In this document: positions 1 through 64,000 of the stretch, in pieces
Layout: each line of letters begins with the position of its first letter
Numbering within the stretch: position 1 is the first letter of the stretch
DNA from: Rhea pennata
Lineage: Eukaryota; Chordata; Aves; Rheiformes; Rheidae
Direction of reading: 5' to 3'
DNA: 64,000 bases
Assembly (NCBI RefSeq): GCF_028389875.1
Contig: NC_084676.1
Coordinates: forward strand, 1,674,001 to 1,738,000
Notes under the pieces: model-generated
The model's database searches: none
Seen by the model: the letters and a program-made list of their open reading frames with translations, nothing else
Told to the model about the DNA's origin: nothing
Translations under genes and position numbers: made by a program

Positions 1-325
1 TTATCAATGTGTACAAGTTCCTGAAGGGAGGGTGTCAAGGGGATGGGGACAAAATCCTGTGACAGGACAAGAGGCAATGGGCAGGAATTGAAGCACAGGA
101 AGTTCCGCCTGAACATGAGGGGGAACTTCTTCACTGTGAGAGTGACAGAGCACTGGACCAGGTTGCCTAGAGAGGTTGTGGAGTCTCCTTCTCTGGAGAT
201 CTTCAAGGCCCACCTGGATGCAGCCCTGTCTACCATGCTCTGGGTGACCCTGCTGAGTGGGGAGGTTGGACTAGATGATCTCCAGAGGTCCCTTCCAACC
301 TCACTGATTCTAGGATTCTATGATT
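1..325 (+). mobile_element. CR1-type LINE, 3' end fragment
   Basis: The stretch reads like the 3' part of an avian/sauropsid CR1 LINE: a run resembling 'cctgaagggagggtgtcaag', then 'gagagtgacagagcactgg', 'gagaggttgtggagtctcc', 'ctagatgatctccagaggtc', and an end in the CR1-style tail 'gattctaggattctatgat'. CR1 copies are usually 5'-truncated and end in short octamer-like repeats rather than poly(A), which fits. The left end is cut by the window edge. No reverse transcriptase reading frame is present, so this is a dead tail. Family is assigned from remembered consensus, not a search. Confidence 0.85.
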
Positions 326-1172
326 TACACTTATGGCTTCACAGGCATAGAGGTGGAGCAGGCCACCTAGCATAAAATGTGTGGGAGCTCATGCAAGTCT
401 CTGGAAATGAGGGAAAGGGCTCTCCCCTTCTGTGTAAGCCAAAGCAATCATTTGGGGCCTAGCTTGCAACCGGAGGCCTCACTGGCTTGCAGGGGCTCTG
501 GGGGTGAATTTTCAAGGCAGACTTGTGGGAAAACAGCTGTGAATTACCGTAGTGAAGCACTTGCCTCACTGGGGTCCCCTGCAGGCATTGGCTGTGTACA
601 TTGATAACCAAAACGGAATGAGAAATCTGAGGTGCTGCTTTGTGAGAAGGAACTTGGGGAGAACACTTGTATATGCCGCCACCAATTGCTTACTCCAAAA
701 GGTAAGTGGGAGGTAAACAGGAACAACTGCCTACCCTCTGGCACCTCTGATACCCCTCTTTACAGCTGGCCGCACACTAACACGGTATGGTCTGGTGCAG
801 AGTGCTTCTGGCAAAGAAGCACGTGGCTTCCTCTTGGTGTGGCGTCCTGCATTCCATCCCGGGGCTGCAACTAGGCCTTCTCCAGCGGCAGAAGGAAGGC
901 CACAGTTGCTGGCAGGCATACTTTGAGCACACGAGCAGTGTGTTAAAATGTGAGATCGTTGTTATGGTGGGCCTCGAGCTGCAGAGATTTCAGCCAAGCC
1001 CACCTCAATGGCTTTATGGACAGAACCAGAGTCAGTGTCAGGCTGTGCTCAGAACCTGCTGTGTTTTGCACTTGTCTTTTCTCTGCCAACCAGGTACAGA
1101 GGTAGAGGGAAGGAGCAAGTTTAAGGAGCGGTTCAGTTATATTGGTATGGTATCATGTGTGTTATCCCTGGT
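326..1172. repeat. Duplicated intergenic segment (copy 1 of pair with 11582-12472)
   Basis: From 'ttacacttatggcttcacag' to about 1172 this sequence closely matches 11582-12472, with only scattered base changes and small indels. Both share the marks 'gcataaaatgtgtgggagct' and 'ggtctggtgcagagtgcttc'. A more diverged relative of the same segment lies in every array spacer (for example about 23810-24660). It has no gene: the short open frames here are not related to any family I recognise. It is best read as ancestral protocadherin spacer that was copied along with genes. Confidence 0.8.
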
Positions 1173-1710
1173 GCCCAGCTTTCTCAGTCAGCATTACTTG
1201 TCGCTTTTGCTCTAAGCAGCGGCTCATTAGGGTTCCTCACACACAAATACGATGGGTGCACATGGTCTTGTTCCTGCCGGCTAACTGCTGAATTATTTTG
1301 GCCGTGTTAGGGTTGGCATGGAGCGTGGGGCATGTGCGTGTACTTTGCTTTTGCACTGCCTTTAGCTTGGGCCAGGTATTCAACGAATGTGCTGGGTCGT
1401 AACTCATTTCATTGCCTTTTGCTTAGGATTCAGGTATTCCTGTGAATGTTAGCTTTGGGGGAGAGATGTACAATCTTGTTAGTGGCGCATCTTACACCTT
1501 CTTCAGATGTGCTTGAGAAGGATGAGACTGTCTTTAAGCAGAGACTTCAGTGACCTAGCTGCTACTGTGTTTTGTACTTGCCTTTTCTCTGCCAACCAGG
1601 TATGGAAGAACAGAAAAGGAGCAAGCTTAATAAGCAGCTCAGTAAGGTTAGCAGAGAGTCACACATGTTGCCTTCGGGGTCCATAATTCTCAAACAAATA
1701 CGATTTGCTC
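1061..1710. repeat. Internal direct repeat in spacer (1061-1255 and about 1567-1710)
   Basis: Two copies of a segment beginning 'tgtgttttg(c/t)acttg(t/c)c' and containing 'ttttctctgccaaccaggta' lie about 505 bp apart; both also contain 'acaaatacgat'. The part between them (about 1390-1560) resembles the spacer at the right edge of the window (about 63670-63850; both contain 'tattcctgtgaatg'). The block therefore looks like two spacer ends joined by unequal exchange. No coding content is seen. Confidence 0.6.
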
Positions 1711-1859
1711 TTTTGTCTTTATGAACAAAACGCAGAAAAAAATCCTGACACATACGTCCACTAGTCCCCGCCGCCACTCTCACCCTGCTGGAGAACAGTT
1801 TGCGAGGACTAAGCGCAGGCGTGGCGAGGGACTCTCCGCGCAGAGGAAGGAGAGCAGCC

Positions 1860-2191
1860 AGCCGATCCGCGGACATCAGCAGCGCTGCTGTGCGTTTGGC
1901 TGCTCTCCTCGGGCTGCTGGGCGGCGCCGGAGCGGCTGCTCAGCTACCGCCTCACTGACATCGCGTCCTTCCCGCCCACCGCGCCTGCGTGGCGGAGAAC
2001 AACGCGGCGGGCGCGGCGGTGCTGCGCGTCCGCACGCGGGACGCGGACGCGGGCGCCAACGGGCGCGTGAGCTACTGGCTGGCGGGCGGCAGCGCGGGCG
2101 AGGCGGCGGCGGCGCCCTACGTGTCGGTGGAGGCGCGGAGCGGCGCGCTGTACACGCAGCGCTCCTTCGACTAGGAGCAGTGCCGCGAGTT
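1860..2191 (+). pseudogene. Mosaic remnant of a gamma-B-type protocadherin exon
   Basis: Three pieces of a gamma-B exon are fused with most of the gene missing. Bases 1883-1938 read as the end of a signal peptide and start of EC1 (ALLCVWLLSSGCWAAPERL; intact paralogs have CCRAAPERL). Bases about 1936-1966 match EC2 of the array genes (LLSYRLTD against LLSYQLTD). Bases about 1984-2191 match the EC5 start (AENNAAGAAVLRV... to RSFD), where a TAG replaces the tyrosine codon of SFDYEQ at 2172-2174. Homology stops abruptly at 2191 beside a pyrimidine-rich tract. EC1 to EC4 and everything after EC5 are absent, so this cannot make a protocadherin. The EC5 part is still about as GC-rich as, and very similar to, the live copies, so the remnant is recent or was lately converted. 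Confidence 0.85.
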
Positions 2192-2204
2192 CGGGTGCTC
2201 TGCC

Positions 2205-2345
2205 ACGGAGCCTTCTCCTTCTCTTCCTTCTCCTTCTTTCTCCTTCTCATTTTTCCCTTTCCCTTTTGGGTTCCCTTTCCAATTCACCTTTCCCTTTTCC
2301 CCTTGCCCTGCCCCTGCCCTTTTTCCTTCTCCAGTCGGAGCTCTA
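2205..2345. repeat. Pyrimidine-rich low-complexity tract
   Basis: About 140 bp made largely of CTTCTC, TTCC and CCCTTTTCC runs, right after the remnant exon. It has a strong C+T bias on the + strand and no coding content. It may mark the junction where the remnant was broken. Confidence 0.75.
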
Positions 2346-2826
2346 CCTTTTGATGCGAGGAAGCCCTCACCGTGCGCCAGGCGCAGGAACAGGGAGTCCG
2401 CAAAGCCTGTGAGCCCCCTTCGGGTTTCCCCGCTGACCGCCGCGGCCGCTCTGCCGCGCTTGCCCAGCGGCGCCCCGGGCTCGCGGCTCGCGGCGGCTCG
2501 GCCGGGCTCGGGCGGCGGCGCGGGGCGGGCGAGCGCTCGGCCGGGCCGGCGGCAGCAGTCCCCGCCGCGGGCCGCAGGGTGGTGCTGTTGGCCAAGGCGG
2601 CGCTGCCGCGGCGCTGCGGCGCGGGGAGGCGGCGGCGGCGGCGGGCGGGGCGGCTGGCGGTGCTCGGAGCGAGCCGCTGCCGGGCCACCTCGGCCGCCCT
2701 CGGCGCCGCGGAGCGGACTCGGCGAGCAGGGGCGCCCGCCCGCGAGGCTGCCGGCTTTCCGAGCGCGAATTGCCCCGGAGGAGCGGGCAGCGATCCGCGA
2801 GACGCGGCGCGTCCGCCGAGCCCGGC
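2346..2826 (+). promoter_or_regulatory. CpG-rich promoter region of the beta-type gene, with CSE-like element
   Basis: About 480 bp of very GC-rich, CpG-dense DNA precede the probable start at 2827. At about 2578-2600 lies a CSE-like element (GCTGTTGGCCAAGGCG) about 240 bp before the ATG. It matches the element before the gamma-B gene at 15315 (ACTGTTGGCCAACGCGG). A frame stays open through the whole region from an ATG at 2409, but its product is low-complexity Arg/Ala/Gly and has no signal peptide, so it is not taken as coding. Confidence 0.65.
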
Positions 2827-5249
2827 ATGGCGTCTGCAAGGCAAGTGCTTTGTCTCTGTGCTTTTCTGTGCGTGCCGCAGGCTACTCCGTCGCCGAGGAG
2901 AGGGAGAGCGGCTCCCTGGTGGCTCATGTCGCCAAGGACGTGGGGCTGGACGTGGCGCAGCTGCGGGCTCGCGAGGCCCGCCTTGTTTCGGAGGACAGCC
3001 GGCAGTATTTTCGCTTAGACCCCCGCACCGGCCGCCTGGCAGTTAGGGAGAGGATCGATCGGGAGGAGATCTGCGGCCAGGCCGTCACGTGCACCGTCCC
3101 CTTTGAGTTACTGCTGGCCAACCCGCTGCAGTTCTTTCGCATCGAAGTGGCCGTAGAGGATATCAATGACCACGCGCCAGTTTTCCCGGAGGAACAAGTG
3201 ACTTTTAAGATCCCGGAAACGAGCGATCCGGGGTCCCGTTTCCCGCTGGAGGGGGCTCGGGACCTAGATGTTGGCAGCAACAGCCTGCAGGCCTACAGCA
3301 TCACTCCCGAGAACGAGCATTTCAGCGTCTTTTTCCTGAGTCACAATGAAGGCGACAGTTCTGCCGAATTAGTCCTGGAAAAGGCGCTGGACAGAGAGGA
3401 GCAAGAGGAGATTGCTTTCAGCCTGATTGCCACAGACGGGGGCTCTCCGCCCTGCAGCGGGACGGCCCAGGTCCGCATCCTTGTCCTGGACGTAAATGAC
3501 AACGCTCCCGTCTTCACTCAGGAACGTTACAGAGGACAGATTTTGGAAAATGCCCCGGAGGACTCGGTGGTTCTCCGTGTGGTCGCAACTGACGCGGATG
3601 CGGGGGTTAACGGGGAGATATCATACTCGTTCAGTCAAGCGGTGGGGCACAGCCCCTCGGCATTCAAGATCGACCCGCTGAGTGGTGAAATTCGTGTCAG
3701 CCAGCCTCTGGATTTCGAAGCGGCGGAGAAACACGAGCTCAGCGTGCGCGCCACTGACGGCGGGGGTCTCTCCGCGCTCTGCAGGGTGGTGGTGGAGGTG
3801 GCGGATGTGAACGACAACGCGCCGGAGCTAGTGGTGAGTTCCTTCAGCAGCCCCCTGGCCGAGAGCGCCTTGCCCGGGACGGTGGTGGGCCTCTTTGTCG
3901 TTAAGGACCGGGACGCCGGGGACAACGGGAAGGTCGTCTGTTCGCTGCAGGAGCAGCCGGCTTTCTCGCTGAGGCCCGCCTACAAGAATTACTACGAGCT
4001 GGTGACAGCGAGCGCCCTGGACCGGGAGGAGACGGCGCAGTACGTCCTCGCCGTCACGGCGGCCGACGCGGGGTCCCCGCCCCTCACGACCACGCAGACC
4101 TTCACGGTGGACATCTCCGACGTCAACGACAACGCGCCCGTCTTCAACCAGACGTCGTACACCATGTACGTGCGTGAGAACAACGAGCCGTCCGCGCTCG
4201 TCGGGGCCGTCCAGGCCGCGGACCGGGACGTGGGGCCCAACGCCAAGGTGACCTATTCGCTGGCGCCGGGCCGCCCCGCGGAGCGGGGCCCGCGCTCCTA
4301 CGTCTCCGTGAACTCCGAGAACGGGAACGTGTTTGTGCTGCGGCCGCTGGACTACGAGCAGCTGAGGCAGCTGGAGGTGGTGGTGAGCGCCGCCGACTCG
4401 GGCTCGCCGCCCCTCAGCGCCAACGTCACCGTCCGCGTCCTGGTGGTGGACGAAAACGACAACGCGCCCGTGGTCCTGCACCCGGCGCAGGACAGCTCGC
4501 CGCCGTCCAGCGAGCTGGTGCCCACGTCGGCCGAGGCGGGCTACCTCGTCACCAAAGTGGTGGCCGTCGACGCCGACTCGGGGCAGAACGCGTGGCTTTC
4601 GTACCACCTGCTCAAGGCAACGGACCCCGGGCTCTTCGCCGTGGGGACCCAAAGCGGGGAGGTGCGGCTGAGGAGGCCGCTGACGGAGAGGGACGCCGTG
4701 AAGCAGAAGCTGGTCGTCCTGGTGCGGGACAACGGGCGGCCGCCGCTGTCCGCCACCGCGGCGCTGGGCGCGCTGCTGCTCGATGGCTTCTCGGACGCGC
4801 ACATGCCGCGCAGCGGCCTGGCCGCGGAGGACGAGGGCGGCTCCCTGACGCTTTATTTAATCCTCTCGCTGGCCTTCGTCTCGATCCTCTTCCTCGCTTC
4901 GGCCGCAGCCTTCGTCGCTTGCAAGGTGTGCAAGAGGAAGGCGCTGAAAGAGGGCCCCGTGCTTTACGGCCCCGGCGACTTCCAGAGCAGCCTGGCCGAC
5001 GCAGCCGGCACGGCGACTCTGCCGCACGCCTACTGCTACGAGGTCAGCCTCACAACGGGCTCGGGCAGCAGCGAGTTCAAATTCCTGAAGCCGGTCCTCG
5101 CCGGCCTGCCGCCGCAGCGCTGCGGCACGGCCGCGGGCGCGGCCGGCGAAGAGGATCTCGCCGGGGACTTCCCCCCCGCCGGGGACCCGCGTCCGCAGAG
5201 CCATGGGACGCTGCCGGCGGGACCGTTCAGCAGGCTGGCCTTCGAGTAG
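2827..5249 (+). CDS. PCDHB: Beta-type clustered protocadherin, single exon (signal peptide out of frame)
   Basis: Homophilic calcium-dependent cell-adhesion protein of the neuronal plasma membrane. The ectodomain frame is open from before 2880 to the TAG at 5247-5249. EC1 starts at YSVAEERESGS; EC junctions are DINDHAPVF (about 3159), DVNDNAPVF (3489), DVNDNAPEL (3804), DVNDNAPVF (4119) and DENDNAPVV (4449). A membrane helix lies at about 4845-4920, followed by basic CKVCKRK. Beta hallmarks are DINDHAPVF, the tail motif EFKFLKP and a stop inside the exon with no splice donor, so no constant region is added. The best signal peptide, MASARQVLCLCAFLCVPQ from the ATG at 2827, is in another frame from EC1; they would meet near 2880. 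The only in-frame ATG (2409) lies before the CSE and gives no signal peptide. This is either a sequencing indel or a recent lesion in an otherwise intact gene. Beta type is inferred from motifs remembered from mammals. Confidence 0.85.
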
Positions 5250-6284
5250 CGCCACGGGAGCAAATCAACGGCTTGATGCCTCCCTCCCCAAACGGCGTGC
5301 AATGCCCTCACTTGGCTGACCGTGGATTTGCTGCCGCCACCAGCCCCACCAGGAAAAAAAAAAAAAAAAAGAAAGAAAGAAAGAAAGAAAGAAAGAAAAA
5401 AGAAAGAAAAAGAAACTAAAAGTTGTCTTCCTCAATTTGTTCCTAATTATTTAATTGTTTTCCTTTCTTCTGTGGTCGTTTCTGAAGTGCTTGCGGGGCA
5501 GAATTAATTCTGGAGTGTCCCATTCAGCCCTTGATGACTCTTGGAAGTCCTCACATCCATCCCTTTTGAATCGCCCTCTTCCACCTTATCAGTCGGTAGA
5601 GGTAGTTTTGTGCGGGTGCAGATGACTCAGCTTGTCGGGGGAGATTAATAAAACGCCCAGCCAGGTCTCCCTCGTACCCGAAACTGGTGGGTGTGGGCGG
5701 GGAGGGAGGGAGGCGATGTCCTGGAAGTCGCTTCGGAGAGATAGCAGGATTCGTGATGCCGGGATAGACTGTAACAATACCAAACCGTGCAAAGGGTTTA
5801 AATCTGAGCGGATGGTTGTAGAGAAACTGCGCGTGTCTCTTCAGGGCTTTCCTCTGAAGTTAGAACTGACGTGAAGGGCCGATGCTGTATTCGTCGTCGC
5901 AAGCTCTGCAATCTCCCCCCCCACACACACACACACACGCCCCCTAATTTTCCTTTCTGTATGCTAACTCTCTGTTATCGGTGTTTTCCCCGTGCTCTGA
6001 ACATCGGGGCTGCCACTCGCAATGTATGAATGCCTTGTGTGAGCGATGACTGTGGAGCACTAAGTGTTCTGAAACCCTGGCGTTGTATGCAATTGCCGCT
6101 ACAAAGTGGAAAAGTGTAAGCGTCCTTTGGCAATAGAAAACAATAAAAATATAAACATAATTAAAAAATCTCTCGGGGGCCATTCCTGCAATAAAATATA
6201 ACTGGTATGCGGCAGCAGCTGTGGCCACGTATTTCCATCATTCCACCCTCCATAAAAGAACCAAGGTGTGAGGGTTTTTTGTGG
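5250..6284 (+). other. 3' UTR and downstream spacer of the beta-type gene
   Basis: This stretch has no gene. It holds an A-rich then GAAA microsatellite (about 5353-5418), a short CA repeat (about 5922-5938), and three AATAAA hexamers at 5647-5652, 6142-6147 and 6190-6195. The first lies about 400 bp after the stop and is the best candidate poly(A) signal for a single-exon transcript, which would need its own 3' end because it does not splice to constant exons. Confidence 0.6.
5353..5418. repeat. A-rich / (GAAA)n microsatellite
   Basis: A run of about 17 A is followed by repeated GAAA units and then degenerate A/G-rich sequence, about 100 bp after the stop of the beta-type gene. It is simple-sequence DNA in the 3' UTR. 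Confidence 0.9.
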
Positions 6285-6708
6285 TGCGGGGAAGGGGCTG
6301 CAGAAGACCTGAGTTCAATGGGCCTATTTAGCCTGGAGAAGAGAAGATTGTGTTTCTGTGTGGGAGAGATCTTCTCAATGTCTAAAAGTACCTGAAGGGA
6401 GGGTGTCAAGGGGAAGGTGCCGAACTCTTTCCAGCTGTCCCATGCAAAAAGACAAGAGGCAACAGGCAAAAACTGAACGGCAGGAAGTTCGCCTGAACGT
6501 GAGGAGGAATTTCTTCACTGTGAGAGTGACAGAGCACTGGAGCAGGTCGCCCAGACAGGTTGTGGAGTCTCCTGCTCTGGAGATATTCAAAGCCCGCCTG
6601 GATACAACCCCGTCTACCATGCTCTAGGTGACCCTGCTTGAGAAGGGGGGTTGCACTCGATGATCCCCAGAGGTCCCTTCCAACCTTAGCGATTCCGTGA
6701 TTCTGTGA
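6285..6708 (+). mobile_element. CR1-type LINE, 3' end fragment
   Basis: A second CR1-like tail in the same orientation as the one at the window start. Marks in order: 'cctgagttcaatgggcctat', 'agcctggagaagagaag', 'cctgaagggagggtgtcaag', 'gagagtgacagagcactgg', 'caggttgtggagtctcctg', 'ccccagaggtcccttccaac', ending 'gattccgtgattctgtga'. It is 5'-truncated with no open reverse transcriptase frame. It differs from the first copy at many sites, as expected for separate old insertions. Together the two CR1 tails bracket the remnant and the beta-type gene. Confidence 0.85.
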
Positions 6709-7397
6709 GCACCACGGGCTATCGGCCCTACACCTGCCGTGGCCCTGCGCATGCAAAGGCGCCTGGAAGTCAGAGAGGTGCTGCTCCAGAGCCCCGCTTG
6801 TCCTTAGCGACGTGCTGGAGCGAAGGCGCAGTGTGAGCACGTGGGCTCCACAGACAGCTGTACCTAGAATGGCAGCTGTAGGACCTTACCTACAGAGGTA
6901 CACACAAATGCGTTATTTAGAAACGTGTCTGGATTTAGAGGTGTCGGCGGGTTCATAGGAGGGGGCATCTCAGAGACACACGGGTTCCTTTTCCTTTTAA
7001 TGGTCGTGTGTTATAATACAGAGAGTGCCTGCAGAAAGCAAAAGCCTGTATTTTCTCCCCCACGAGACGGCCACGCTGCTGCTGCAGCCTGTCTTGCCCA
7101 GGTTCCTGTTGCGCCTGAAACTCCTTCCCCTCACATCCGACCATGCCCTTTCTGCACCGTTGCTCAAGTCTTTGAATGCTGCTGGAAGTTGTTTGGAATC
7201 TGACGTGTAGATCTGCGGAGCATGGTGGGGTGAAGACACGGCTGAATCGTGAAGGTGTGCTCTCGCGTCTCGGTGCAGTATCGTGAAGCGTGTTGTAAGC
7301 CGAGATTCGCATATGCGCATAAGAACGAGCGGAGAGGAGCGGAGCAGCGATTAGCTTTGCCGGCGCTAGAGCGCTGCAGTGATTCCTGGAGGCTGCA
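6709..7397. other. Spacer upstream of gamma-A gene 1, shared with gamma-A gene 2
   Basis: No gene. From about 6800 this sequence is nearly identical to 60255-60725 upstream of the second gamma-A gene ('gtgagcacgtgggctccaca', 'cgggttcctttt' region). The second copy lacks 124 bp that are present here at 7079-7202, with short matching bases (CTG) at the joint. The shared flank shows that the two gamma-A genes arose by duplication that included their promoters. Confidence 0.75.
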
Positions 7398-7424
7398 AGT
7401 GTCGCTGTCTGCTCACGATGGGCC
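7398..7424 (+). promoter_or_regulatory. CSE-like promoter element of gamma-A gene 1
   Basis: AGTGTCGCTGTCTGCTCACG sits about 180 bp before the ATG at 7594. It aligns loosely with the element before the gamma-B genes (GGGTGCCGCTGTTGCCCGAT). The core CGCTGT is shared. The role as a CSE is inferred from position and similarity. Confidence 0.5.
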
Positions 7425-7593
7425 GCTCGGCAGCCCGAGAGCGCGAGAAGAGAAGCGAGCCCGAGAGAGAGGAGCCGCCGGAGTGCAAGGACAGCGCAGG
7501 AAAGAGCAGGGTGCGGTCGGAGCCGGCTTGTGCTGTTGGCAGTGGAGATTCAGCCGGGAGGAGAGCGGCGGAAGCGGTGGCCCGAGCTTTGAA

Positions 7594-10038
7594 ATGTGGC
7601 CGCGAGAGAGGCGCCGGGACCGCCGAGGGCGAGCGCTGCTGTGGTGCGCCTGGGTGGCGGCGTGGGAGCTGGCGCGGGGGCAGCTGCGCTACTCGGTGCC
7701 CGAGGAGATGCAGAAGGGCTCTTTCGTGGGCGACGTGGCCAAGGACCTGGCGCTGGAGCTGGCGGCGCTCCGCGACCGCGGCGCCCGTGTAGTGTCCGAA
7801 GGTAGGAGTCAGTATTTTGCTCTGCATGAGAAGACCGGCCATTTAGTGACGGCGGCACGGATAGACAGAGAGCAGGTCTGCAGGCGGCTGCTGGAGAAAT
7901 GTGTGCTGCACTGTGAGGTGATAGTGGAGGGCGAAATGAAGGTTTATGCCATCGAAGTGGAAGTCAGGGACATTAATGATAACGCGCCCGTTTTCAAGGA
8001 AGTGCAGATGGAGGAAAAAATGAGCGAGACAACAGCTCCGGGATCACGTTTTCCTCTGGCTGAGGCTCACGACCCGGACAGCGGGAGCAATTCCGTGCAG
8101 CGCTACGAGCTGAGCGGCGACGAGCACTTCTCCCTGGCCGTGCAGACGGCACCCGATGGGGAGAAGCGTCCCGAGCTGGTGCTGGCGAAGGCGCTGGACC
8201 GGGAGGAAAGCGCCTTTCACGACCTGGTGCTCAGGGCGGTGGACGGCGGGGAGCCGGCGCGCACGGGCACGGCGCGGATCCGCGTGGTCGTGCTGGACGC
8301 GAACGACAACGCGCCGGTGTTCAGCCAGGCGGTGTACACGGTGCGCGTGCGGGAGGACGTGCCCGTGGGCTCCACGCTGCTCACCGTGAGGGCCACCGAT
8401 GCCGACGACGGGCTGAACGGAGAGGTGAAATACTCACTGAAGAAAGGCACGGACATGGCATCAGACATGTTCCGGCTGGACACGGAAACGGGAGCGATCA
8501 CCCTTGTTAGGAGCCTGGACTTCGAAGAAGGCGATTCCTACGAACTGGGGGTGCAAGCGAAGGACGGCGGCGGCCTTTCTGACACAGCAAAAGTCGTGAT
8601 CGCGGTGACTGACGTGAACGACAACGCGCCCGAGATCTCCGTGCGGTCGCTGGTGAGCGCGGTGTCCGAGGACTCTCCGGCCGGGACGGTGGTGGCCCTG
8701 CTGCACGTGCAGGACCGGGACTCGGGGTCGAACGGGGAGGTGAGGTGCTCGCTGGGCGCGGGGCTGCCGTTCCGCCTGCGGAGCTCGCTGGGCAGCTACT
8801 ACAGCGTGGTGACAGCGAGGGAGCTGGACCGCGAGGAGGTGTCGGAGTACAACGTGACGGTGCGGGCGACGGACGGCGGGTCGCCGGCGCTGTGGAGCAG
8901 CGCGGTGCTGCCGCTGCGGGTGCTGGACGTGAACGACAACGCGCCGGTGTTCGCGGAGGCGCGCTACAGCGCCCGGCTGCGCGAGAACAACGCCAAGGGC
9001 GCGCTGGTGCTGCGGGTGCGGGCGGCGGACGCGGACTGGGGGCAGAACGCGCGTGTGCGGTACCGGCTGTGGGAGGGGCAGGTGCGGGGCGCGCCGCTCT
9101 CGTCGTACGTGTCGGTGCACGCGGAGACGGGCGCGCTGTACGCGCTGTGCTCCTTCGACTACGAGGAGGTGCGCGAGGTGGGGCTGTGGGTGCAGGCGGA
9201 GGACGGGGGCGCGCCGGCGCTGAGCAGCAACGTGTCGGTGCGGCTCTTCATCGTGGACGAGAACGACAACGCGCCGCAGGTGCTGTACCCGCCACCGGCG
9301 GCAGCAGCAGCAGCGGGTCCGGGCTTGGGCTGGACGGGCGTGGAGCTGGCGCCGCGCTCGGCGGAGCCCGGGGCGCTGGTGGCCAAGGTGGTGGCGGTGG
9401 ACGCGGACTCGGGGCAGAACGCGTGGCTCTCCTACGAGCTGGCCAAGGCCACGGAGCCGGGGCTCTTCCGCGTGGGGCTGCACAGCGGCGAGGTGTACAC
9501 GGCGCGGTCCCCGCTGGCGCGCGACGCGCTGCGGCAGAGCCTGGTGGTGGTGGTGAAGGACCACGGGCAGCCGGCGCTGTCGGCCACGGCCACGCTGACG
9601 GTGGTGCTGGCCGAGAGCGTGGCCGAGCTGCTCTCGGAGCTGGGCGGCGTGGCGGCGCCGGGCGAGCCCCCCGGCAGCCTGACGCGCTGGCTGGTGGTGG
9701 CCGTGGCGGCCGTGTGCTGCCTCTTCCTCGCCTTCCTGCTGGCGCTGCTGGCGCTGCACCTGCGGCGCTGGCGCCGCTCGCGGCTGCTGGCGGCGGACGG
9801 CGGCGCCTTGCGCGCCGTCCCGGCCTCGCCCTTCGTGGGCATCGACAGCGTCCGCGCCTTCCTGCACTCCTACTCGCACGAGGTCTCGCTCACGGCCGGC
9901 TCGCGCAAGAGCCAGCTCCGCTCCCCGGGCGCCAGCTGCTCCAACACGCTCACGCCCGCGCCGCCGCCCGACCAGTGCGCTGCGCTGCTGCCCCAGGAGC
10001 CCTCGAGCGCCGCCGGCCACAGCGGAGACGCCCTGCTG
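7594..10038 (+). CDS. PCDHGA: Gamma-A-type protocadherin variable exon (gene 1)
   Basis: Variable exon of 815 codons for a neuronal homophilic adhesion receptor. The start MWPRERRRDRRGRALLWCAW was chosen because it begins a basic-then-hydrophobic signal peptide (about 1-29) just before QLRYSVPEE; an in-frame ATG at 7249 lies before the promoter element. EC junctions: DINDNAPVF (126), DANDNAPVF (235), DVNDNAPEI (340), DVNDNAPVF (445), DENDNAPQV (555); EC6 follows. Membrane helix about 699-723, then a cytoplasmic part with SYSHEVSLTAGS, typical of gamma-A proteins. YSVPEE(M)xKGSFVG and RIDREQVC are gamma-A-like. The exon ends at CTG|GTGAGT (10038/10039) in phase 0, ready to splice to shared constant exons outside the window; without splicing the frame ends at 10098. 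The 3' part of EC4 onward is extremely GC-rich. Confidence 0.93.
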
Positions 10039-11581
10039 GTGAGTCCCTCGAGCGAGACTGTTACGCGGCTTTTATGCTACGCTGTGGTGCTGCTCTAGAC
10101 TTCTCCAGACCCCCGCTTCCCTCTCTGTGCGGGACTTTCTTTGTGCTGGGAGCCAGGCCCGCGGGCACCGATACGTTGTTTGCCAACGTCTCTTGCTCAG
10201 CTGCAACAGAGGCTGCTCGTTCGTTTGCTAGTTCGTTTTGCTGCGGCGTTAGACTTCGTGTGAAGTGCAGGAGATGTGAGTGCGCTTTTGTGTTCGACAC
10301 TGTTTTTGCCTGGGGAGTAGCCGTCAACGCTGTGTTAGGAGAAGAGGTGCCTCTCTTGGAAAGAGCACGTGTTCTTTCTAAAAGCAGGACCTTAAACAGT
10401 GTCTTTAAGCGGATAGATTGTCCGGCGACACAGTCTTTGCTGTAGGACTGCGCATCTTTTACTTCAGCCTGGCACAGTTTACAGGCTTTGGCATCTGTGT
10501 GTTCCATCATAACAGTGTGGTGAGCCTGCAGCTGTACCTCCCTTTTGTGTGAGTGTGTGCACGCTGGTGCATCATGTGGAGAAATGGTGCGAGCAGCTGC
10601 TGTTTGGATGGTGAGAATTTGAACATTATGAGGTTCAAAGACAACCTTACAAGTTATAAAGGTGTTGAGAGGGGAGGTGGGGGAGTTCTGCTGAGGGACT
10701 GCTGAAGGGTTAGTGGTTGGCTTCATTCCCCTTCTGCCTGGGAAGGCCTCCTGTCTCCCTCTTATCTACCAGATACCTTTATTTGTATGGGCTGTGAGTG
10801 TTGTAATCTAAATTATTATGCTGTGATTCCCTCATTTTTGGAGGTTTCAAATGACAGCTGTGTTGGTTACCATGACCTGAAGCTAAGCCTCAGTGTACCT
10901 GATAATGGGCTGGAAATGCATGACAGGAAGAGCAATTTGCATATCTACCGTAAAAGCTGAAAGCCATGGAAAGCATGTTGGCTTAACGTGTCTCAGCGTT
11001 AAACGGTCTTGCTTGTGGCATAGGTAGGGCCAAAAGCCAGACATCTATGCGTCAAGGAAAGTATGTGCAGGCAGTGCAAGGAGAGGGGCAGGCTGGATTA
11101 GGAAGAGGAAGGTAGGTGGGTGAGCAGTGCAGTTGGCTGGGAATGCTTGGATTGAACATTTTGCACCACGTCCTGTGACAGCTGTGCTCAGACTCTGTTA
11201 TTGCTACCCTTAAAGGTGGCAAAAGTCCTCTGAGGAGTGTGACTTCAAGCAATAACTCTGTATTTATGGAAGGACTGCATGGCTAGAATGCCTAACAATG
11301 TGTGTGGGAAATCTCACTTTCTCACTTGCATGGCCTTGTGTTTCACCACAGTTGCATTTAGGTGTTCCCAGGCTCGAGCTGTCTTCAGGCTTTCTTTGCT
11401 GGAAGTCCTCCTAGTTCACCTGTATGGAGTGGGCTTTTTCTTTTGAACCTGCACGGGTTGTTTTGCAAGGACCTCTTTAATTCTGCAGACAAGCTCCCAG
11501 CCACCTGAAGACAGAACTGTATGTTGGAAGGAAAGCAGAGAAGCTCAACTAGAATCTCTCATTATCTCTCATGCCACTGAG
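10039..11581. other. Spacer between gamma-A gene 1 and gamma-B gene 3, first part
   Basis: It begins with the splice donor and first bases of the intron. From about 10750 it is a diverged relative of the array spacer at about 22900-23790 (for example 'taccagatacctttatttgt' against 'actagatacctttactatat', and shared AGGCTT/CTGAAG stretches later). No gene or RNA is recognised. Confidence 0.65.
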
Positions 11582-12472
11582 ATTTACACTTATGGCTTCA
11601 CAGGCGTAGAGGACGAGCAGGCCGCCTAGCATAAAATGTGTGGGAGCTCATGCAAGTCTCTGGAAATGAGGGAAAGCTCTCTCCCCTTCTATGTAGGCCA
11701 AAGCAATCATTTGGGGCCTAGCTTGCAACCGGAGGCCTCACTGGCTTGCAGGGGCTCTGGGGGTGGATTTTCAAGGCAGACTTGTGGCAAAACAGCTGTG
11801 AATTACCGCAGTGAAGCACTTGCCTCACTGGGGTCCCCTGCAGGCATTGGCTGTGTACATTGATAACCAAAAAGGAATGAGAAATCTGAGGTGCTGCTTT
11901 GTGAGAAGGAACTTGGGGAGAACACTTGTATATGCCGCCACCAATTGCTTACTCCAAAAGGTAAGTGGGAGGTTAACAGGCACAACTGCCTACCCTCTGG
12001 CACGTCTGATACCCCTCTTTACAGCTGGCCACACACTAACGCGGTATGGTCTGGTGCAGAGTGCTTCTGGCAAAGAAGCACGTGGCTTCCTCTTGGTGTG
12101 GCGTCCTGCATTCCATCCCGGGGCTGCAACTAGGCCTTCTCCAACGGCAGAAGGAAGGCCACAGCTACAAGCAGGAATACTTTCAGTTGAACATGACCTC
12201 TTAAGATAGCCTTTCCTTAAAAGCTCCCAAAGCACACAGGCAGTGTGTTAAAACCGAACAATGTGTGATCGTTGTTATGGTGCTCCTCAAGCTGCAGAGA
12301 TTTCAGCCAAGTCCACCGCAGAGGCTTTATGGACAATAGGAGTCAGTGTCAGGCTGTGCTCAAGGCAAAGAACCTACTGTGTTTTGTACTTGCCTTTTTT
12401 CTTCCAACCAGATATAGAGGTAGAGAAAAAGAATAAATTTAAGTAATTCAGTTAGAAATACGGTGTCATGTG
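11582..12472. repeat. Duplicated intergenic segment (copy 2 of pair with 326-1172)
   Basis: Near-identical partner of 326-1172. It keeps about 45 bp ('cttaagatagcctttcctta' region, near 12200) that the first copy lacks. It also aligns with about 23810-24660 in the array spacer at a lower level of identity. No coding function is seen. Confidence 0.8.
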
Positions 12473-12864
12473 TGTTTGCTTTAATTCAATTTTTCTCAAT
12501 ATTATTTTCTATTTTCTTTTGAAAAACAAGATACAGAAATAATTCAGACAAATATATAAGCAAAAGCTCGGACAAGTTGAAAAATATTTGCAGACCTTTT
12601 AAAAAATCATAGAACCAGAAATGCAAAAGAGGAACAATTTGTTTTTCCAAGATTTCCTACTATTTCTCTCTTTTTCTTGCAACTAATCACAGGGCTTTAC
12701 CAAAATTGATCGGGCTTACTTTCACTTCTGAATGTATGGGAGGTTAAAAATCATGCTCTCAGCTACATTTCCTTCTTAGTATGTAACAAGAACTGAAAAT
12801 ACCTGACAAGGTGTAATATTGCTTTGAAAAGTCTTCTTAAGCTATGAAATCATTGTATTAGTGA
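12473..12864. other. Old spacer homologous to the array promoter-proximal spacer
   Basis: It aligns with about 24690-25153: both contain 'caatattatt', 'agatttcctact', 'cttgcaacta', and end in 'aagctatgaaatcattgta'. In the array genes this last block is only about 100 bp before the CSE, but here it is followed by about 2.1 kb of different sequence. No gene. Confidence 0.7.
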
Positions 12865-14696
12865 CTAGATCTTTGGGTTGGATATAATAGTACTTATCTT
12901 TTCTTTTTTTAATGTGTGTTATTGAACTGCAGAGTGTATTGATCTGAATATGGATGGCAAAATATTTTAAAACAGAGTATGATTCACCACTATCTGTTCA
13001 TCGTGTTTCTAATTTTAGTGTGTGGGGAACAAGAGAAAATCAGGTATCTTACCTCTTGTTTTCCATAGAGTATTAGAATATTTTTACCTACAAGACGTGC
13101 CAGTCTGTGCCATTTGAAGATACGTCTTCAACACAGGTTATCCTCAAAATAGCTTGCTTTATTTCCTTACTGATGTTTTGGCCTAGATTGCACAGGCTTC
13201 TTCAGACTTCAAAAATACAGCAAATGAGTAAGATTATGTTGCTCTATTATTTGTTATTCTGCCACTTAACCCAGCAGTACACTTTTGGAATTTAAAATTA
13301 AGCAGAATAAACTAATGAGACATAAATCCAACTGTTTTTTAGTTCAGAATGGGGTTGTTGAGAGAAAGTAATATGGTAAGATTTCAGGGGAAGGTCTGCA
13401 AAGTTTTCTCATGCAGATCCTAGTCCTTCTCATAATATTATGACTTTGTACATGTCCTTTTGCATGTGATGGCTACATGAGCTTTGACATGAGCTTATGC
13501 TGCAGATGAACAAACATTGTGTCCCTTATCACTTCCCACTGCTATCTGTAAGATACTAAATCATTTGTGTTATGAGGGTGGGAAAAAAGCATTTCCCTCT
13601 TCGATGTAGGCTGGTTCGCATCTATGTGGTCTTGGAACCTGACTGTACTGTGGCTGACAGGCTGGGGTACAAAGGGGAGAGAGCATTCAGGAGCTAGAAG
13701 GGATCACTTCCTCTTAGAAAACCGCCATCTCAAAGGTGTTCTTGGGTGCAGGATGCATGAAAATCTGCATCTGAGTTGTATTTGGCAACTCTGCACATAG
13801 TCTCTGATAGGAGGCTTTGAAATGACCCTGGCATATTTCAGCAGAGTCCTCCAATCCCTACACATCTACACCCTCTCTGTGCTCCCTTGACCACATATGC
13901 ACATGCTCACATGCCTGCTACCCTCTTGACCCTTCCTGAAAAAGTTAAAATCCAAATCACATACTCAGTGGGATGGACTGTGTGTTTGTTACTGACTTGT
14001 GCACAGCTGCACATTTGAGGGAAAAGGAATTATTTTCCCCTGATTTCTAGTGACATCTTATTGAGGTGGGGAGTGGTCTTCTGATCAATACCTACAAAGA
14101 CTCAGTACTGGTGTATATACTGGAGCTCAACCACCAGTTGGATGATGTGGAGGGTTTTTTTTCTTCATGTTCTCTGTGTAAAGGGGCTGTGGCAATACAG
14201 TTCTCCATCAGACCTTTCCTTCTTCACCAGGAAGACATGCTTTTTAATGCACAGGTGAGACATAATGACTCTTCTTGAGGATGTGATCTTTTTCCTGTGA
14301 TTTCCACATGAAACAGTCACCGTCAGTGACCTTTTCCAGGAAAGTTTCTTAAGATTTGGGTTCTGTCGCAGTAAAGCCTGACTAAGTCAGGAGAGGACAA
14401 TGTAGTTCGTCGAAGAGACACAGATACTGGATTAGGATGTATGGTACTGATATGATGATGCTGGGTTTTGAGGTAAGAAATGTTGAAAGAGATGGGATTC
14501 GGTCTCTTGTGACCACTATGCTTTTTTCAGGTGTTGGCATTCCCAGTTCTGCTCGAGTATCAGTGACCATCTACTTTCTTTCAAACTGGGAAAGAAATCT
14601 GGCACCCACCTGTTAGCTCAGGATTTCCCAGCTATCAAAACTCAAACCACTATTTCCATGCAGTACTTCAGCGATTGGGACCACCTGCCTGTTTTG

Positions 14697-14733
<37 letters not shown>

Positions 14734-14990
14734 CATGACAGTGAAGGCACACAGTGATGGGTACACTGCACCACTCTGTCCCAAGACATCTCTCAGGGCA
14801 ATGTGCGTGCAGAGAGCAGGGATCCTAGTTTTCTCTGAGCAAGACAGAGAAAGGATTTGTCTTGCAGAAATCTTCAAGGTGGAGGGAAGTCAGCTTTAGA
14901 TTTATCTAGCTTCACATGTTCCACAGATACAGCTTTTCTTTTTCGTGCTGCTGACATATCCGTATTATACAATCTACTTTTGAGTATTTT
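12865..14990. other. About 2.1 kb of unmatched, AT-rich sequence before gamma-B gene 3
   Basis: After the shared 'gctatgaaatcattgta' (ends about 12859) the sequence has no counterpart in the other gamma-B upstream regions; similarity resumes just before the CSE at about 15060. It is AT-rich and holds a 35-base T run (14699-14733). No long coding frame or family is recognised. It is either an insertion here or an ancestral segment lost from the array copies. Confidence 0.6.
14699..14733. repeat. Poly-T tract (35 bases)
   Basis: An uninterrupted T run. It could be simple sequence or the poly(A) end of a minus-strand retrocopy lying to its right, but the next few hundred bases match nothing I recognise. 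Confidence 0.9.
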
Positions 14991-15063
14991 TTTTAAGGAA
15001 GTATTTAACTGGAGCTTCGAGCTGTTCACTTTACCTCGGACGCTGCGGTTCTCAGACATGGAC

Positions 15064-15093
15064 TCAGGGTGTCACTGTTGGCCAACGCGGAGC
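15064..15093 (+). promoter_or_regulatory. CSE-like promoter element of gamma-B gene 3
   Basis: The stretch containing GTCACTGTTGGCCAACGCGG lies about 235 bp before the ATG at 15315. It matches the array genes' element (GTGCCGCTGTTGCCCGATGC) and the beta gene's element (GCTGTTGGCCAAGGCG) although the DNA around it differs. Confidence 0.6.
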
Positions 15094-15314
15094 AGCAGCT
15101 TTTGTCACCGGCGCCTCCCCGGTTCTGGGTGTGCCCACAGCGCTGCTCCGTAACGGGGCTCAGAGAGAAAGGCAGCAAGGTCCCGGCCGTGCTCCGACCC
15201 ATCCGCCGCCCCGCAACTGGCGTTACATGTATTTATTTCCCTTACGGATTGTGTCAGCTGATCGGGGAGCCTAATTTCATACCGTCTGCAGAATACCGCT
15301 CAGCAAAGCGACAA

Positions 15315-17750
15315 ATGGAAGTCAGATCGGTAGCGCAGCGGCGGGCAGCAGCCAGGCACGTCGCGCTGCTGGCCGTGCTGCTGCCGGTGTGCTGCCGGGC
15401 GGCGCCGGAGCGGCTGCGCTATGCGATTCCCGAGGAGACGGGCAGCGGCTCCCTGGTGGGGCCGCTGGCGCGGGACCTGGGGCTGAGCCGGACAGACCTG
15501 CCGGCGCGGAAGCTCCGCATTGTTTCGGGTGATGAAAAGCAATACTTTTCTCTCGGAGACGATAATGGAAGCCTGCGTGTGAATGAGAGGATAGACCGGG
15601 AGGATATCTGCGGGGACATGTCGCCCTGTGCCCTCAGTTTGGAAGCGATCGTAGAAAACCCATTCAATATATTTCCTGTGAGCGTTACTATTCAGGATAT
15701 CAATGACAACGCGCCACGATTCGGCAGAGAATTTGTGGACCTAGAAATAGTAGAATCCACACCTCCAGGAGCGAGATTCCCACTGGGGAGTGCTAGAGAC
15801 CCCGACATCGGTACTAACTCACTGCAAAACTACCATCTTACCACCAATCCACTATTTTCTTTAGTAGTGAAGGAGAGTCCCGATGGCAAGAAACAAGCGG
15901 AACTGCTACTGGAGAAACAGCTGGATAGAGAAAACCAAGAAAATCACCATTTGATACTGACAGCTGAGGATGGTGGGGATCCAGTCAGATCCGGGACTGC
16001 ACACATTAGGATTAATGTGACCGACGCCAACGACAATCCCCCAGTTTTCACTGAGGAGATCTACAAGGTCCAACTGGAGGAAAACTTGCCTGAGGGCTCC
16101 TTAGCTTTCCGGGTGGAAGCTACTGACAGTGACGAAGGTACAAACGGAGAAATTATCTACTCTTTCAGTGATATCGGAAACAGAGCTCGCCAACTTCTCA
16201 GTCTAGACCCCAGAACAGGGGACATCAAGGTAAGTGGCACATTAGATTTTGAAGAGGCGAAATATTACGAGGCGACTGTTGAAGCCAAAGACGGAGGTGG
16301 GCTGAGTGGGCACGCCAAAGTCCACATAGACATTCTAGACGTGAACGACAACTCCCCGGCAATTTCCCTCCTGCCTATTTTGAACCCAATACCCGAAGAC
16401 TCGGCTCCAGGCACAGTTGTAGCAGTTATCAATGTTCGCGACAGGGACTCTGGCGACAACGGAGATGTGAACTGTTACATCGACGGCGATCTGCCTTTTG
16501 GACTAGAATCAGCTTCCAAACATTCCTACAAACTAGTAACTCAAAACAGCCTGGACAGAGAAAAAACCTCTGATTACAATATCACAATCACTGCCAACGA
16601 CGGCGGGAGCCCGGCGCTCTGCAGCCGCACGACGCTGGCGCTGGCCGTGTCGGACGTGAACGACAACGCGCCGGTGTTCGAGGAAGCGGCCTACAGCGCC
16701 TACGTGGCGGAGAACAACGCGGCGGGCGCGGCGGTGCTGCGCGTCCGCGCGCGGGACGCGGACGCGGGCGCCAACGGGCGCGTGAGCTACTGGCTGGCGG
16801 GTGGCAGCGCGGGCGAGGCGGCGGCGGCGCCCTACGTGTCGGTGGAGGCGCGGAGCGGCGCGCTGTACGCGCAGCGCTCCTTCGACTACGAGCAGTGCCG
16901 CGAGTTCGCCGTGGAGGTGAGGGCGCAGGACGGCGGGTCGCCGGCGCGCAGCTCGACGGCGACGGTGCGCGTCTTCGTGCTGGACCTCAACGACAACGCG
17001 CCGCAGGTGCTGTGGCCGGCGGCGGCGGCGAGCCCCGGCGCGGGCCCGTTCGAGGTGGTGCCGCGGTCGGCCGAGGCGGGCTACCTGGTGGCCAAGGTGG
17101 TGGCGGTGGACGCGGACGCGGGGCGCAACGCGTGGCTGTCGTACGAGCTGCTGCAGGCGACGGAGCCGGCGCTCTTCCGGCTGGGGCTGCACAGCGGCGA
17201 GGTGCGGACGGCGCGGGCCGTGTCGGAGCGCGACGCGGCCCGGCAGCGCCTCGTGGTGGTGGTGAAGGACCACGGGCAGCCGGCGCTGTCGGCCACGGCC
17301 ACGCTGCACGTGGTGCTGGCCGAGAGCTTGCAGGAGGCGCTGCCGGCGCTGAGCGAGCGGGCGGCGGGCGCCGAGTCGCCGGCGGATTTGCAGTTCTACC
17401 TGGTGCTGGCGCTGGCGCTGCTCTGCGCCTTGTTCGTGCTGAGCGTGGCGCTGGCCGTGGCGGCGCGGGTGCGGCGCGCCGGGCCGCCCGCCGTCCTGCG
17501 CTGCCTGGGCGCCGAGCGCTTCGCCGCCGCCGGCCCCGCCTTCCCGGCCGACTTCTGCGAGGGCACCTTGCCCTACTCCTACAACCTGTGCGTGGCGCCG
17601 GGCCGCGCCGTCGCCGAGTGCGCCTTGCTGCCGGCCCCGCTCCCCAGCCGCGCCGTCGACGATCTTCTCAGCGGCGACCCGCCCGCGATGCTGACGCCCA
17701 GCAGCAGCCGTGCCCCGGCAGAGCCGCCGTCGCACCCCGACGCAGTGCAG
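15315..17750 (+). CDS. PCDHGB: Gamma-B-type protocadherin variable exon (gene 3, diverged middle)
   Basis: Variable exon of 812 codons. The ATG at 15315 (MEVRSVAQRR) precedes a signal peptide shared with the array genes (HVALLAVLLPVCCRAAP). EC junctions: DINDNAPRF (128), DANDNPPVF (237), DVNDNSPAI (342), DVNDNAPVF (447), DLNDNAPQV (557); membrane helix about 692-717; cytoplasmic part with TLPYSYNLCV. ERLRYAIPEETGSGSLVG and LPARKLRIVS are gamma-B-like. Exon end CAG|GTCTGT at 17750 is in phase 0, as in the gamma-A genes. Bases about 15332-15510 and 16598 onward are almost identical to the array genes. The middle (late EC1 to EC4) is clearly different and lower in GC, so the gene is a patchwork kept alike at its ends by conversion or exchange. 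Its distinct EC2-EC3 should give a distinct recognition specificity. Confidence 0.93.
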
Positions 17751-18115
17751 GTCTGTAAGCCGACCCCAGCCCTCTTCTCGCACCCTTCCTTATCTTCACA
17801 CCCCCCGCGTCTGCTCGTTTAGCAGCCTGTGCTGCTTCTCCTCGATTGTATTTGCATCTTAACGAGGAAAGGGGAGCGCCTGTTGAGGCGAATGGATGAA
17901 CGAACGAATGACTGAGAACAAGCAACACTCCGGTGACGCCTTGCTTTTAGGAGCAGCAAGTGCTCCCGTAGGGTTCTTCTGCTCACAGTTTGGGAGGTAT
18001 GCCGAGGGGGAACAGACCAGGGCGTAGATCGCGGATCGATGTCAGAGGCAGCAGAGAAATTAGTAACATGAATGTCTGTTGCCACACTGAATGACATGGG
18101 GATTTGCCTATGAGA

Positions 18116-18145
18116 GGCGCGGCGCGGCGCGGCGCGGCGCGGCGC
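18116..18145. repeat. GGCGC VNTR, spacer 1 (6 units)
   Basis: Perfect pentamer repeat between 'ctatgaga' and 'aggccccgcttcg'. Unit counts differ in each array copy (see other entries). Confidence 0.95.
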
Positions 18146-18916
18146 AGGCCCCGCTTCGTTTCCGCACGGGCTCTTCTCGCTCACACTAGTGACTGTGCCG
18201 ACTGGAGCACGCTTTGCTAAGGCGCAGCTGCTCCAGCGCTTGTTGGCAGATGGGCTTCGACCACGTGCATCTCTGCGTAATGCTTATTGGCTATATTAAA
18301 GATAGAAAGGAAGCTCGTGTAAGGTTAGAAAAATGGCCCTTAAGCGGTGTGTGTGTGTTGGTGGGGTGGGGGTGAGAATGAAATGTAATTCACAGCAGCC
18401 TCTGAGGTGTGTGGGAAAGCAAAAGTGAAAGGCAGTTTGGGGAGATAAGAGGGACTGCTAATGGGAGGAATTAACAGTTGCAAAGGCTAAGGCAACGACC
18501 AGCGAAAGGATCGAGGAGGTGGAGATGTCCTCTGAAGCGCTTGTCCCGAGCGTGGAAGCCCCTGGCGGGAGAGCTATCGTCTGCCCCCCGTGCAATGAGG
18601 TCTGTAAGCCTGCACATTCCTCTACGTCCGAGTACACCACATGAAACCTTTTTTGTGCGATGTGGGTTTGGGGGCTGAAGGAATAGCCCCTTGTAACTGA
18701 GAGAAGGCAGTGACGTGGTATTTCCCGTAGGCTGGTAGCTGTCAATGTTTTCCGAGGTTGCTCGTGCTAGTTTCCATTTATGCCTTTATAGCTCACTTGA
18801 TCAGCGTAGGCTGCTCAGCTGGTAAGGAAGGGTGGAAGCTTGTGCTACAGCTCTTACTTCCCGTGCTGATCGACGCGGGTACCGAGGCACCCGACTACGA
18901 CAGCCTATGCGTTCCT

Positions 18917-18938
18917 GAAATACCGCGACCGGTATTTC
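18917..18938. other. Perfect 9-bp hairpin in array spacer
   Basis: GAAATACCG and CGGTATTTC face each other across CGAC. The same hairpin is at 29125-29146, 39373-39394 and 49616-49637, and is missing from the last spacer because of a deletion. Function unknown; a chance palindrome cannot be excluded. Confidence 0.6.
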
Positions 18939-20615
18939 CTCCTGCGACCCGCGTTTTAGGGAGGATCTTCGTTGCTGGGATGTACTGTCAGTCGTGATTT
19001 CGGGAACGAATGCGATGGGTAGCGTTCCGGTACGGGGCTGTCCTGACCTGCAGGAAGGTAGCCAGCCACCCGTACCAGAGTATCCGAGGAGCTCATGGCG
19101 CTCCTTGCTTCTCGCTGTACGCTGAGAGGGGTGAAATGTTTCCTTTCGGGACTGGGCTCCCAGGGGTGCTTCAGATGAGTGAGGGAGGTTCCCTCTCCTG
19201 TTTGAAGCGAAGCCGTGGGAACGTTTTCGTTCCCCGGGTGTGTTGCAGTCTGCAGCAGCTGCTCCGAGTTCTGCCTCGGGAGGCAGGAGGCTGCTGATCT
19301 CTTTGGCTCCCCTTGAGGCACCTCTTATCTCGGCAAGTGCCTGTAAACGGCCAGCTCTCTGAGCTTTAGCGTGTGCTGCCGCTGTGAGCTCTCCCTCGAG
19401 AGGGGAGATGTGAAGACAAACACTCAGACAAAAGGGTGATCGCTGGAGAGTGCTTGCTTGCGTGGTCCTTTCCAACCTCGGATGGCATAAGCTGCGGAGA
19501 GACTGCAAAGGAGAAGAGTCTACGCCTAGAGGGAAATACTGGCCAGCTGCCAATCCGTTGTAAAGGACGGCAGCCGGACGTGTTTCTTCTGTCCTTGACG
19601 TCTGAGGCTGGATCCCCGTTACTCTGGGTCCATGCTCTCTGTTCCAGAGAGCCGAGTGGCTGCTGGGAGTTGCTAGCATTCGTGTTACAGATGTTCCACG
19701 TTCTTTCGGACATGTGCTTTAGGCAGATGAGACTCTCTTTAAGCAACCTGGCACGACCCAGCGTTTTGCCTTAGGTGCTCATTGTTTGTGTCCTTTTTTT
19801 TTTTTTTTTGCCCTTTCCCATGCCAAGTAGATCTTTTTTTATAGCGTGATGATACTTTCCCTCTTCTCTCTTTGCCAAGGGATCCTGTATGGTGGTACTG
19901 AGAAGTAGAATGTCACCAAGCATGGTCCTTTTGTCCCTAATGTGAGCATAGTGTTGTTTAATGAATTTTGCTTGGCGGTCTTACGAACGGTAGGGAATGA
20001 TAAGACCTCCTCAGGTATTTCATATTGAAGAGTCCTTATTTCACTTCTTCTGTGCCATGTGGCATCCTGTCCCTTCCTTTAGCAGCTCCCGCTTGTAGTG
20101 CAGCTTCTTCTTTCAGTGCTGATTATTTGAAATCTGGGCAAGCATTTTGTTAGCTGTAGGACATCCTGTAATCCAAACAATGCTGGAGGAAGGGGTGAGA
20201 AAGTCTGCATTTCTCTTAATGTGTTGCTTCTGAATGACTTTGCTGACCACAAAAGCCTGCTCGCATAGCAACTTTCTTGGTTGTCTTATTGCAGGTTCCT
20301 GTTACCCGCAGGGTGGTACTGGTCCATTTGCTTTACTGTTCATCTTGTAGACAGTGGTGACGTTAGAAGAAGAGGTAAATTAAAGCTGAGGGTATGGCTG
20401 TACTTGGGCCTAAGGTCCCTGAACTTTGTCGTGTGCTGTGCTGATACTAATTATAACACAAGTATTTAAGCAGAGTGAGATTCCATGTAAAGATATGCTC
20501 GCTAGGTAAGTGACCCCTTTGTGTGTCTTACTCTGTCTACAGCAGAGTGTGAGCATTTGTTGGTGAGGAAGAACTTAGTGATGGGGAAGAGTGTGTTCAC
20601 AGGGAACCTTTCTGT

Positions 20616-22607
20616 CCCTTCCTGGCAGAACGGTGTGAAGGTTTGTTCCCAGAGAGTAGGAGGTTTCTTTGCTGATGATGGCAGAGGTTTATGACATTGT
20701 GCACGCCAGGGCACCGGTGTCTCTGTTGCAGCCAACTCTGGCCTTGGCTAAGGAGGAATACAGGGGACTGGGTTGATTTGACTCTGTTCCTAGGTGCTGA
20801 GGACCAGCATCATCTGGGGAAGGTGCTTGGAAAAGGAGTGAAGCTTGTGGTGTGTTCCGAGCCTGACCATCGCTCTTGCCTCGGTGGTGGGGAAACAAGG
20901 CAAGAAGAGTCTTTGTGGGGGCAATGCATTCCCTGGTTGTGCCTAAGATTCAAAGAGAAGAGCCGTCACCTCAAGGAGTGCGGGAGCTGACTGTAGAGAG
21001 AATGTAGACTTCTTGTGGCTCTACAGCATTGTGATAAATCCTCCTGATATCACTGTATGGAAGAGACATGAAAGGTTGAGGTATGACCTGGAGTCCTTTA
21101 CCTGTGTTGGGTATCTCTTCCACATGTTCTTGTCTCAGAATGTTCATCACCTTAAATGTTAATTGGTGGGTAGTGACAGAAAGGTGACTGTGACATATCA
21201 GAATGTAGTGTGTGTTTTCCATTTGGGAAGTACTGCTACCTCCTTCCTAGGTGTGCCTGTGTATTACTGGTTACCTGCTGGAATGTTCTGCTTTGAGAGA
21301 ACAGTGAGTTTCAACCTGTAGATGGGGTAAGGGGCTGGAACAGCAAAATCACTGCTTGCTAAAATTCAAATTGTGAAGTGTATGTGCATATGACACAGGT
21401 ACCCCTTGACCTAAGCAGGGAATCACCATTGTGCCCTTCCTAAGGTGCTTTCCTATGTATTGTGAGTGGAGATGAACAACTGTATGTTTACAGAGGGCAG
21501 CCTATCCTTAGGCCTGGAAAGTATGGGTGAAGCGTGCAAAAGCAAGCTGGAGTACGGTTCCCAGTAGGGAGTGGAGCCCGTGATGTCCTTATGAGAGGAC
21601 AGAATGCCTTCTTAGTTCTTCGGAGAATTGGAGAGCGCTTGTGTCCAGTCGATATCACTGTCTCAGTGGACCTGAGAGGTCGGAGGCAACGCACTACAGT
21701 GAACACTGCGCCAGCCTAGAGACGTGCTCTAAAATCAATCAATACACCTGCTGCTTATGAAAGATGTATGTTTCAGTTTTGGTTTCTTCAAGCCTTTATC
21801 AGGTGGGAGTTGAGTGACGGCTCTACCAGTTCCTGGAGATTGCATCTCTCCCGTTCTCTTCAGGCCTCCAACGGACACTGTCGGAAGAGCTTTTGTGGTT
21901 TCTTGGGTTTGATTTTTTGATGGCAGGTCCCGTGTCACTGAAGGCTTCTGAACACTTGCCTCTCTGTGGGAATGTGGTCACACTGGCATCCTCTACATGC
22001 GTCCAGCTTTAGCGTGTTGATGTGACCCACAATGTGTGGATGCACTAGGTACTCAGGAACCCGAGAGCAGTGGAAGGTTGCTTGTTTATTATGAGGTCTG
22101 GGTCAAAGGTGGGCATAGTGAGCACTCACGCAGGTACTGAGACCGGGAGCACTTAGGCCACATTTATAGTGCATAACGTCTTGTGATACCTCTCATGATC
22201 TTCAGCTTACAGTACAGCTTCTTTTGTGACTGGTAGTGACTTGGAAGAGGTAGCTCACTAGTAGAATACCCTATACCCCAAGTACTGTAAGAGTTCTTCA
22301 CGGTGGAAGGAATGTGTTGCCCTTCATAATTACGTGAAGAGAGCTCGCACACTTTGAGTGGTGATGCTACGATGCGGCAGGGACTGCAGTATGCATAGCA
22401 CGATGTGTCCTGAGAGAAGAAGGTGAGACGTGGATTCCAGGGAATATGAGGGTTTTTGGATGGGGAGAAGTCCCTTCCTGGCAGAACGGTGTGAACCTTT
22501 GTTCCCAGAGAGTGGGAGGATTCTTTGCTGATGTAGATTCAGGCTTTTGATGCAGTGCACGCTAGAGCAGAAGTCTGTTGCAGCTAATTCTGGCCTTGGC
22601 TTAGGAG
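20616..22607. repeat. Direct repeat inside the spacer (20616-20755 and 22472-22607)
   Basis: Two copies of about 140 bp share 'cccttcctggcagaacggtg', 'gttcccagagagt(a/g)ggagg', 'tttgctgatg' and 'tctggccttggct(a/t)aggag'. They lie about 1.86 kb apart and recur in each array spacer, so this duplication is older than the array. Confidence 0.75.
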
Positions 22608-25253
22608 AGATGAAAGTTCAAAAAGAGCTTCTATGAGGCCACGTAGTTGCTTCATCACATGCACCTTTGTAGCACCGTGTTGAAGGCAGGCTGAAGAATT
22701 CTGTTTGTGTAGATGTAGGGGAGGTTGCAGAGTTGTCTGAATTATAATTTTAAACGAATACAAGGTGAGTGTGAACACTGGTCGTAGATGTAATATTCCA
22801 CCCACAGCTGTGGTTTCATCCGGTCTTATTTTCTGTGAAGTGTGGCTGAGGAAATGTGGCTATGGCCTATGCCGTGAGCATTGTGAGGAGCCTCCTCAGT
22901 GGATGTTGCTTACTAGATACCTTTACTATATACCTCCTACAAGCAATATAAACTACAATATCAGGGCATGATTCCTTCATTTCAGTGTGCTTCAAATTCC
23001 AGCCTTGGTTGTGGTTGTCACCTAAAGCCAGGCCTCAAAGTGTCTGACCATGGTTTAAAGGAGATGTAAATGCTCTAAATGTACGCGTGGAGGAGCAGTT
23101 TCCATAGATATCTTAAACGTTTTCAGCTGAAAACAGGAAGACTCTGATGAACACGCTTGCTTAGTATGTCACGCAGTGCTCTCGCCTATTGCTTGTGCAC
23201 GGCCTAAAGTCAGATGTTCTCGATGCTGCAAGTAAAGGGTCGTCAGGCAGTGCATTGACGGTGAGAGGCTGGGTGTGAAAGTGGGGATAGGTGGGTCAGC
23301 GGTGCTTTTGGCTAGGCAATATATTGATTTCATGCCTTGTGCCACCGCCCGTGGCAGTTATGCTAGGTCTCTGTTGTCCCATCCTTAAAGGCGGTGACAG
23401 TCCTCTGAAGAATGTGTCTTCAGGCAGTAATGTTGTATGTACAAAGGTGCTGCTTGACTAGAATGCCTCGTAATTCCTGTGTGAAACCTCATTCTTCTAC
23501 CCGTACGACCTTTTAACACCAGGATGGAGAGTCTCATCACAGTTGCATGTAGCTTTCCCAGGCCTGAGCCACCTTCAAGCTGAGTTTGCTAGATGTCTTC
23601 CTAGGTCACATTTACAGAACGGGCTGTTGCTTTGGAACCTGTCAGTGTTGTTTTGCAGCGAACACTTAATTCCCTAGACAAGCTTGCAGCCACCTGAAGA
23701 CTGAATTCTTCCCCGTGAGGAAGACAAAGCTGAGCAGCTAAACCAGCATCTCCCATACATGCTGTTCTATCCCCCACGAGACTTAGGCTCCGGCGGAGGC
23801 CTGCAATAAGCCTTCTGGCTTCCTAGGCGCAGGAGGAAGCAGGCCGTATGGTACACAAATCCACGCACAGGGATGAACACTTGTGAAAACAGACCCCTTC
23901 CTATCTAGCCCAACATAAGAATTCAGGGCCTGGCTTGCAACTTGAGGTCTCACTGACCTTCCAGATGCTCTGTGGGTGCCTTTTTAGGCAGAGCTGTGGC
24001 AAAACAGCTGTAAATCACACATGTGAAATACATGCCTCCAAGGGGCCAGTTGGAGGTTTCGGAATCACTAATCCTCAAAAATGATAGCGAGATCTGAGCT
24101 ACTGCTTTGTGATAAACGAGATCTCTTTACTGCACATGCCTGTCACCTCTGATGCCTCTCCTTCAAGCTGGCCACACACTAATGTGGTATAGTCTGGTGC
24201 AGAGTGCTTCTAGGAAATACCAGCTACTTCTGGGTTGCTCTGATCTCTTAGAGGCCTGTGGACACATGGCCTGCCTCTCGGTGTGCCATCCTGCATTGCC
24301 CAGGACTGGAACCAGGCCTTCTCAAGTGGCAGAAGGAAGGTCACAGTTGCAGGCAGAAGTAATTCCAGCTGAATAGGATAGCCTAAGCCTGGATAAGGCC
24401 TGGTAACAGGACTTTTGCCTAGAAGCTCCCCAAGGCAACAAGGTCTCAGGCATAACAGTGTGAAATCATTTTTACAGCAGACCTCAGACTGCAGAGTTTC
24501 AGCCAAGCGTACCCTGAGCTTTTTATGGACAGCGCTAAGAATCAGCATCAGGATGTGCTTAGGGCAAACAATCTACGTTGTAGATTGGCCAGCCTGGTAC
24601 TGATATAGAAAAAGAGCAAGTTTAATAGGCAGCTCAGTTATGTTAGTATGCTAACACGTACGATACCTTTAGGGTCCTTTCTTCTCAATCAATATTATTT
24701 GCTTATAAAAAGGAAAGAACAAACCTCAGGCACCTACATATAAAAGTAAGGTGAGACTTAGACAAGCTGGAAAGCGTTTGGAGGCCTGCCATAAAATCAC
24801 GGACCTGATTCCCAAACTGAGAAGGAGGAATAGCTTGGTCTTCTAAGATTTCCTACTCCTTCTCCCTTTTGCTTGCAACTAAGCACAGCGCTTTACCAGA
24901 CTGGTGTGGCTTACCGGAAATAGAAGTGTGAAATATTCAGACGAGCCCCTTCCCAACCTGGGCATGCGTTTCATCCTCTGCATGAGAAATCTTATTTATC
25001 ACTCTGTCCTATTTATTTCTTTCTTTGCCTTCGTCCCGAGTCAGGGAATGAGTCACACTCACAGAGACGGAAGAAGGGAAAGAAAAAGAACAAAAAATAC
25101 TGACATAGGGTTATTGCTTTCAAAGTCTTCTCAAGCTATGAAATCATTGTACGGGTCTGTTGCTTTTACTATCCTGTAGTGGATAACTACAGTAGTGAAG
25201 AAATACCTCGTTGTGCGAGTGCGAGCCGGCTGCAGTGGCGGCGCGGGGACTCC

Positions 25254-25280
25254 GGGTGCCGCTGTTGCCCGATGCGAAGC
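25254..25280 (+). promoter_or_regulatory. CSE-like promoter element of gamma-B gene 4
   Basis: GGGTGCCGCTGTTGCCCGAT lies about 250-270 bp before the ATG at 25526 in a CpG-rich region. It is shared exactly with the three next gamma-B genes. Confidence 0.6.
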
Positions 25281-25303
25281 GCCGCCGCAGCCGCCGCCGC
25301 AGA

Positions 25304-25304
<1 letters not shown>

Positions 25305-25334
<30 letters not shown>
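25305..25334. repeat. GGAGCC hexamer VNTR, gene 4 (5 units)
   Basis: Five perfect hexamers between the CSE-like element and the ATG, so in the 5' UTR or promoter. Other copies have 5, 6 and 3 units. Confidence 0.95.
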
Positions 25335-25335
<1 letters not shown>

Positions 25336-25525
25336 CCGCAGCCTCCCGCGGGGCGGCTGCTCGCTCGCGCAGTGCCCGCCTCGGAGCCGGAAGAGCGGAG
25401 CGGAGCAGAGGCGGACTGGGTCTCGCCGCGCCGGTCGACCTGTGAGCCAGCTGCGGGGGATCTGCAGAGCAGGGCGGCGTCGGAGGACGGGAGGCGAGGC
25501 GCGGCGAAGGCGGCGAGCGGCGGGG

Positions 25526-27955
25526 ATGGGAGCGAGGCAGGGAGCGCAGCGGCGGGCAGCAGCCGGGCACGTCGCGCTGCTGGCCGTGCTGCTGCCGGTG
25601 TGCTGCCGGGCGGCGCCGGAGCGGCTGCGCTATGCGGTTCCCGAGGAGACGGGCAGCGGCTCCCTGGTGGGGCCGCTGGCGCGGGACCTGGGGCTGAGCC
25701 CGGCAGACCTGCCGGCGCGGCAGCTGCGCATCAGCTCGGAGAAGCCCTACTTCGCGGTGGGCGCGGAGAACGGGCACCTGTACGTGAGCGAGAGGCTGGA
25801 CCGGGAGGAGATGTGCGGCGACTCCGCGTCCTGCTCGGTCAGTTTCGAGGTGGTGCTGCAGAACCCGCTCAACGTTTTCCACGTCGACGTGGCCATCCAG
25901 GACATCAATGACAACTCGCCGGTCTTCAGCAAGGCAGCTCTCGATCTGGAGATCGGGGAATTGATGCTTCCTGGTGCGCGGTTTCCGCTGGAGATGGCGC
26001 AAGATCCGGATGTGGGAAGCAACTCGCTGCTCAGCTACCAGCTCACTGACAGCCCCTCCTTCTCGCTGGCGGTGAAGGAGACTGCAAGTGGCAAGAGGCA
26101 GCCCGAGCTGGTGTTAGAAGCAGCTTTGGATCGTGAGAAGCAGAGCTCCTTCCAGATGGTGCTGACGGCGGTGGACGGCGGGTCTCCGGCGAGGTCGGGC
26201 ACGGTGCAGATTCGCGTCAACGTGACAGACGCGAATGACAACGCGCCCGTGTTCAGCAAAAGCGCCTACGAGGCGCGAGTGCGGGAGAACGCGCCGGCGG
26301 GGTCGCTGGTGCTGCGGGTGCGAGCCACGGACGCGGATGCGGGCTCCAACGGCCGCGTCTCCTACGCCTTCAGCAACGTGCCCGAGGCTGTCCGCGCTGT
26401 CTTCAGCATAGACAGCGACAGCGGCGACATCCGAAACGAAGGGACCTTGGATTTCGAGGAGAGGAACGAATACAGCTTCGGCGTGGAAGCGAGGGACGGG
26501 GGCGGGCTCAGCGGTCACTGCCAGGTCCTCGTAGAGGTCACAGACGAGAACGACAACGCGCCCGAGATAACGACGCTGTCGGTGTCGAGCCCGGTGCCCG
26601 AGGACTCCCCGCTCGGCACCGTCGTCGCCCTCGTCAAGGTGCGAGACCGGGACTCTGGCGACAACGGGAAGGTGCGGTGCGAGCTGGAGGGCGAGTCGCC
26701 GTTCGCCATCGTGGCGTCGTCGGGCAGCTCGTACAAGGTGGTGACGGCGAGCGCGCTGGACAGGGAGCGGGCGGCCGAGCACAACGTGACGGTGGTGGCG
26801 AGCGACGGCGGGAGCCCGGCGCTCTGCAGCCGCACGACGCTGGCGCTGGCCGTGTCGGACGTGAACGACAACGCGCCGGTGTTCGAGGAAGCGGCCTACA
26901 GCGCCTACGTGGCGGAGAACAACGCGGCGGGCGCGGCGGTGCTGCGCGTCCGCGCGCGGGACGCGGACGCGGGCGCCAACGGGCGCGTGAGCTACTGGCT
27001 GGCGGGCGGCAGCGCGGGCGAGGCGGCGGCGGCGCCCTACGTGTCGGTGGAGGCGCGGAGCGGCGCGCTGTACGCGCAGCGCTCCTTCGACTACGAGCAG
27101 TGCCGCGAGTTCGCCGTGGAGGTGAGGGCGCAGGACGGCGGGTCGCCGGCGCGCAGCTCGACGGCGACGGTGCGCGTCTTCGTGCTGGACCTCAACGACA
27201 ACGCGCCGCAGGTGCTGTGGCCGGCGGCGGCGGCGAGCCCCGGCGCGGGCCCGTTCGAGGTGGTGCCGCGGTCGGCCGAGGCGGGCTACCTGGTGGCCAA
27301 GGTGGTGGCGGTGGACGCGGACGCGGGGCGCAACGCGTGGCTGTCGTACGAGCTGCTGCAGGCGACGGAGCCGGCGCTCTTCCGGCTGGGGCTGCACAGC
27401 GGCGAGGTGCGGACGGCGCGGGCCGTGTCGGAGCGCGACGCGGCCCGGCAGCGCCTCGTGGTGGTGGTGAAGGACCACGGGCAGCCGGCGCTGTCGGCCA
27501 CGGCCACGCTGCACGTGGTGCTGGCCGAGAGCTTGCAGGAGGCGCTGCCGGCGCTGAGCGAGCGGGCGGCGGGCGCCGAGTCGCCGGCGGATTTGCAGTT
27601 CTACCTGGTGCTGGCGCTGGCGCTGCTCTGCGCCTTGTTCGTGCTGAGCGTGGCGCTGGCCGTGGCGGCGCGGGTGCGGCGCGCCGGGCCGCCCGCCGTC
27701 CTGCGCTGCCTGGGCGCCGAGCGCTTCGCCGCCGCCGGCCCCGCCTTCCCGGCCGACTTCTGCGAGGGCACCTTGCCCTACTCCTACAACCTGTGCGTGG
27801 CGCCGGGCCGCGCCGTCGCCGAGTGCGCCTTGCTGCCGGCCCCGCTCCCCAGCCGCGCCGTCGAGGATCTTCTCAGCGGCGACCCGCCCGCGATGCTGAC
27901 GCCCAGCAGCAGCCGTGCCCCGGCAGAGCCGCCGTCGCACCCCGACGCAGTGCAG
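25526..27955 (+). CDS. PCDHGB: Gamma-B-type protocadherin variable exon (gene 4, array copy)
   Basis: Variable exon of 810 codons. The ATG at 25526 (MGARQGAQRR) starts a signal peptide (about 1-30) ending CCRAAP; the frame is open upstream to 25211 but that stretch spans the promoter element and is Arg-rich low complexity. EC junctions: DINDNSPVF (126), DANDNAPVF (235), DENDNAPEI (340), DVNDNAPVF (445), DLNDNAPQV (555); EC6 to about 670; membrane helix about 690-715; cytoplasmic TLPYSYNLCVAPG. The phase-0 donor CAG|GTCTGT follows DAVQ at 27955; read-through would add about 29 residues to a TAG. The protein differs from gene 6 at only two positions that I can see (V/I in EC2 and T/P at the start of EC4). 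Residue 14 is Gly and residue 780 Glu, as in gene 6, whereas genes 3, 5 and 7 have Arg and Asp at the matching places. Confidence 0.94.
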
Positions 27956-30900
27956 GTCTGTAAGCCGACCCCAGCCCTCTTCTCGCACCCTTCCTTATCT
28001 TCACACCCCCCGCGTCTGCTCGTTTGTAGTTTTCGTAAGCTTTAGCAGCCTGTGCTGTTTCTCCTCGATTGTATTTGCATCTTAACGAGGAAAGGGGAGC
28101 GCCTGTTGAGGCGAATGGATGAACGGACGAATGACTGAGAACAAGCAACACTCCGGTGACGCCTTGCTTTTAGGAGCAGCAAGTGCTCCCGTAGGGTTCT
28201 TCTGCTCACAGTTTGGGAAGTATGCCGAGGGGGAACACACCAGGGCGTAGATCGCGGATCGATGTCAGAGGTAGCATAGAAATTAGTAACATGAATGTCT
28301 GTTGCCACACTGAATGACATGGGGATTTGCCTATGAGAGGCGCGGCGCAGCGCAGGCCCCGCTTCGTTTCCGCACGGGCTCTTCTCGCTCACACTAGTGA
28401 CTGTGCCGACTGGAGCACGCTTTGCTAAGGCGCAGCTGCTCCAGCGCTTGTTGGCAGATGGGCTTCGACCACGTGCATCTCTGCGTAATGCTTATTGGCT
28501 ATATTAAAGATAGAAAGGAAGCTCGTGTAAGGTTAGAAAAATGGCCCTTAAGCGGTGTGTGTGTGTTGGTGGGGTGGGGGTGAGAATGAAATGTAATTCA
28601 CAGCAGCCTCTGAGGTGTGTGGGAAAGCAAAAGTGAAAGGCAGTTTGGGGAGATAAGAGGGACTGCTGATGGGAGGAATTAACAGTTGCAAAGGCTAAGG
28701 CAACGACCAGCGAAAGGATCGAGGAGGTGGAGATGTCCTCTGAAGCGCTTGTCCCGAGCGTGGAAGCCCCTGGCGGGAGAGCTATCGTCTGCCCCCCGTG
28801 CAATGAGGTCTGTAAGCCTGCACATTCCTCTACGTCCGAGTACACCACATGAAACCTTTTTTGTGCGATGTGGGTTTGGGGGCTGAAGGAATAGCCCCTT
28901 GTAACTGAGAGAAGGCAGTGACGTGGTATTTCCCGTAGGCTGGTAGCTGTCAATGTTTTCCGAGGTTGCTCGTGCTAGTTTCCATTTATGCCTTTATAGC
29001 TCACTTGATCAGCGTAGGCTGCTCAGCTGGTAAGGAAGGGTGGAAGCTTGTGCTACAGCTCTTACTTCCCGTGCTGATCGACGCGGGTACCGAGGCACCC
29101 GACTACGACAGCCTATGCGTTCCTGAAATACCGCGACCGGTATTTCCTCCTGCGACCCGCGTTTTAGGGAGGATCTTCGTTGCTGGGATGTACTGTCAGT
29201 CGTGATTTCGGGAACGAATGCGATGGGTAGCGTTCCGGTACGGGGCTGTCCTGACCTGCAGGAAGGTAGCTAGCCACTCGTACCAGAGTATCCGAGGAGC
29301 TCATGGCGCTCCTTGCTTCTCGCTGTACGCTGAGAGGGGTGAAATGTTTCCTTTCGGGACTGGGCGCCCAGGGGTGCTTCAGATGAGTGAGGGAGGTTCC
29401 CTCTCCTGTTTGAAGCGAAGCCGTGGGAACGTTTTCGTTCCCCGGGTGTGTTGCAGTCTGCAGCAGCTGCTCCGAGTTCTGCCTCGGGAGGCAGGAGGCT
29501 GCTGATCTCTTTGGCTCCCCTTGAGGCACCTCTTATCTCGGCAAGTGCCTGTAAACGGCCAGCTCTCTGAGCTTTAGCGTGTGCTGCCGCTGTGAGCTCT
29601 CCCTCGAGAGGGGAGATGTGAAGACAAACACTCAGACAAAAGGGTGATCGCTGGAGAGTGCTTGCTTGCGTGGTCCTTTCCAACCTCGGATGGCATAAGC
29701 TGCGGAGAGACTGCAAAGGAGAAGAGTCTACGCCTAGAGGGAAATACTGACCAGCTGCCAATCCGTTGTAAAGGACGGCAGCCGGACGTGTTTCTTCTGT
29801 CCTTGACGTCTGAGGCTGGATCCCCGTTACTCTGGGTCCATGCTCTCTGTTCCAGAGAGCCGAGTGGCTGCTGGGAGTTGCTAGCATTCGTGTTACAGAT
29901 GTTCCACGTTCTTTCGGACATGTGCTTTAGGCAGATGAGACTCTCTTTAAGCAACCTGGCACGACCCAGCGTTTTGCCTTAGGTGCTCATTGTTTGTGTC
30001 CTTTTTTTTTTTGCCCTTTCCCATGCCAAGTAGATCTTTTTTTATAGCGTGATGATACTTTCCCTCTTCTCTCTTTGCCAAGGGATCCTGTATGGTGGTA
30101 CTGAGAAGTAGAATGTCACCAAGCATGGTCCTTTTGTCCCTAATGTGAGCATAGTGTTGTTTAATGAATTTTGCTTGGCGGTCTTACGAATGGTAGGGAA
30201 TGATAAGACCTCCTCAGGTATTTCATATTGAAGAGTCCTTATTTCACTTCTTCTGTGCCATGTGGCATCCTGTCCCTTCCTTTAGCAGCTCCCGCTTGTA
30301 GTGCAGCTTCTTCTTTCAGTGCTGATTATTTGAAATCTGGGCAAGCATTTTGTTAGCTGTAGGACATCCTGTAATCCAAACAATGCTGGAGGAAGGGGTG
30401 AGAAAGTCTGCATTTCTCTTAATGTGTTGCTTCTGAATGACTTTGCTGACCACAAAAGCCTGCTCGCATAGCAACTTTCTTGGTTGTCTTATTGCAGGTT
30501 CCTGTTACCCGCAGGGTGGTACTGGTCCATTTGCTTTACTGTTCATCTTGTAGACAGTGGTGACGTTAGAAGAAGAGGTAAATTAAAGCTGAGGGTATGG
30601 CTGTACTTGGGCCTAAGGTCCCTGAACTTTGTCGTGTGCTGTGCTGATACTAATTATAACACAAGTATTTAAGCAGAGTGAGATTCCATGTAAAGATATG
30701 CTCGCTAGGTAAGTGACCCCTTTGTGTGTCTTACTCTGTCTACAGCAGAGTGTGAGCATTTGTTGGTGAGGAAGAACTTAGTGATGGGGAAGAGTGTGTT
30801 CACAGGGAACCTTTCTGTCCCTTCCTGGCAGAACGGTGTGAAGGTTTGTTCCCAGAGAGTAGGAGGTTTCTTTGCTGATGATGGCAGAGGTTTATGACAT

Positions 30901-33900
30901 TGTGCACGCCAGGGCACCGGTGTCTCTGTTGCAGCCAACTCTGGCCTTGGCTAAGGAGGAATACAGGGGACTGGGTTGATTTGACTCTGTTCCTAGGTGC
31001 TGAGGACCAGCATCATCTGGGGAAGGTGCTTGGAAAAGGAGTGAAGCTTGTGGTGTGTTCCGAGCCTGACCATCGCTCTTGCCTCGGTGGTGGGGAAACA
31101 AGGCAAGAAGAGTCTTTGTGGGGGCAATGCATTCCCTGGTTGTGCCTAAGATTCAAAGAGAAGAGCCGTCACCTCAAGGAGTGCGGGAGCTGACTGTAGA
31201 GAGAATGTAGACTTCTTGTGGCTCTACAGCATTGTGATAAATCCTCCTGATATCACTGTATGGAAGAGACATGAAAGGTTGAGGTATGACCTGGAGTCCT
31301 TTACCTGTGTTGGGTATCTCTTCCACATGTTCTTGTCTCAGAATGTTCATCACCTTAAATGTTAATTGGTGGGTAGTGACAGAAAGGTGACTGTGACATA
31401 TCAGAATGTAGTGTGTGTTTTCCATTTGGGAAGTACTGCTACCTCCTTCCTAGGTGTGCCTGTGTATTACTGGTTACCTGCTGGAATGTTCTGCTTTGAG
31501 AGAACAGTGAGTTTCAACCTGTAGATGGGGTAAGGGGCTGGAACAGCAAAATCACTGCTTGCTAAAATTCAAATTGTGAAGTGTATGTGCATATGACACA
31601 GGTACCCCTTGACCTAAGCAGGGAATCACCATTGTGCCCTTCCTAAGGTGCTTTCCTATGTATTGTGAGTGGAGATGAACAACTGTATGTTTACAGAGGG
31701 CAGCCTATCCTTAGGCCTGGAAAGTATGGGTGAAGCGTGCAAAAGCAAGCTGGAGTACGGTTCCCAGTAGGGAGTGGAGCCCGTGATGTCCTTATGAGAG
31801 GACAGAATGCCTTCTTAGTTCTTCGGAGAATTGGAGAGCGCTTGTGTCCAGTCGATATCACTGTCTCAGTGGACCTGAGAGGTCGGAGGCAACGCACTAC
31901 AGTGAACACTGCGCCAGCCTAGAGACGTGCTCTAAAATCAATCAATACACCTGCTGCTTATGAAAGATGTATGTTTCAGTTTTGGTTTCTTCAAGCCTTT
32001 ATCAGGTGGGAGTTGAGTGACGGCTCTACCAGTTCCTGGAGATTGCATCTCTCCCGTTCTCTTCAGGCCTCCAACGGACACTGTCGGAAGAGCTTTTGTG
32101 GTTTCTTGGGTTTGATTTTTTGATGGCAGGTCCCGTGTCACTGAAGGCTTCTGAACACTTGCCTCTCTGTGGGAATGTGGTCACACTGGCATCCTCTACA
32201 TGCGTCCAGCTTTAGCGTGTTGATGTGACCCACAATGTGTGGATGCACTAGGTACTCAGGAACCCGAGAGCAGTGGAAGGTTGCTTGTTTATTATGAGGT
32301 CTGGGTCAAAGGTGGGCATAGTGAGCACTCACGCAGGTACTGAGACCGGGAGCACTTAGGCCACATTTATAGTGCATAACGTCTTGTGATACCTCTCATG
32401 ATCTTCAGCTTACAGTACAGCTTCTTTTGTGACTGGTAGTGACTTGGAAGAGGTAGCTCACTAGTAGAATACCCTATACCCCAAGTACTGTAAGAGTTCT
32501 TCACGGTGGAAGGAATGTGTTGCCCTTCATAATTACGTGAAGAGAGCTCGCACACTTTGAGTGGTGATGCTACGATGCGGCAGGGACTGCAGTATGCATA
32601 GCACGATGTGTCCTGAGAGAAGAAGGTGAGACGTGGATTCCAGGGAATATGAGGGTTTTTGGATGGGGAGAAGTCCCTTCCTGGCAGAACGGTGTGAACC
32701 TTTGTTCCCAGAGAGTGGGAGGATTCTTTGCTGATGTAGATTCAGGCTTTTGATGCAGTGCACGCTAGAGCAGAAGTCTGTTGCAGCTAATTCTGGCCTT
32801 GGCTTAGGAGAGATGAAAGTTCAAAAAGAGCTTCTATGAGGCCACGTAGTTGCTTCATCACATGCACCTTTGTAGCACCGTGTTGAAGGCAGGCTGAAGA
32901 ATTCTGTTTGTGTAGATGTAGGGGAGGTTGCAGAGTTGTCTGAATTATAATTTTAAACGAATACAAGGTGAGTGTGAACACTGGTCGTAGATGTAATATT
33001 CCACCCACAGCTGTGGTTTCATCCGGTCTTATTTTCTGTGAAGTGTGGCTGAGGAAATGTGGCTATGGCCTATGCCGTGAGCATTGTGAGGAGCCTCCTC
33101 AGTGGATGTTGCTTACTAGATACCTTTACTATATACCTCCTACAAGCAATATAAACTACAATATCAGGGCATGATTCCTTCATTTCAGTGTGCTTCAAAT
33201 TCCAGCCTTGGTTGTGGTTGTCACCTAAAGCCAGGCCTCAAAGTGTCTGACCATGGTTTAAAGGAGATGTAAATGCTCTAAATGTATGCGTGGAGGAGCA
33301 GTTTCCATAGATATCTTAAACGTTTTCAGCTGAAAACAGGAAGACTCTGATGAACACGCTTGCTTAGTATGTCACGCAGTGCTCTCGCCTATTGCTTGTG
33401 CACGGCCTAAAGTCAGATGTTCTCGATGCTGCAAGTAAAGGGTCGTCAGGCAGTGCATTGACGGTGAGAGGCTGGGTGTGAAAGTGGGGATAGGTGGGTC
33501 AGCGGTGCTTTTGGCTAGGCAATATATTGATTTCATGCCTTGTGCCACCGCCCGTGGCAGTTATGCTAGGTCTCTGTTGTCCCATCCTTAAAGGCGGTGA
33601 CAGTCCTCTGAAGAATGTGTCTTCAGGCAGTAATGTTGTATGTACAAAGGTGCTGCTTGACTAGAATGCCTCGTAATTCCTGTGTGAAACCTCATTCTTC
33701 TACCCGTACGACCTTTTAACACCAGGATGGAGAGTCTCATCACAGTTGCATGTAGCTTTCCCAGGCCTGAGCCACCTTCAAGCTGAGTTTGCTAGATGTC
33801 TTCCTAGGTCACATTTACAGAACGGGCTGTTGCTTTGGAACCTGTCAGTGTTGTTTTGCAGCGAACACTTAATTCCCTAGACAAGCTTGCAGCCACCTGA

Positions 33901-35456
33901 AGACTGAATTCTTCCCCGTGAGGAAGACAAAGCTGAGCAGCTAAACCAGCATCTCCCATACATGCTGTTCTATCCCCCACGAGACTTAGGCTCCGGCGGA
34001 GGCCTGCAATAAGCCTTCTGGCTTCCTAGGCGCAGGAGGAAGCAGGCCGTATGGTACACAAATCCACGCACAGGGATGAACACTTGTGAAAACAGACCCC
34101 TTCCTATCTAGCCCAACATAAGAATTCAGGGCCTGGCTTGCAACTTGAGGTCTCACTGACCTTCCAGATGCTCTGTGGGTGCCTTTTTAGGCAGAGCTGT
34201 GGCAAAACAGCTGTAAATCACACATGTGAAATACATGCCTCCAAGGGGCCAGTTGGAGGTTTCGGAATCACTAATCCTCAAAAATGATAGCGAGATCTGA
34301 GCTACTGCTTTGTGATAAACGAGATCTCTTTACTGCACATGCCTGTCACCTCTGATGCCTCTCCTTCAAGCTGGCCACACACTAATGTGGTATAGTCTGG
34401 TGCAGAGTGCTTCTAGGAAATACCAGCTACTTCTGGGTTGCTCTGATCTCTTAGAGGCCTGTGGACACATGGCCTGCCTCTCGGTGTGCCATCCTGCATT
34501 GCCCAGGACTGGAACCAGGCCTTCTCAAGTGGCAGAAGGAAGGTCACAGTTGCAGGCAGAAGTAATTCCAGCTGAATAGGATAGCCTAAGCCTGGATAAG
34601 GCCTGGTAACAGGACTTTTGCCTAGAAGCTCCCCAAGGCAACAAGGTCTCAGGCATAACAGTGTGAAATCATTTTTACAGCAGACCTCAGACTGCAGAGT
34701 TTCAGCCAAGCGTACCCTGAGCTTTTTATGGACAGCGCTAAGAATCAGCATCAGGATGTGCTTAGGGCAAACAATCTACGTTGTAGATTGGCCAGCCTGG
34801 TACTGATATAGAAAAAGAGCAAGTTTAATAGGCAGCTCAGTTATGTTAGTATGCTAACACGTACGATACCTTTAGGGTCCTTTCTTCTCAATCAATATTA
34901 TTTGCTTATAAAAAGGAAAGAACAAACCTCAGGCACCTACATATAAAAGTAAGGTGAGACTTAGACAAGCTGGAAAGCGTTTGGAGGCCTGCCATAAAAT
35001 CACGGACCTGATTCCCAAACTGAGAAGGAGGAATAGCTTGGTCTTCTAAGATTTCCTACTCCTTCTCCCTTTTGCTTGCAACTAAGCACAGCGCTTTACC
35101 AAACTGGTGTGGCTTACCGGAAATAGAAGTGTGAAATATTCAGACGAGCCCCTTCCCAACCTGGGCATGCGTTTCATCCTCTGCATGAGAAATCTTATTT
35201 ATCACTCTGTCCTATTTATTTCTTTCTTTGCCTTCATCCCGAGTCAGGGAATGAGTCACACTCACAGAGACGGAAGAAGGGAAAGAAAAAGAACAAAAAA
35301 TACTGACATAGGGTTATTGCTTTCAAAGTCTTCTCAAGCTATGAAATCATTGTACGGGTCTGTTGCTTTTACTATCCTGTAGTGGATAACTACAGTAGTG
35401 AAGAAATACCTCGTTGTGCGAGTGCGAGCCGGCTGCAGTGGCGGCGCGGGGACTCC
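27956..35456. other. Array spacer 2 (no gene recognised)
   Basis: Near-identical to spacer 1. Its GGCGC VNTR (28339-28353) is the shortest of all (two units plus one variant AGCGC). Private changes include 'gggaagtatgcc' near 28216 and 'aatactgaccagc' near 29745. The hairpins and the internal direct repeat are kept. Confidence 0.75.
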
Positions 35457-35485
35457 GGGTGCCGCTGTTGCCCGATGCGAAGCGC
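35457..35485 (+). promoter_or_regulatory. CSE-like promoter element of gamma-B gene 5
   Basis: Same element as at 25254, about 250-270 bp before the ATG at 35729; a 5-unit GGAGCC VNTR follows at 35508-35537. Confidence 0.6.
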
Positions 35486-35506
35486 CGCCGCAGCCGCCGC
35501 CGCAGA

Positions 35507-35507
<1 letters not shown>

Positions 35508-35537
<30 letters not shown>
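35508..35537. repeat. GGAGCC hexamer VNTR, gene 5 (5 units)
   Basis: Five perfect hexamers upstream of the start codon. Confidence 0.95.
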
Positions 35538-35538
<1 letters not shown>

Positions 35539-35728
35539 CCGCAGCCTCCCGCGGGGCGGCTGCTCGCTCGCGCAGTGCCCGCCTCGGAGCCGGAAGAGCG
35601 GAGCGGAGCAGAGGCGGACTGGGTCTCGCCGCGCCGGTCGACCTGTGAGCCAGCTGCGGGGGATCTGCAGAGCAGGGCGGCGTCGGAGGACGGGAGGCGA
35701 GGCGCGGCGAAGGCGGCGAGCGGCGGGG

Positions 35729-38158
35729 ATGGGAGCGAGGCAGGGAGCGCAGCGGCGGGCAGCAGCCAGGCACGTCGCGCTGCTGGCCGTGCTGCTGCCG
35801 GTGTGCTGCCGGGCGGCGCCGGAGCGGCTGCGCTATGCGGTTCCCGAGGAGACGGGCAGCGGCTCCCTGGTGGGGCCGTTGGCGCGGGACCTGGGGCTGA
35901 GCCCGGCAGACCTGCCGGCGCGGCAGCTGCGCATCAGCTCGGAGAAGCCCTACTTCGCGGTGGGCGCGGAGAACGGGCACCTGTACGTGAGCGAGAGGCT
36001 GGACCGGGAGGAGATGTGCGGCGACTCCGCGTCCTGCTCGGTCAGTTTCGAGGTGGTGCTGCAGAACCCGCTCAACGTTTTCCACGTCGACGTGGCCATC
36101 CAGGACATCAATGACAACTCGCCGGTCTTCAGCAAGGCAGCTCTCGATCTGGAGATTGCGGAATGGACTGTTCCTGGTGCGCGGTTTCCCCTGGAGATGG
36201 CGCAAGATCCGGACGTGGGAAGCAACTCGCTGCTCAGCTACCAGCTCACTGACAGCCCCTCCTTCTCGCTGGCGGTGAAGGAGACTGCAAGTGGCAAGAG
36301 GCAGCCCGAGCTGGTGTTAGAAGCAGCTTTGGATCGTGAGAAGCAGAGCTCCTTCCAGATGGTGCTGACGGCGGTGGACGGCGGGTCTCCGGCGAGGTCG
36401 GGCACGGTGCAGATTCGCATCAACGTGACAGACGCGAATGACAACGCGCCCGTGTTCAGCAAAAGCGCCTACGAGGCGCGAGTGCGGGAGAACGCGCCGG
36501 CGGGGTCGCTGGTGCTGCGGGTGCGAGCCACGGACGCGGATGCGGGCTCCAACGGCCGCGTCTCCTACGCCTTCAGCAACGTGCCCGAGGCTGTCCGCGC
36601 TGTCTTCAGCATAGACAGCGACAGCGGCGACATCCGAAACGAAGGGACCTTGGATTTCGAGGAGAGGAACGAATACAGCTTCGGCGTGGAAGCGAGGGAC
36701 GGGGGCGGGCTCAGCGGTCACTGCCAGGTCCTCGTAGAGGTCACAGACGAGAACGACAACGCGCCCGAGATAACGACGCTGTCGGTGTCGAGCCCGGTGC
36801 CCGAGGACTCCCCGCTCGGCACCGTCGTCGCCCTCGTCAAGGTGCGAGACCGGGACTCTGGCGACAACGGGAAGGTGCGGTGCGAGCTGGAGGGCGAGTC
36901 GCCGTTCGCCATCGTGGCGTCGTCGGGCAGCTCGTACAAGGTGGTGACGGCGAGCGCGCTGGACAGGGAGCGGGCGGCCGAGCACAACGTGACGGTGGTG
37001 GCGAGCGACGGCGGGAGCCCGGCGCTCTGCAGCCGCACGACGCTGGCGCTGGCCGTGTCGGACGTGAACGACAACGCGCCGGTGTTCGAGGAAGCGGCCT
37101 ACAGCGCCTACGTGGCGGAGAACAACGCGGCGGGCGCGGCGGTGCTGCGCGTCCGCGCGCGGGACGCGGACGCGGGCGCCAACGGGCGCGTGAGCTACTG
37201 GCTGGCGGGCGGCAGCGCGGGCGAGGCGGCGGCGGCGCCCTACGTGTCGGTGGAGGCGCGGAGCGGCGCGCTGTACGCGCAGCGCTCCTTCGACTACGAG
37301 CAGTGCCGCGAGTTCGCCGTGGAGGTGAGGGCGCAGGACGGCGGGTCGCCGGCGCGCAGCTCGACGGCGACGGTGCGCGTCTTCGTGCTGGACCTCAACG
37401 ACAACGCGCCGCAGGTGCTGTGGCCGGCGGCGGCGGCGAGCCCCGGCGCGGGCCCGTTCGAGGTGGTGCCGCGGTCGGCCGAGGCGGGCTACCTGGTGGC
37501 CAAGGTGGTGGCGGTGGACGCGGACGCGGGGCGCAACGCGTGGCTGTCGTACGAGCTGCTGCAGGCGACGGAGCCGGCGCTCTTCCGGCTGGGGCTGCAC
37601 AGCGGCGAGGTGCGGACGGCGCGGGCCGTGTCGGAGCGCGACGCGGCCCGGCAGCGCCTCGTGGTGGTGGTGAAGGACCACGGGCAGCCGGCGCTGTCGG
37701 CCACGGCCACGCTGCACGTGGTGCTGGCCGAGAGCTTGCAGGAGGCGCTGCCGGCGCTGAGCGAGCGGGCGGCGGGCGCCGAGTCGCCGGCGGATTTGCA
37801 GTTCTACCTGGTGCTGGCGCTGGCGCTGCTCTGCGCCTTGTTCGTGCTGAGCGTGGCGCTGGCCGTGGCGGCGCGGGTGCGGCGCGCCGGGCCGCCCGCC
37901 GTCCTGCGCTGCCTGGGCGCCGAGCGCTTCGCCGCCGCCGGCCCCGCCTTCCCGGCCGACTTCTGCGAGGGCACCTTGCCCTACTCCTACAACCTGTGCG
38001 TGGCGCCGGGCCGCGCCGTCGCCGAGTGCGCCTTGCTGCCGGCCCCGCTCCCCAGCCGCGCCGTCGACGATCTTCTCAGCGGCGACCCGCCCGCGATGCT
38101 GACGCCCAGCAGCAGCCGTGCCCCGGCAGAGCCGCCGTCGCACCCCGACGCAGTGCAG
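35729..38158 (+). CDS. PCDHGB: Gamma-B-type protocadherin variable exon (gene 5, array copy)
   Basis: 810 codons with the same layout as gene 4: signal peptide, six EC repeats (junctions at 126, 235, 340, 445, 555), membrane helix about 690-715, phase-0 donor after 38158. Its mark is a tight cluster of changes at about 36156-36223 (residues about 143-165, start of EC2), where it reads IAEWTVPGARF against IGELMLPGARF in genes 4, 6 and 7. Such a short patch in an otherwise near-identical gene looks like a conversion tract from a donor not seen here, and it falls in a recognition domain. Residue 14 is Arg and residue 780 is Asp. Confidence 0.94.
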
Positions 38159-41100
38159 GTCTGTAAGCCGACCCCAGCCCTCTTCTCGCACCCTTCCTTA
38201 TCTGCACACCCCCCGCGTCTGCTCGTTTGTAGTTTTCGTAAGCTTTAGCAGCCTGTGCTGCTTCTCCTCGATTGTATTTGCATCTTAACGAGGAAAGGGG
38301 AGCGCCTGTTGAGGCGAATGGATGAACGGACGAATGACTGAGAACAAGCAACACTCCGGTGACGCCTTGCTTTTAGGAGCAGCAAGTGCTCCCGTAGGGT
38401 TCTTCTGCTCACAGTTTGGGAGGTATGCCGAGGGGGAACAGACCAGGGCGTAGATCGCGGATCGATGTCAGAGGCAGCAGAGAAATTAGTAACATGAATG
38501 TCTGTTGCCACACTGAATGACATGGGGATTTGCCTATGAGAGGCGCGGCGCGGCGCGGCGCGGCGCGGCGCGGCGCGGCGCGGCGCGGCGCGGCGCGGCG
38601 CAGGCCCCGCTTCGTTTCCGCACGGGCTCTTCTCGCTCACACTAGTGACTGTGCCGACTGGAGCACGCTTTGCTAAGGCGCAGCTGCTCCAGCGCTTGTT
38701 GGCAGATGGGCTTCGACCACGTGCATCTCTGCGTAATGCTTATTGGCTATATTAAAGATAGAAAGGAAGCTCGTGTAAGGTTAGAAAAATGGCCCTTAAG
38801 CGGTGTGTGTGTGTTGGTGGGGTGGGGGTGAGAATGAAATGTAATTCACAGCAGCCTCTGAGGTGTGTGGGAAAGCAAAAGTGAAAGGCAGTTTGGGGAG
38901 ATAAGAGGGACTGCTAATGGGAGGAATTAACAGTTGCAAAGGCTAAGGCAACGACCAGCGAAAGGATCGAGGAGGTGGAGATGTCCTCTGAAGCGCTTGT
39001 CCCGAGCGTGGAAGCCCCTGGCGGGAGAGCTATCGTCTGCCCCCCGTGCAATGAGGTCTGTAAGCCTGCACATTCCTCTACGTCCGAGTACACCACATGA
39101 AACCTTTTTTGTGCGATGTGGGTTTGGGGGCTGAAGGAATAGCCCCTTGTAACTGAGAGAAGGCAGTGACGTGGTATTTCCCGTAGGCTGGTAGCTGTCA
39201 ATGTTTTCCGAGGTTGCTCGTGTTAGTTTCCATTTATGCCTTTATAGCTCACTTGATCAGCGTAGGCTGCTCAGCTGGTAAGGAAGGGTGGAAGCTTGTG
39301 CTACAGCTCTTACTTCCCGTGCTGATCGACGCGGGTACCGAGGCACCCGACTACGACAGCCTATGCGTTCCTGAAATACCGCGACCGGTATTTCCTCCTG
39401 CGACCCGCGTTTTAGGGAGGATCTTCGTTGCTGGGATGTACTGTCAGTCGTGATTTCGGGAACGAATGCGATGGGTAGCGTTCCGGTACGGGGCTGTCCT
39501 GACCTGCAGGAAGGTAGCTAGCCACTCGTACCAGAGTATCCGAGGAGCTCATGGCGCTCCTTGCTTCTCGCTGTACGCTGAGAGGGGTGAAATGTTTCCT
39601 TTCGGGACTGGGCGCCCAGGGGTGCTTCAGATGAGTGAGGGAGGTTCCCTCTCCTGTTTGAAGCGAAGCCGTGGGAACGTTTTCGTTCCCCGGGTGTGTT
39701 GCAGTCTGCAGCAGCTGCTCCGAGTTCTGCCTCGGGAGGCAGGAGGCTGCTGATCTCTTTGGCTCCCCTTGAGGCACCTCTTATCTCGGCAAGTGCCTGT
39801 AAACGGCCAGCTCTCTGAGCTTTAGCGTGTGCTGCCGCTGTGAGCTCTCCCTCGAGAGGGGAGATGTGAAGACAAACACTCAGACAAAAGGGTGATCGCT
39901 GGAGAGTGCTTGCTTGCGTGGTCCTTTCCAACCTCGGATGGCATAAGCTGCGGAGAGACTGCAAAGGAGAAGAGTCTACGCCTAGAGGGAAATACTGGCC
40001 AGCTGCCAATCCGTTGTAAAGGACGGCAGCCGGACGTGTTTCTTCTGTCCTTGACGTCTGAGGCTGGATCCCCGTTACTCTGGGTCCATGCTCTCTGTTC
40101 CAGAGAGCCGAGTGGCTGCTGGGAGTTGCTAGCATTCGTGTTACAGATGTTCCACGTTCTTTCGGACATGTGCTTTAGGCAGATGAGACTCTCTTTAAGC
40201 AACCTGGCACGACCCAGCGTTTTGCCTTAGGTGCTCATTGTTTGTGTCCTTTTTTTTTTTTTTTGCCCTTTCCCATGCCAAGTAGATCTTTTTTTATAGC
40301 GTGATGATACTTTCCCTCTTCTCTCTTTGCCAAGGGATCCTGTATGGTGGTACTGAGAAGTAGAATGTCACCAAGCATGGTCCTTTTGTCCCTAATGTGA
40401 GCATAGTGTTGTTTAATGAATTTTGCTTGGCGGTCTTACGAATGGTAGGGAATGATAAGACCTCCTCAGGTATTTCATATTGAAGAGTCCTTATTTCACT
40501 TCTTCTGTGCCATGTGGCATCCTGTCCCTTCCTTTAGCAGCTCCCGCTTGTAGTGCAGCTTCTTCTTTCAGTGCTGATTATTTGAAATCTGGGCAAGCAT
40601 TTTGTTAGCTGTAGGACATCCTGTAATCCAAACAATGCTGGAGGAAGGGGTGAGAAAGTCTGCATTTCTCTTAATGTGTTGCTTCTGAATGACTTTGCTG
40701 ACCACAAAAGCCTGCTCGCATAGCAACTTTCTTGGTTGTCTTATTGCAGGTTCCTGTTACCCGCAGGGTGGTACTGGTCCATTTGCTTTACTGTTCATCT
40801 TGTAGACAGTGGTGACGTTAGAAGAAGAGGTAAATTAAAGCTGAGGGTATGGCTGTACTTGGGCCTAAGGTCCCTGAACTTTGTCGTGTGCTGTGCTGAT
40901 ACTAATTATAACACAAGTATTTAAGCAGAGTGAGATTCCATGTAAAGATATGCTCGCTAGGTAAGTGACCCCTTTGTGTGTCTTACTCTGTCTACAGCAG
41001 AGTGTGAGCATTTGTTGGTGAGGAAGAACTCAGTGATGGGGAAGAGTGTGTTCACAGGGAACCTTTCTGTCCCTTCCTGGCAGAACGGTGTGAAGGTTTG

Positions 41101-44100
41101 TTCCCAGAGAGTAGGAGGTTTCTTTGCTGATGATGGCAGAGGTTTATGACATTGTGCACGCCAGGGCACCGGTGTCTCTGTTGCAGCCAACTCTGGCCTT
41201 GGCTAAGGAGGAATACAGGGGACTGGGTTGATTTGACTCTGTTCCTAGGTGCTGAGGACCAGCATCATCTGGGGAAGGTGCTTGGAAAAGGAGTGAAGCT
41301 TGTGGTGTGTTCCGAGCCTGACCATCGCTCTTGCCTCGGTGGTGGGGAAACAAGGCAAGAAGAGTCTTTGTGGGGGCAATGCATTCCCTGGTTGTGCCTA
41401 AGATTCAAAGAGAAGAGCCGTCACCTCAAGGAGTGCGGGAGCTGACTGTAGAGAGAATGTAGACTTCTTGTGGCTCTACAGCATTGTGATAAATCCTCCT
41501 GATATCACTGTATGGAAGAGACATGAAAGGTTGAGGTATGACCTGGAGTCCTTTACCTGTGTTGGGTATCTCTTCCACATGTTCTTGTCTCAGAATGTTC
41601 ATCACCTTAAATGTTAATTGGTGGGTAGTGACAGAAAGGTGACTGTGACATATCAGAATGTAGTGTGTGTTTTCCATTTGGGAAGTACTGCTACCTCCTT
41701 CCTAGGTGTGCCTGTGTATTACTGGTTACCTGCTGGAATGTTCTGCTTTGAGAGAACAGTGAGTTTCAACCTGTAGATGGGGTAAGGGGCTGGAACAGCA
41801 AAATCACTGCTTGCTAAAATTCAAATTGTGAAGTGTATGTGCATATGACACAGGTACCCCTTGACCTAAGCAGGGAATCACCATTGTGCCCTTCCTAAGG
41901 TGCTTTCCTATGTATTGTGAGTGGAGATGAACAACTGTATGTTTACAGAGGGCAGCCTATCCTTAGGCCTGGAAAGTATGGGTGAAGCGTGCAAAAGCAA
42001 GCTGGAGTACGGTTCCCAGTAGGGAGTGGAGCCCGTGATGTCCTTATGAGAGGACAGAATGCCTTCTTAGTTCTTCGGAGAATTGGAGAGCGCTTGTGTC
42101 CAGTCGATATCACTGTCTCAGTGGACCTGAGAGGTCGGAGGCAACGCACTACAGTGAACACTGCGCCAGCCTAGAGACGTGCTCTAAAATCAATCAATAC
42201 ACCTGCTGCTTATGAAAGATGCATGTTTCAGTTTTGGTTTCTTCAAGCCTTTATCAGGTGGGAGTTGAGTGACGGCTCTACCAGTTCCTGGAGATTGCAT
42301 CTCTCCCGTTCTCTTCAGGCCTCCAACGGACACTGTCGGAAGAGCTTTTGTGGTTTCTTGGGTTTGATTTTTTGATGGCAGGTCCCGTGTCACTGAAGGC
42401 TTCTGAACACTTGCCTCTCTGTGGGAATGTGGTCACACTGGCATCCTCTACATGCGTCCAGCTTTAGCGTGTTGATGTGACCCACAATGTGTGGATGCAC
42501 TAGGTACTCAGGAACCCGAGAGCAGTGGAAGGTTGCTTGTTTATTATGAGGTCTGGGTCAAAGGTGGGCATAGTGAGCACTCACGCAGGTACTGAGACCG
42601 GGAGCACTTAGGCCACATTTATAGTGCATAACGTCTTGTGATACCTCTCATGATCTTCAGCTTACAGTACAGCTTCTTTTGTGACTGGTAGTGACTTGGA
42701 AGAGGTAGCTCACTAGTAGAATACCCTATACCCCAAGTACTGTAAGAGTTCTTCACGGTGGAAGGAATGTGTTGCCCTTCATAATTACGTGAAGAGAGCT
42801 CGCACACTTTGAGTGGTGATGCTACGACGCGGCAGGGACTGCAGTATGCATAGCACGATGTGTCCTGAGAGAAGAAGGTGAGACGTGGATTCCAGGGAAT
42901 ATGAGGGTTTTTGGATGGGGAGAAGTCCCTTCCTGGCAGAACGGTGTGAACCTTTGTTCCCAGAGAGTGGGAGGATTCTTTGCTGATGTAGATTCAGGCT
43001 TTTGATGCAGTGCACGCTAGAGCAGAAGTCTGTTGCAGCTAATTCTGGCCTTGGCTTAGGAGAGATGAAAGTTCAAAAAGAGCTTCTATGAGGCCACGTA
43101 GTTGCTTCATCACATGCACCTTTGTAGCACCGTGTTGAAGGCAGGCTGAAGAATTCTGTTTGTGTAGATGTAGGGGAGGTTGCAGAGTTGTCTGAATTAT
43201 AATTTTAAACGAATACAAGGTGAGTGTGAACACTGGTCGTAGATGTAATATTCCACCCACAGCTGTGGTTTCATCCGGTCTTATTTTCTGTGAAGTGTGG
43301 CTGAGGAAATGTGGCTATGGCCTATGCCGTGAGCATTGTGAGGAGCCTCCTCAGTGGATGTTGCTTACTAGATACCTTTACTATATACCTCCTACAAGCA
43401 ATATAAACTACAATATCAGGGCATGATTCCTTCATTTCAGTGTGCTTCAAATTCCAGCCTTGGTTGTGGTTGTCACCTAAAGCCAGGCCTCAAAGTGTCT
43501 GACCATGGTTTAAAGGAGATGTAAATGCTCTAAATGTATGCGTGGAGGAGCAGTTTCCATAGATATCTTAAACGTTTTCAGCTGAAAACAGGAAGACTCT
43601 GATGAACACGCTTGCTTAGTATGTCACGCAGTGCTCTCGCCTATTGCTTGTGCACGGCCTAAAGTCAGATGTTCTCGATGCTGCAAGTAAAGGGTCGTCA
43701 GGCAGTGCATTGACGGTGAGAGGCTGGGTGTGAAAGTGGGGATAGGTGGGTCAGCGGTGCTTTTGGCTAGGCAATATATTGATTTCATGCCTTGTGCCAC
43801 CGCCCGTGGCAGTTATGCTAGGTCTCTGTTGTCCCATCCTTAAAGGCGGTGACAGTCCTCTGAAGAATGTGTCTTCAGGCAGTAATGTTGTATGTACAAA
43901 GGTGCTGCTTGACTAGAATGCCTCGTAATTCCTGTGTGAAACCTCATTCTTCTACCCGTACGACCTTTTAACACCAGGATGGAGAGTCTCATCACAGTTG
44001 CATGTAGCTTTCCCAGGCCTGAGCCACCTTCAAGCTGAGTTTGCTAGATGTCTTCCTAGGTCACATTTACAGAACGGGCTGTTGCTTTGGAACCTGTCAG

Positions 44101-45707
44101 TGTTGTTTTGCAGCGAACATTTAATTCCGTAGACAAGCTTGCAGCCACCTGAAGACTGAATTCTTCCCCGTGAGGAAGACAAAGCTGAGCAGCTAAACCA
44201 GCATCTCCCATACATGCTGTTCTATCCCCCACGAGACTTAGGCTCCGGCGGAGGCCTGCAATAAGCCTTCTGGCTTCCTAGGCGCAGGAGGAAGCAGGCC
44301 GTATGGTACACAAATCCACGCACAGGGATGAACACTTGTGAAAACAGACCCCTTCCTATCTAGCCCAACATAAGAATTCAGGGCCTGGCTTGCAACTTGA
44401 GGTCTCACTGACCTTCCAGATGCTCTGTGGGTGCCTTTTTAGGCAGAGCTGTGGCAAAACAGCTGTAAATCACACATGTGAAATACATGCCTCCAAGGGG
44501 CCAGTTGGAGGTTTCGGAATCACTAATCCTCAAAAATGATAGCGAGATCTGAGCTACTGCTTTGTGATAAACGAGATCTCTTTACTGCACATGCCTGTCA
44601 CCTCTGATGCCTCTCCTTCAAGCTGGCCACACACTAATGTGGTATAGTCTGGTGCAGAGTGCTTCTAGGAAATACCAGCTACTTCTGGGTTGCTCTGATC
44701 TCTTAGAGGCCTGTGGACACATGGCCTGCCTCTCGGTGTGCCATCCTGCATTGCCCAGGACTGGAACCAGGCCTTCTCAAGTGGCAGAAGGAAGGTCACA
44801 GTTGCAGGCAGAAGTAATTCCAGCTGAATAGGATAGCCTAAGCCTGGATAAGGCCTGGTAACAGGACTTTTGCCTAGAAGCTCCCCAAGGCAACAAGGTC
44901 TCAGGCATAACAGTGTGAAATCATTTTTACAGCAGACCTCAGACTGCAGAGTTTCAGCCAAGCGTACCCTGAGCTTTTTATGGACAGCGCTAAGAATCAG
45001 CATCAGGATGTGCTTAGGGCAAACAATCTACGTTGTAGATTGGCCAGCCTGGTACTGATATAGAAAAAGAGCAAGTTTAATAGGCAGCTCAGTTATGTTA
45101 GTATGCTAACACGTACGATACCTTTAGGGTCCTTTCTTCTCAATCAATATTATTTGCTTATAAAAAGGAAAGAACAAACCTCAGGCACCTACATATAAAA
45201 GTAAGGTGAGACTTAGACAAGCTGGAAAGCGTTTGGAGGCCTGCCATAAAATCACGGACCTGATTCCCAAACTGAGAAGGAGGAATAGCTTGGTCTTCTA
45301 AGATTTCCTACTCCTTCTCCCTTTTGCTTGCAACTAAGCACAGCGCTTTACCAAACTGGTGTGGCTTACCGGAAATAGAAGTGTGAAATATTCAGACGAG
45401 CCCCTTCCCAACCTGGGCATGCGTTTCATCCTCTGCATGAGAAATCTTATTTATCACTCTGTCCTATTTATTTCTTTCTTTGCCTTCATCCCGAGTCAGG
45501 GAATGAGTCACACTCACAGAGACGGAAGAAGGGAAAGAAAAAGAACAAAAAATACTGACATAGGGTTATTGCTTTCAAAGTCTTCTCAAGCTATGAAATC
45601 ATTGTACGGGTCTGTTGCTTTTACTATCCTGTAGTGGATAACTACAGTAGTGAAGAAATACCTCGTTGTGCGAGTGCGAGCCGGCTGCAGTGGCGGCGCG
45701 GGGACTC
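38159..45707. other. Array spacer 3 (no gene recognised)
   Basis: Near-identical to the other array spacers, with the longest GGCGC VNTR (38542-38601). It carries 'gctcgtgttag' near 39220, shared with the last spacer only, and private changes near 41030, 42230 and 44125. Confidence 0.75.
38542..38601. repeat. GGCGC VNTR, spacer 3 (12 units)
   Basis: 60 bp of perfect pentamers, the longest version in the array. Confidence 0.95.
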
Positions 45708-45734
45708 CGGGTGCCGCTGTTGCCCGATGCGAAG
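45708..45734 (+). promoter_or_regulatory. CSE-like promoter element of gamma-B gene 6
   Basis: Same element as before genes 4 and 5, about 255-280 bp before the ATG at 45987. Confidence 0.6.
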
Positions 45735-45758
45735 CGCCGCCGCAGCCGCCGCCGCAGA

Positions 45759-45759
<1 letters not shown>

Positions 45760-45795
<36 letters not shown>
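45760..45795. repeat. GGAGCC hexamer VNTR, gene 6 (6 units)
   Basis: Six perfect hexamers upstream of the start codon, one more than genes 4 and 5. Confidence 0.95.
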
Positions 45796-45796
<1 letters not shown>

Positions 45797-45986
45797 CCGC
45801 AGCCTCCCGCGGGGCGGCTGCTCGCTCGCGCAGTGCCCGCCTCGGAGCCGGAAGAGCGGAGCGGAGCAGAGGCGGACTGGGTCTCGCCGCGCCGGTCGAC
45901 CTGTGAGCCAGCTGCGGGGGATCTGCAGAGCAGGGCGGCGTCGGAGGACGGGAGGCGAGGCGCAGCGAAGGCGGCGAGCGGCGGGG

Positions 45987-48416
45987 ATGGGAGCGAGGCA
46001 GGGAGCGCAGCGGCGGGCAGCAGCCGGGCACGTCGCGCTGCTGGCCGTGCTGCTGCCGGTGTGCTGCCGGGCGGCGCCGGAGCGGCTGCGCTATGCGGTT
46101 CCCGAGGAGACGGGCAGCGGCTCCCTGGTGGGGCCGCTGGCGCGGGACCTGGGGCTGAGCCCGGCAGACCTGCCGGCGCGGCAGCTGCGCATCAGCTCGG
46201 AGAAGCCCTACTTCGCGGTGGGCGCGGAGAACGGGCACCTGTACGTGAGCGAGAGGCTGGACCGGGAGGAGATGTGCGGCGACTCCGCGTCCTGCTCGGT
46301 CAGTTTCGAGGTGGTGCTGCAGAACCCGCTCAACGTTTTCCACGTCGACGTGGCCATCCAGGACATCAATGACAACTCGCCGGTCTTCAGCAAGGCAGCT
46401 CTCGATCTGGAGATCGGGGAATTGATGCTTCCTGGTGCGCGGTTTCCGCTGGAGATGGCGCAAGATCCGGATGTGGGAAGCAACTCGCTGCTCAGCTACC
46501 AGCTCACTGACAGCCCCTCCTTCTCGCTGGCGGTGAAGGAGACTGCAAGTGGCAAGAGGCAGCCCGAGCTGGTGTTAGAAGCAGCTTTGGATCGTGAGAA
46601 GCAGAGCTCCTTCCAGATGGTGCTGACGGCGGTGGACGGCGGGTCTCCGGCGAGGTCGGGCACGGTGCAGATTCGCATCAACGTGACAGACGCGAATGAC
46701 AACGCGCCCGTGTTCAGCAAAAGCGCCTACGAGGCGCGAGTGCGGGAGAACGCGCCGGCGGGGTCGCTGGTGCTGCGGGTGCGAGCCACGGACGCGGATG
46801 CGGGCTCCAACGGCCGCGTCTCCTACGCCTTCAGCAACGTGCCCGAGGCTGTCCGCGCTGTCTTCAGCATAGACAGCGACAGCGGCGACATCCGAAACGA
46901 AGGGACCTTGGATTTCGAGGAGAGGAACGAATACAGCTTCGGCGTGGAAGCGAGGGACGGGGGCGGGCTCAGCGGTCACTGCCAGGTCCTCGTAGAGGTC
47001 ACAGACGAGAACGACAACGCGCCCGAGATAACGCCGCTGTCGGTGTCGAGCCCGGTGCCCGAGGACTCCCCGCTCGGCACCGTCGTCGCCCTCGTCAAGG
47101 TGCGAGACCGGGACTCTGGCGACAACGGGAAGGTGCGGTGCGAGCTGGAGGGCGAGTCGCCGTTCGCCATCGTGGCGTCGTCGGGCAGCTCGTACAAGGT
47201 GGTGACGGCGAGCGCGCTGGACAGGGAGCGGGCGGCCGAGCACAACGTGACGGTGGTGGCGAGCGACGGCGGGAGCCCGGCGCTCTGCAGCCGCACGACG
47301 CTGGCGCTGGCCGTGTCGGACGTGAACGACAACGCGCCGGTGTTCGAGGAAGCGGCCTACAGCGCCTACGTGGCGGAGAACAACGCGGCGGGCGCGGCGG
47401 TGCTGCGCGTCCGCGCGCGGGACGCGGACGCGGGCGCCAACGGGCGCGTGAGCTACTGGCTGGCGGGCGGCAGCGCGGGCGAGGCGGCGGCGGCGCCCTA
47501 CGTGTCGGTGGAGGCGCGGAGCGGCGCGCTGTACGCGCAGCGCTCCTTCGACTACGAGCAGTGCCGCGAGTTCGCCGTGGAGGTGAGGGCGCAGGACGGC
47601 GGGTCGCCGGCGCGCAGCTCGACGGCGACGGTGCGCGTCTTCGTGCTGGACCTCAACGACAACGCGCCGCAGGTGCTGTGGCCGGCGGCGGCGGCGAGCC
47701 CCGGCGCGGGCCCGTTCGAGGTGGTGCCGCGGTCGGCCGAGGCGGGCTACCTGGTGGCCAAGGTGGTGGCGGTGGACGCGGACGCGGGGCGCAACGCGTG
47801 GCTGTCGTACGAGCTGCTGCAGGCGACGGAGCCGGCGCTCTTCCGGCTGGGGCTGCACAGCGGCGAGGTGCGGACGGCGCGGGCCGTGTCGGAGCGCGAC
47901 GCGGCCCGGCAGCGCCTCGTGGTGGTGGTGAAGGACCACGGGCAGCCGGCGCTGTCGGCCACGGCCACGCTGCACGTGGTGCTGGCCGAGAGCTTGCAGG
48001 AGGCGCTGCCGGCGCTGAGCGAGCGGGCGGCGGGCGCCGAGTCGCCGGCGGATTTGCAGTTCTACCTGGTGCTGGCGCTGGCGCTGCTCTGCGCCTTGTT
48101 CGTGCTGAGCGTGGCGCTGGCCGTGGCGGCGCGGGTGCGGCGCGCCGGGCCGCCCGCCGTCCTGCGCTGCCTGGGCGCCGAGCGCTTCGCCGCCGCCGGC
48201 CCCGCCTTCCCGGCCGACTTCTGCGAGGGCACCTTGCCCTACTCCTACAACCTGTGCGTGGCGCCGGGCCGCGCCGTCGCCGAGTGCGCCTTGCTGCCGG
48301 CCCCGCTCCCCAGCCGCGCCGTCGAGGATCTTCTCAGCGGCGACCCGCCCGCGATGCTGACGCCCAGCAGCAGCCGTGCCCCGGCAGAGCCGCCGTCGCA
48401 CCCCGACGCAGTGCAG
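45987..48416 (+). CDS. PCDHGB: Gamma-B-type protocadherin variable exon (gene 6, array copy)
   Basis: 810 codons, same layout and boundaries as gene 4. In the mature protein I see only two differences from gene 4: Ile for Val in the EC2 strand QIRINVTD, and Pro for Thr in EITPLS at the start of EC4. All else, including EC1 and the cytoplasmic piece, reads the same, so the two genes probably encode receptors of the same binding specificity. Phase-0 donor CAG|GTCTGT after 48416. Confidence 0.94.
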
Positions 48417-51400
48417 GTCTGTAAGCCGACCCCAGCCCTCTTCTCGCACCCTTCCTTATCTGCACACCCCCCGCGTCTGCTCGTTTGTAGTTTTCGTAAG
48501 CTTTAGCAGCCTGTGCTGCTTCTCCTCGATTGTATTTGCATCTTAACGAGGAAAGGGGAGCGCCTGTTGAGGCGAATGGATGAACGGACGAATGACTGAG
48601 AACAAGCAACACTCCGGTGACGCCTTGCTTTTAGGAGCAGCAAGTGCTCCCGTAGGGTTCTTCTGCTCACAGTTTGGGAGGTATGCCGAGGGGGAACAGA
48701 CCAGGGCGTAGATCGCGGATCGATGTCAGAGGCAGCAGAGAAATTAGTAACATGAATGTCTGTTGCCACACTGAATGACATGGGGATTTGCCTATGAGAG
48801 GCGCGGCGCGGCGCGGCGCGGCGCGGCGCGGCGCGGCGCGGCGCAGGCCCCGCTTCGTTTCCGCACGGGCTCTTCTCGCTCACACTAGTGACTGTGCCGA
48901 CTGGAGCACGCTTTGCTAAGGCGCAGCTGCTCCAGCGCTTGTTGGCAGATGGGCTTCGACCACGTGCATCTCTGCGTAATGCTTATTGGCTATATTAAAG
49001 ATAGAAAGGAAGCTCGTGTAAGGTTAGAAAAATGGCCCTTAAGCGGTGTGTGTGTGTTGGTGGGGTGGGGGTGAGAATGAAATGTAATTCACAGCAGCCT
49101 CTGAGGTGTGTGGGAAAGCAAAAGTGAAAGGCAGTTTGGGGAGATAAGAGGGACTGCTAATGGGAGGAATTAACAGTTGCAAAGGCTAAGGCAACGACCA
49201 GCGAAAGGATCGAGGAGGTGGAGATGTCCTCTGAAGCGCTTGTCCCGAGCGTGGAAGCCCCTGGCGGGAGAGCTATCGTCTGCCCCCCGTGCAATGAGGT
49301 CTGTAAGCCTGCACATTCCTCTACGTCCGAGTACACCACATGAAACCTTTTTTGTGCGATGTGGGTTTGGGGGCTGAAGGAATAGCCCCTTGTAACTGAG
49401 AGAAGGCAGTGACGTGGTATTTCCCGTAGGCTGGTAGCTGTCAATGTTTTCCGAGGTTGCTCGTGCTAGTTTCCATTTATGCCTTTATAGCTCACTTGAT
49501 CAGCGTAGGCTGCTCAGCTGGTAAGGAAGGGTGGAAGCTTGTGCTACAGCTCTTACTTCCCGTGCTGATCGACGCGGGTACCGAGGCACCCGACTACGAC
49601 AGCCTATGCGTTCCTGAAATACCGCGACCGGTATTTCCTCCTGCGACCCGCGTTTTAGGGAGGATCTTCGTTGCTGGGATGTACTGTCAGTCGTGATTTC
49701 GGGAACGAATGCGATGGGTAGCGTTCCGGTACGGGGCTGTCCTGACCTGCAGGAAGGTAGCTAGCCACTCGTACCAGAGTATCCGAGGAGCTCATGGCGC
49801 TCCTTGCTTCTCGCTGTACGCTGAGAGGGGTGAAATGTTTCCTTTCGGGACTGGGCGCCCAGGGGTGCTTCAGATGAGTGAGGGAGGTTCCCTCTCCTGT
49901 TTGAAGCGAAGCCGTGGGAACGTTTTCGTTCCCCGGGTGTGTTGCAGTCTGCAGCAGCTGCTCCGAGTTCTGCCTCGGGAGGCAGGAGGCTGCTGATCTC
50001 TTTGGCTCCCCTTGAGGCACCTCTTATCTCGGCAAGTGCCTGTAAACGGCCAGCTCTCTGAGCTTTAGCGTGTGCTGCCGCTGTGAGCTCTCCCTCGAGA
50101 GGGGAGATGTGAAGACAAACACTCAGACAAAAGGGTGATCGCTGGAGAGTGCTTGCTTGCGTGGTCCTTTCCAACCTCGGATGGCATAAGCTGCGGAGAG
50201 ACTGCAAAGGAGAAGAGTCTACGCCTAGAGGGAAATACTGGCCAGCTGCCAATCCGTTGAAAAGGACGGCAGCCGGACGTGTTTCTTCTGTCCTTGACGT
50301 CTGAGGCTGGATCCCCGTTACTCTGGGTCCATGCTCTCTGTTCCAGAGAGCCGAGTGGCTGCTGGGAGTTGCTAGCATTCGTGTTACAGATGTTCCACGT
50401 TCTTTCGGACATGTGCTTTAGGCAGATGAGACTCTCTTTAAGCAACCTGGCACGACCCAGCGTTTTGCCTTAGGTGCTCATTGTTTGTGTCCTTTTTTTT
50501 TTTGCCCTTTCCCATGCCAAGTAGATCTTTTTTTATAGCGTGATGATACTTTCCCTCTTCTCTCTTTGCCAAGGGATCCTGTATGGTGGTACTGAGAAGT
50601 AGAATGTCACCAAGCATGGTCCTTTTGTCCCTAATGTGAGCATAGTGTTGTTTAATGAATTTTGCTTGGCGGTCTTACGAATGGTAGGGAATGATAAGAC
50701 CTCCTCAGGTATTTCATATTGAAGAGTCCTTATTTCACTTCTTCTGTGCCATGTGGCATCCTGTCCCTTCCTTTAGCAGCTCCCGCTTGTAGTGCAGCTT
50801 CTTCTTTCAGTGCTGATTATTTGAAATCTGGGCAAGCATTTTGTTAGCTGTAGGACATCCTGTAATCCAAACAATGCTGGAGGAAGGGGTGAGAAAGTCT
50901 GCATTTCTCTTAATGTGTTGCTTCTGAATGACTTTGCTGACCACAAAAGCCTGCTCGCATAGCAACTTTCTTGGTTGTCTTATTGCAGGTTCCTGTTACC
51001 CGCAGGGTGGTACTGGTCCATTTGCTTTACTGTTCATCTTGTAGACAGTGGTGACGTTAGAAGAAGAGGTAAATTAAAGCTGAGGGTATGGCTGTACTTG
51101 GGCCTAAGGTCCCTGAACTTTGTCGTGTGCTGTGCTGATACTAATTATAACACAAGTATTTAAGCAGAGTGAGATTCCATGTAAAGATATGCTCGCTAGG
51201 TAAGTGACCCCTTTGTGTGTCTTACTCTGTCTACAGCAGAGTGTGAGCATTTGTTGGTGAGGAAGAACTTAGTGATGGGGAAGAGTGTGTTCACAGGGAA
51301 CCTTTCTGTCCCTTCCTGGCAGAACGGTGTGAAGGTTTGTTCCCAGAGAGTAGGAGGTTTCTTTGCTGATGATGGCAGAGGTTTATGACATTGTGCACGC

Positions 51401-54400
51401 CAGGGCACCGGTGTCTCTGTTGCAGCCAACTCTGGCCTTGGCTAAGGAGGAATACAGGGGACTGGGTTGATTTGACTCTGTTCCTAGGTGCTGAGGACCA
51501 GCATCATCTGGGGAAGGTGCTTGGAAAAGGAGTGAAGCTTGTGGTGTGTTCCGAGCCTGACCATCGCTCTTGCCTCGGTGGTGGGGAAACAAGGCAAGAA
51601 GAGTCTTTGTGGGGGCAATGCATTCCCTGGTTGTGCCTAAGATTCAAAGAGAAGAGCCGTCACCTCAAGGAGTGCGGGAGCTGACTGTAGAGAGAATGTA
51701 GACTTCTTGTGGCTCTACAGCATTGTGATAAATCCTCCTGATATCACTGTATGGAAGAGACATGAAAGGTTGAGGTATGACCTGGAGTCCTTTACCTGTG
51801 TTGGGTATCTCTTCCACATGTTCTTGTCTCAGAATGTTCATCACCTTAAATGTTAATTGGTGGGTAGTGACAGAAAGGTGACTGTGACATATCAGAATGT
51901 AGTGTGTGTTTTCCATTTGGGAAGTACTGCTACCTCCTTCCTAGGTGTGCCTGTGTATTACTGGTTACCTGCTGGAATGTTCTGCTTTGAGAGAACAGTG
52001 AGTTTCAACCTGTAGATGGGGTAAGGGGCTGGAACAGCAAAATCACTGCTTGCTAAAATTCAAATTGTGAAGTGTATGTGCATATGACACAGGTACCCCT
52101 TGACCTAAGCAGGGAATCACCATTGTGCCCTTCCTAAGGTGCTTTCCTATGTATTGTGAGTGGAGATGAACAACTGTATGTTTACAGAGGGCAGCCTATC
52201 CTTAGGCCTGGAAAGTATGGGTGAAGCGTGCAAAAGCAAGCTGGAGTACGGTTCCCAGTAGGGAGTGGAGCCCGTGATGTCCTTATGAGAGGACAGAATG
52301 CCTTCTTAGTTCTTCGGAGAATTGGAGAGCGCTTGTGTCCAGTCGATATCACTGTCTCAGTGGACCTGAGAGGTCGGAGGCAACGCACTACAGTGAACAC
52401 TGCGCCAGCCTAGAGACGTGCTCTAAAATCAATCAATACACCTGCTGCTTATGAAAGATGTATGTTTCAGTTTTGGTTTCTTCAAGCCTTTATCAGGTGG
52501 GAGTTGAGTGACGGCTCTACCAGTTCCTGGAGATTGCATCTCTCCCGTTCTCTTCAGGCCTCCAACGGACACTGTCGGAAGAGCTTTTGTGGTTTCTTGG
52601 GTTTGATTTTTTGATGGCAGGTCCCGTGTCACTGAAGGCTTCTGAACACTTGCCTCTCTGTGGGAATGTGGTCACACTGGCATCCTCTACATGCGTCCAG
52701 CTTTAGCGTGTTGATGTGACCCACAATGTGTGGATGCACTAGGTACTCAGGAACCCGAGAGCAGTGGAAGGTTGCTTGTTTATTATGAGGTCTGGGTCAA
52801 AGGTGGGCATAGTGAGCACTCACGCAGGTACTGAGACCGGGAGCACTTAGGCCACATTTATAGTGCATAACGTCTTGTGATACCTCTCATGATCTTCAGC
52901 TTACAGTACAGCTTCTTTTGTGACTGGTAGTGACTTGGAAGAGGTAGCTCACTAGTAGAATACCCTATACCCCAAGTACTGTAAGAGTTCTTCATGGTGG
53001 AAGGAATGTGTTGCCCTTCATAATTACGTGAAGAGAGCTCGCACACTTTGAGTGGTGATGCTACGATGCGGCAGGGACTGCAGTATGCATAGCACGATGT
53101 GTCCTGAGAGAAGAAGGTGAGACGTGGATTCCAGGGAATATGAGGGTTTTTGGATGGGGAGAAGTCCCTTCCTGGCAGAACGGTGTGAACCTTTGTTCCC
53201 AGAGAGTGGGAGGATTCTTTGCTGATGTAGATTCAGGCTTTTGATGCAGTGCACGCTAGAGCAGAAGTCTGTTGCAGCTAATTCTGGCCTTGGCTTAGGA
53301 GAGATGAAAGTTCAAAAAGAGCTTCTATGAGGCCACGTAGTTGCTTCATCACATGCACCTTTGTAGCACCGTGTTGAAGGCAGGCTGAAGAATTCTGTTT
53401 GTGTAGATGTAGGGGAGGTTGCAGAGTTGTCTGAATTATAATTTTAAACGAATACAAGGTGAGTGTGAACACTGGTCGTAGATGTAATATTCCACCCACA
53501 GCTGTGGTTTCATCCGGTCTTATTTTCTGTGAAGTGTGGCTGAGGAAATGTGGCTATGGCCTATGCCGTGAGCATTGTGAGGAGCCTCCTCAGTGGATGT
53601 TGCTTACTAGATACCTTTACTATATACCTCCTACAAGCAATATAAACTACAATATCAGGGCATGATTCCTTCATTTCAGTGTGCTTCAAATTCCAGCCTT
53701 GGTTGTGGTTGTCACCTAAAGCCAGGCCTCAAAGTGTCTGACCATGGTTTAAAGGAGATGTAAATGCTCTAAATGTACGCGTGGAGGAGCAGTTTCCATA
53801 GATATCTTAAACGTTTTCAGCTGAAAACAGGAAGACTCTGATGAACACGCTTGCTTAGTATGTCACGCAGTGCTCTCGCCTATTGCTTGTGCACGGCCTA
53901 AAGTCAGATGTTCTCGATGCTGCAAGTAAAGGGTCGTCAGGCAGTGCATTGACGGTGAGAGGCTGGGTGTGAAAGTGGGGATAGGTGGGTCAGCGGTGCT
54001 TTTGGCTAGGCAATATATTGATTTCATGCCTTGTGCCACCGCCCGTGGCAGTTATGCTAGGTCTCTGTTGTCCCATCCTTAAAGGCGGTGACAGTCCTCT
54101 GAAGAATGTGTCTTCAGGCAGTAATGTTGTATGTACAAAGGTGCTGCTTGACTAGAATGCCTCGTAATTCCTGTGTGAAACCTCATTCTTCTACCCGTAC
54201 GACCTTTTAACACCAGGATGGAGAGTCTCATCACAGTTGCATGTAGCTTTCCCAGGCCTGAGCCACCTTCAAGCTGAGTTTGCTAGATGTCTTCCTAGGT
54301 CACATTTACAGAACGGGCTGTTGCTTTGGAACCTGTCAGTGTTGTTTTGCAGCGAACACTTAATTCCCTAGACAAGCTTGCAGCCACCTGAAGACTGAAT

Positions 54401-55947
54401 TCTTCCCCGTGAGGAAGACAAAGCTGAGCAGCTAAACCAGCATCTCCCATACATGCTGTTCTATCCCCCACGAGACTTAGGCTCCGGCGGAGGCCTGCAA
54501 TAAGCCTTCTGGCTTCCTAGGCGCAGGAGGAAGCAGGCCGTATGGTACACAAATCCACGCACAGGGATGAACACTTGTGAAAACAGACCCCTTCCTATCT
54601 AGCCCAACATAAGAATTCAGGGCCTGGCTTGCAACTTGAGGTCTCACTGACCTTCCAGATGCTCTGTGGGTGCCTTTTTAGGCAGAGCTGTGGCAAAACA
54701 GCTGTAAATCACACATGTGAAATACATGCCTCCAAGGGGCCAGTTGGAGGTTTCGGAATCACTAATCCTCAAAAATGATAGCGAGATCTGAGCTACTGCT
54801 TTGTGATAAACGAGATCTCTTTACTGCACATGCCTGTCACCTCTGATGCCTCTCCTTCAAGCTGGCCACACACTAATGTGGTATAGTCTGGTGCAGAGTG
54901 CTTCTAGGAAATACCAGCTACTTCTGGGTTGCTCTGATCTCTTAGAGGCCTGTGGACACATGGCCTGCCTCTCGGTGTGCCATCCTGCATTGCCCAGGAC
55001 TGGAACCAGGCCTTCTCAAGTGGCAGAAGGAAGGTCACAGTTGCAGGCAGAAGTAATTCCAGCTGAATAGGATAGCCTAAGCCTGGATAAGGCCTGGTAA
55101 CAGGACTTTTGCCTAGAAGCTCCCCAAGGCAACAAGGTCTCAGGCATAACAGTGTGAAATCATTTTTACAGCAGACCTCAGACTGCAGAGTTTCAGCCAA
55201 GCGTACCCTGAGCTTTTTATGGACAGCGCTAAGAATCAGCATCAGGATGTGCTTAGGGCAAACAATCTACGTTGTAGATTGGCCAGCCTGGTACTGATAT
55301 AGAAAAAGAGCAAGTTTAATAGGCAGCTCAGTTATGTTAGTATGCTAACACGTACGATACCTTTAGGGTCCTTTCTTCTCAATCAATATTATTTGCTTAT
55401 AAAAAGGAAAGAACAAACCTCAGGCACCTACATATAAAAGTAAGGTGAGACTTAGACAAGCTGGAAAGCGTTTGGAGGCCTGCCATAAAATCACGGACCT
55501 GATTCCCAAACTGAGAAGGAGGAATAGCTTGGTCTTCTAAGATTTCCTACTCCTTCTCCCTTTTGCTTGCAACTAAGCACAGCGCTTTACCAGACTGGTG
55601 TGGCTTACCGGAAATAGAAGTGTGAAATATTCAGACGAGCCCCTTCCCAACCTGGGCATGCGTTTCATCCTCTGCATGAGAAATCTTATTTATCACTCTG
55701 TCCTATTTATTTCTTTCTTTGCCTTCATCCCGAGTCAGGGAATGAGTCACACTCACAGAGACGGAAGAAGGGAAAGAAAAAGAACAAAAAATACTGACAT
55801 AGGGTTATTGCTTTCAAAGTCTTCTCAAGCTATGAAATCATTGTACGGGTCTGTTGCTTTTACTATCCTGTAGTGGATAACTACAGTAGTGAAGAAATAC
55901 CTCGTTGTGCGAGTGCGAGCCGGCTGCAGTGGCGGCGCGGGGACTCC
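48417..55947. other. Array spacer 4 (no gene recognised)
   Basis: Near-identical to spacers 1-3, with the GGCGC VNTR at 48800-48844. It shares 'gtacgcgtgg' (near 53775) and 'taccagactgg' (near 55588) with spacer 1 but not with spacers 2 and 3, while other sites group differently, so sites do not follow one branching order. Confidence 0.75.
48800..48844. repeat. GGCGC VNTR, spacer 4 (9 units)
   Basis: 45 bp of perfect pentamers. Confidence 0.95.
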
Positions 55948-55973
55948 GGGTGCCGCTGTTGCCCGATGCGAAG
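55948..55973 (+). promoter_or_regulatory. CSE-like promoter element of gamma-B gene 7
   Basis: Same element as before genes 4-6, about 240-260 bp before the ATG at 56208; a 3-unit GGAGCC VNTR follows at 55999-56016, so the element sits 12-18 bp nearer the start. Confidence 0.6.
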
Positions 55974-55998
55974 CGCCGCCGCAGCCGCCGCCGCAGAC

Positions 55999-56016
55999 GG
56001 AGCCGGAGCCGGAGCC
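55999..56016. repeat. GGAGCC hexamer VNTR, gene 7 (3 units)
   Basis: Three perfect hexamers, the shortest version. Confidence 0.95.
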
Positions 56017-56207
56017 GCCGCAGCCTCCCGCGGGGCGGCTGCTCGCTCGCGCAGTGCCCGCCTCGGAGCCGGAAGAGCGGAGCGGAGCAGAGGCGGACTG
56101 GGTCTCGCCGCGCCGGTCGACCTGTGAGCCAGCTGCGGGGGATCTGCAGAGCAGGGCGGCGTCGGAGGACGGGAGGCGAGGCGCGGCGAAGGCGGCGAGC
56201 GGCGGGG

Positions 56208-58637
56208 ATGGGAGCGAGGCAGGGAGCGCAGCGGCGGGCAGCAGCCAGGCACGTCGCGCTGCTGGCCGTGCTGCTGCCGGTGTGCTGCCGGGCGGCGCCG
56301 GAGCGGCTGCGCTATGCGGTTCCCGAGGAGACGGGCAGCGGCTCCCTGGTGGGGCCGCTGGCGCGGGACCTGGGGCTGAGCCCGGCAGACCTGCCGGCGC
56401 GGCAGCTGCGCATCAGCTCGGAGAAGCCCTACTTCGCGGTGGGCGCGGAGAACGGGCACCTGTACGTGAGCGAGAGGCTGGACCGGGAGGAGATGTGCGG
56501 CGACTCCGTGTCCTGCTCGGTCAGTTTCGAGGTGGTGCTGCAGAACCCGCTCAACGTTTTCCACGTCGACGTGGCCATCCAGGACATCAATGACAACTCG
56601 CCGGTCTTCAGCAAGGCAGCTCTCGATCTGGAGATCGGGGAATTGATGCTTCCTGGTGCGCGGTTTCCGCTGGAGATGGCGCAAGATCCGGATGTGGGAA
56701 GCAACTCGCTGCTCAGCTACCAGCTCACTGACAGCCCCTCCTTCTCGCTGGCAGTGAAGGAGAGCCCGGATGGAAGCAGGCAGCCCGAGTTGGTGTTAGA
56801 AGCAGCTTTGGATCGTGAGAAGCAGAGCTCCTTCCAGATGGTGCTGACGGCGGTGGACGGCGGGTCTCCGGCGAGGTCGGGCACGGTGCAGATTCGCATC
56901 AACGTGACAGACGCGAATGACAACGCGCCCGTGTTCAGCAAAAGCGCCTACGAGGCGCGAGTGCGGGAGAACGCGCCGGCGGGGTCGCTGGTGCTGCGGG
57001 TGCGAGCCACGGACGCGGATGCGGGCTCCAACGGCCGCGTCTCCTACGCCTTCAGCAACGTGCCCGAGGCTGTCCGCGCTGTCTTCAGCATAGACAGCGA
57101 CAGCGGCGACATCCGAAACGAAGGGACTCTGGATTTCGAGGAGAGGAATAGATACAGCTTCGGCGTGGAAGCGAGGGACGGGGGCGGGCTCAGCGGTCAC
57201 TGCAAAGTCCTCGTAGAGGTCACAGACGAGAACGACAACGCGCCCGAGATAACGACGCTGTCGGTGTCGAGCCCGGTGCCCGAGGACTCCCCGCTCGGCA
57301 CCGTCGTCGCCCTCGTCAAGGTGCGAGACCGGGACTCTGGCGACAACGGGAAGGTGCGGTGCGAGCTGGAGGGCGAGTCGCCGTTCGCCATCGTGGCGTC
57401 GTCGGGCAGCTCGTACAAGGTGGTGACGGCGAGCGCGCTGGACAGGGAGCGGGCGGCCGAGCACAACGTGACGGTGGTGGCGAGCGACGGCGGGAGCCCG
57501 GCGCTCTGCAGCCGCACGACGCTGGCGCTGGCCGTGTCGGACGTGAACGACAACGCGCCGGTGTTCGAGGAAGCGGCCTACAGCGCCTACGTGGCGGAGA
57601 ACAACGCGGCGGGCGCGGCGGTGCTGCGCGTCCGCGCGCGGGACGCGGACGCGGGCGCCAACGGGCGCGTGAGCTACTGGCTGGCGGGCGGCAGCGCGGG
57701 CGAGGCGGCGGCGGCGCCCTACGTGTCGGTGGAGGCGCGGAGCGGCGCGCTGTACGCGCAGCGCTCCTTCGACTACGAGCAGTGCCGCGAGTTCGCCGTG
57801 GAGGTGAGGGCGCAGGACGGCGGGTCGCCGGCGCGCAGCTCGACGGCGACGGTGCGCGTCTTCGTGCTGGACCTCAACGACAACGCGCCGCAGGTGCTGT
57901 GGCCGGCGGCGGCGGCGAGCCCCGGCGCGGGCCCGTTCGAGGTGGTGCCGCGGTCGGCCGAGGCGGGCTACCTGGTGGCCAAGGTGGTGGCGGTGGACGC
58001 GGACGCGGGGCGCAACGCGTGGCTGTCGTACGAGCTGCTGCAGGCGACGGAGCCGGCGCTCTTCCGGCTGGGGCTGCACAGCGGCGAGGTGCGGACGGCG
58101 CGGGCCGTGTCGGAGCGCGACGCGGCCCGGCAGCGCCTCGTGGTGGTGGTGAAGGACCACGGGCAGCCGGCGCTGTCGGCCACGGCCACGCTGCACGTGG
58201 TGCTGGCCGAGAGCTTGCAGGAGGCGCTGCCGGCGCTGAGCGAGCGGGCGGCGGGCGCCGAGTCGCCGGCGGATTTGCAGTTCTACCTGGTGCTGGCGCT
58301 GGCGCTGCTCTGCGCCTTGTTCGTGCTGAGCGTGGCGCTGGCCGTGGCGGCGCGGGTGCGGCGCGCCGGGCCGCCCGCCGTCCTGCGCTGCCTGGGCGTC
58401 GAGCGCTTCGCCGCCGCCGGCCCCGCCTTCCCGGCCGACTTCTGCGAGGGCACCTTGCCCTACTCCTACAACCTGTGCGTGGCGCCGGGCCGCGCCGTCG
58501 CCGAGTGCGCCTTGCTGCCGGCCCCGCTCCCCAGCCGCGCCGTCGACGATCTTCTCAGCGGCGACCCGCCCGCGATGCTGACGCCCAGCAGCAGCCGTGC
58601 CCCGGCAGAGCCGCCGTCGCACCCCGACGCAGTGCAG
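56208..58637 (+). CDS. PCDHGB: Gamma-B-type protocadherin variable exon (gene 7, array copy)
   Basis: 810 codons with the array layout and a phase-0 donor after 58637. It is the most distinct array copy: Val for Ala in SVSCS (EC1), KESPDGSRQ for KETASGKRQ at about residues 184-192 (EC2), NRYSFG for NEYSFG and CKVLVE for CQVLVE in EC3 (about 307-335), and GVERF for GAERF in the cytoplasmic part. The KESPDG form also occurs in gene 3, so gene 7 either keeps older sequence or received tracts from a gene-3-like donor. Confidence 0.94.
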
Positions 58638-60111
58638 GTCTGTAAGCCGACCCCAGCCCTCTTCTCGCACCCTTCCTTATCTTCACACCCCCCGCGTCTG
58701 CTCGTTTGTAGTTTTCGTAAGCTTTAGCAGCCTGTGCTGCTTCTCCTCGATTGTATTTGCATCTTAACGAGGAAAGGGGAGCGCCTGTTGAGGCGAATGG
58801 ATGAACGGACGAATGACTGAGAACAAGCAACACTCCGGTGACGCCTTGCTTTTAGGAGCAGCAAGTGCTCCCGTAGGGTTCTTCTGCTCACAGTTTGGGA
58901 GGTATGCCGAGGGGGAACAGACCAGGGCGTAGATCGCGGATCGATGTCAGAGGCAGCAGAGAAATTTGTAACATGAATGTCTGTTGCCACACTGAATGAC
59001 ATGGGGATTTGGCTATGAGAGGCGCGGCGCGGCGCGGCGCGGCGCGGCGCGGCGCAGGCCCCGCTTCGTTTCCGCACGGGCTCTTCTCGCTCACACTAGT
59101 GACTGTGCCGACTGGAGCACGCTTTGCTAAGGCGCAGCTGCTCCAGCGCTTGTTGGCAGATGGGCTTCGACCACGTGCATCTCTGCGTAATGCTTATTGG
59201 CTATATTAAAGATAGAAAGGAAGCTCGTGTAAGGTTAGAAAAATGGCCCTTAAGCGGTGTGTGTGTGTTGGTGGGGTGGGGGTGAGAATGAAATGTAATT
59301 CACAGCAGCCTCTGAGGTGTGTGGGAAAGCAAAAGTGAAAGGCAGTTTGGGGAGATAAGAGGGACTGCTAATGGGAGGAATTAACAGTTGCAAAGGCTAA
59401 GGCAACGACCAGCGAAAGGATCGAGGAGGTGGAGATGTCCTCTGAAGCGCTTGTCCCGAGCGTGGAAGCCCCTGGCGGGAGAGCTATCGTCTGCCCCCCG
59501 TGCAATGAGGTCTGTAAGCCTGCACATTCCTCTACGTCCGAGTACACCACATGAAACCTTTTTTGTGCGATGTGGGTTTGGGGGCTGAAGGAATAGCCCC
59601 TTGTAACTGAGAGAAGGCAGTGACGTGGTATTTCCCGTAGGCTGGTAGCTGTCAATGTTTTCCGAGGTTGCTCGTGTTAGTTTCCATTTATGCCTTTATA
59701 GCTCACTTGATCAGCGTAGGCTGCTCAGCTGGTAAGGAAGGGTGGAAGCTTGTGCTACAGCTCTTACTTCCCGTGCTGATCGACGCGGGTACCGAGGCAC
59801 CCGACTACGACAGCCTATGCGTGAGCTCTCCCTCGAGAGGGGAGATGTGAAGACAAACACTCAGACAAAAGGGTGATCTCTGGAGAGTGCTTGCTTGCGT
59901 GGTCCTTTCCAACCTCGGATGGGATAAGCTGCGGAGAGACTGCAAAGGAGAAGAGTCTACGCCTAGAGGGAAATACTGGCCAGCTGCCAATCCGTTGTAA
60001 AGGACGGCAGCCGGACGTGTTTCTTCTGTCCTTGACGTCTGAGGCTGGATCCCCGTTACTCTGGGTCCATGCTCTCTGTTCCAGAGAGCCGAGTGGCTGC
60101 TGGGAGTTGCT
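58638..60111. other. Shortened array spacer 5 (no gene recognised)
   Basis: It holds the GGCGC VNTR (59021-59055) and then the deletion that removes both spacer hairpins. 'gctcgtgttag' (near 59671) links it to spacer 3. No gene. Confidence 0.75.
59021..59055. repeat. GGCGC VNTR, spacer 5 (7 units)
   Basis: 35 bp of perfect pentamers. Confidence 0.95.
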
Positions 60112-60725
60112 TCGGAGGAGGGATGAGTGGAGGTGGTGTGCACAAAGGTCTTGGAATAGAGTGCAAGAGGTCTATCTCCATAATGACATTAACAACAACA
60201 ATAATGGCGAGTTATAAACGGGAGCTATCCTTTCGCAGTAGATTGGGCTTGTCGTTTAGCGACATGCTGGAGGGAAGGCGCCGTGTGAGCACGTGGGCTC
60301 CACAGGCAGCTGTACCTAGAATGGCAGCTGTAGGACCTTACCTACAGAGGTACACACAAATGCGTTTTTTAGAAACGTGTCTGGATTCAGGGGTGTCGGC
60401 GGGTTCATAAGAGGGGGCATCTCAGTGACACACGGGTTCCTTTGCCTTTTAATGGTCGTGTGTTATAATACAGAGAGTGCCTGCAGAAAGCAAAAGCCTG
60501 TATTTTCTCCCCCACGAGACGGCCACGCTGACGTGTAGATCTGCGGAGCATGGTGGGGTGAAGACACGGCTGAATCGTGAAGGTGTGCTCTCGCGTCTCG
60601 GTGCAGTATCGTGAAGCGTGTTGTAAGCCGAGATTCGCATATGCGCATAAGAACGAGCGGAGAGGAGCGGAGCAGCGATTAGCTTTGCCGGCGCTAGAGC
60701 GCTGCAGTGATTCCTGGAGGCTGCA
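60112..60725. other. Spacer upstream of gamma-A gene 2
   Basis: The first 120 bp or so are unmatched elsewhere in the window and hold an 'aacaacaacaataatgg' patch. From about 60255 the sequence matches 6795-7397 upstream of gamma-A gene 1, but lacks the 124 bp that gene 1 has at 7079-7202 (joint near 60530). Confidence 0.75.
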
Positions 60726-60752
60726 AGTGTCGCTGTCTGCTCACGATGGGCC
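60726..60752 (+). promoter_or_regulatory. CSE-like promoter element of gamma-A gene 2
   Basis: Identical to the element at 7398-7424, about 180 bp before the ATG at 60922. Confidence 0.5.
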
Positions 60753-60921
60753 GCTCGGCAGCCCGAGAGCGCGAGAAGAGAAGCGAGCCCGAGAGAGAGG
60801 AGCCGCCGGAGTGCAAGGACAGCGCAGGAAAGAGCAGGGTGCGGTCGGAGCCGGCTTGTGCTGTTGGCAGTGGAGATTCAGCCGGGAGGAGAGCGGCGGA
60901 AGCGGTGGCCCGAGCTTTGAA

Positions 60922-63363
60922 ATGTGGCCGCGAGAGAGGCGCCGGGACCGCCGAGGGCGAGCGCTGCTGTGGTGCGCCTGGGTGGCAGCGTGGGTGCTGG
61001 CGCGGGGGCAGCTGCGCTACTCGGTGCCCGAGGAGATGCAGAAGGGCTCTTTCGTGGGCGACGTGGCCAAGGACCTGGCGCTGGAGCTGGCGGCGCTCCG
61101 CGACCGCGGCGCCCGCATCGTAGACACAGATAGGAGTCAGTATTTTGCTCTGCATGAGAAGACCGGCCATTTAGTGACGGCGGCACGGATAGACAGAGAG
61201 CAAGTGTGTCGGCTGCTGGAGACGTGCCTGATCCATTTGCAGATTCTGATACAGAATAAAGCCCATCTTTATACTGTGGAAATAGAAATCACTGACCTGA
61301 ATGACAATGCTCCCACATTCCAGCAAGATAAACTGCAGGTTCGAATCAGTGAAACAGCAGCCGTGGGAACACGGTTCCAACTGGAAGAAGCACAAGACGC
61401 AGACGTGGGTGTGAATGCCCTGCAGCGCTACGAGCTGAGCGGCGACGAGCACTTTGCTCTCGATGTGCTGGTGGCACCAGACGGCTCGAAGTATGCGGAG
61501 CTGGTGCTGGCGAAGGCGCTGGACCGGGAGGAAAGCACCATTCACGACCTGGTGCTCAGGGCAATGGACGGCGGGGAGCCGGTGCGCACGGGAACAGCGC
61601 GGATCCGCGTGGTCGTGCTGGATGCAAATGACAATGCGCCGGTGTTCAGCCAGGCGGTGTACACAGTGCGTGTGCGGGAGGACGTGCCCATGAGGTCATG
61701 GCTGCTCACTGTGAACGCCACGGATGCAGATGAGGGCACCAATGCAGAGCTGACCTACTCGTTGCGCAGAACGCCCGGTGAAGCATCATGCATCTTCCAG
61801 GTGGACGCCCACACTGGGGATGTTACAGCCATAGGGACGCTGGACTATGAGGAAGCGGCTCTGTATGAGCTGGAGGTGCAGGCAAAGGATGGTGGGGACC
61901 TCTCAGCCAGGGCAAAAGTCCTGGTGAGTGTGATTGATGTGAATGACAACGCACCTCTAATCACAGTGACATCTGTTGTGAGCTCCATGTCCGAGGACAG
62001 CCCCCCGGGGACTGTTATCGCTTTTATAAATGTGAAAGATGCAGATTCAGAGGCCAATGGGGAGGTCAGGCTGTCCCTCCCAGACAGGCTGCCATTTCGC
62101 CTAGAGAAGTCCTCTGAGGACTACTACAGTGTGGTGACGGCGAGGGAGCTGGACCGCGAGGAGGTGTCGGAGTACAACGTGATGGTGCGGGCGACGGACA
62201 GCGGGTCGCCGGCGCTGTGGAGCAGCACGGTGCTGCCGCTGCGGGTGCTGGACGTGAACGACAATGCGCCGGTGTTCGCGGAGGCGCGCTACAGTGCCCA
62301 GCTGCGCGAGAACAACGCCAAGGGCGTGCTGGTGCTGTGGGTGCGGGCGGCGGACGCGGACTGGGGGCAGAACGCGCGCGTGCGGTACCGGCTGTGGGAG
62401 GGGCAGGTGCGGGGCGCGCCGCTCTCGTCGTACGTGTCGGTGAACGCGGAGACGGGCGCGCTGTACGTGCTGCGCTCCTTCGACTACGAGGAGGTGCGCG
62501 AGGTGGGGCTGTGGGTGCAGGCGGAGGACGGGGGCACGCCGGCGCTGAGCAGCAACGTGTCGGTGCGGCTCTTCATCGTGGACGAGAACGACAATGCGCC
62601 GCAGGTGCTGTACCCGCCACCGGTGGCAGCAGCAGCAGCGGGTCCGGGCTTGGGCTGGACAGGCATGGAGCTGGCACCGCGCTCGGCGGAGCCCGGGGCG
62701 CTAGTGGCCAAGGTGGTGGCGGTGGACGCAGACTCGGGGCAGAACGCGTGGCTCTCCTACGAGCTGACCAAGGCCACGGAGCCGGGGCTCTTCCACGTGG
62801 GGCTGCACAGCGGCGAGGTGCGCACGGCGCGGTCCCCGCTGGCGCGTGACGCGCTGCGGCAGAGCCTGGTGGTGGTGGTGAAGGACCACGGGCGGCCGGC
62901 GCTGTCGGCCACGGCCACGCTGACGGTGGTGCTGGCCGAGAGCGTGGCCGAGCTGCTCTCGGAGCTGGGCAGTGCGGCGGCGCCGGGCGATCCCCCCGGC
63001 AGCCTGGCGCGCTGGCTGGTGGTGGCTGTGGCGGCCGTGTGCTGCCTCTTCCTCGCCTTCCTGCTGGCACTGCTGGCGCTGCACATGCGGCACTGGCGCC
63101 GCTCACGGCTGCTGGCGGCGGGTGGCGGCGCCTTGCGCGCCGTCCCAGCCTCGCCCTTCGTGGGCATCGATGGCGTCCGCGCCTTCCTGCACTCCTACTC
63201 GCACGAGGTCTCGCTCACGGCCGGCTCGTGCAAGAGCCAGCTCCGCTCCCCAGGTGCCAGCTGCTCCAACACGCTCACGCCCGTGCCACCGCCCGACCAG
63301 TGCGCCGCGCTGCTGCCCCAGGAGCCCTCGAGCACCGCTGGCCACAGCGGAGACACCCTGCTG
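60922..63363 (+). CDS. PCDHGA: Gamma-A-type protocadherin variable exon (gene 2)
   Basis: 814 codons. Start MWPRERRRDR at 60922, as in gamma-A gene 1; signal peptide about 1-29. EC junctions: DLNDNAPTF (125), DANDNAPVF (234), DVNDNAPLI (339), DVNDNAPVF (444), DENDNAPQV (554); membrane helix about 699-723; cytoplasmic SYSHEVSLTAGS. Phase-0 donor CTG|GTGAGT after 63363; read-through ends at 63495. It is a patchwork against gene 1: signal and early EC1 identical, residues about 97-167 diverged, a matching block in late EC2, residues about 257-401 (EC3 to early EC4) diverged and lower in GC, then near-identity from about 62126 to the end. In that last part many changes are CpG to TpG or CpA, including Arg to His (LFHVG, HMRHW) and Arg to Cys (SCKSQ). 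All EC motifs are intact, so it is probably functional. Confidence 0.93.
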
Positions 63364-64000
63364 GTGAGTCCCTCGAGCGAGACTTTCAAAGTCCTTCTTT
63401 GTGCTGCCCGTCCTCCTGCCTTTGCTCCTCCGTGGCACTACTTGTGCCTTTGCTTTCCTGTGCGTCGTTGCTTCTGCCATGTTGTGGGGGAGTAACAAGC
63501 AGAAGTAGAGGTCTAGCTGAGGACATGGCTATGAGTGCCCCCAAGGTCCCTAGCACTGATAGAATTTGCTTTTGCAGCACTACAGATGGTGCGCAACTGT
63601 CACAAACGTAAATGCATTTTTGTCAATGTAGTTTCTTCATGTTTTGAACTGCCCATTCCTTGAGCTGGGCCTTTGAGGCCTGTGCCACGTTGTTACTCAG
63701 GTTACCGCCTTTCGTGTCTCATTCAGCTATTCCTGTGAATGCCAGATTTTGGGAGTAGACGTACAATTTGCGTTAGTAGTTGTATGACAGATGTTCCATG
63801 TTCTTGGTGACATGTGCTTTAGTCAAATGAGACTATCTTTAAGTAGAGTTTGGGATGACCCAGTGTTTTGCCTTAGGTGCACATTGTTCGTATACTTTTT
63901 TTTCCCCTTTCCCATGACAGGGAGCTCTTTTTATGGTGTTATCGTTCCATGATGATACCTTCCGTCTCCTTCTCTCTTTGCTGAGTCATCCCGTACAAAC
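63364..64000. other. Spacer after gamma-A gene 2
   Basis: After the first 20 intron bases, which equal those of gamma-A gene 1, the sequence diverges. From about 63785 it is a diverged relative of array spacer at about 19688-19890 ('gacatgtgctttag', 'cccagtgttttgccttaggt', 'ccctttcccatg'). No gene is recognised up to the window edge. Confidence 0.65.

What the first reader, a model, noticed from the sequence alone, without database searches (positions are those of the whole stretch)
16598..60111. Young 10.2-kb tandem array of near-identical gamma-B protocadherin genes
Four full head-to-tail units (10205, 10203, 10258 and 10221 bp) and a truncated fifth carry exons plus 7.5-kb spacers with very few differences. 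Clustered protocadherins act as a diverse barcode, so adding near-copies that should share binding specificity is unexpected. It could raise dosage or promoter-choice odds for one specificity, or be raw material for new ones. Period lengths come from counting one shared block; identity is by eye.
Basis: partly seen in the sequence, partly recalled or inferred. Interest (0 to 1): 0.8.

Follow-up and report, generated by a model that had tools for sequence, protein, structure and literature searches.

The report
Young tandem array of γB protocadherin exons
Four almost identical copies of a brain cell-recognition exon sit in a row, probably copied recently by ordinary recombination, and the densest differences between them fall in the part of the protein thought to decide which cells recognise each other.

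Summary
Units of 10205, 10203, 10258 and 10221 bp lie head to tail from 16598, and a truncated fifth ends at 60111. Full units are 99.60–99.81% identical at ungapped positions, spacers included. Unit boundaries lie inside exons, so there are four near-identical γB variable exons (E4–E7) plus an upstream γB-like exon (E3) sharing only the EC4-to-cytoplasmic half and 3' flank. All five frames are open and end at the same splice donor. Five copies of a ~3.1-kb block around four copies of ~7.1 kb fit unequal crossing-over.

Shared binding specificity is only partly supported. Of 59 substitution columns, 27 lie in EC2–EC3, 6.3% of the unit; 26 form patches private to E5 or E7. Synonymous sites are raised there too, so conversion from, or retention of, a diverged functional paralogue fits better than point mutation. 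One E5 change (Leu→Trp, position 115) aligns with γA8 Ile116, the site of a listed trans mutant. E4 and E6 differ at two mature residues. I expect two to four specificities, chosen stochastically (inferred). Reads, species, expression and the rest of the genome could not be examined.

The parts
16598..26802 (+). Tandem unit 1 (10205 bp): 3' half of exon E3, spacer, promoter and 5' half of exon E4
26803..37005 (+). Tandem unit 2 (10203 bp): 3' half of E4, spacer, promoter and 5' half of E5
37006..47263 (+). Tandem unit 3 (10258 bp): 3' half of E5, spacer, promoter and 5' half of E6
47264..57484 (+). Tandem unit 4 (10221 bp): 3' half of E6, spacer, promoter and 5' half of E7
57485..60111 (+). 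Truncated fifth unit: 3' half of E7 and flank; lacks about 0.47 kb after 59822, then continues to 60111
15315..17750 (+). γB-like variable exon E3, coding part (812 codons): EC1–EC3 divergent from the array, EC4-to-cytoplasm and 3' flank shared with it; 79% protein identity to E5
25526..27955 (+). γB variable exon E4 (810 codons)
35729..38158 (+). γB variable exon E5 (810 codons)
45987..48416 (+). γB variable exon E6 (810 codons)
56208..58637 (+). γB variable exon E7 (810 codons)
36157..36214 (+). E5-private patch in EC2: 8 substitutions in 58 bp; mature residues 113, 115, 116, 117 changed (G/L/M/L to A/W/T/V), 3 further codons synonymous
56753..56790 (+). E7-private patch A in EC2: 11 substitutions in 38 bp; mature residues 155, 156, 157, 159 changed
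57128..57206 (+). E7-private patch B in EC3: 7 substitutions in 79 bp; mature residues 284 (E to R) and 302 (Q to K) changed
25256..25269 (+). CSE-like promoter element with CGCT box, 270 bp upstream of the E4 start codon; identical copies at 35459, 45711 and 55950
   Evidence: CSE description from PMC4978886
38542..38601 (+). GGCGC pentamer run downstream of each exon; copy number differs by unit: 6 (18116), 12 (38542), 9 (48800), 7 (59021); short broken run after E4 near 28339

Best explanation
This is a recently amplified run of Pcdh γB variable exons, made by repeated unequal (non-allelic homologous) recombination between homologous stretches running from the EC4 coding part of one γB exon into its 3' flank. 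Each copy keeps its own start codon, CSE-like promoter element, open reading frame and splice donor. Each is therefore expected to be one more independently chosen promoter spliced to the shared γ constant exons (inferred). Most of each unit is near-identical. E5 and E7 hold short foreign-looking tracts in EC2 and EC3, most simply explained by short gene-conversion tracts from, or unerased tracts of, other functional γB paralogues. The array therefore probably adds two to four recognition specificities: E4 and E6 nearly or fully the same, E5 probably distinct, E7 possibly distinct. Shown: array, open frames, promoter elements, patch clustering and raised synonymous divergence in the patches. 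Inferred: the recombination route, conversion, expression and specificity.
For: Array and identities. Five copies of 16598–19674-like sequence around four copies of the rest. γB identity of E4: best PDB match γB4, E 4.9e-217; Pfam cadherin and cadherin cytoplasmic domains. Open frames with identical donors: 5 of 5. CSE-like element identical in 4 of 4 array exons. 27 of 59 substitution columns fall in EC2–EC3 against 6.3% of length, binomial p 2.4e-17; EC2 62.9 per kb against spacer 2.4 per kb; 11 sites in 60 bp where 5000 random placements never exceeded 7. Synonymous divergence of E5 or E7 against E4 or E6 in EC2–3 is 2.3–5.9%, against 0–0.2% in the rest of the exon; pN/pS in EC2–3 for these pairs is 0.32–0.50, which fits a functional donor. 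Conflicting 2:2 site patterns among units (2, 2 and 1 sites) suggest exchange between copies. Position 115 (Leu; Trp in E5) aligns with γA8 I116 and, by numbering offset only, with β6 S117. PMC8901172 lists γA8 I116R among its mutants and says that mutations designed to disrupt γA8 trans binding did so; S117I is one of the five changes that together convert β6 to β8 binding. Stochastic choice among duplicates with identical promoters: PMC4151104.
Against: No reads, second individual or second assembly were available, so collapse or stacking is not excluded. The donor of the patches is not in the window. Polarity with E3 as outgroup is mixed: of E7's 20 private coding sites E3 shares the private state at 7, the majority at 9, neither at 4; of E5's 9, the split is 2, 2 and 5. 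So the tracts may be relics, not imports. Sites inside a patch are not independent, so the binomial p overstates the number of events (about three). Clustering is not confined to EC2–3: with EC2–3 left out, the densest 600 bp holds 9 sites, reached by 41 of 5000 random placements, and lies in the non-coding flank, seven of the sites there being private to the flank of E4. Outside EC2–3 each pair of exons has 1–5 non-synonymous and 0–1 synonymous differences, too few to show constraint. PMC5106212 finds γB specificity spread over the whole EC1–4 interface, and PMC5001838 describes the EC2 β4–β5 loop, where I place E7's patch A, as less isoform-specific in γ isoforms. No binding or expression data exist here.
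Confidence: 0.62

Rival explanations
1. Assembly artefact: units from two haplotypes, or repeated paths through one unit, were stacked, and the real array is shorter.
For: Between-unit divergence outside EC2–3 (13–20 differences in about 9.6 kb) is of the size of ordinary heterozygosity (recalled). Fugu draft scaffolds of Pcdh clusters were misassembled (PMC1852091, passage).
Against: No gap letters in the window. If two two-unit haplotypes were stacked, U1/U3 and U2/U4 should be the closest pairs outside EC2–3; observed 18 and 15 against 20, 13, 20 and 15 for the other pairs, so no allelic pairing. The five downstream pentamer runs all differ in length, and at least three distinct EC2–3 protein sequences occur among the four exons.
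Confidence: 0.17
2. Real array, but functionally one specificity: the copies only raise the odds or dose of one γB identity and the EC2/EC3 patches are neutral.
For: E4 and E6 mature proteins differ at two positions only; most single-residue β6 mutants kept β6-like binding (PMC8901172); pN/pS in EC2–3 is below 1 for the pairs with patches, so there is no sign of positive selection.
Against: E5 carries four neighbouring amino-acid changes including one at a position aligned with γA8 I116; double and triple β6 mutants were intermediate.
Confidence: 0.2
3. The units are old and kept alike by concerted evolution; EC2/EC3 patches are remnants of old divergence that homogenisation did not erase.
For: Conversion among units is suggested by conflicting site patterns. 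EC2–EC3 is described as the region least homogenised in other species (PMC4978886, PMC1852091, passages). E3 against E4 and E2 against E8 show the same shape: alike ends and divergent middle. Outgroup polarity does not exclude it.
Against: Near-identity covers some 6.6 kb of spacer as well, 99.6–99.8%. Remnants of 38–79 bp would need conversion tracts ending on both sides of each patch, against one event per patch for import.
Confidence: 0.2

Closest known systems
Lineage-specific Pcdh γb expansion in the green anole (PMC2764143; abstract and section 6 seen)
   Same: Gene-number growth in the γb subgroup by gene duplication.
   Different: The anole γb4–23 group has average per-branch synonymous rates of 0.11–0.26 per codon in every ectodomain and little conversion. 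Here the copies differ at 0–0.2% of synonymous sites outside EC2–3, and spacers are copied too.
Highly similar Pcdh γ2 isoforms of Xenopus tropicalis, confirmed by SMRT sequencing of a BAC (PMC4978886; passages and section 14 seen)
   Same: Highly similar γ isoforms in a real locus; CSE about 200 bp upstream of the start codon.
   Different: Authors state that EC2 and EC3 appear not to be subject to gene conversion; here the densest differences sit there in short tracts.
Engineered mouse Pcdhα dup(2-c2) allele (PMC4151104; abstract, sections 7 and 10 seen)
   Same: Tandem duplicate variable exons with identical promoter sequence.
   Different: A 218-kb engineered duplication in the α cluster; expression was measured there and not here.
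β6/β8 isoform pair (PMC8901172; passages and section 5 seen)
   Same: Close paralogues whose specificity is set by a few interface residues.
   Different: 92% identical in EC1–4 and tested by SPR and aggregation; here 2–12 of 810 residues differ between copies and nothing has been tested.

Membership tests
Clustered protocadherin γB variable exon | One long exon with signal peptide, six cadherin repeats, transmembrane segment and short cytoplasmic part | tested here: met
   Open frames of 810 codons in 4 of 4 array exons, and 812 for E3; Pfam Cadherin_2 plus five Cadherin stretches and Cadherin_C_2 in 8 of 8 exons; E5 model shows repeated strands and a helix at 688–719 (mean pLDDT 73.9, pTM 0.46)
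Clustered protocadherin γB variable exon | Closest relatives are γB isoforms | tested here: met
   Best PDB matches of E4 are γB4 then γB2; only solved structures were compared, and E3, E5, E6, E7 were not searched there on their own
Clustered protocadherin γB variable exon | Ends in a splice donor joined to γ constant exons | tested here: inconclusive
   CAG|GTCTGTAAG in 5 of 5 γB exons; constant exons were not searched for or seen, and no transcripts are available
Clustered protocadherin γB variable exon | CSE with CGCT box about 200 bp upstream of the start codon | tested here: met
   GTGCCGCTGTTGCC at 25256, 35459, 45711, 55950, 258–276 bp upstream; E3 has CACT in place of CGCT. I wrote the search pattern from these promoters, and its likeness to a CSE is by eye against the published description
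Clustered protocadherin γB variable exon | Stochastic single-neuron expression and isoform-specific homophilic binding | not testable with these tools
   No expression or binding data
Tandem duplication by non-allelic homologous recombination | Direct units bounded by homologous sequence present n+1 times | tested here: met
   Four full units and a fifth copy of the first ~3.1 kb, all in one orientation
Tandem duplication by non-allelic homologous recombination | Copy-number variation between individuals | not testable with these tools
   One sequence only; requests to search the own genome did not complete
Interlocus gene conversion | Short tracts of clustered synonymous and non-synonymous differences with sharp edges | tested here: met
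   Three patches of 38–79 bp; raised synonymous divergence
Interlocus gene conversion | An identifiable donor paralogue | tested here: not met
   No donor in the 64-kb window; the rest of the cluster could not be searched, so conversion remains an inference

The most novel reading that the evidence does not exclude
Newly duplicated protocadherin genes are given new recognition identities almost at once by short gene-conversion tracts that land in EC2 and EC3. Conversion would then act here as a generator of specificity, and not, as usually described, as a homogeniser that spares EC2/EC3.
Probability: 0.3. Interest if true: 0.75.

Novelty: new member of a known kind. Interest (0 to 1): 0.5.

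Why it matters
How a self-recognition code gains new letters is unsettled: a fresh copy starts with its parent's specificity and must move away from it while neighbours pull it back by conversion. A young array with near-identical backgrounds and a handful of changes at or near the trans interface is close to a natural experiment. Four constructs in an aggregation assay would show how few changes make a new isoform. It also gives natural duplicates with near-identical promoters, in which promoter choice can be followed by unit-specific variants.

Tried and rejected
Patch donors: best ungapped matches to the three patches were sought on both strands of the window. The sister copies (7–11 mismatches) and then much more distant exons (22 or more mismatches) came up, so no donor is claimed.

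CTCF-like scans with two mismatches allowed gave many scattered hits on both strands and were not used. In one search the printed CSE for E6 and E7 is displaced because the upstream hexamer repeat differs in length; the positions are used.

RNA families at gathering threshold and tRNA/tmRNA genes: none in the window. Mobile elements: I gave Pfam 10 of the 67 frames listed; 9 had no match and one had a weak sub-cutoff match, E 0.0013. This does not exclude repeats, coding or not.

Positive selection: pN/pS in EC2–3 is 0.32–0.50 for E5 or E7 against E4 or E6, and 0.34 for E5 against E7, so no claim of positive selection is made. Outside EC2–3 the counts per pair are 1–5 non-synonymous and 0–1 synonymous, too few to judge.

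Polarity of the patches: tested with E3 and mixed, so neither import nor relic is proved.

Literature: nine searches. In the bird-directed ones (12, 13, 21, 45, 60) no listed paper describes, in its title or the shown start of its abstract, a young γB array of this kind. The lists were cut (25 of 127 and 25 of 11,177 papers), so this is a statement about those listings only. The suspicion that this is a bird or reptile is by eye and untested; the species is unknown.

Counts: one search uses the four full units and leaves out the partial fifth and all gap columns. EC repeat boundaries there are approximate and set by me. An age of a few hundred thousand years would follow from about 0.18% mean divergence outside EC2–3 (from the pair counts) and a recalled rate near 2e-9 per site per year; species and rate are unknown and conversion resets the clock, so it is not used.

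Full report
WHAT IS THERE. The window is 64,000 bp without N, 56.1% G+C. It holds eight plus-strand frames of 700 codons or more, called E1 to E8 here. All eight match Pfam cadherin and cadherin cytoplasmic families. E4 matches Pcdh γB4 best among solved structures, over EC1–6. For E8 the strongest full-length match is also γB4, the longest γ chain in that list, but the EC1-plus-start-of-EC2 piece matches γA9 and γA8 best. E2 was not searched in the PDB; it is called γA-like because it is 88% identical to E8 in DNA. E1's full-length best match is again γB4, while its EC1-plus-start-of-EC2 piece matches Pcdh β1 best. E3 was not searched either; it is called γB-like from 79% protein identity to E5. 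The order is therefore β-like, γA-like, γB-like (E3), four γB (E4–E7), γA-like.

THE ARRAY. K-mer offsets and self-alignment give direct repeats of about 10.2 kb. Identity between full units is 99.60–99.81% at ungapped positions. The fifth copy ends its first stretch at 59822, lacks about 0.47 kb, and goes on to 60111. The left edge, 16598, lies inside the EC4 coding part of E3. Upstream of it E3 and E4 are 90% alike at the signal peptide, then 78%, then 51–65% per 150 bp; downstream they are 97–100% alike to the end of the compared stretch. So E3 shares its 3' half and flank with the array but not its recognition half, and the near-identical genes number four.

GENE INTEGRITY. E3 (812 codons) and E4–E7 (810 codons each) have ATG starts, no internal stops and the same donor, CAG|GTCTGTAAG. 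A CSE-like element with a CGCT box, GTGCCGCTGTTGCC, lies 258–276 bp upstream of each of the four array starts; CSEs are described about 200 bp upstream (PMC4978886). I wrote the pattern from these promoters, so the likeness to a CSE is by eye. E3 carries CACT at the same place. The last 150 bp before the start codon are identical to E4 in E5 and E7 and differ at one base in E6. Nothing seen here marks these five as pseudogenes.

HOW IT AROSE. Five copies of a ~3.1-kb stretch (3' half of the exon plus flank) surround four copies of the remaining ~7.1 kb. That is the arrangement left by unequal crossing-over between two homologous stretches in direct orientation. Outside EC2–EC3 the four units differ pairwise at 13–20 sites, with no close pairs. 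Five sites split the units two against two in three conflicting ways, as expected if units still exchange sequence.

THE DIFFERENCES. Among the four full units there are 59 substitution columns. EC2–EC3 is 6.3% of the unit and holds 27 of them. Density is 62.9 per kb in EC2, 21.6 in EC3 and 2.4 in the spacer; the 3' flank (8.6), signal plus EC1 (7.8) and the first part of EC4 (4.0) lie between, and the 3' half of the coding part has 1.7. With EC2–3 left out, a weaker cluster remains in the 3' flank: 9 sites in 600 bp, reached by 41 of 5000 random placements. Of the 27, 26 lie in three patches: one private to E5 (58 bp, 8 sites) and two private to E7 (38 bp, 11 sites; 79 bp, 7 sites). Synonymous sites are affected as well: E5 or E7 against E4 or E6 gives pS 2.3–5.9% in EC2–3 and 0–0.2% elsewhere, with pN/pS of 0.32–0.50 in EC2–3. 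That pattern fits tracts copied from, or left over from, a diverged but working γB gene, and argues against piecemeal point mutation under positive selection. No donor is in the window, and E3 as outgroup does not settle direction.

WHAT THEY MAY DO. Clustered Pcdhs bind in trans through EC1–EC4, EC1 to EC4 and EC2 to EC3 (PMC5001838, PMC8901172, PMC5106212; passages and single sections seen). E5 differs from its sisters at mature positions 113, 115, 116 and 117. These lie just after the first EC2 strand, in the E5 model between strands at precursor residues 138–142 and 152–154. Position 115 follows the conserved glutamate and aligns with γA8 Ile116. By numbering offset alone it also aligns with β6 Ser117 (that sequence was not displayed). 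PMC8901172 lists γA8 I116R among its mutants and reports that mutations designed to disrupt γA8 trans binding inhibited it; S117I is one of five changes that together turn β6 binding into β8 binding. Most single β6 changes were not enough, so altered specificity of E5 is likely but not certain. In γB isoforms, nearby position 111 is a named EC2:EC3 contact (PMC5106212); it does not vary between these copies. E7 changes 155–157 and 159 in an EC2 loop that I take to be the β4–β5 loop, said to matter less in γ isoforms, plus 284 and 302 in EC3 with charge changes and 70 in EC1. E4 and E6 differ in the mature protein only at 200 (V/I) and 319 (T/P). Since PMC5106212 spreads γB specificity over the whole EC1–4 interface, single changes in EC1 or EC4 may count too.

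EXPRESSION. In mice with an engineered Pcdhα tandem duplication, duplicates with identical promoters were still expressed stochastically. Among 45 scorable of 163 single cells none expressed both copies of one isoform; the authors caution about the small number. Copies farther from the enhancer were expressed less (PMC4151104). By analogy each copy here would be one more ticket in the promoter lottery. That is inference.

ARTEFACT. Stacked haplotypes cannot be excluded without reads. Against it: no allelic pairing of units, five different downstream pentamer runs, and at least three EC2–3 protein sequences. I put artefact at about 0.17.

VERDICT. A sound observation of a known kind of event, a young γB duplication array, with one feature beyond it: the densest differences between fresh copies sit in the recognition domains, in tracts. 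This contrasts with the published statement that EC2 and EC3 appear not to be subject to gene conversion (PMC4978886).

Noticed in passing
7200-7649 and 60528-60977: The γA-like exons E2 and E8 are 100% identical over the promoter and 5' leader and 94–98% identical from about 8850 on, but only 57–69% in several 150-bp stretches between (EC2–EC3 and nearby): a mosaic like that of E3 against E4, on the γA side.
   Followed up: partly
2780-2900: In the β-like frame E1 the only plausible start codon and signal-peptide-like stretch seen are out of frame with the ectodomain (read by eye), so E1 may be a pseudogene or hold a sequence error.
   Followed up: partly
15069-15082: E3's CSE-like element reads GTGTCACTGTTGGC, with CACT where the array exons have CGCT; it could affect promoter choice.
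   Followed up: no
322-1163, 11028-12702, 23201-25151: Sequences far upstream of E1, E3 and E4 share old homology (about 64–86%; 96% for 322–924 against 11581–12183), suggesting older segmental duplications or a shared repeat.
   Followed up: no
28058-28668: The 3' flank of E4 carries seven substitutions private to it and a short broken GGCGC run near 28339, unlike the other flanks.
   Followed up: no
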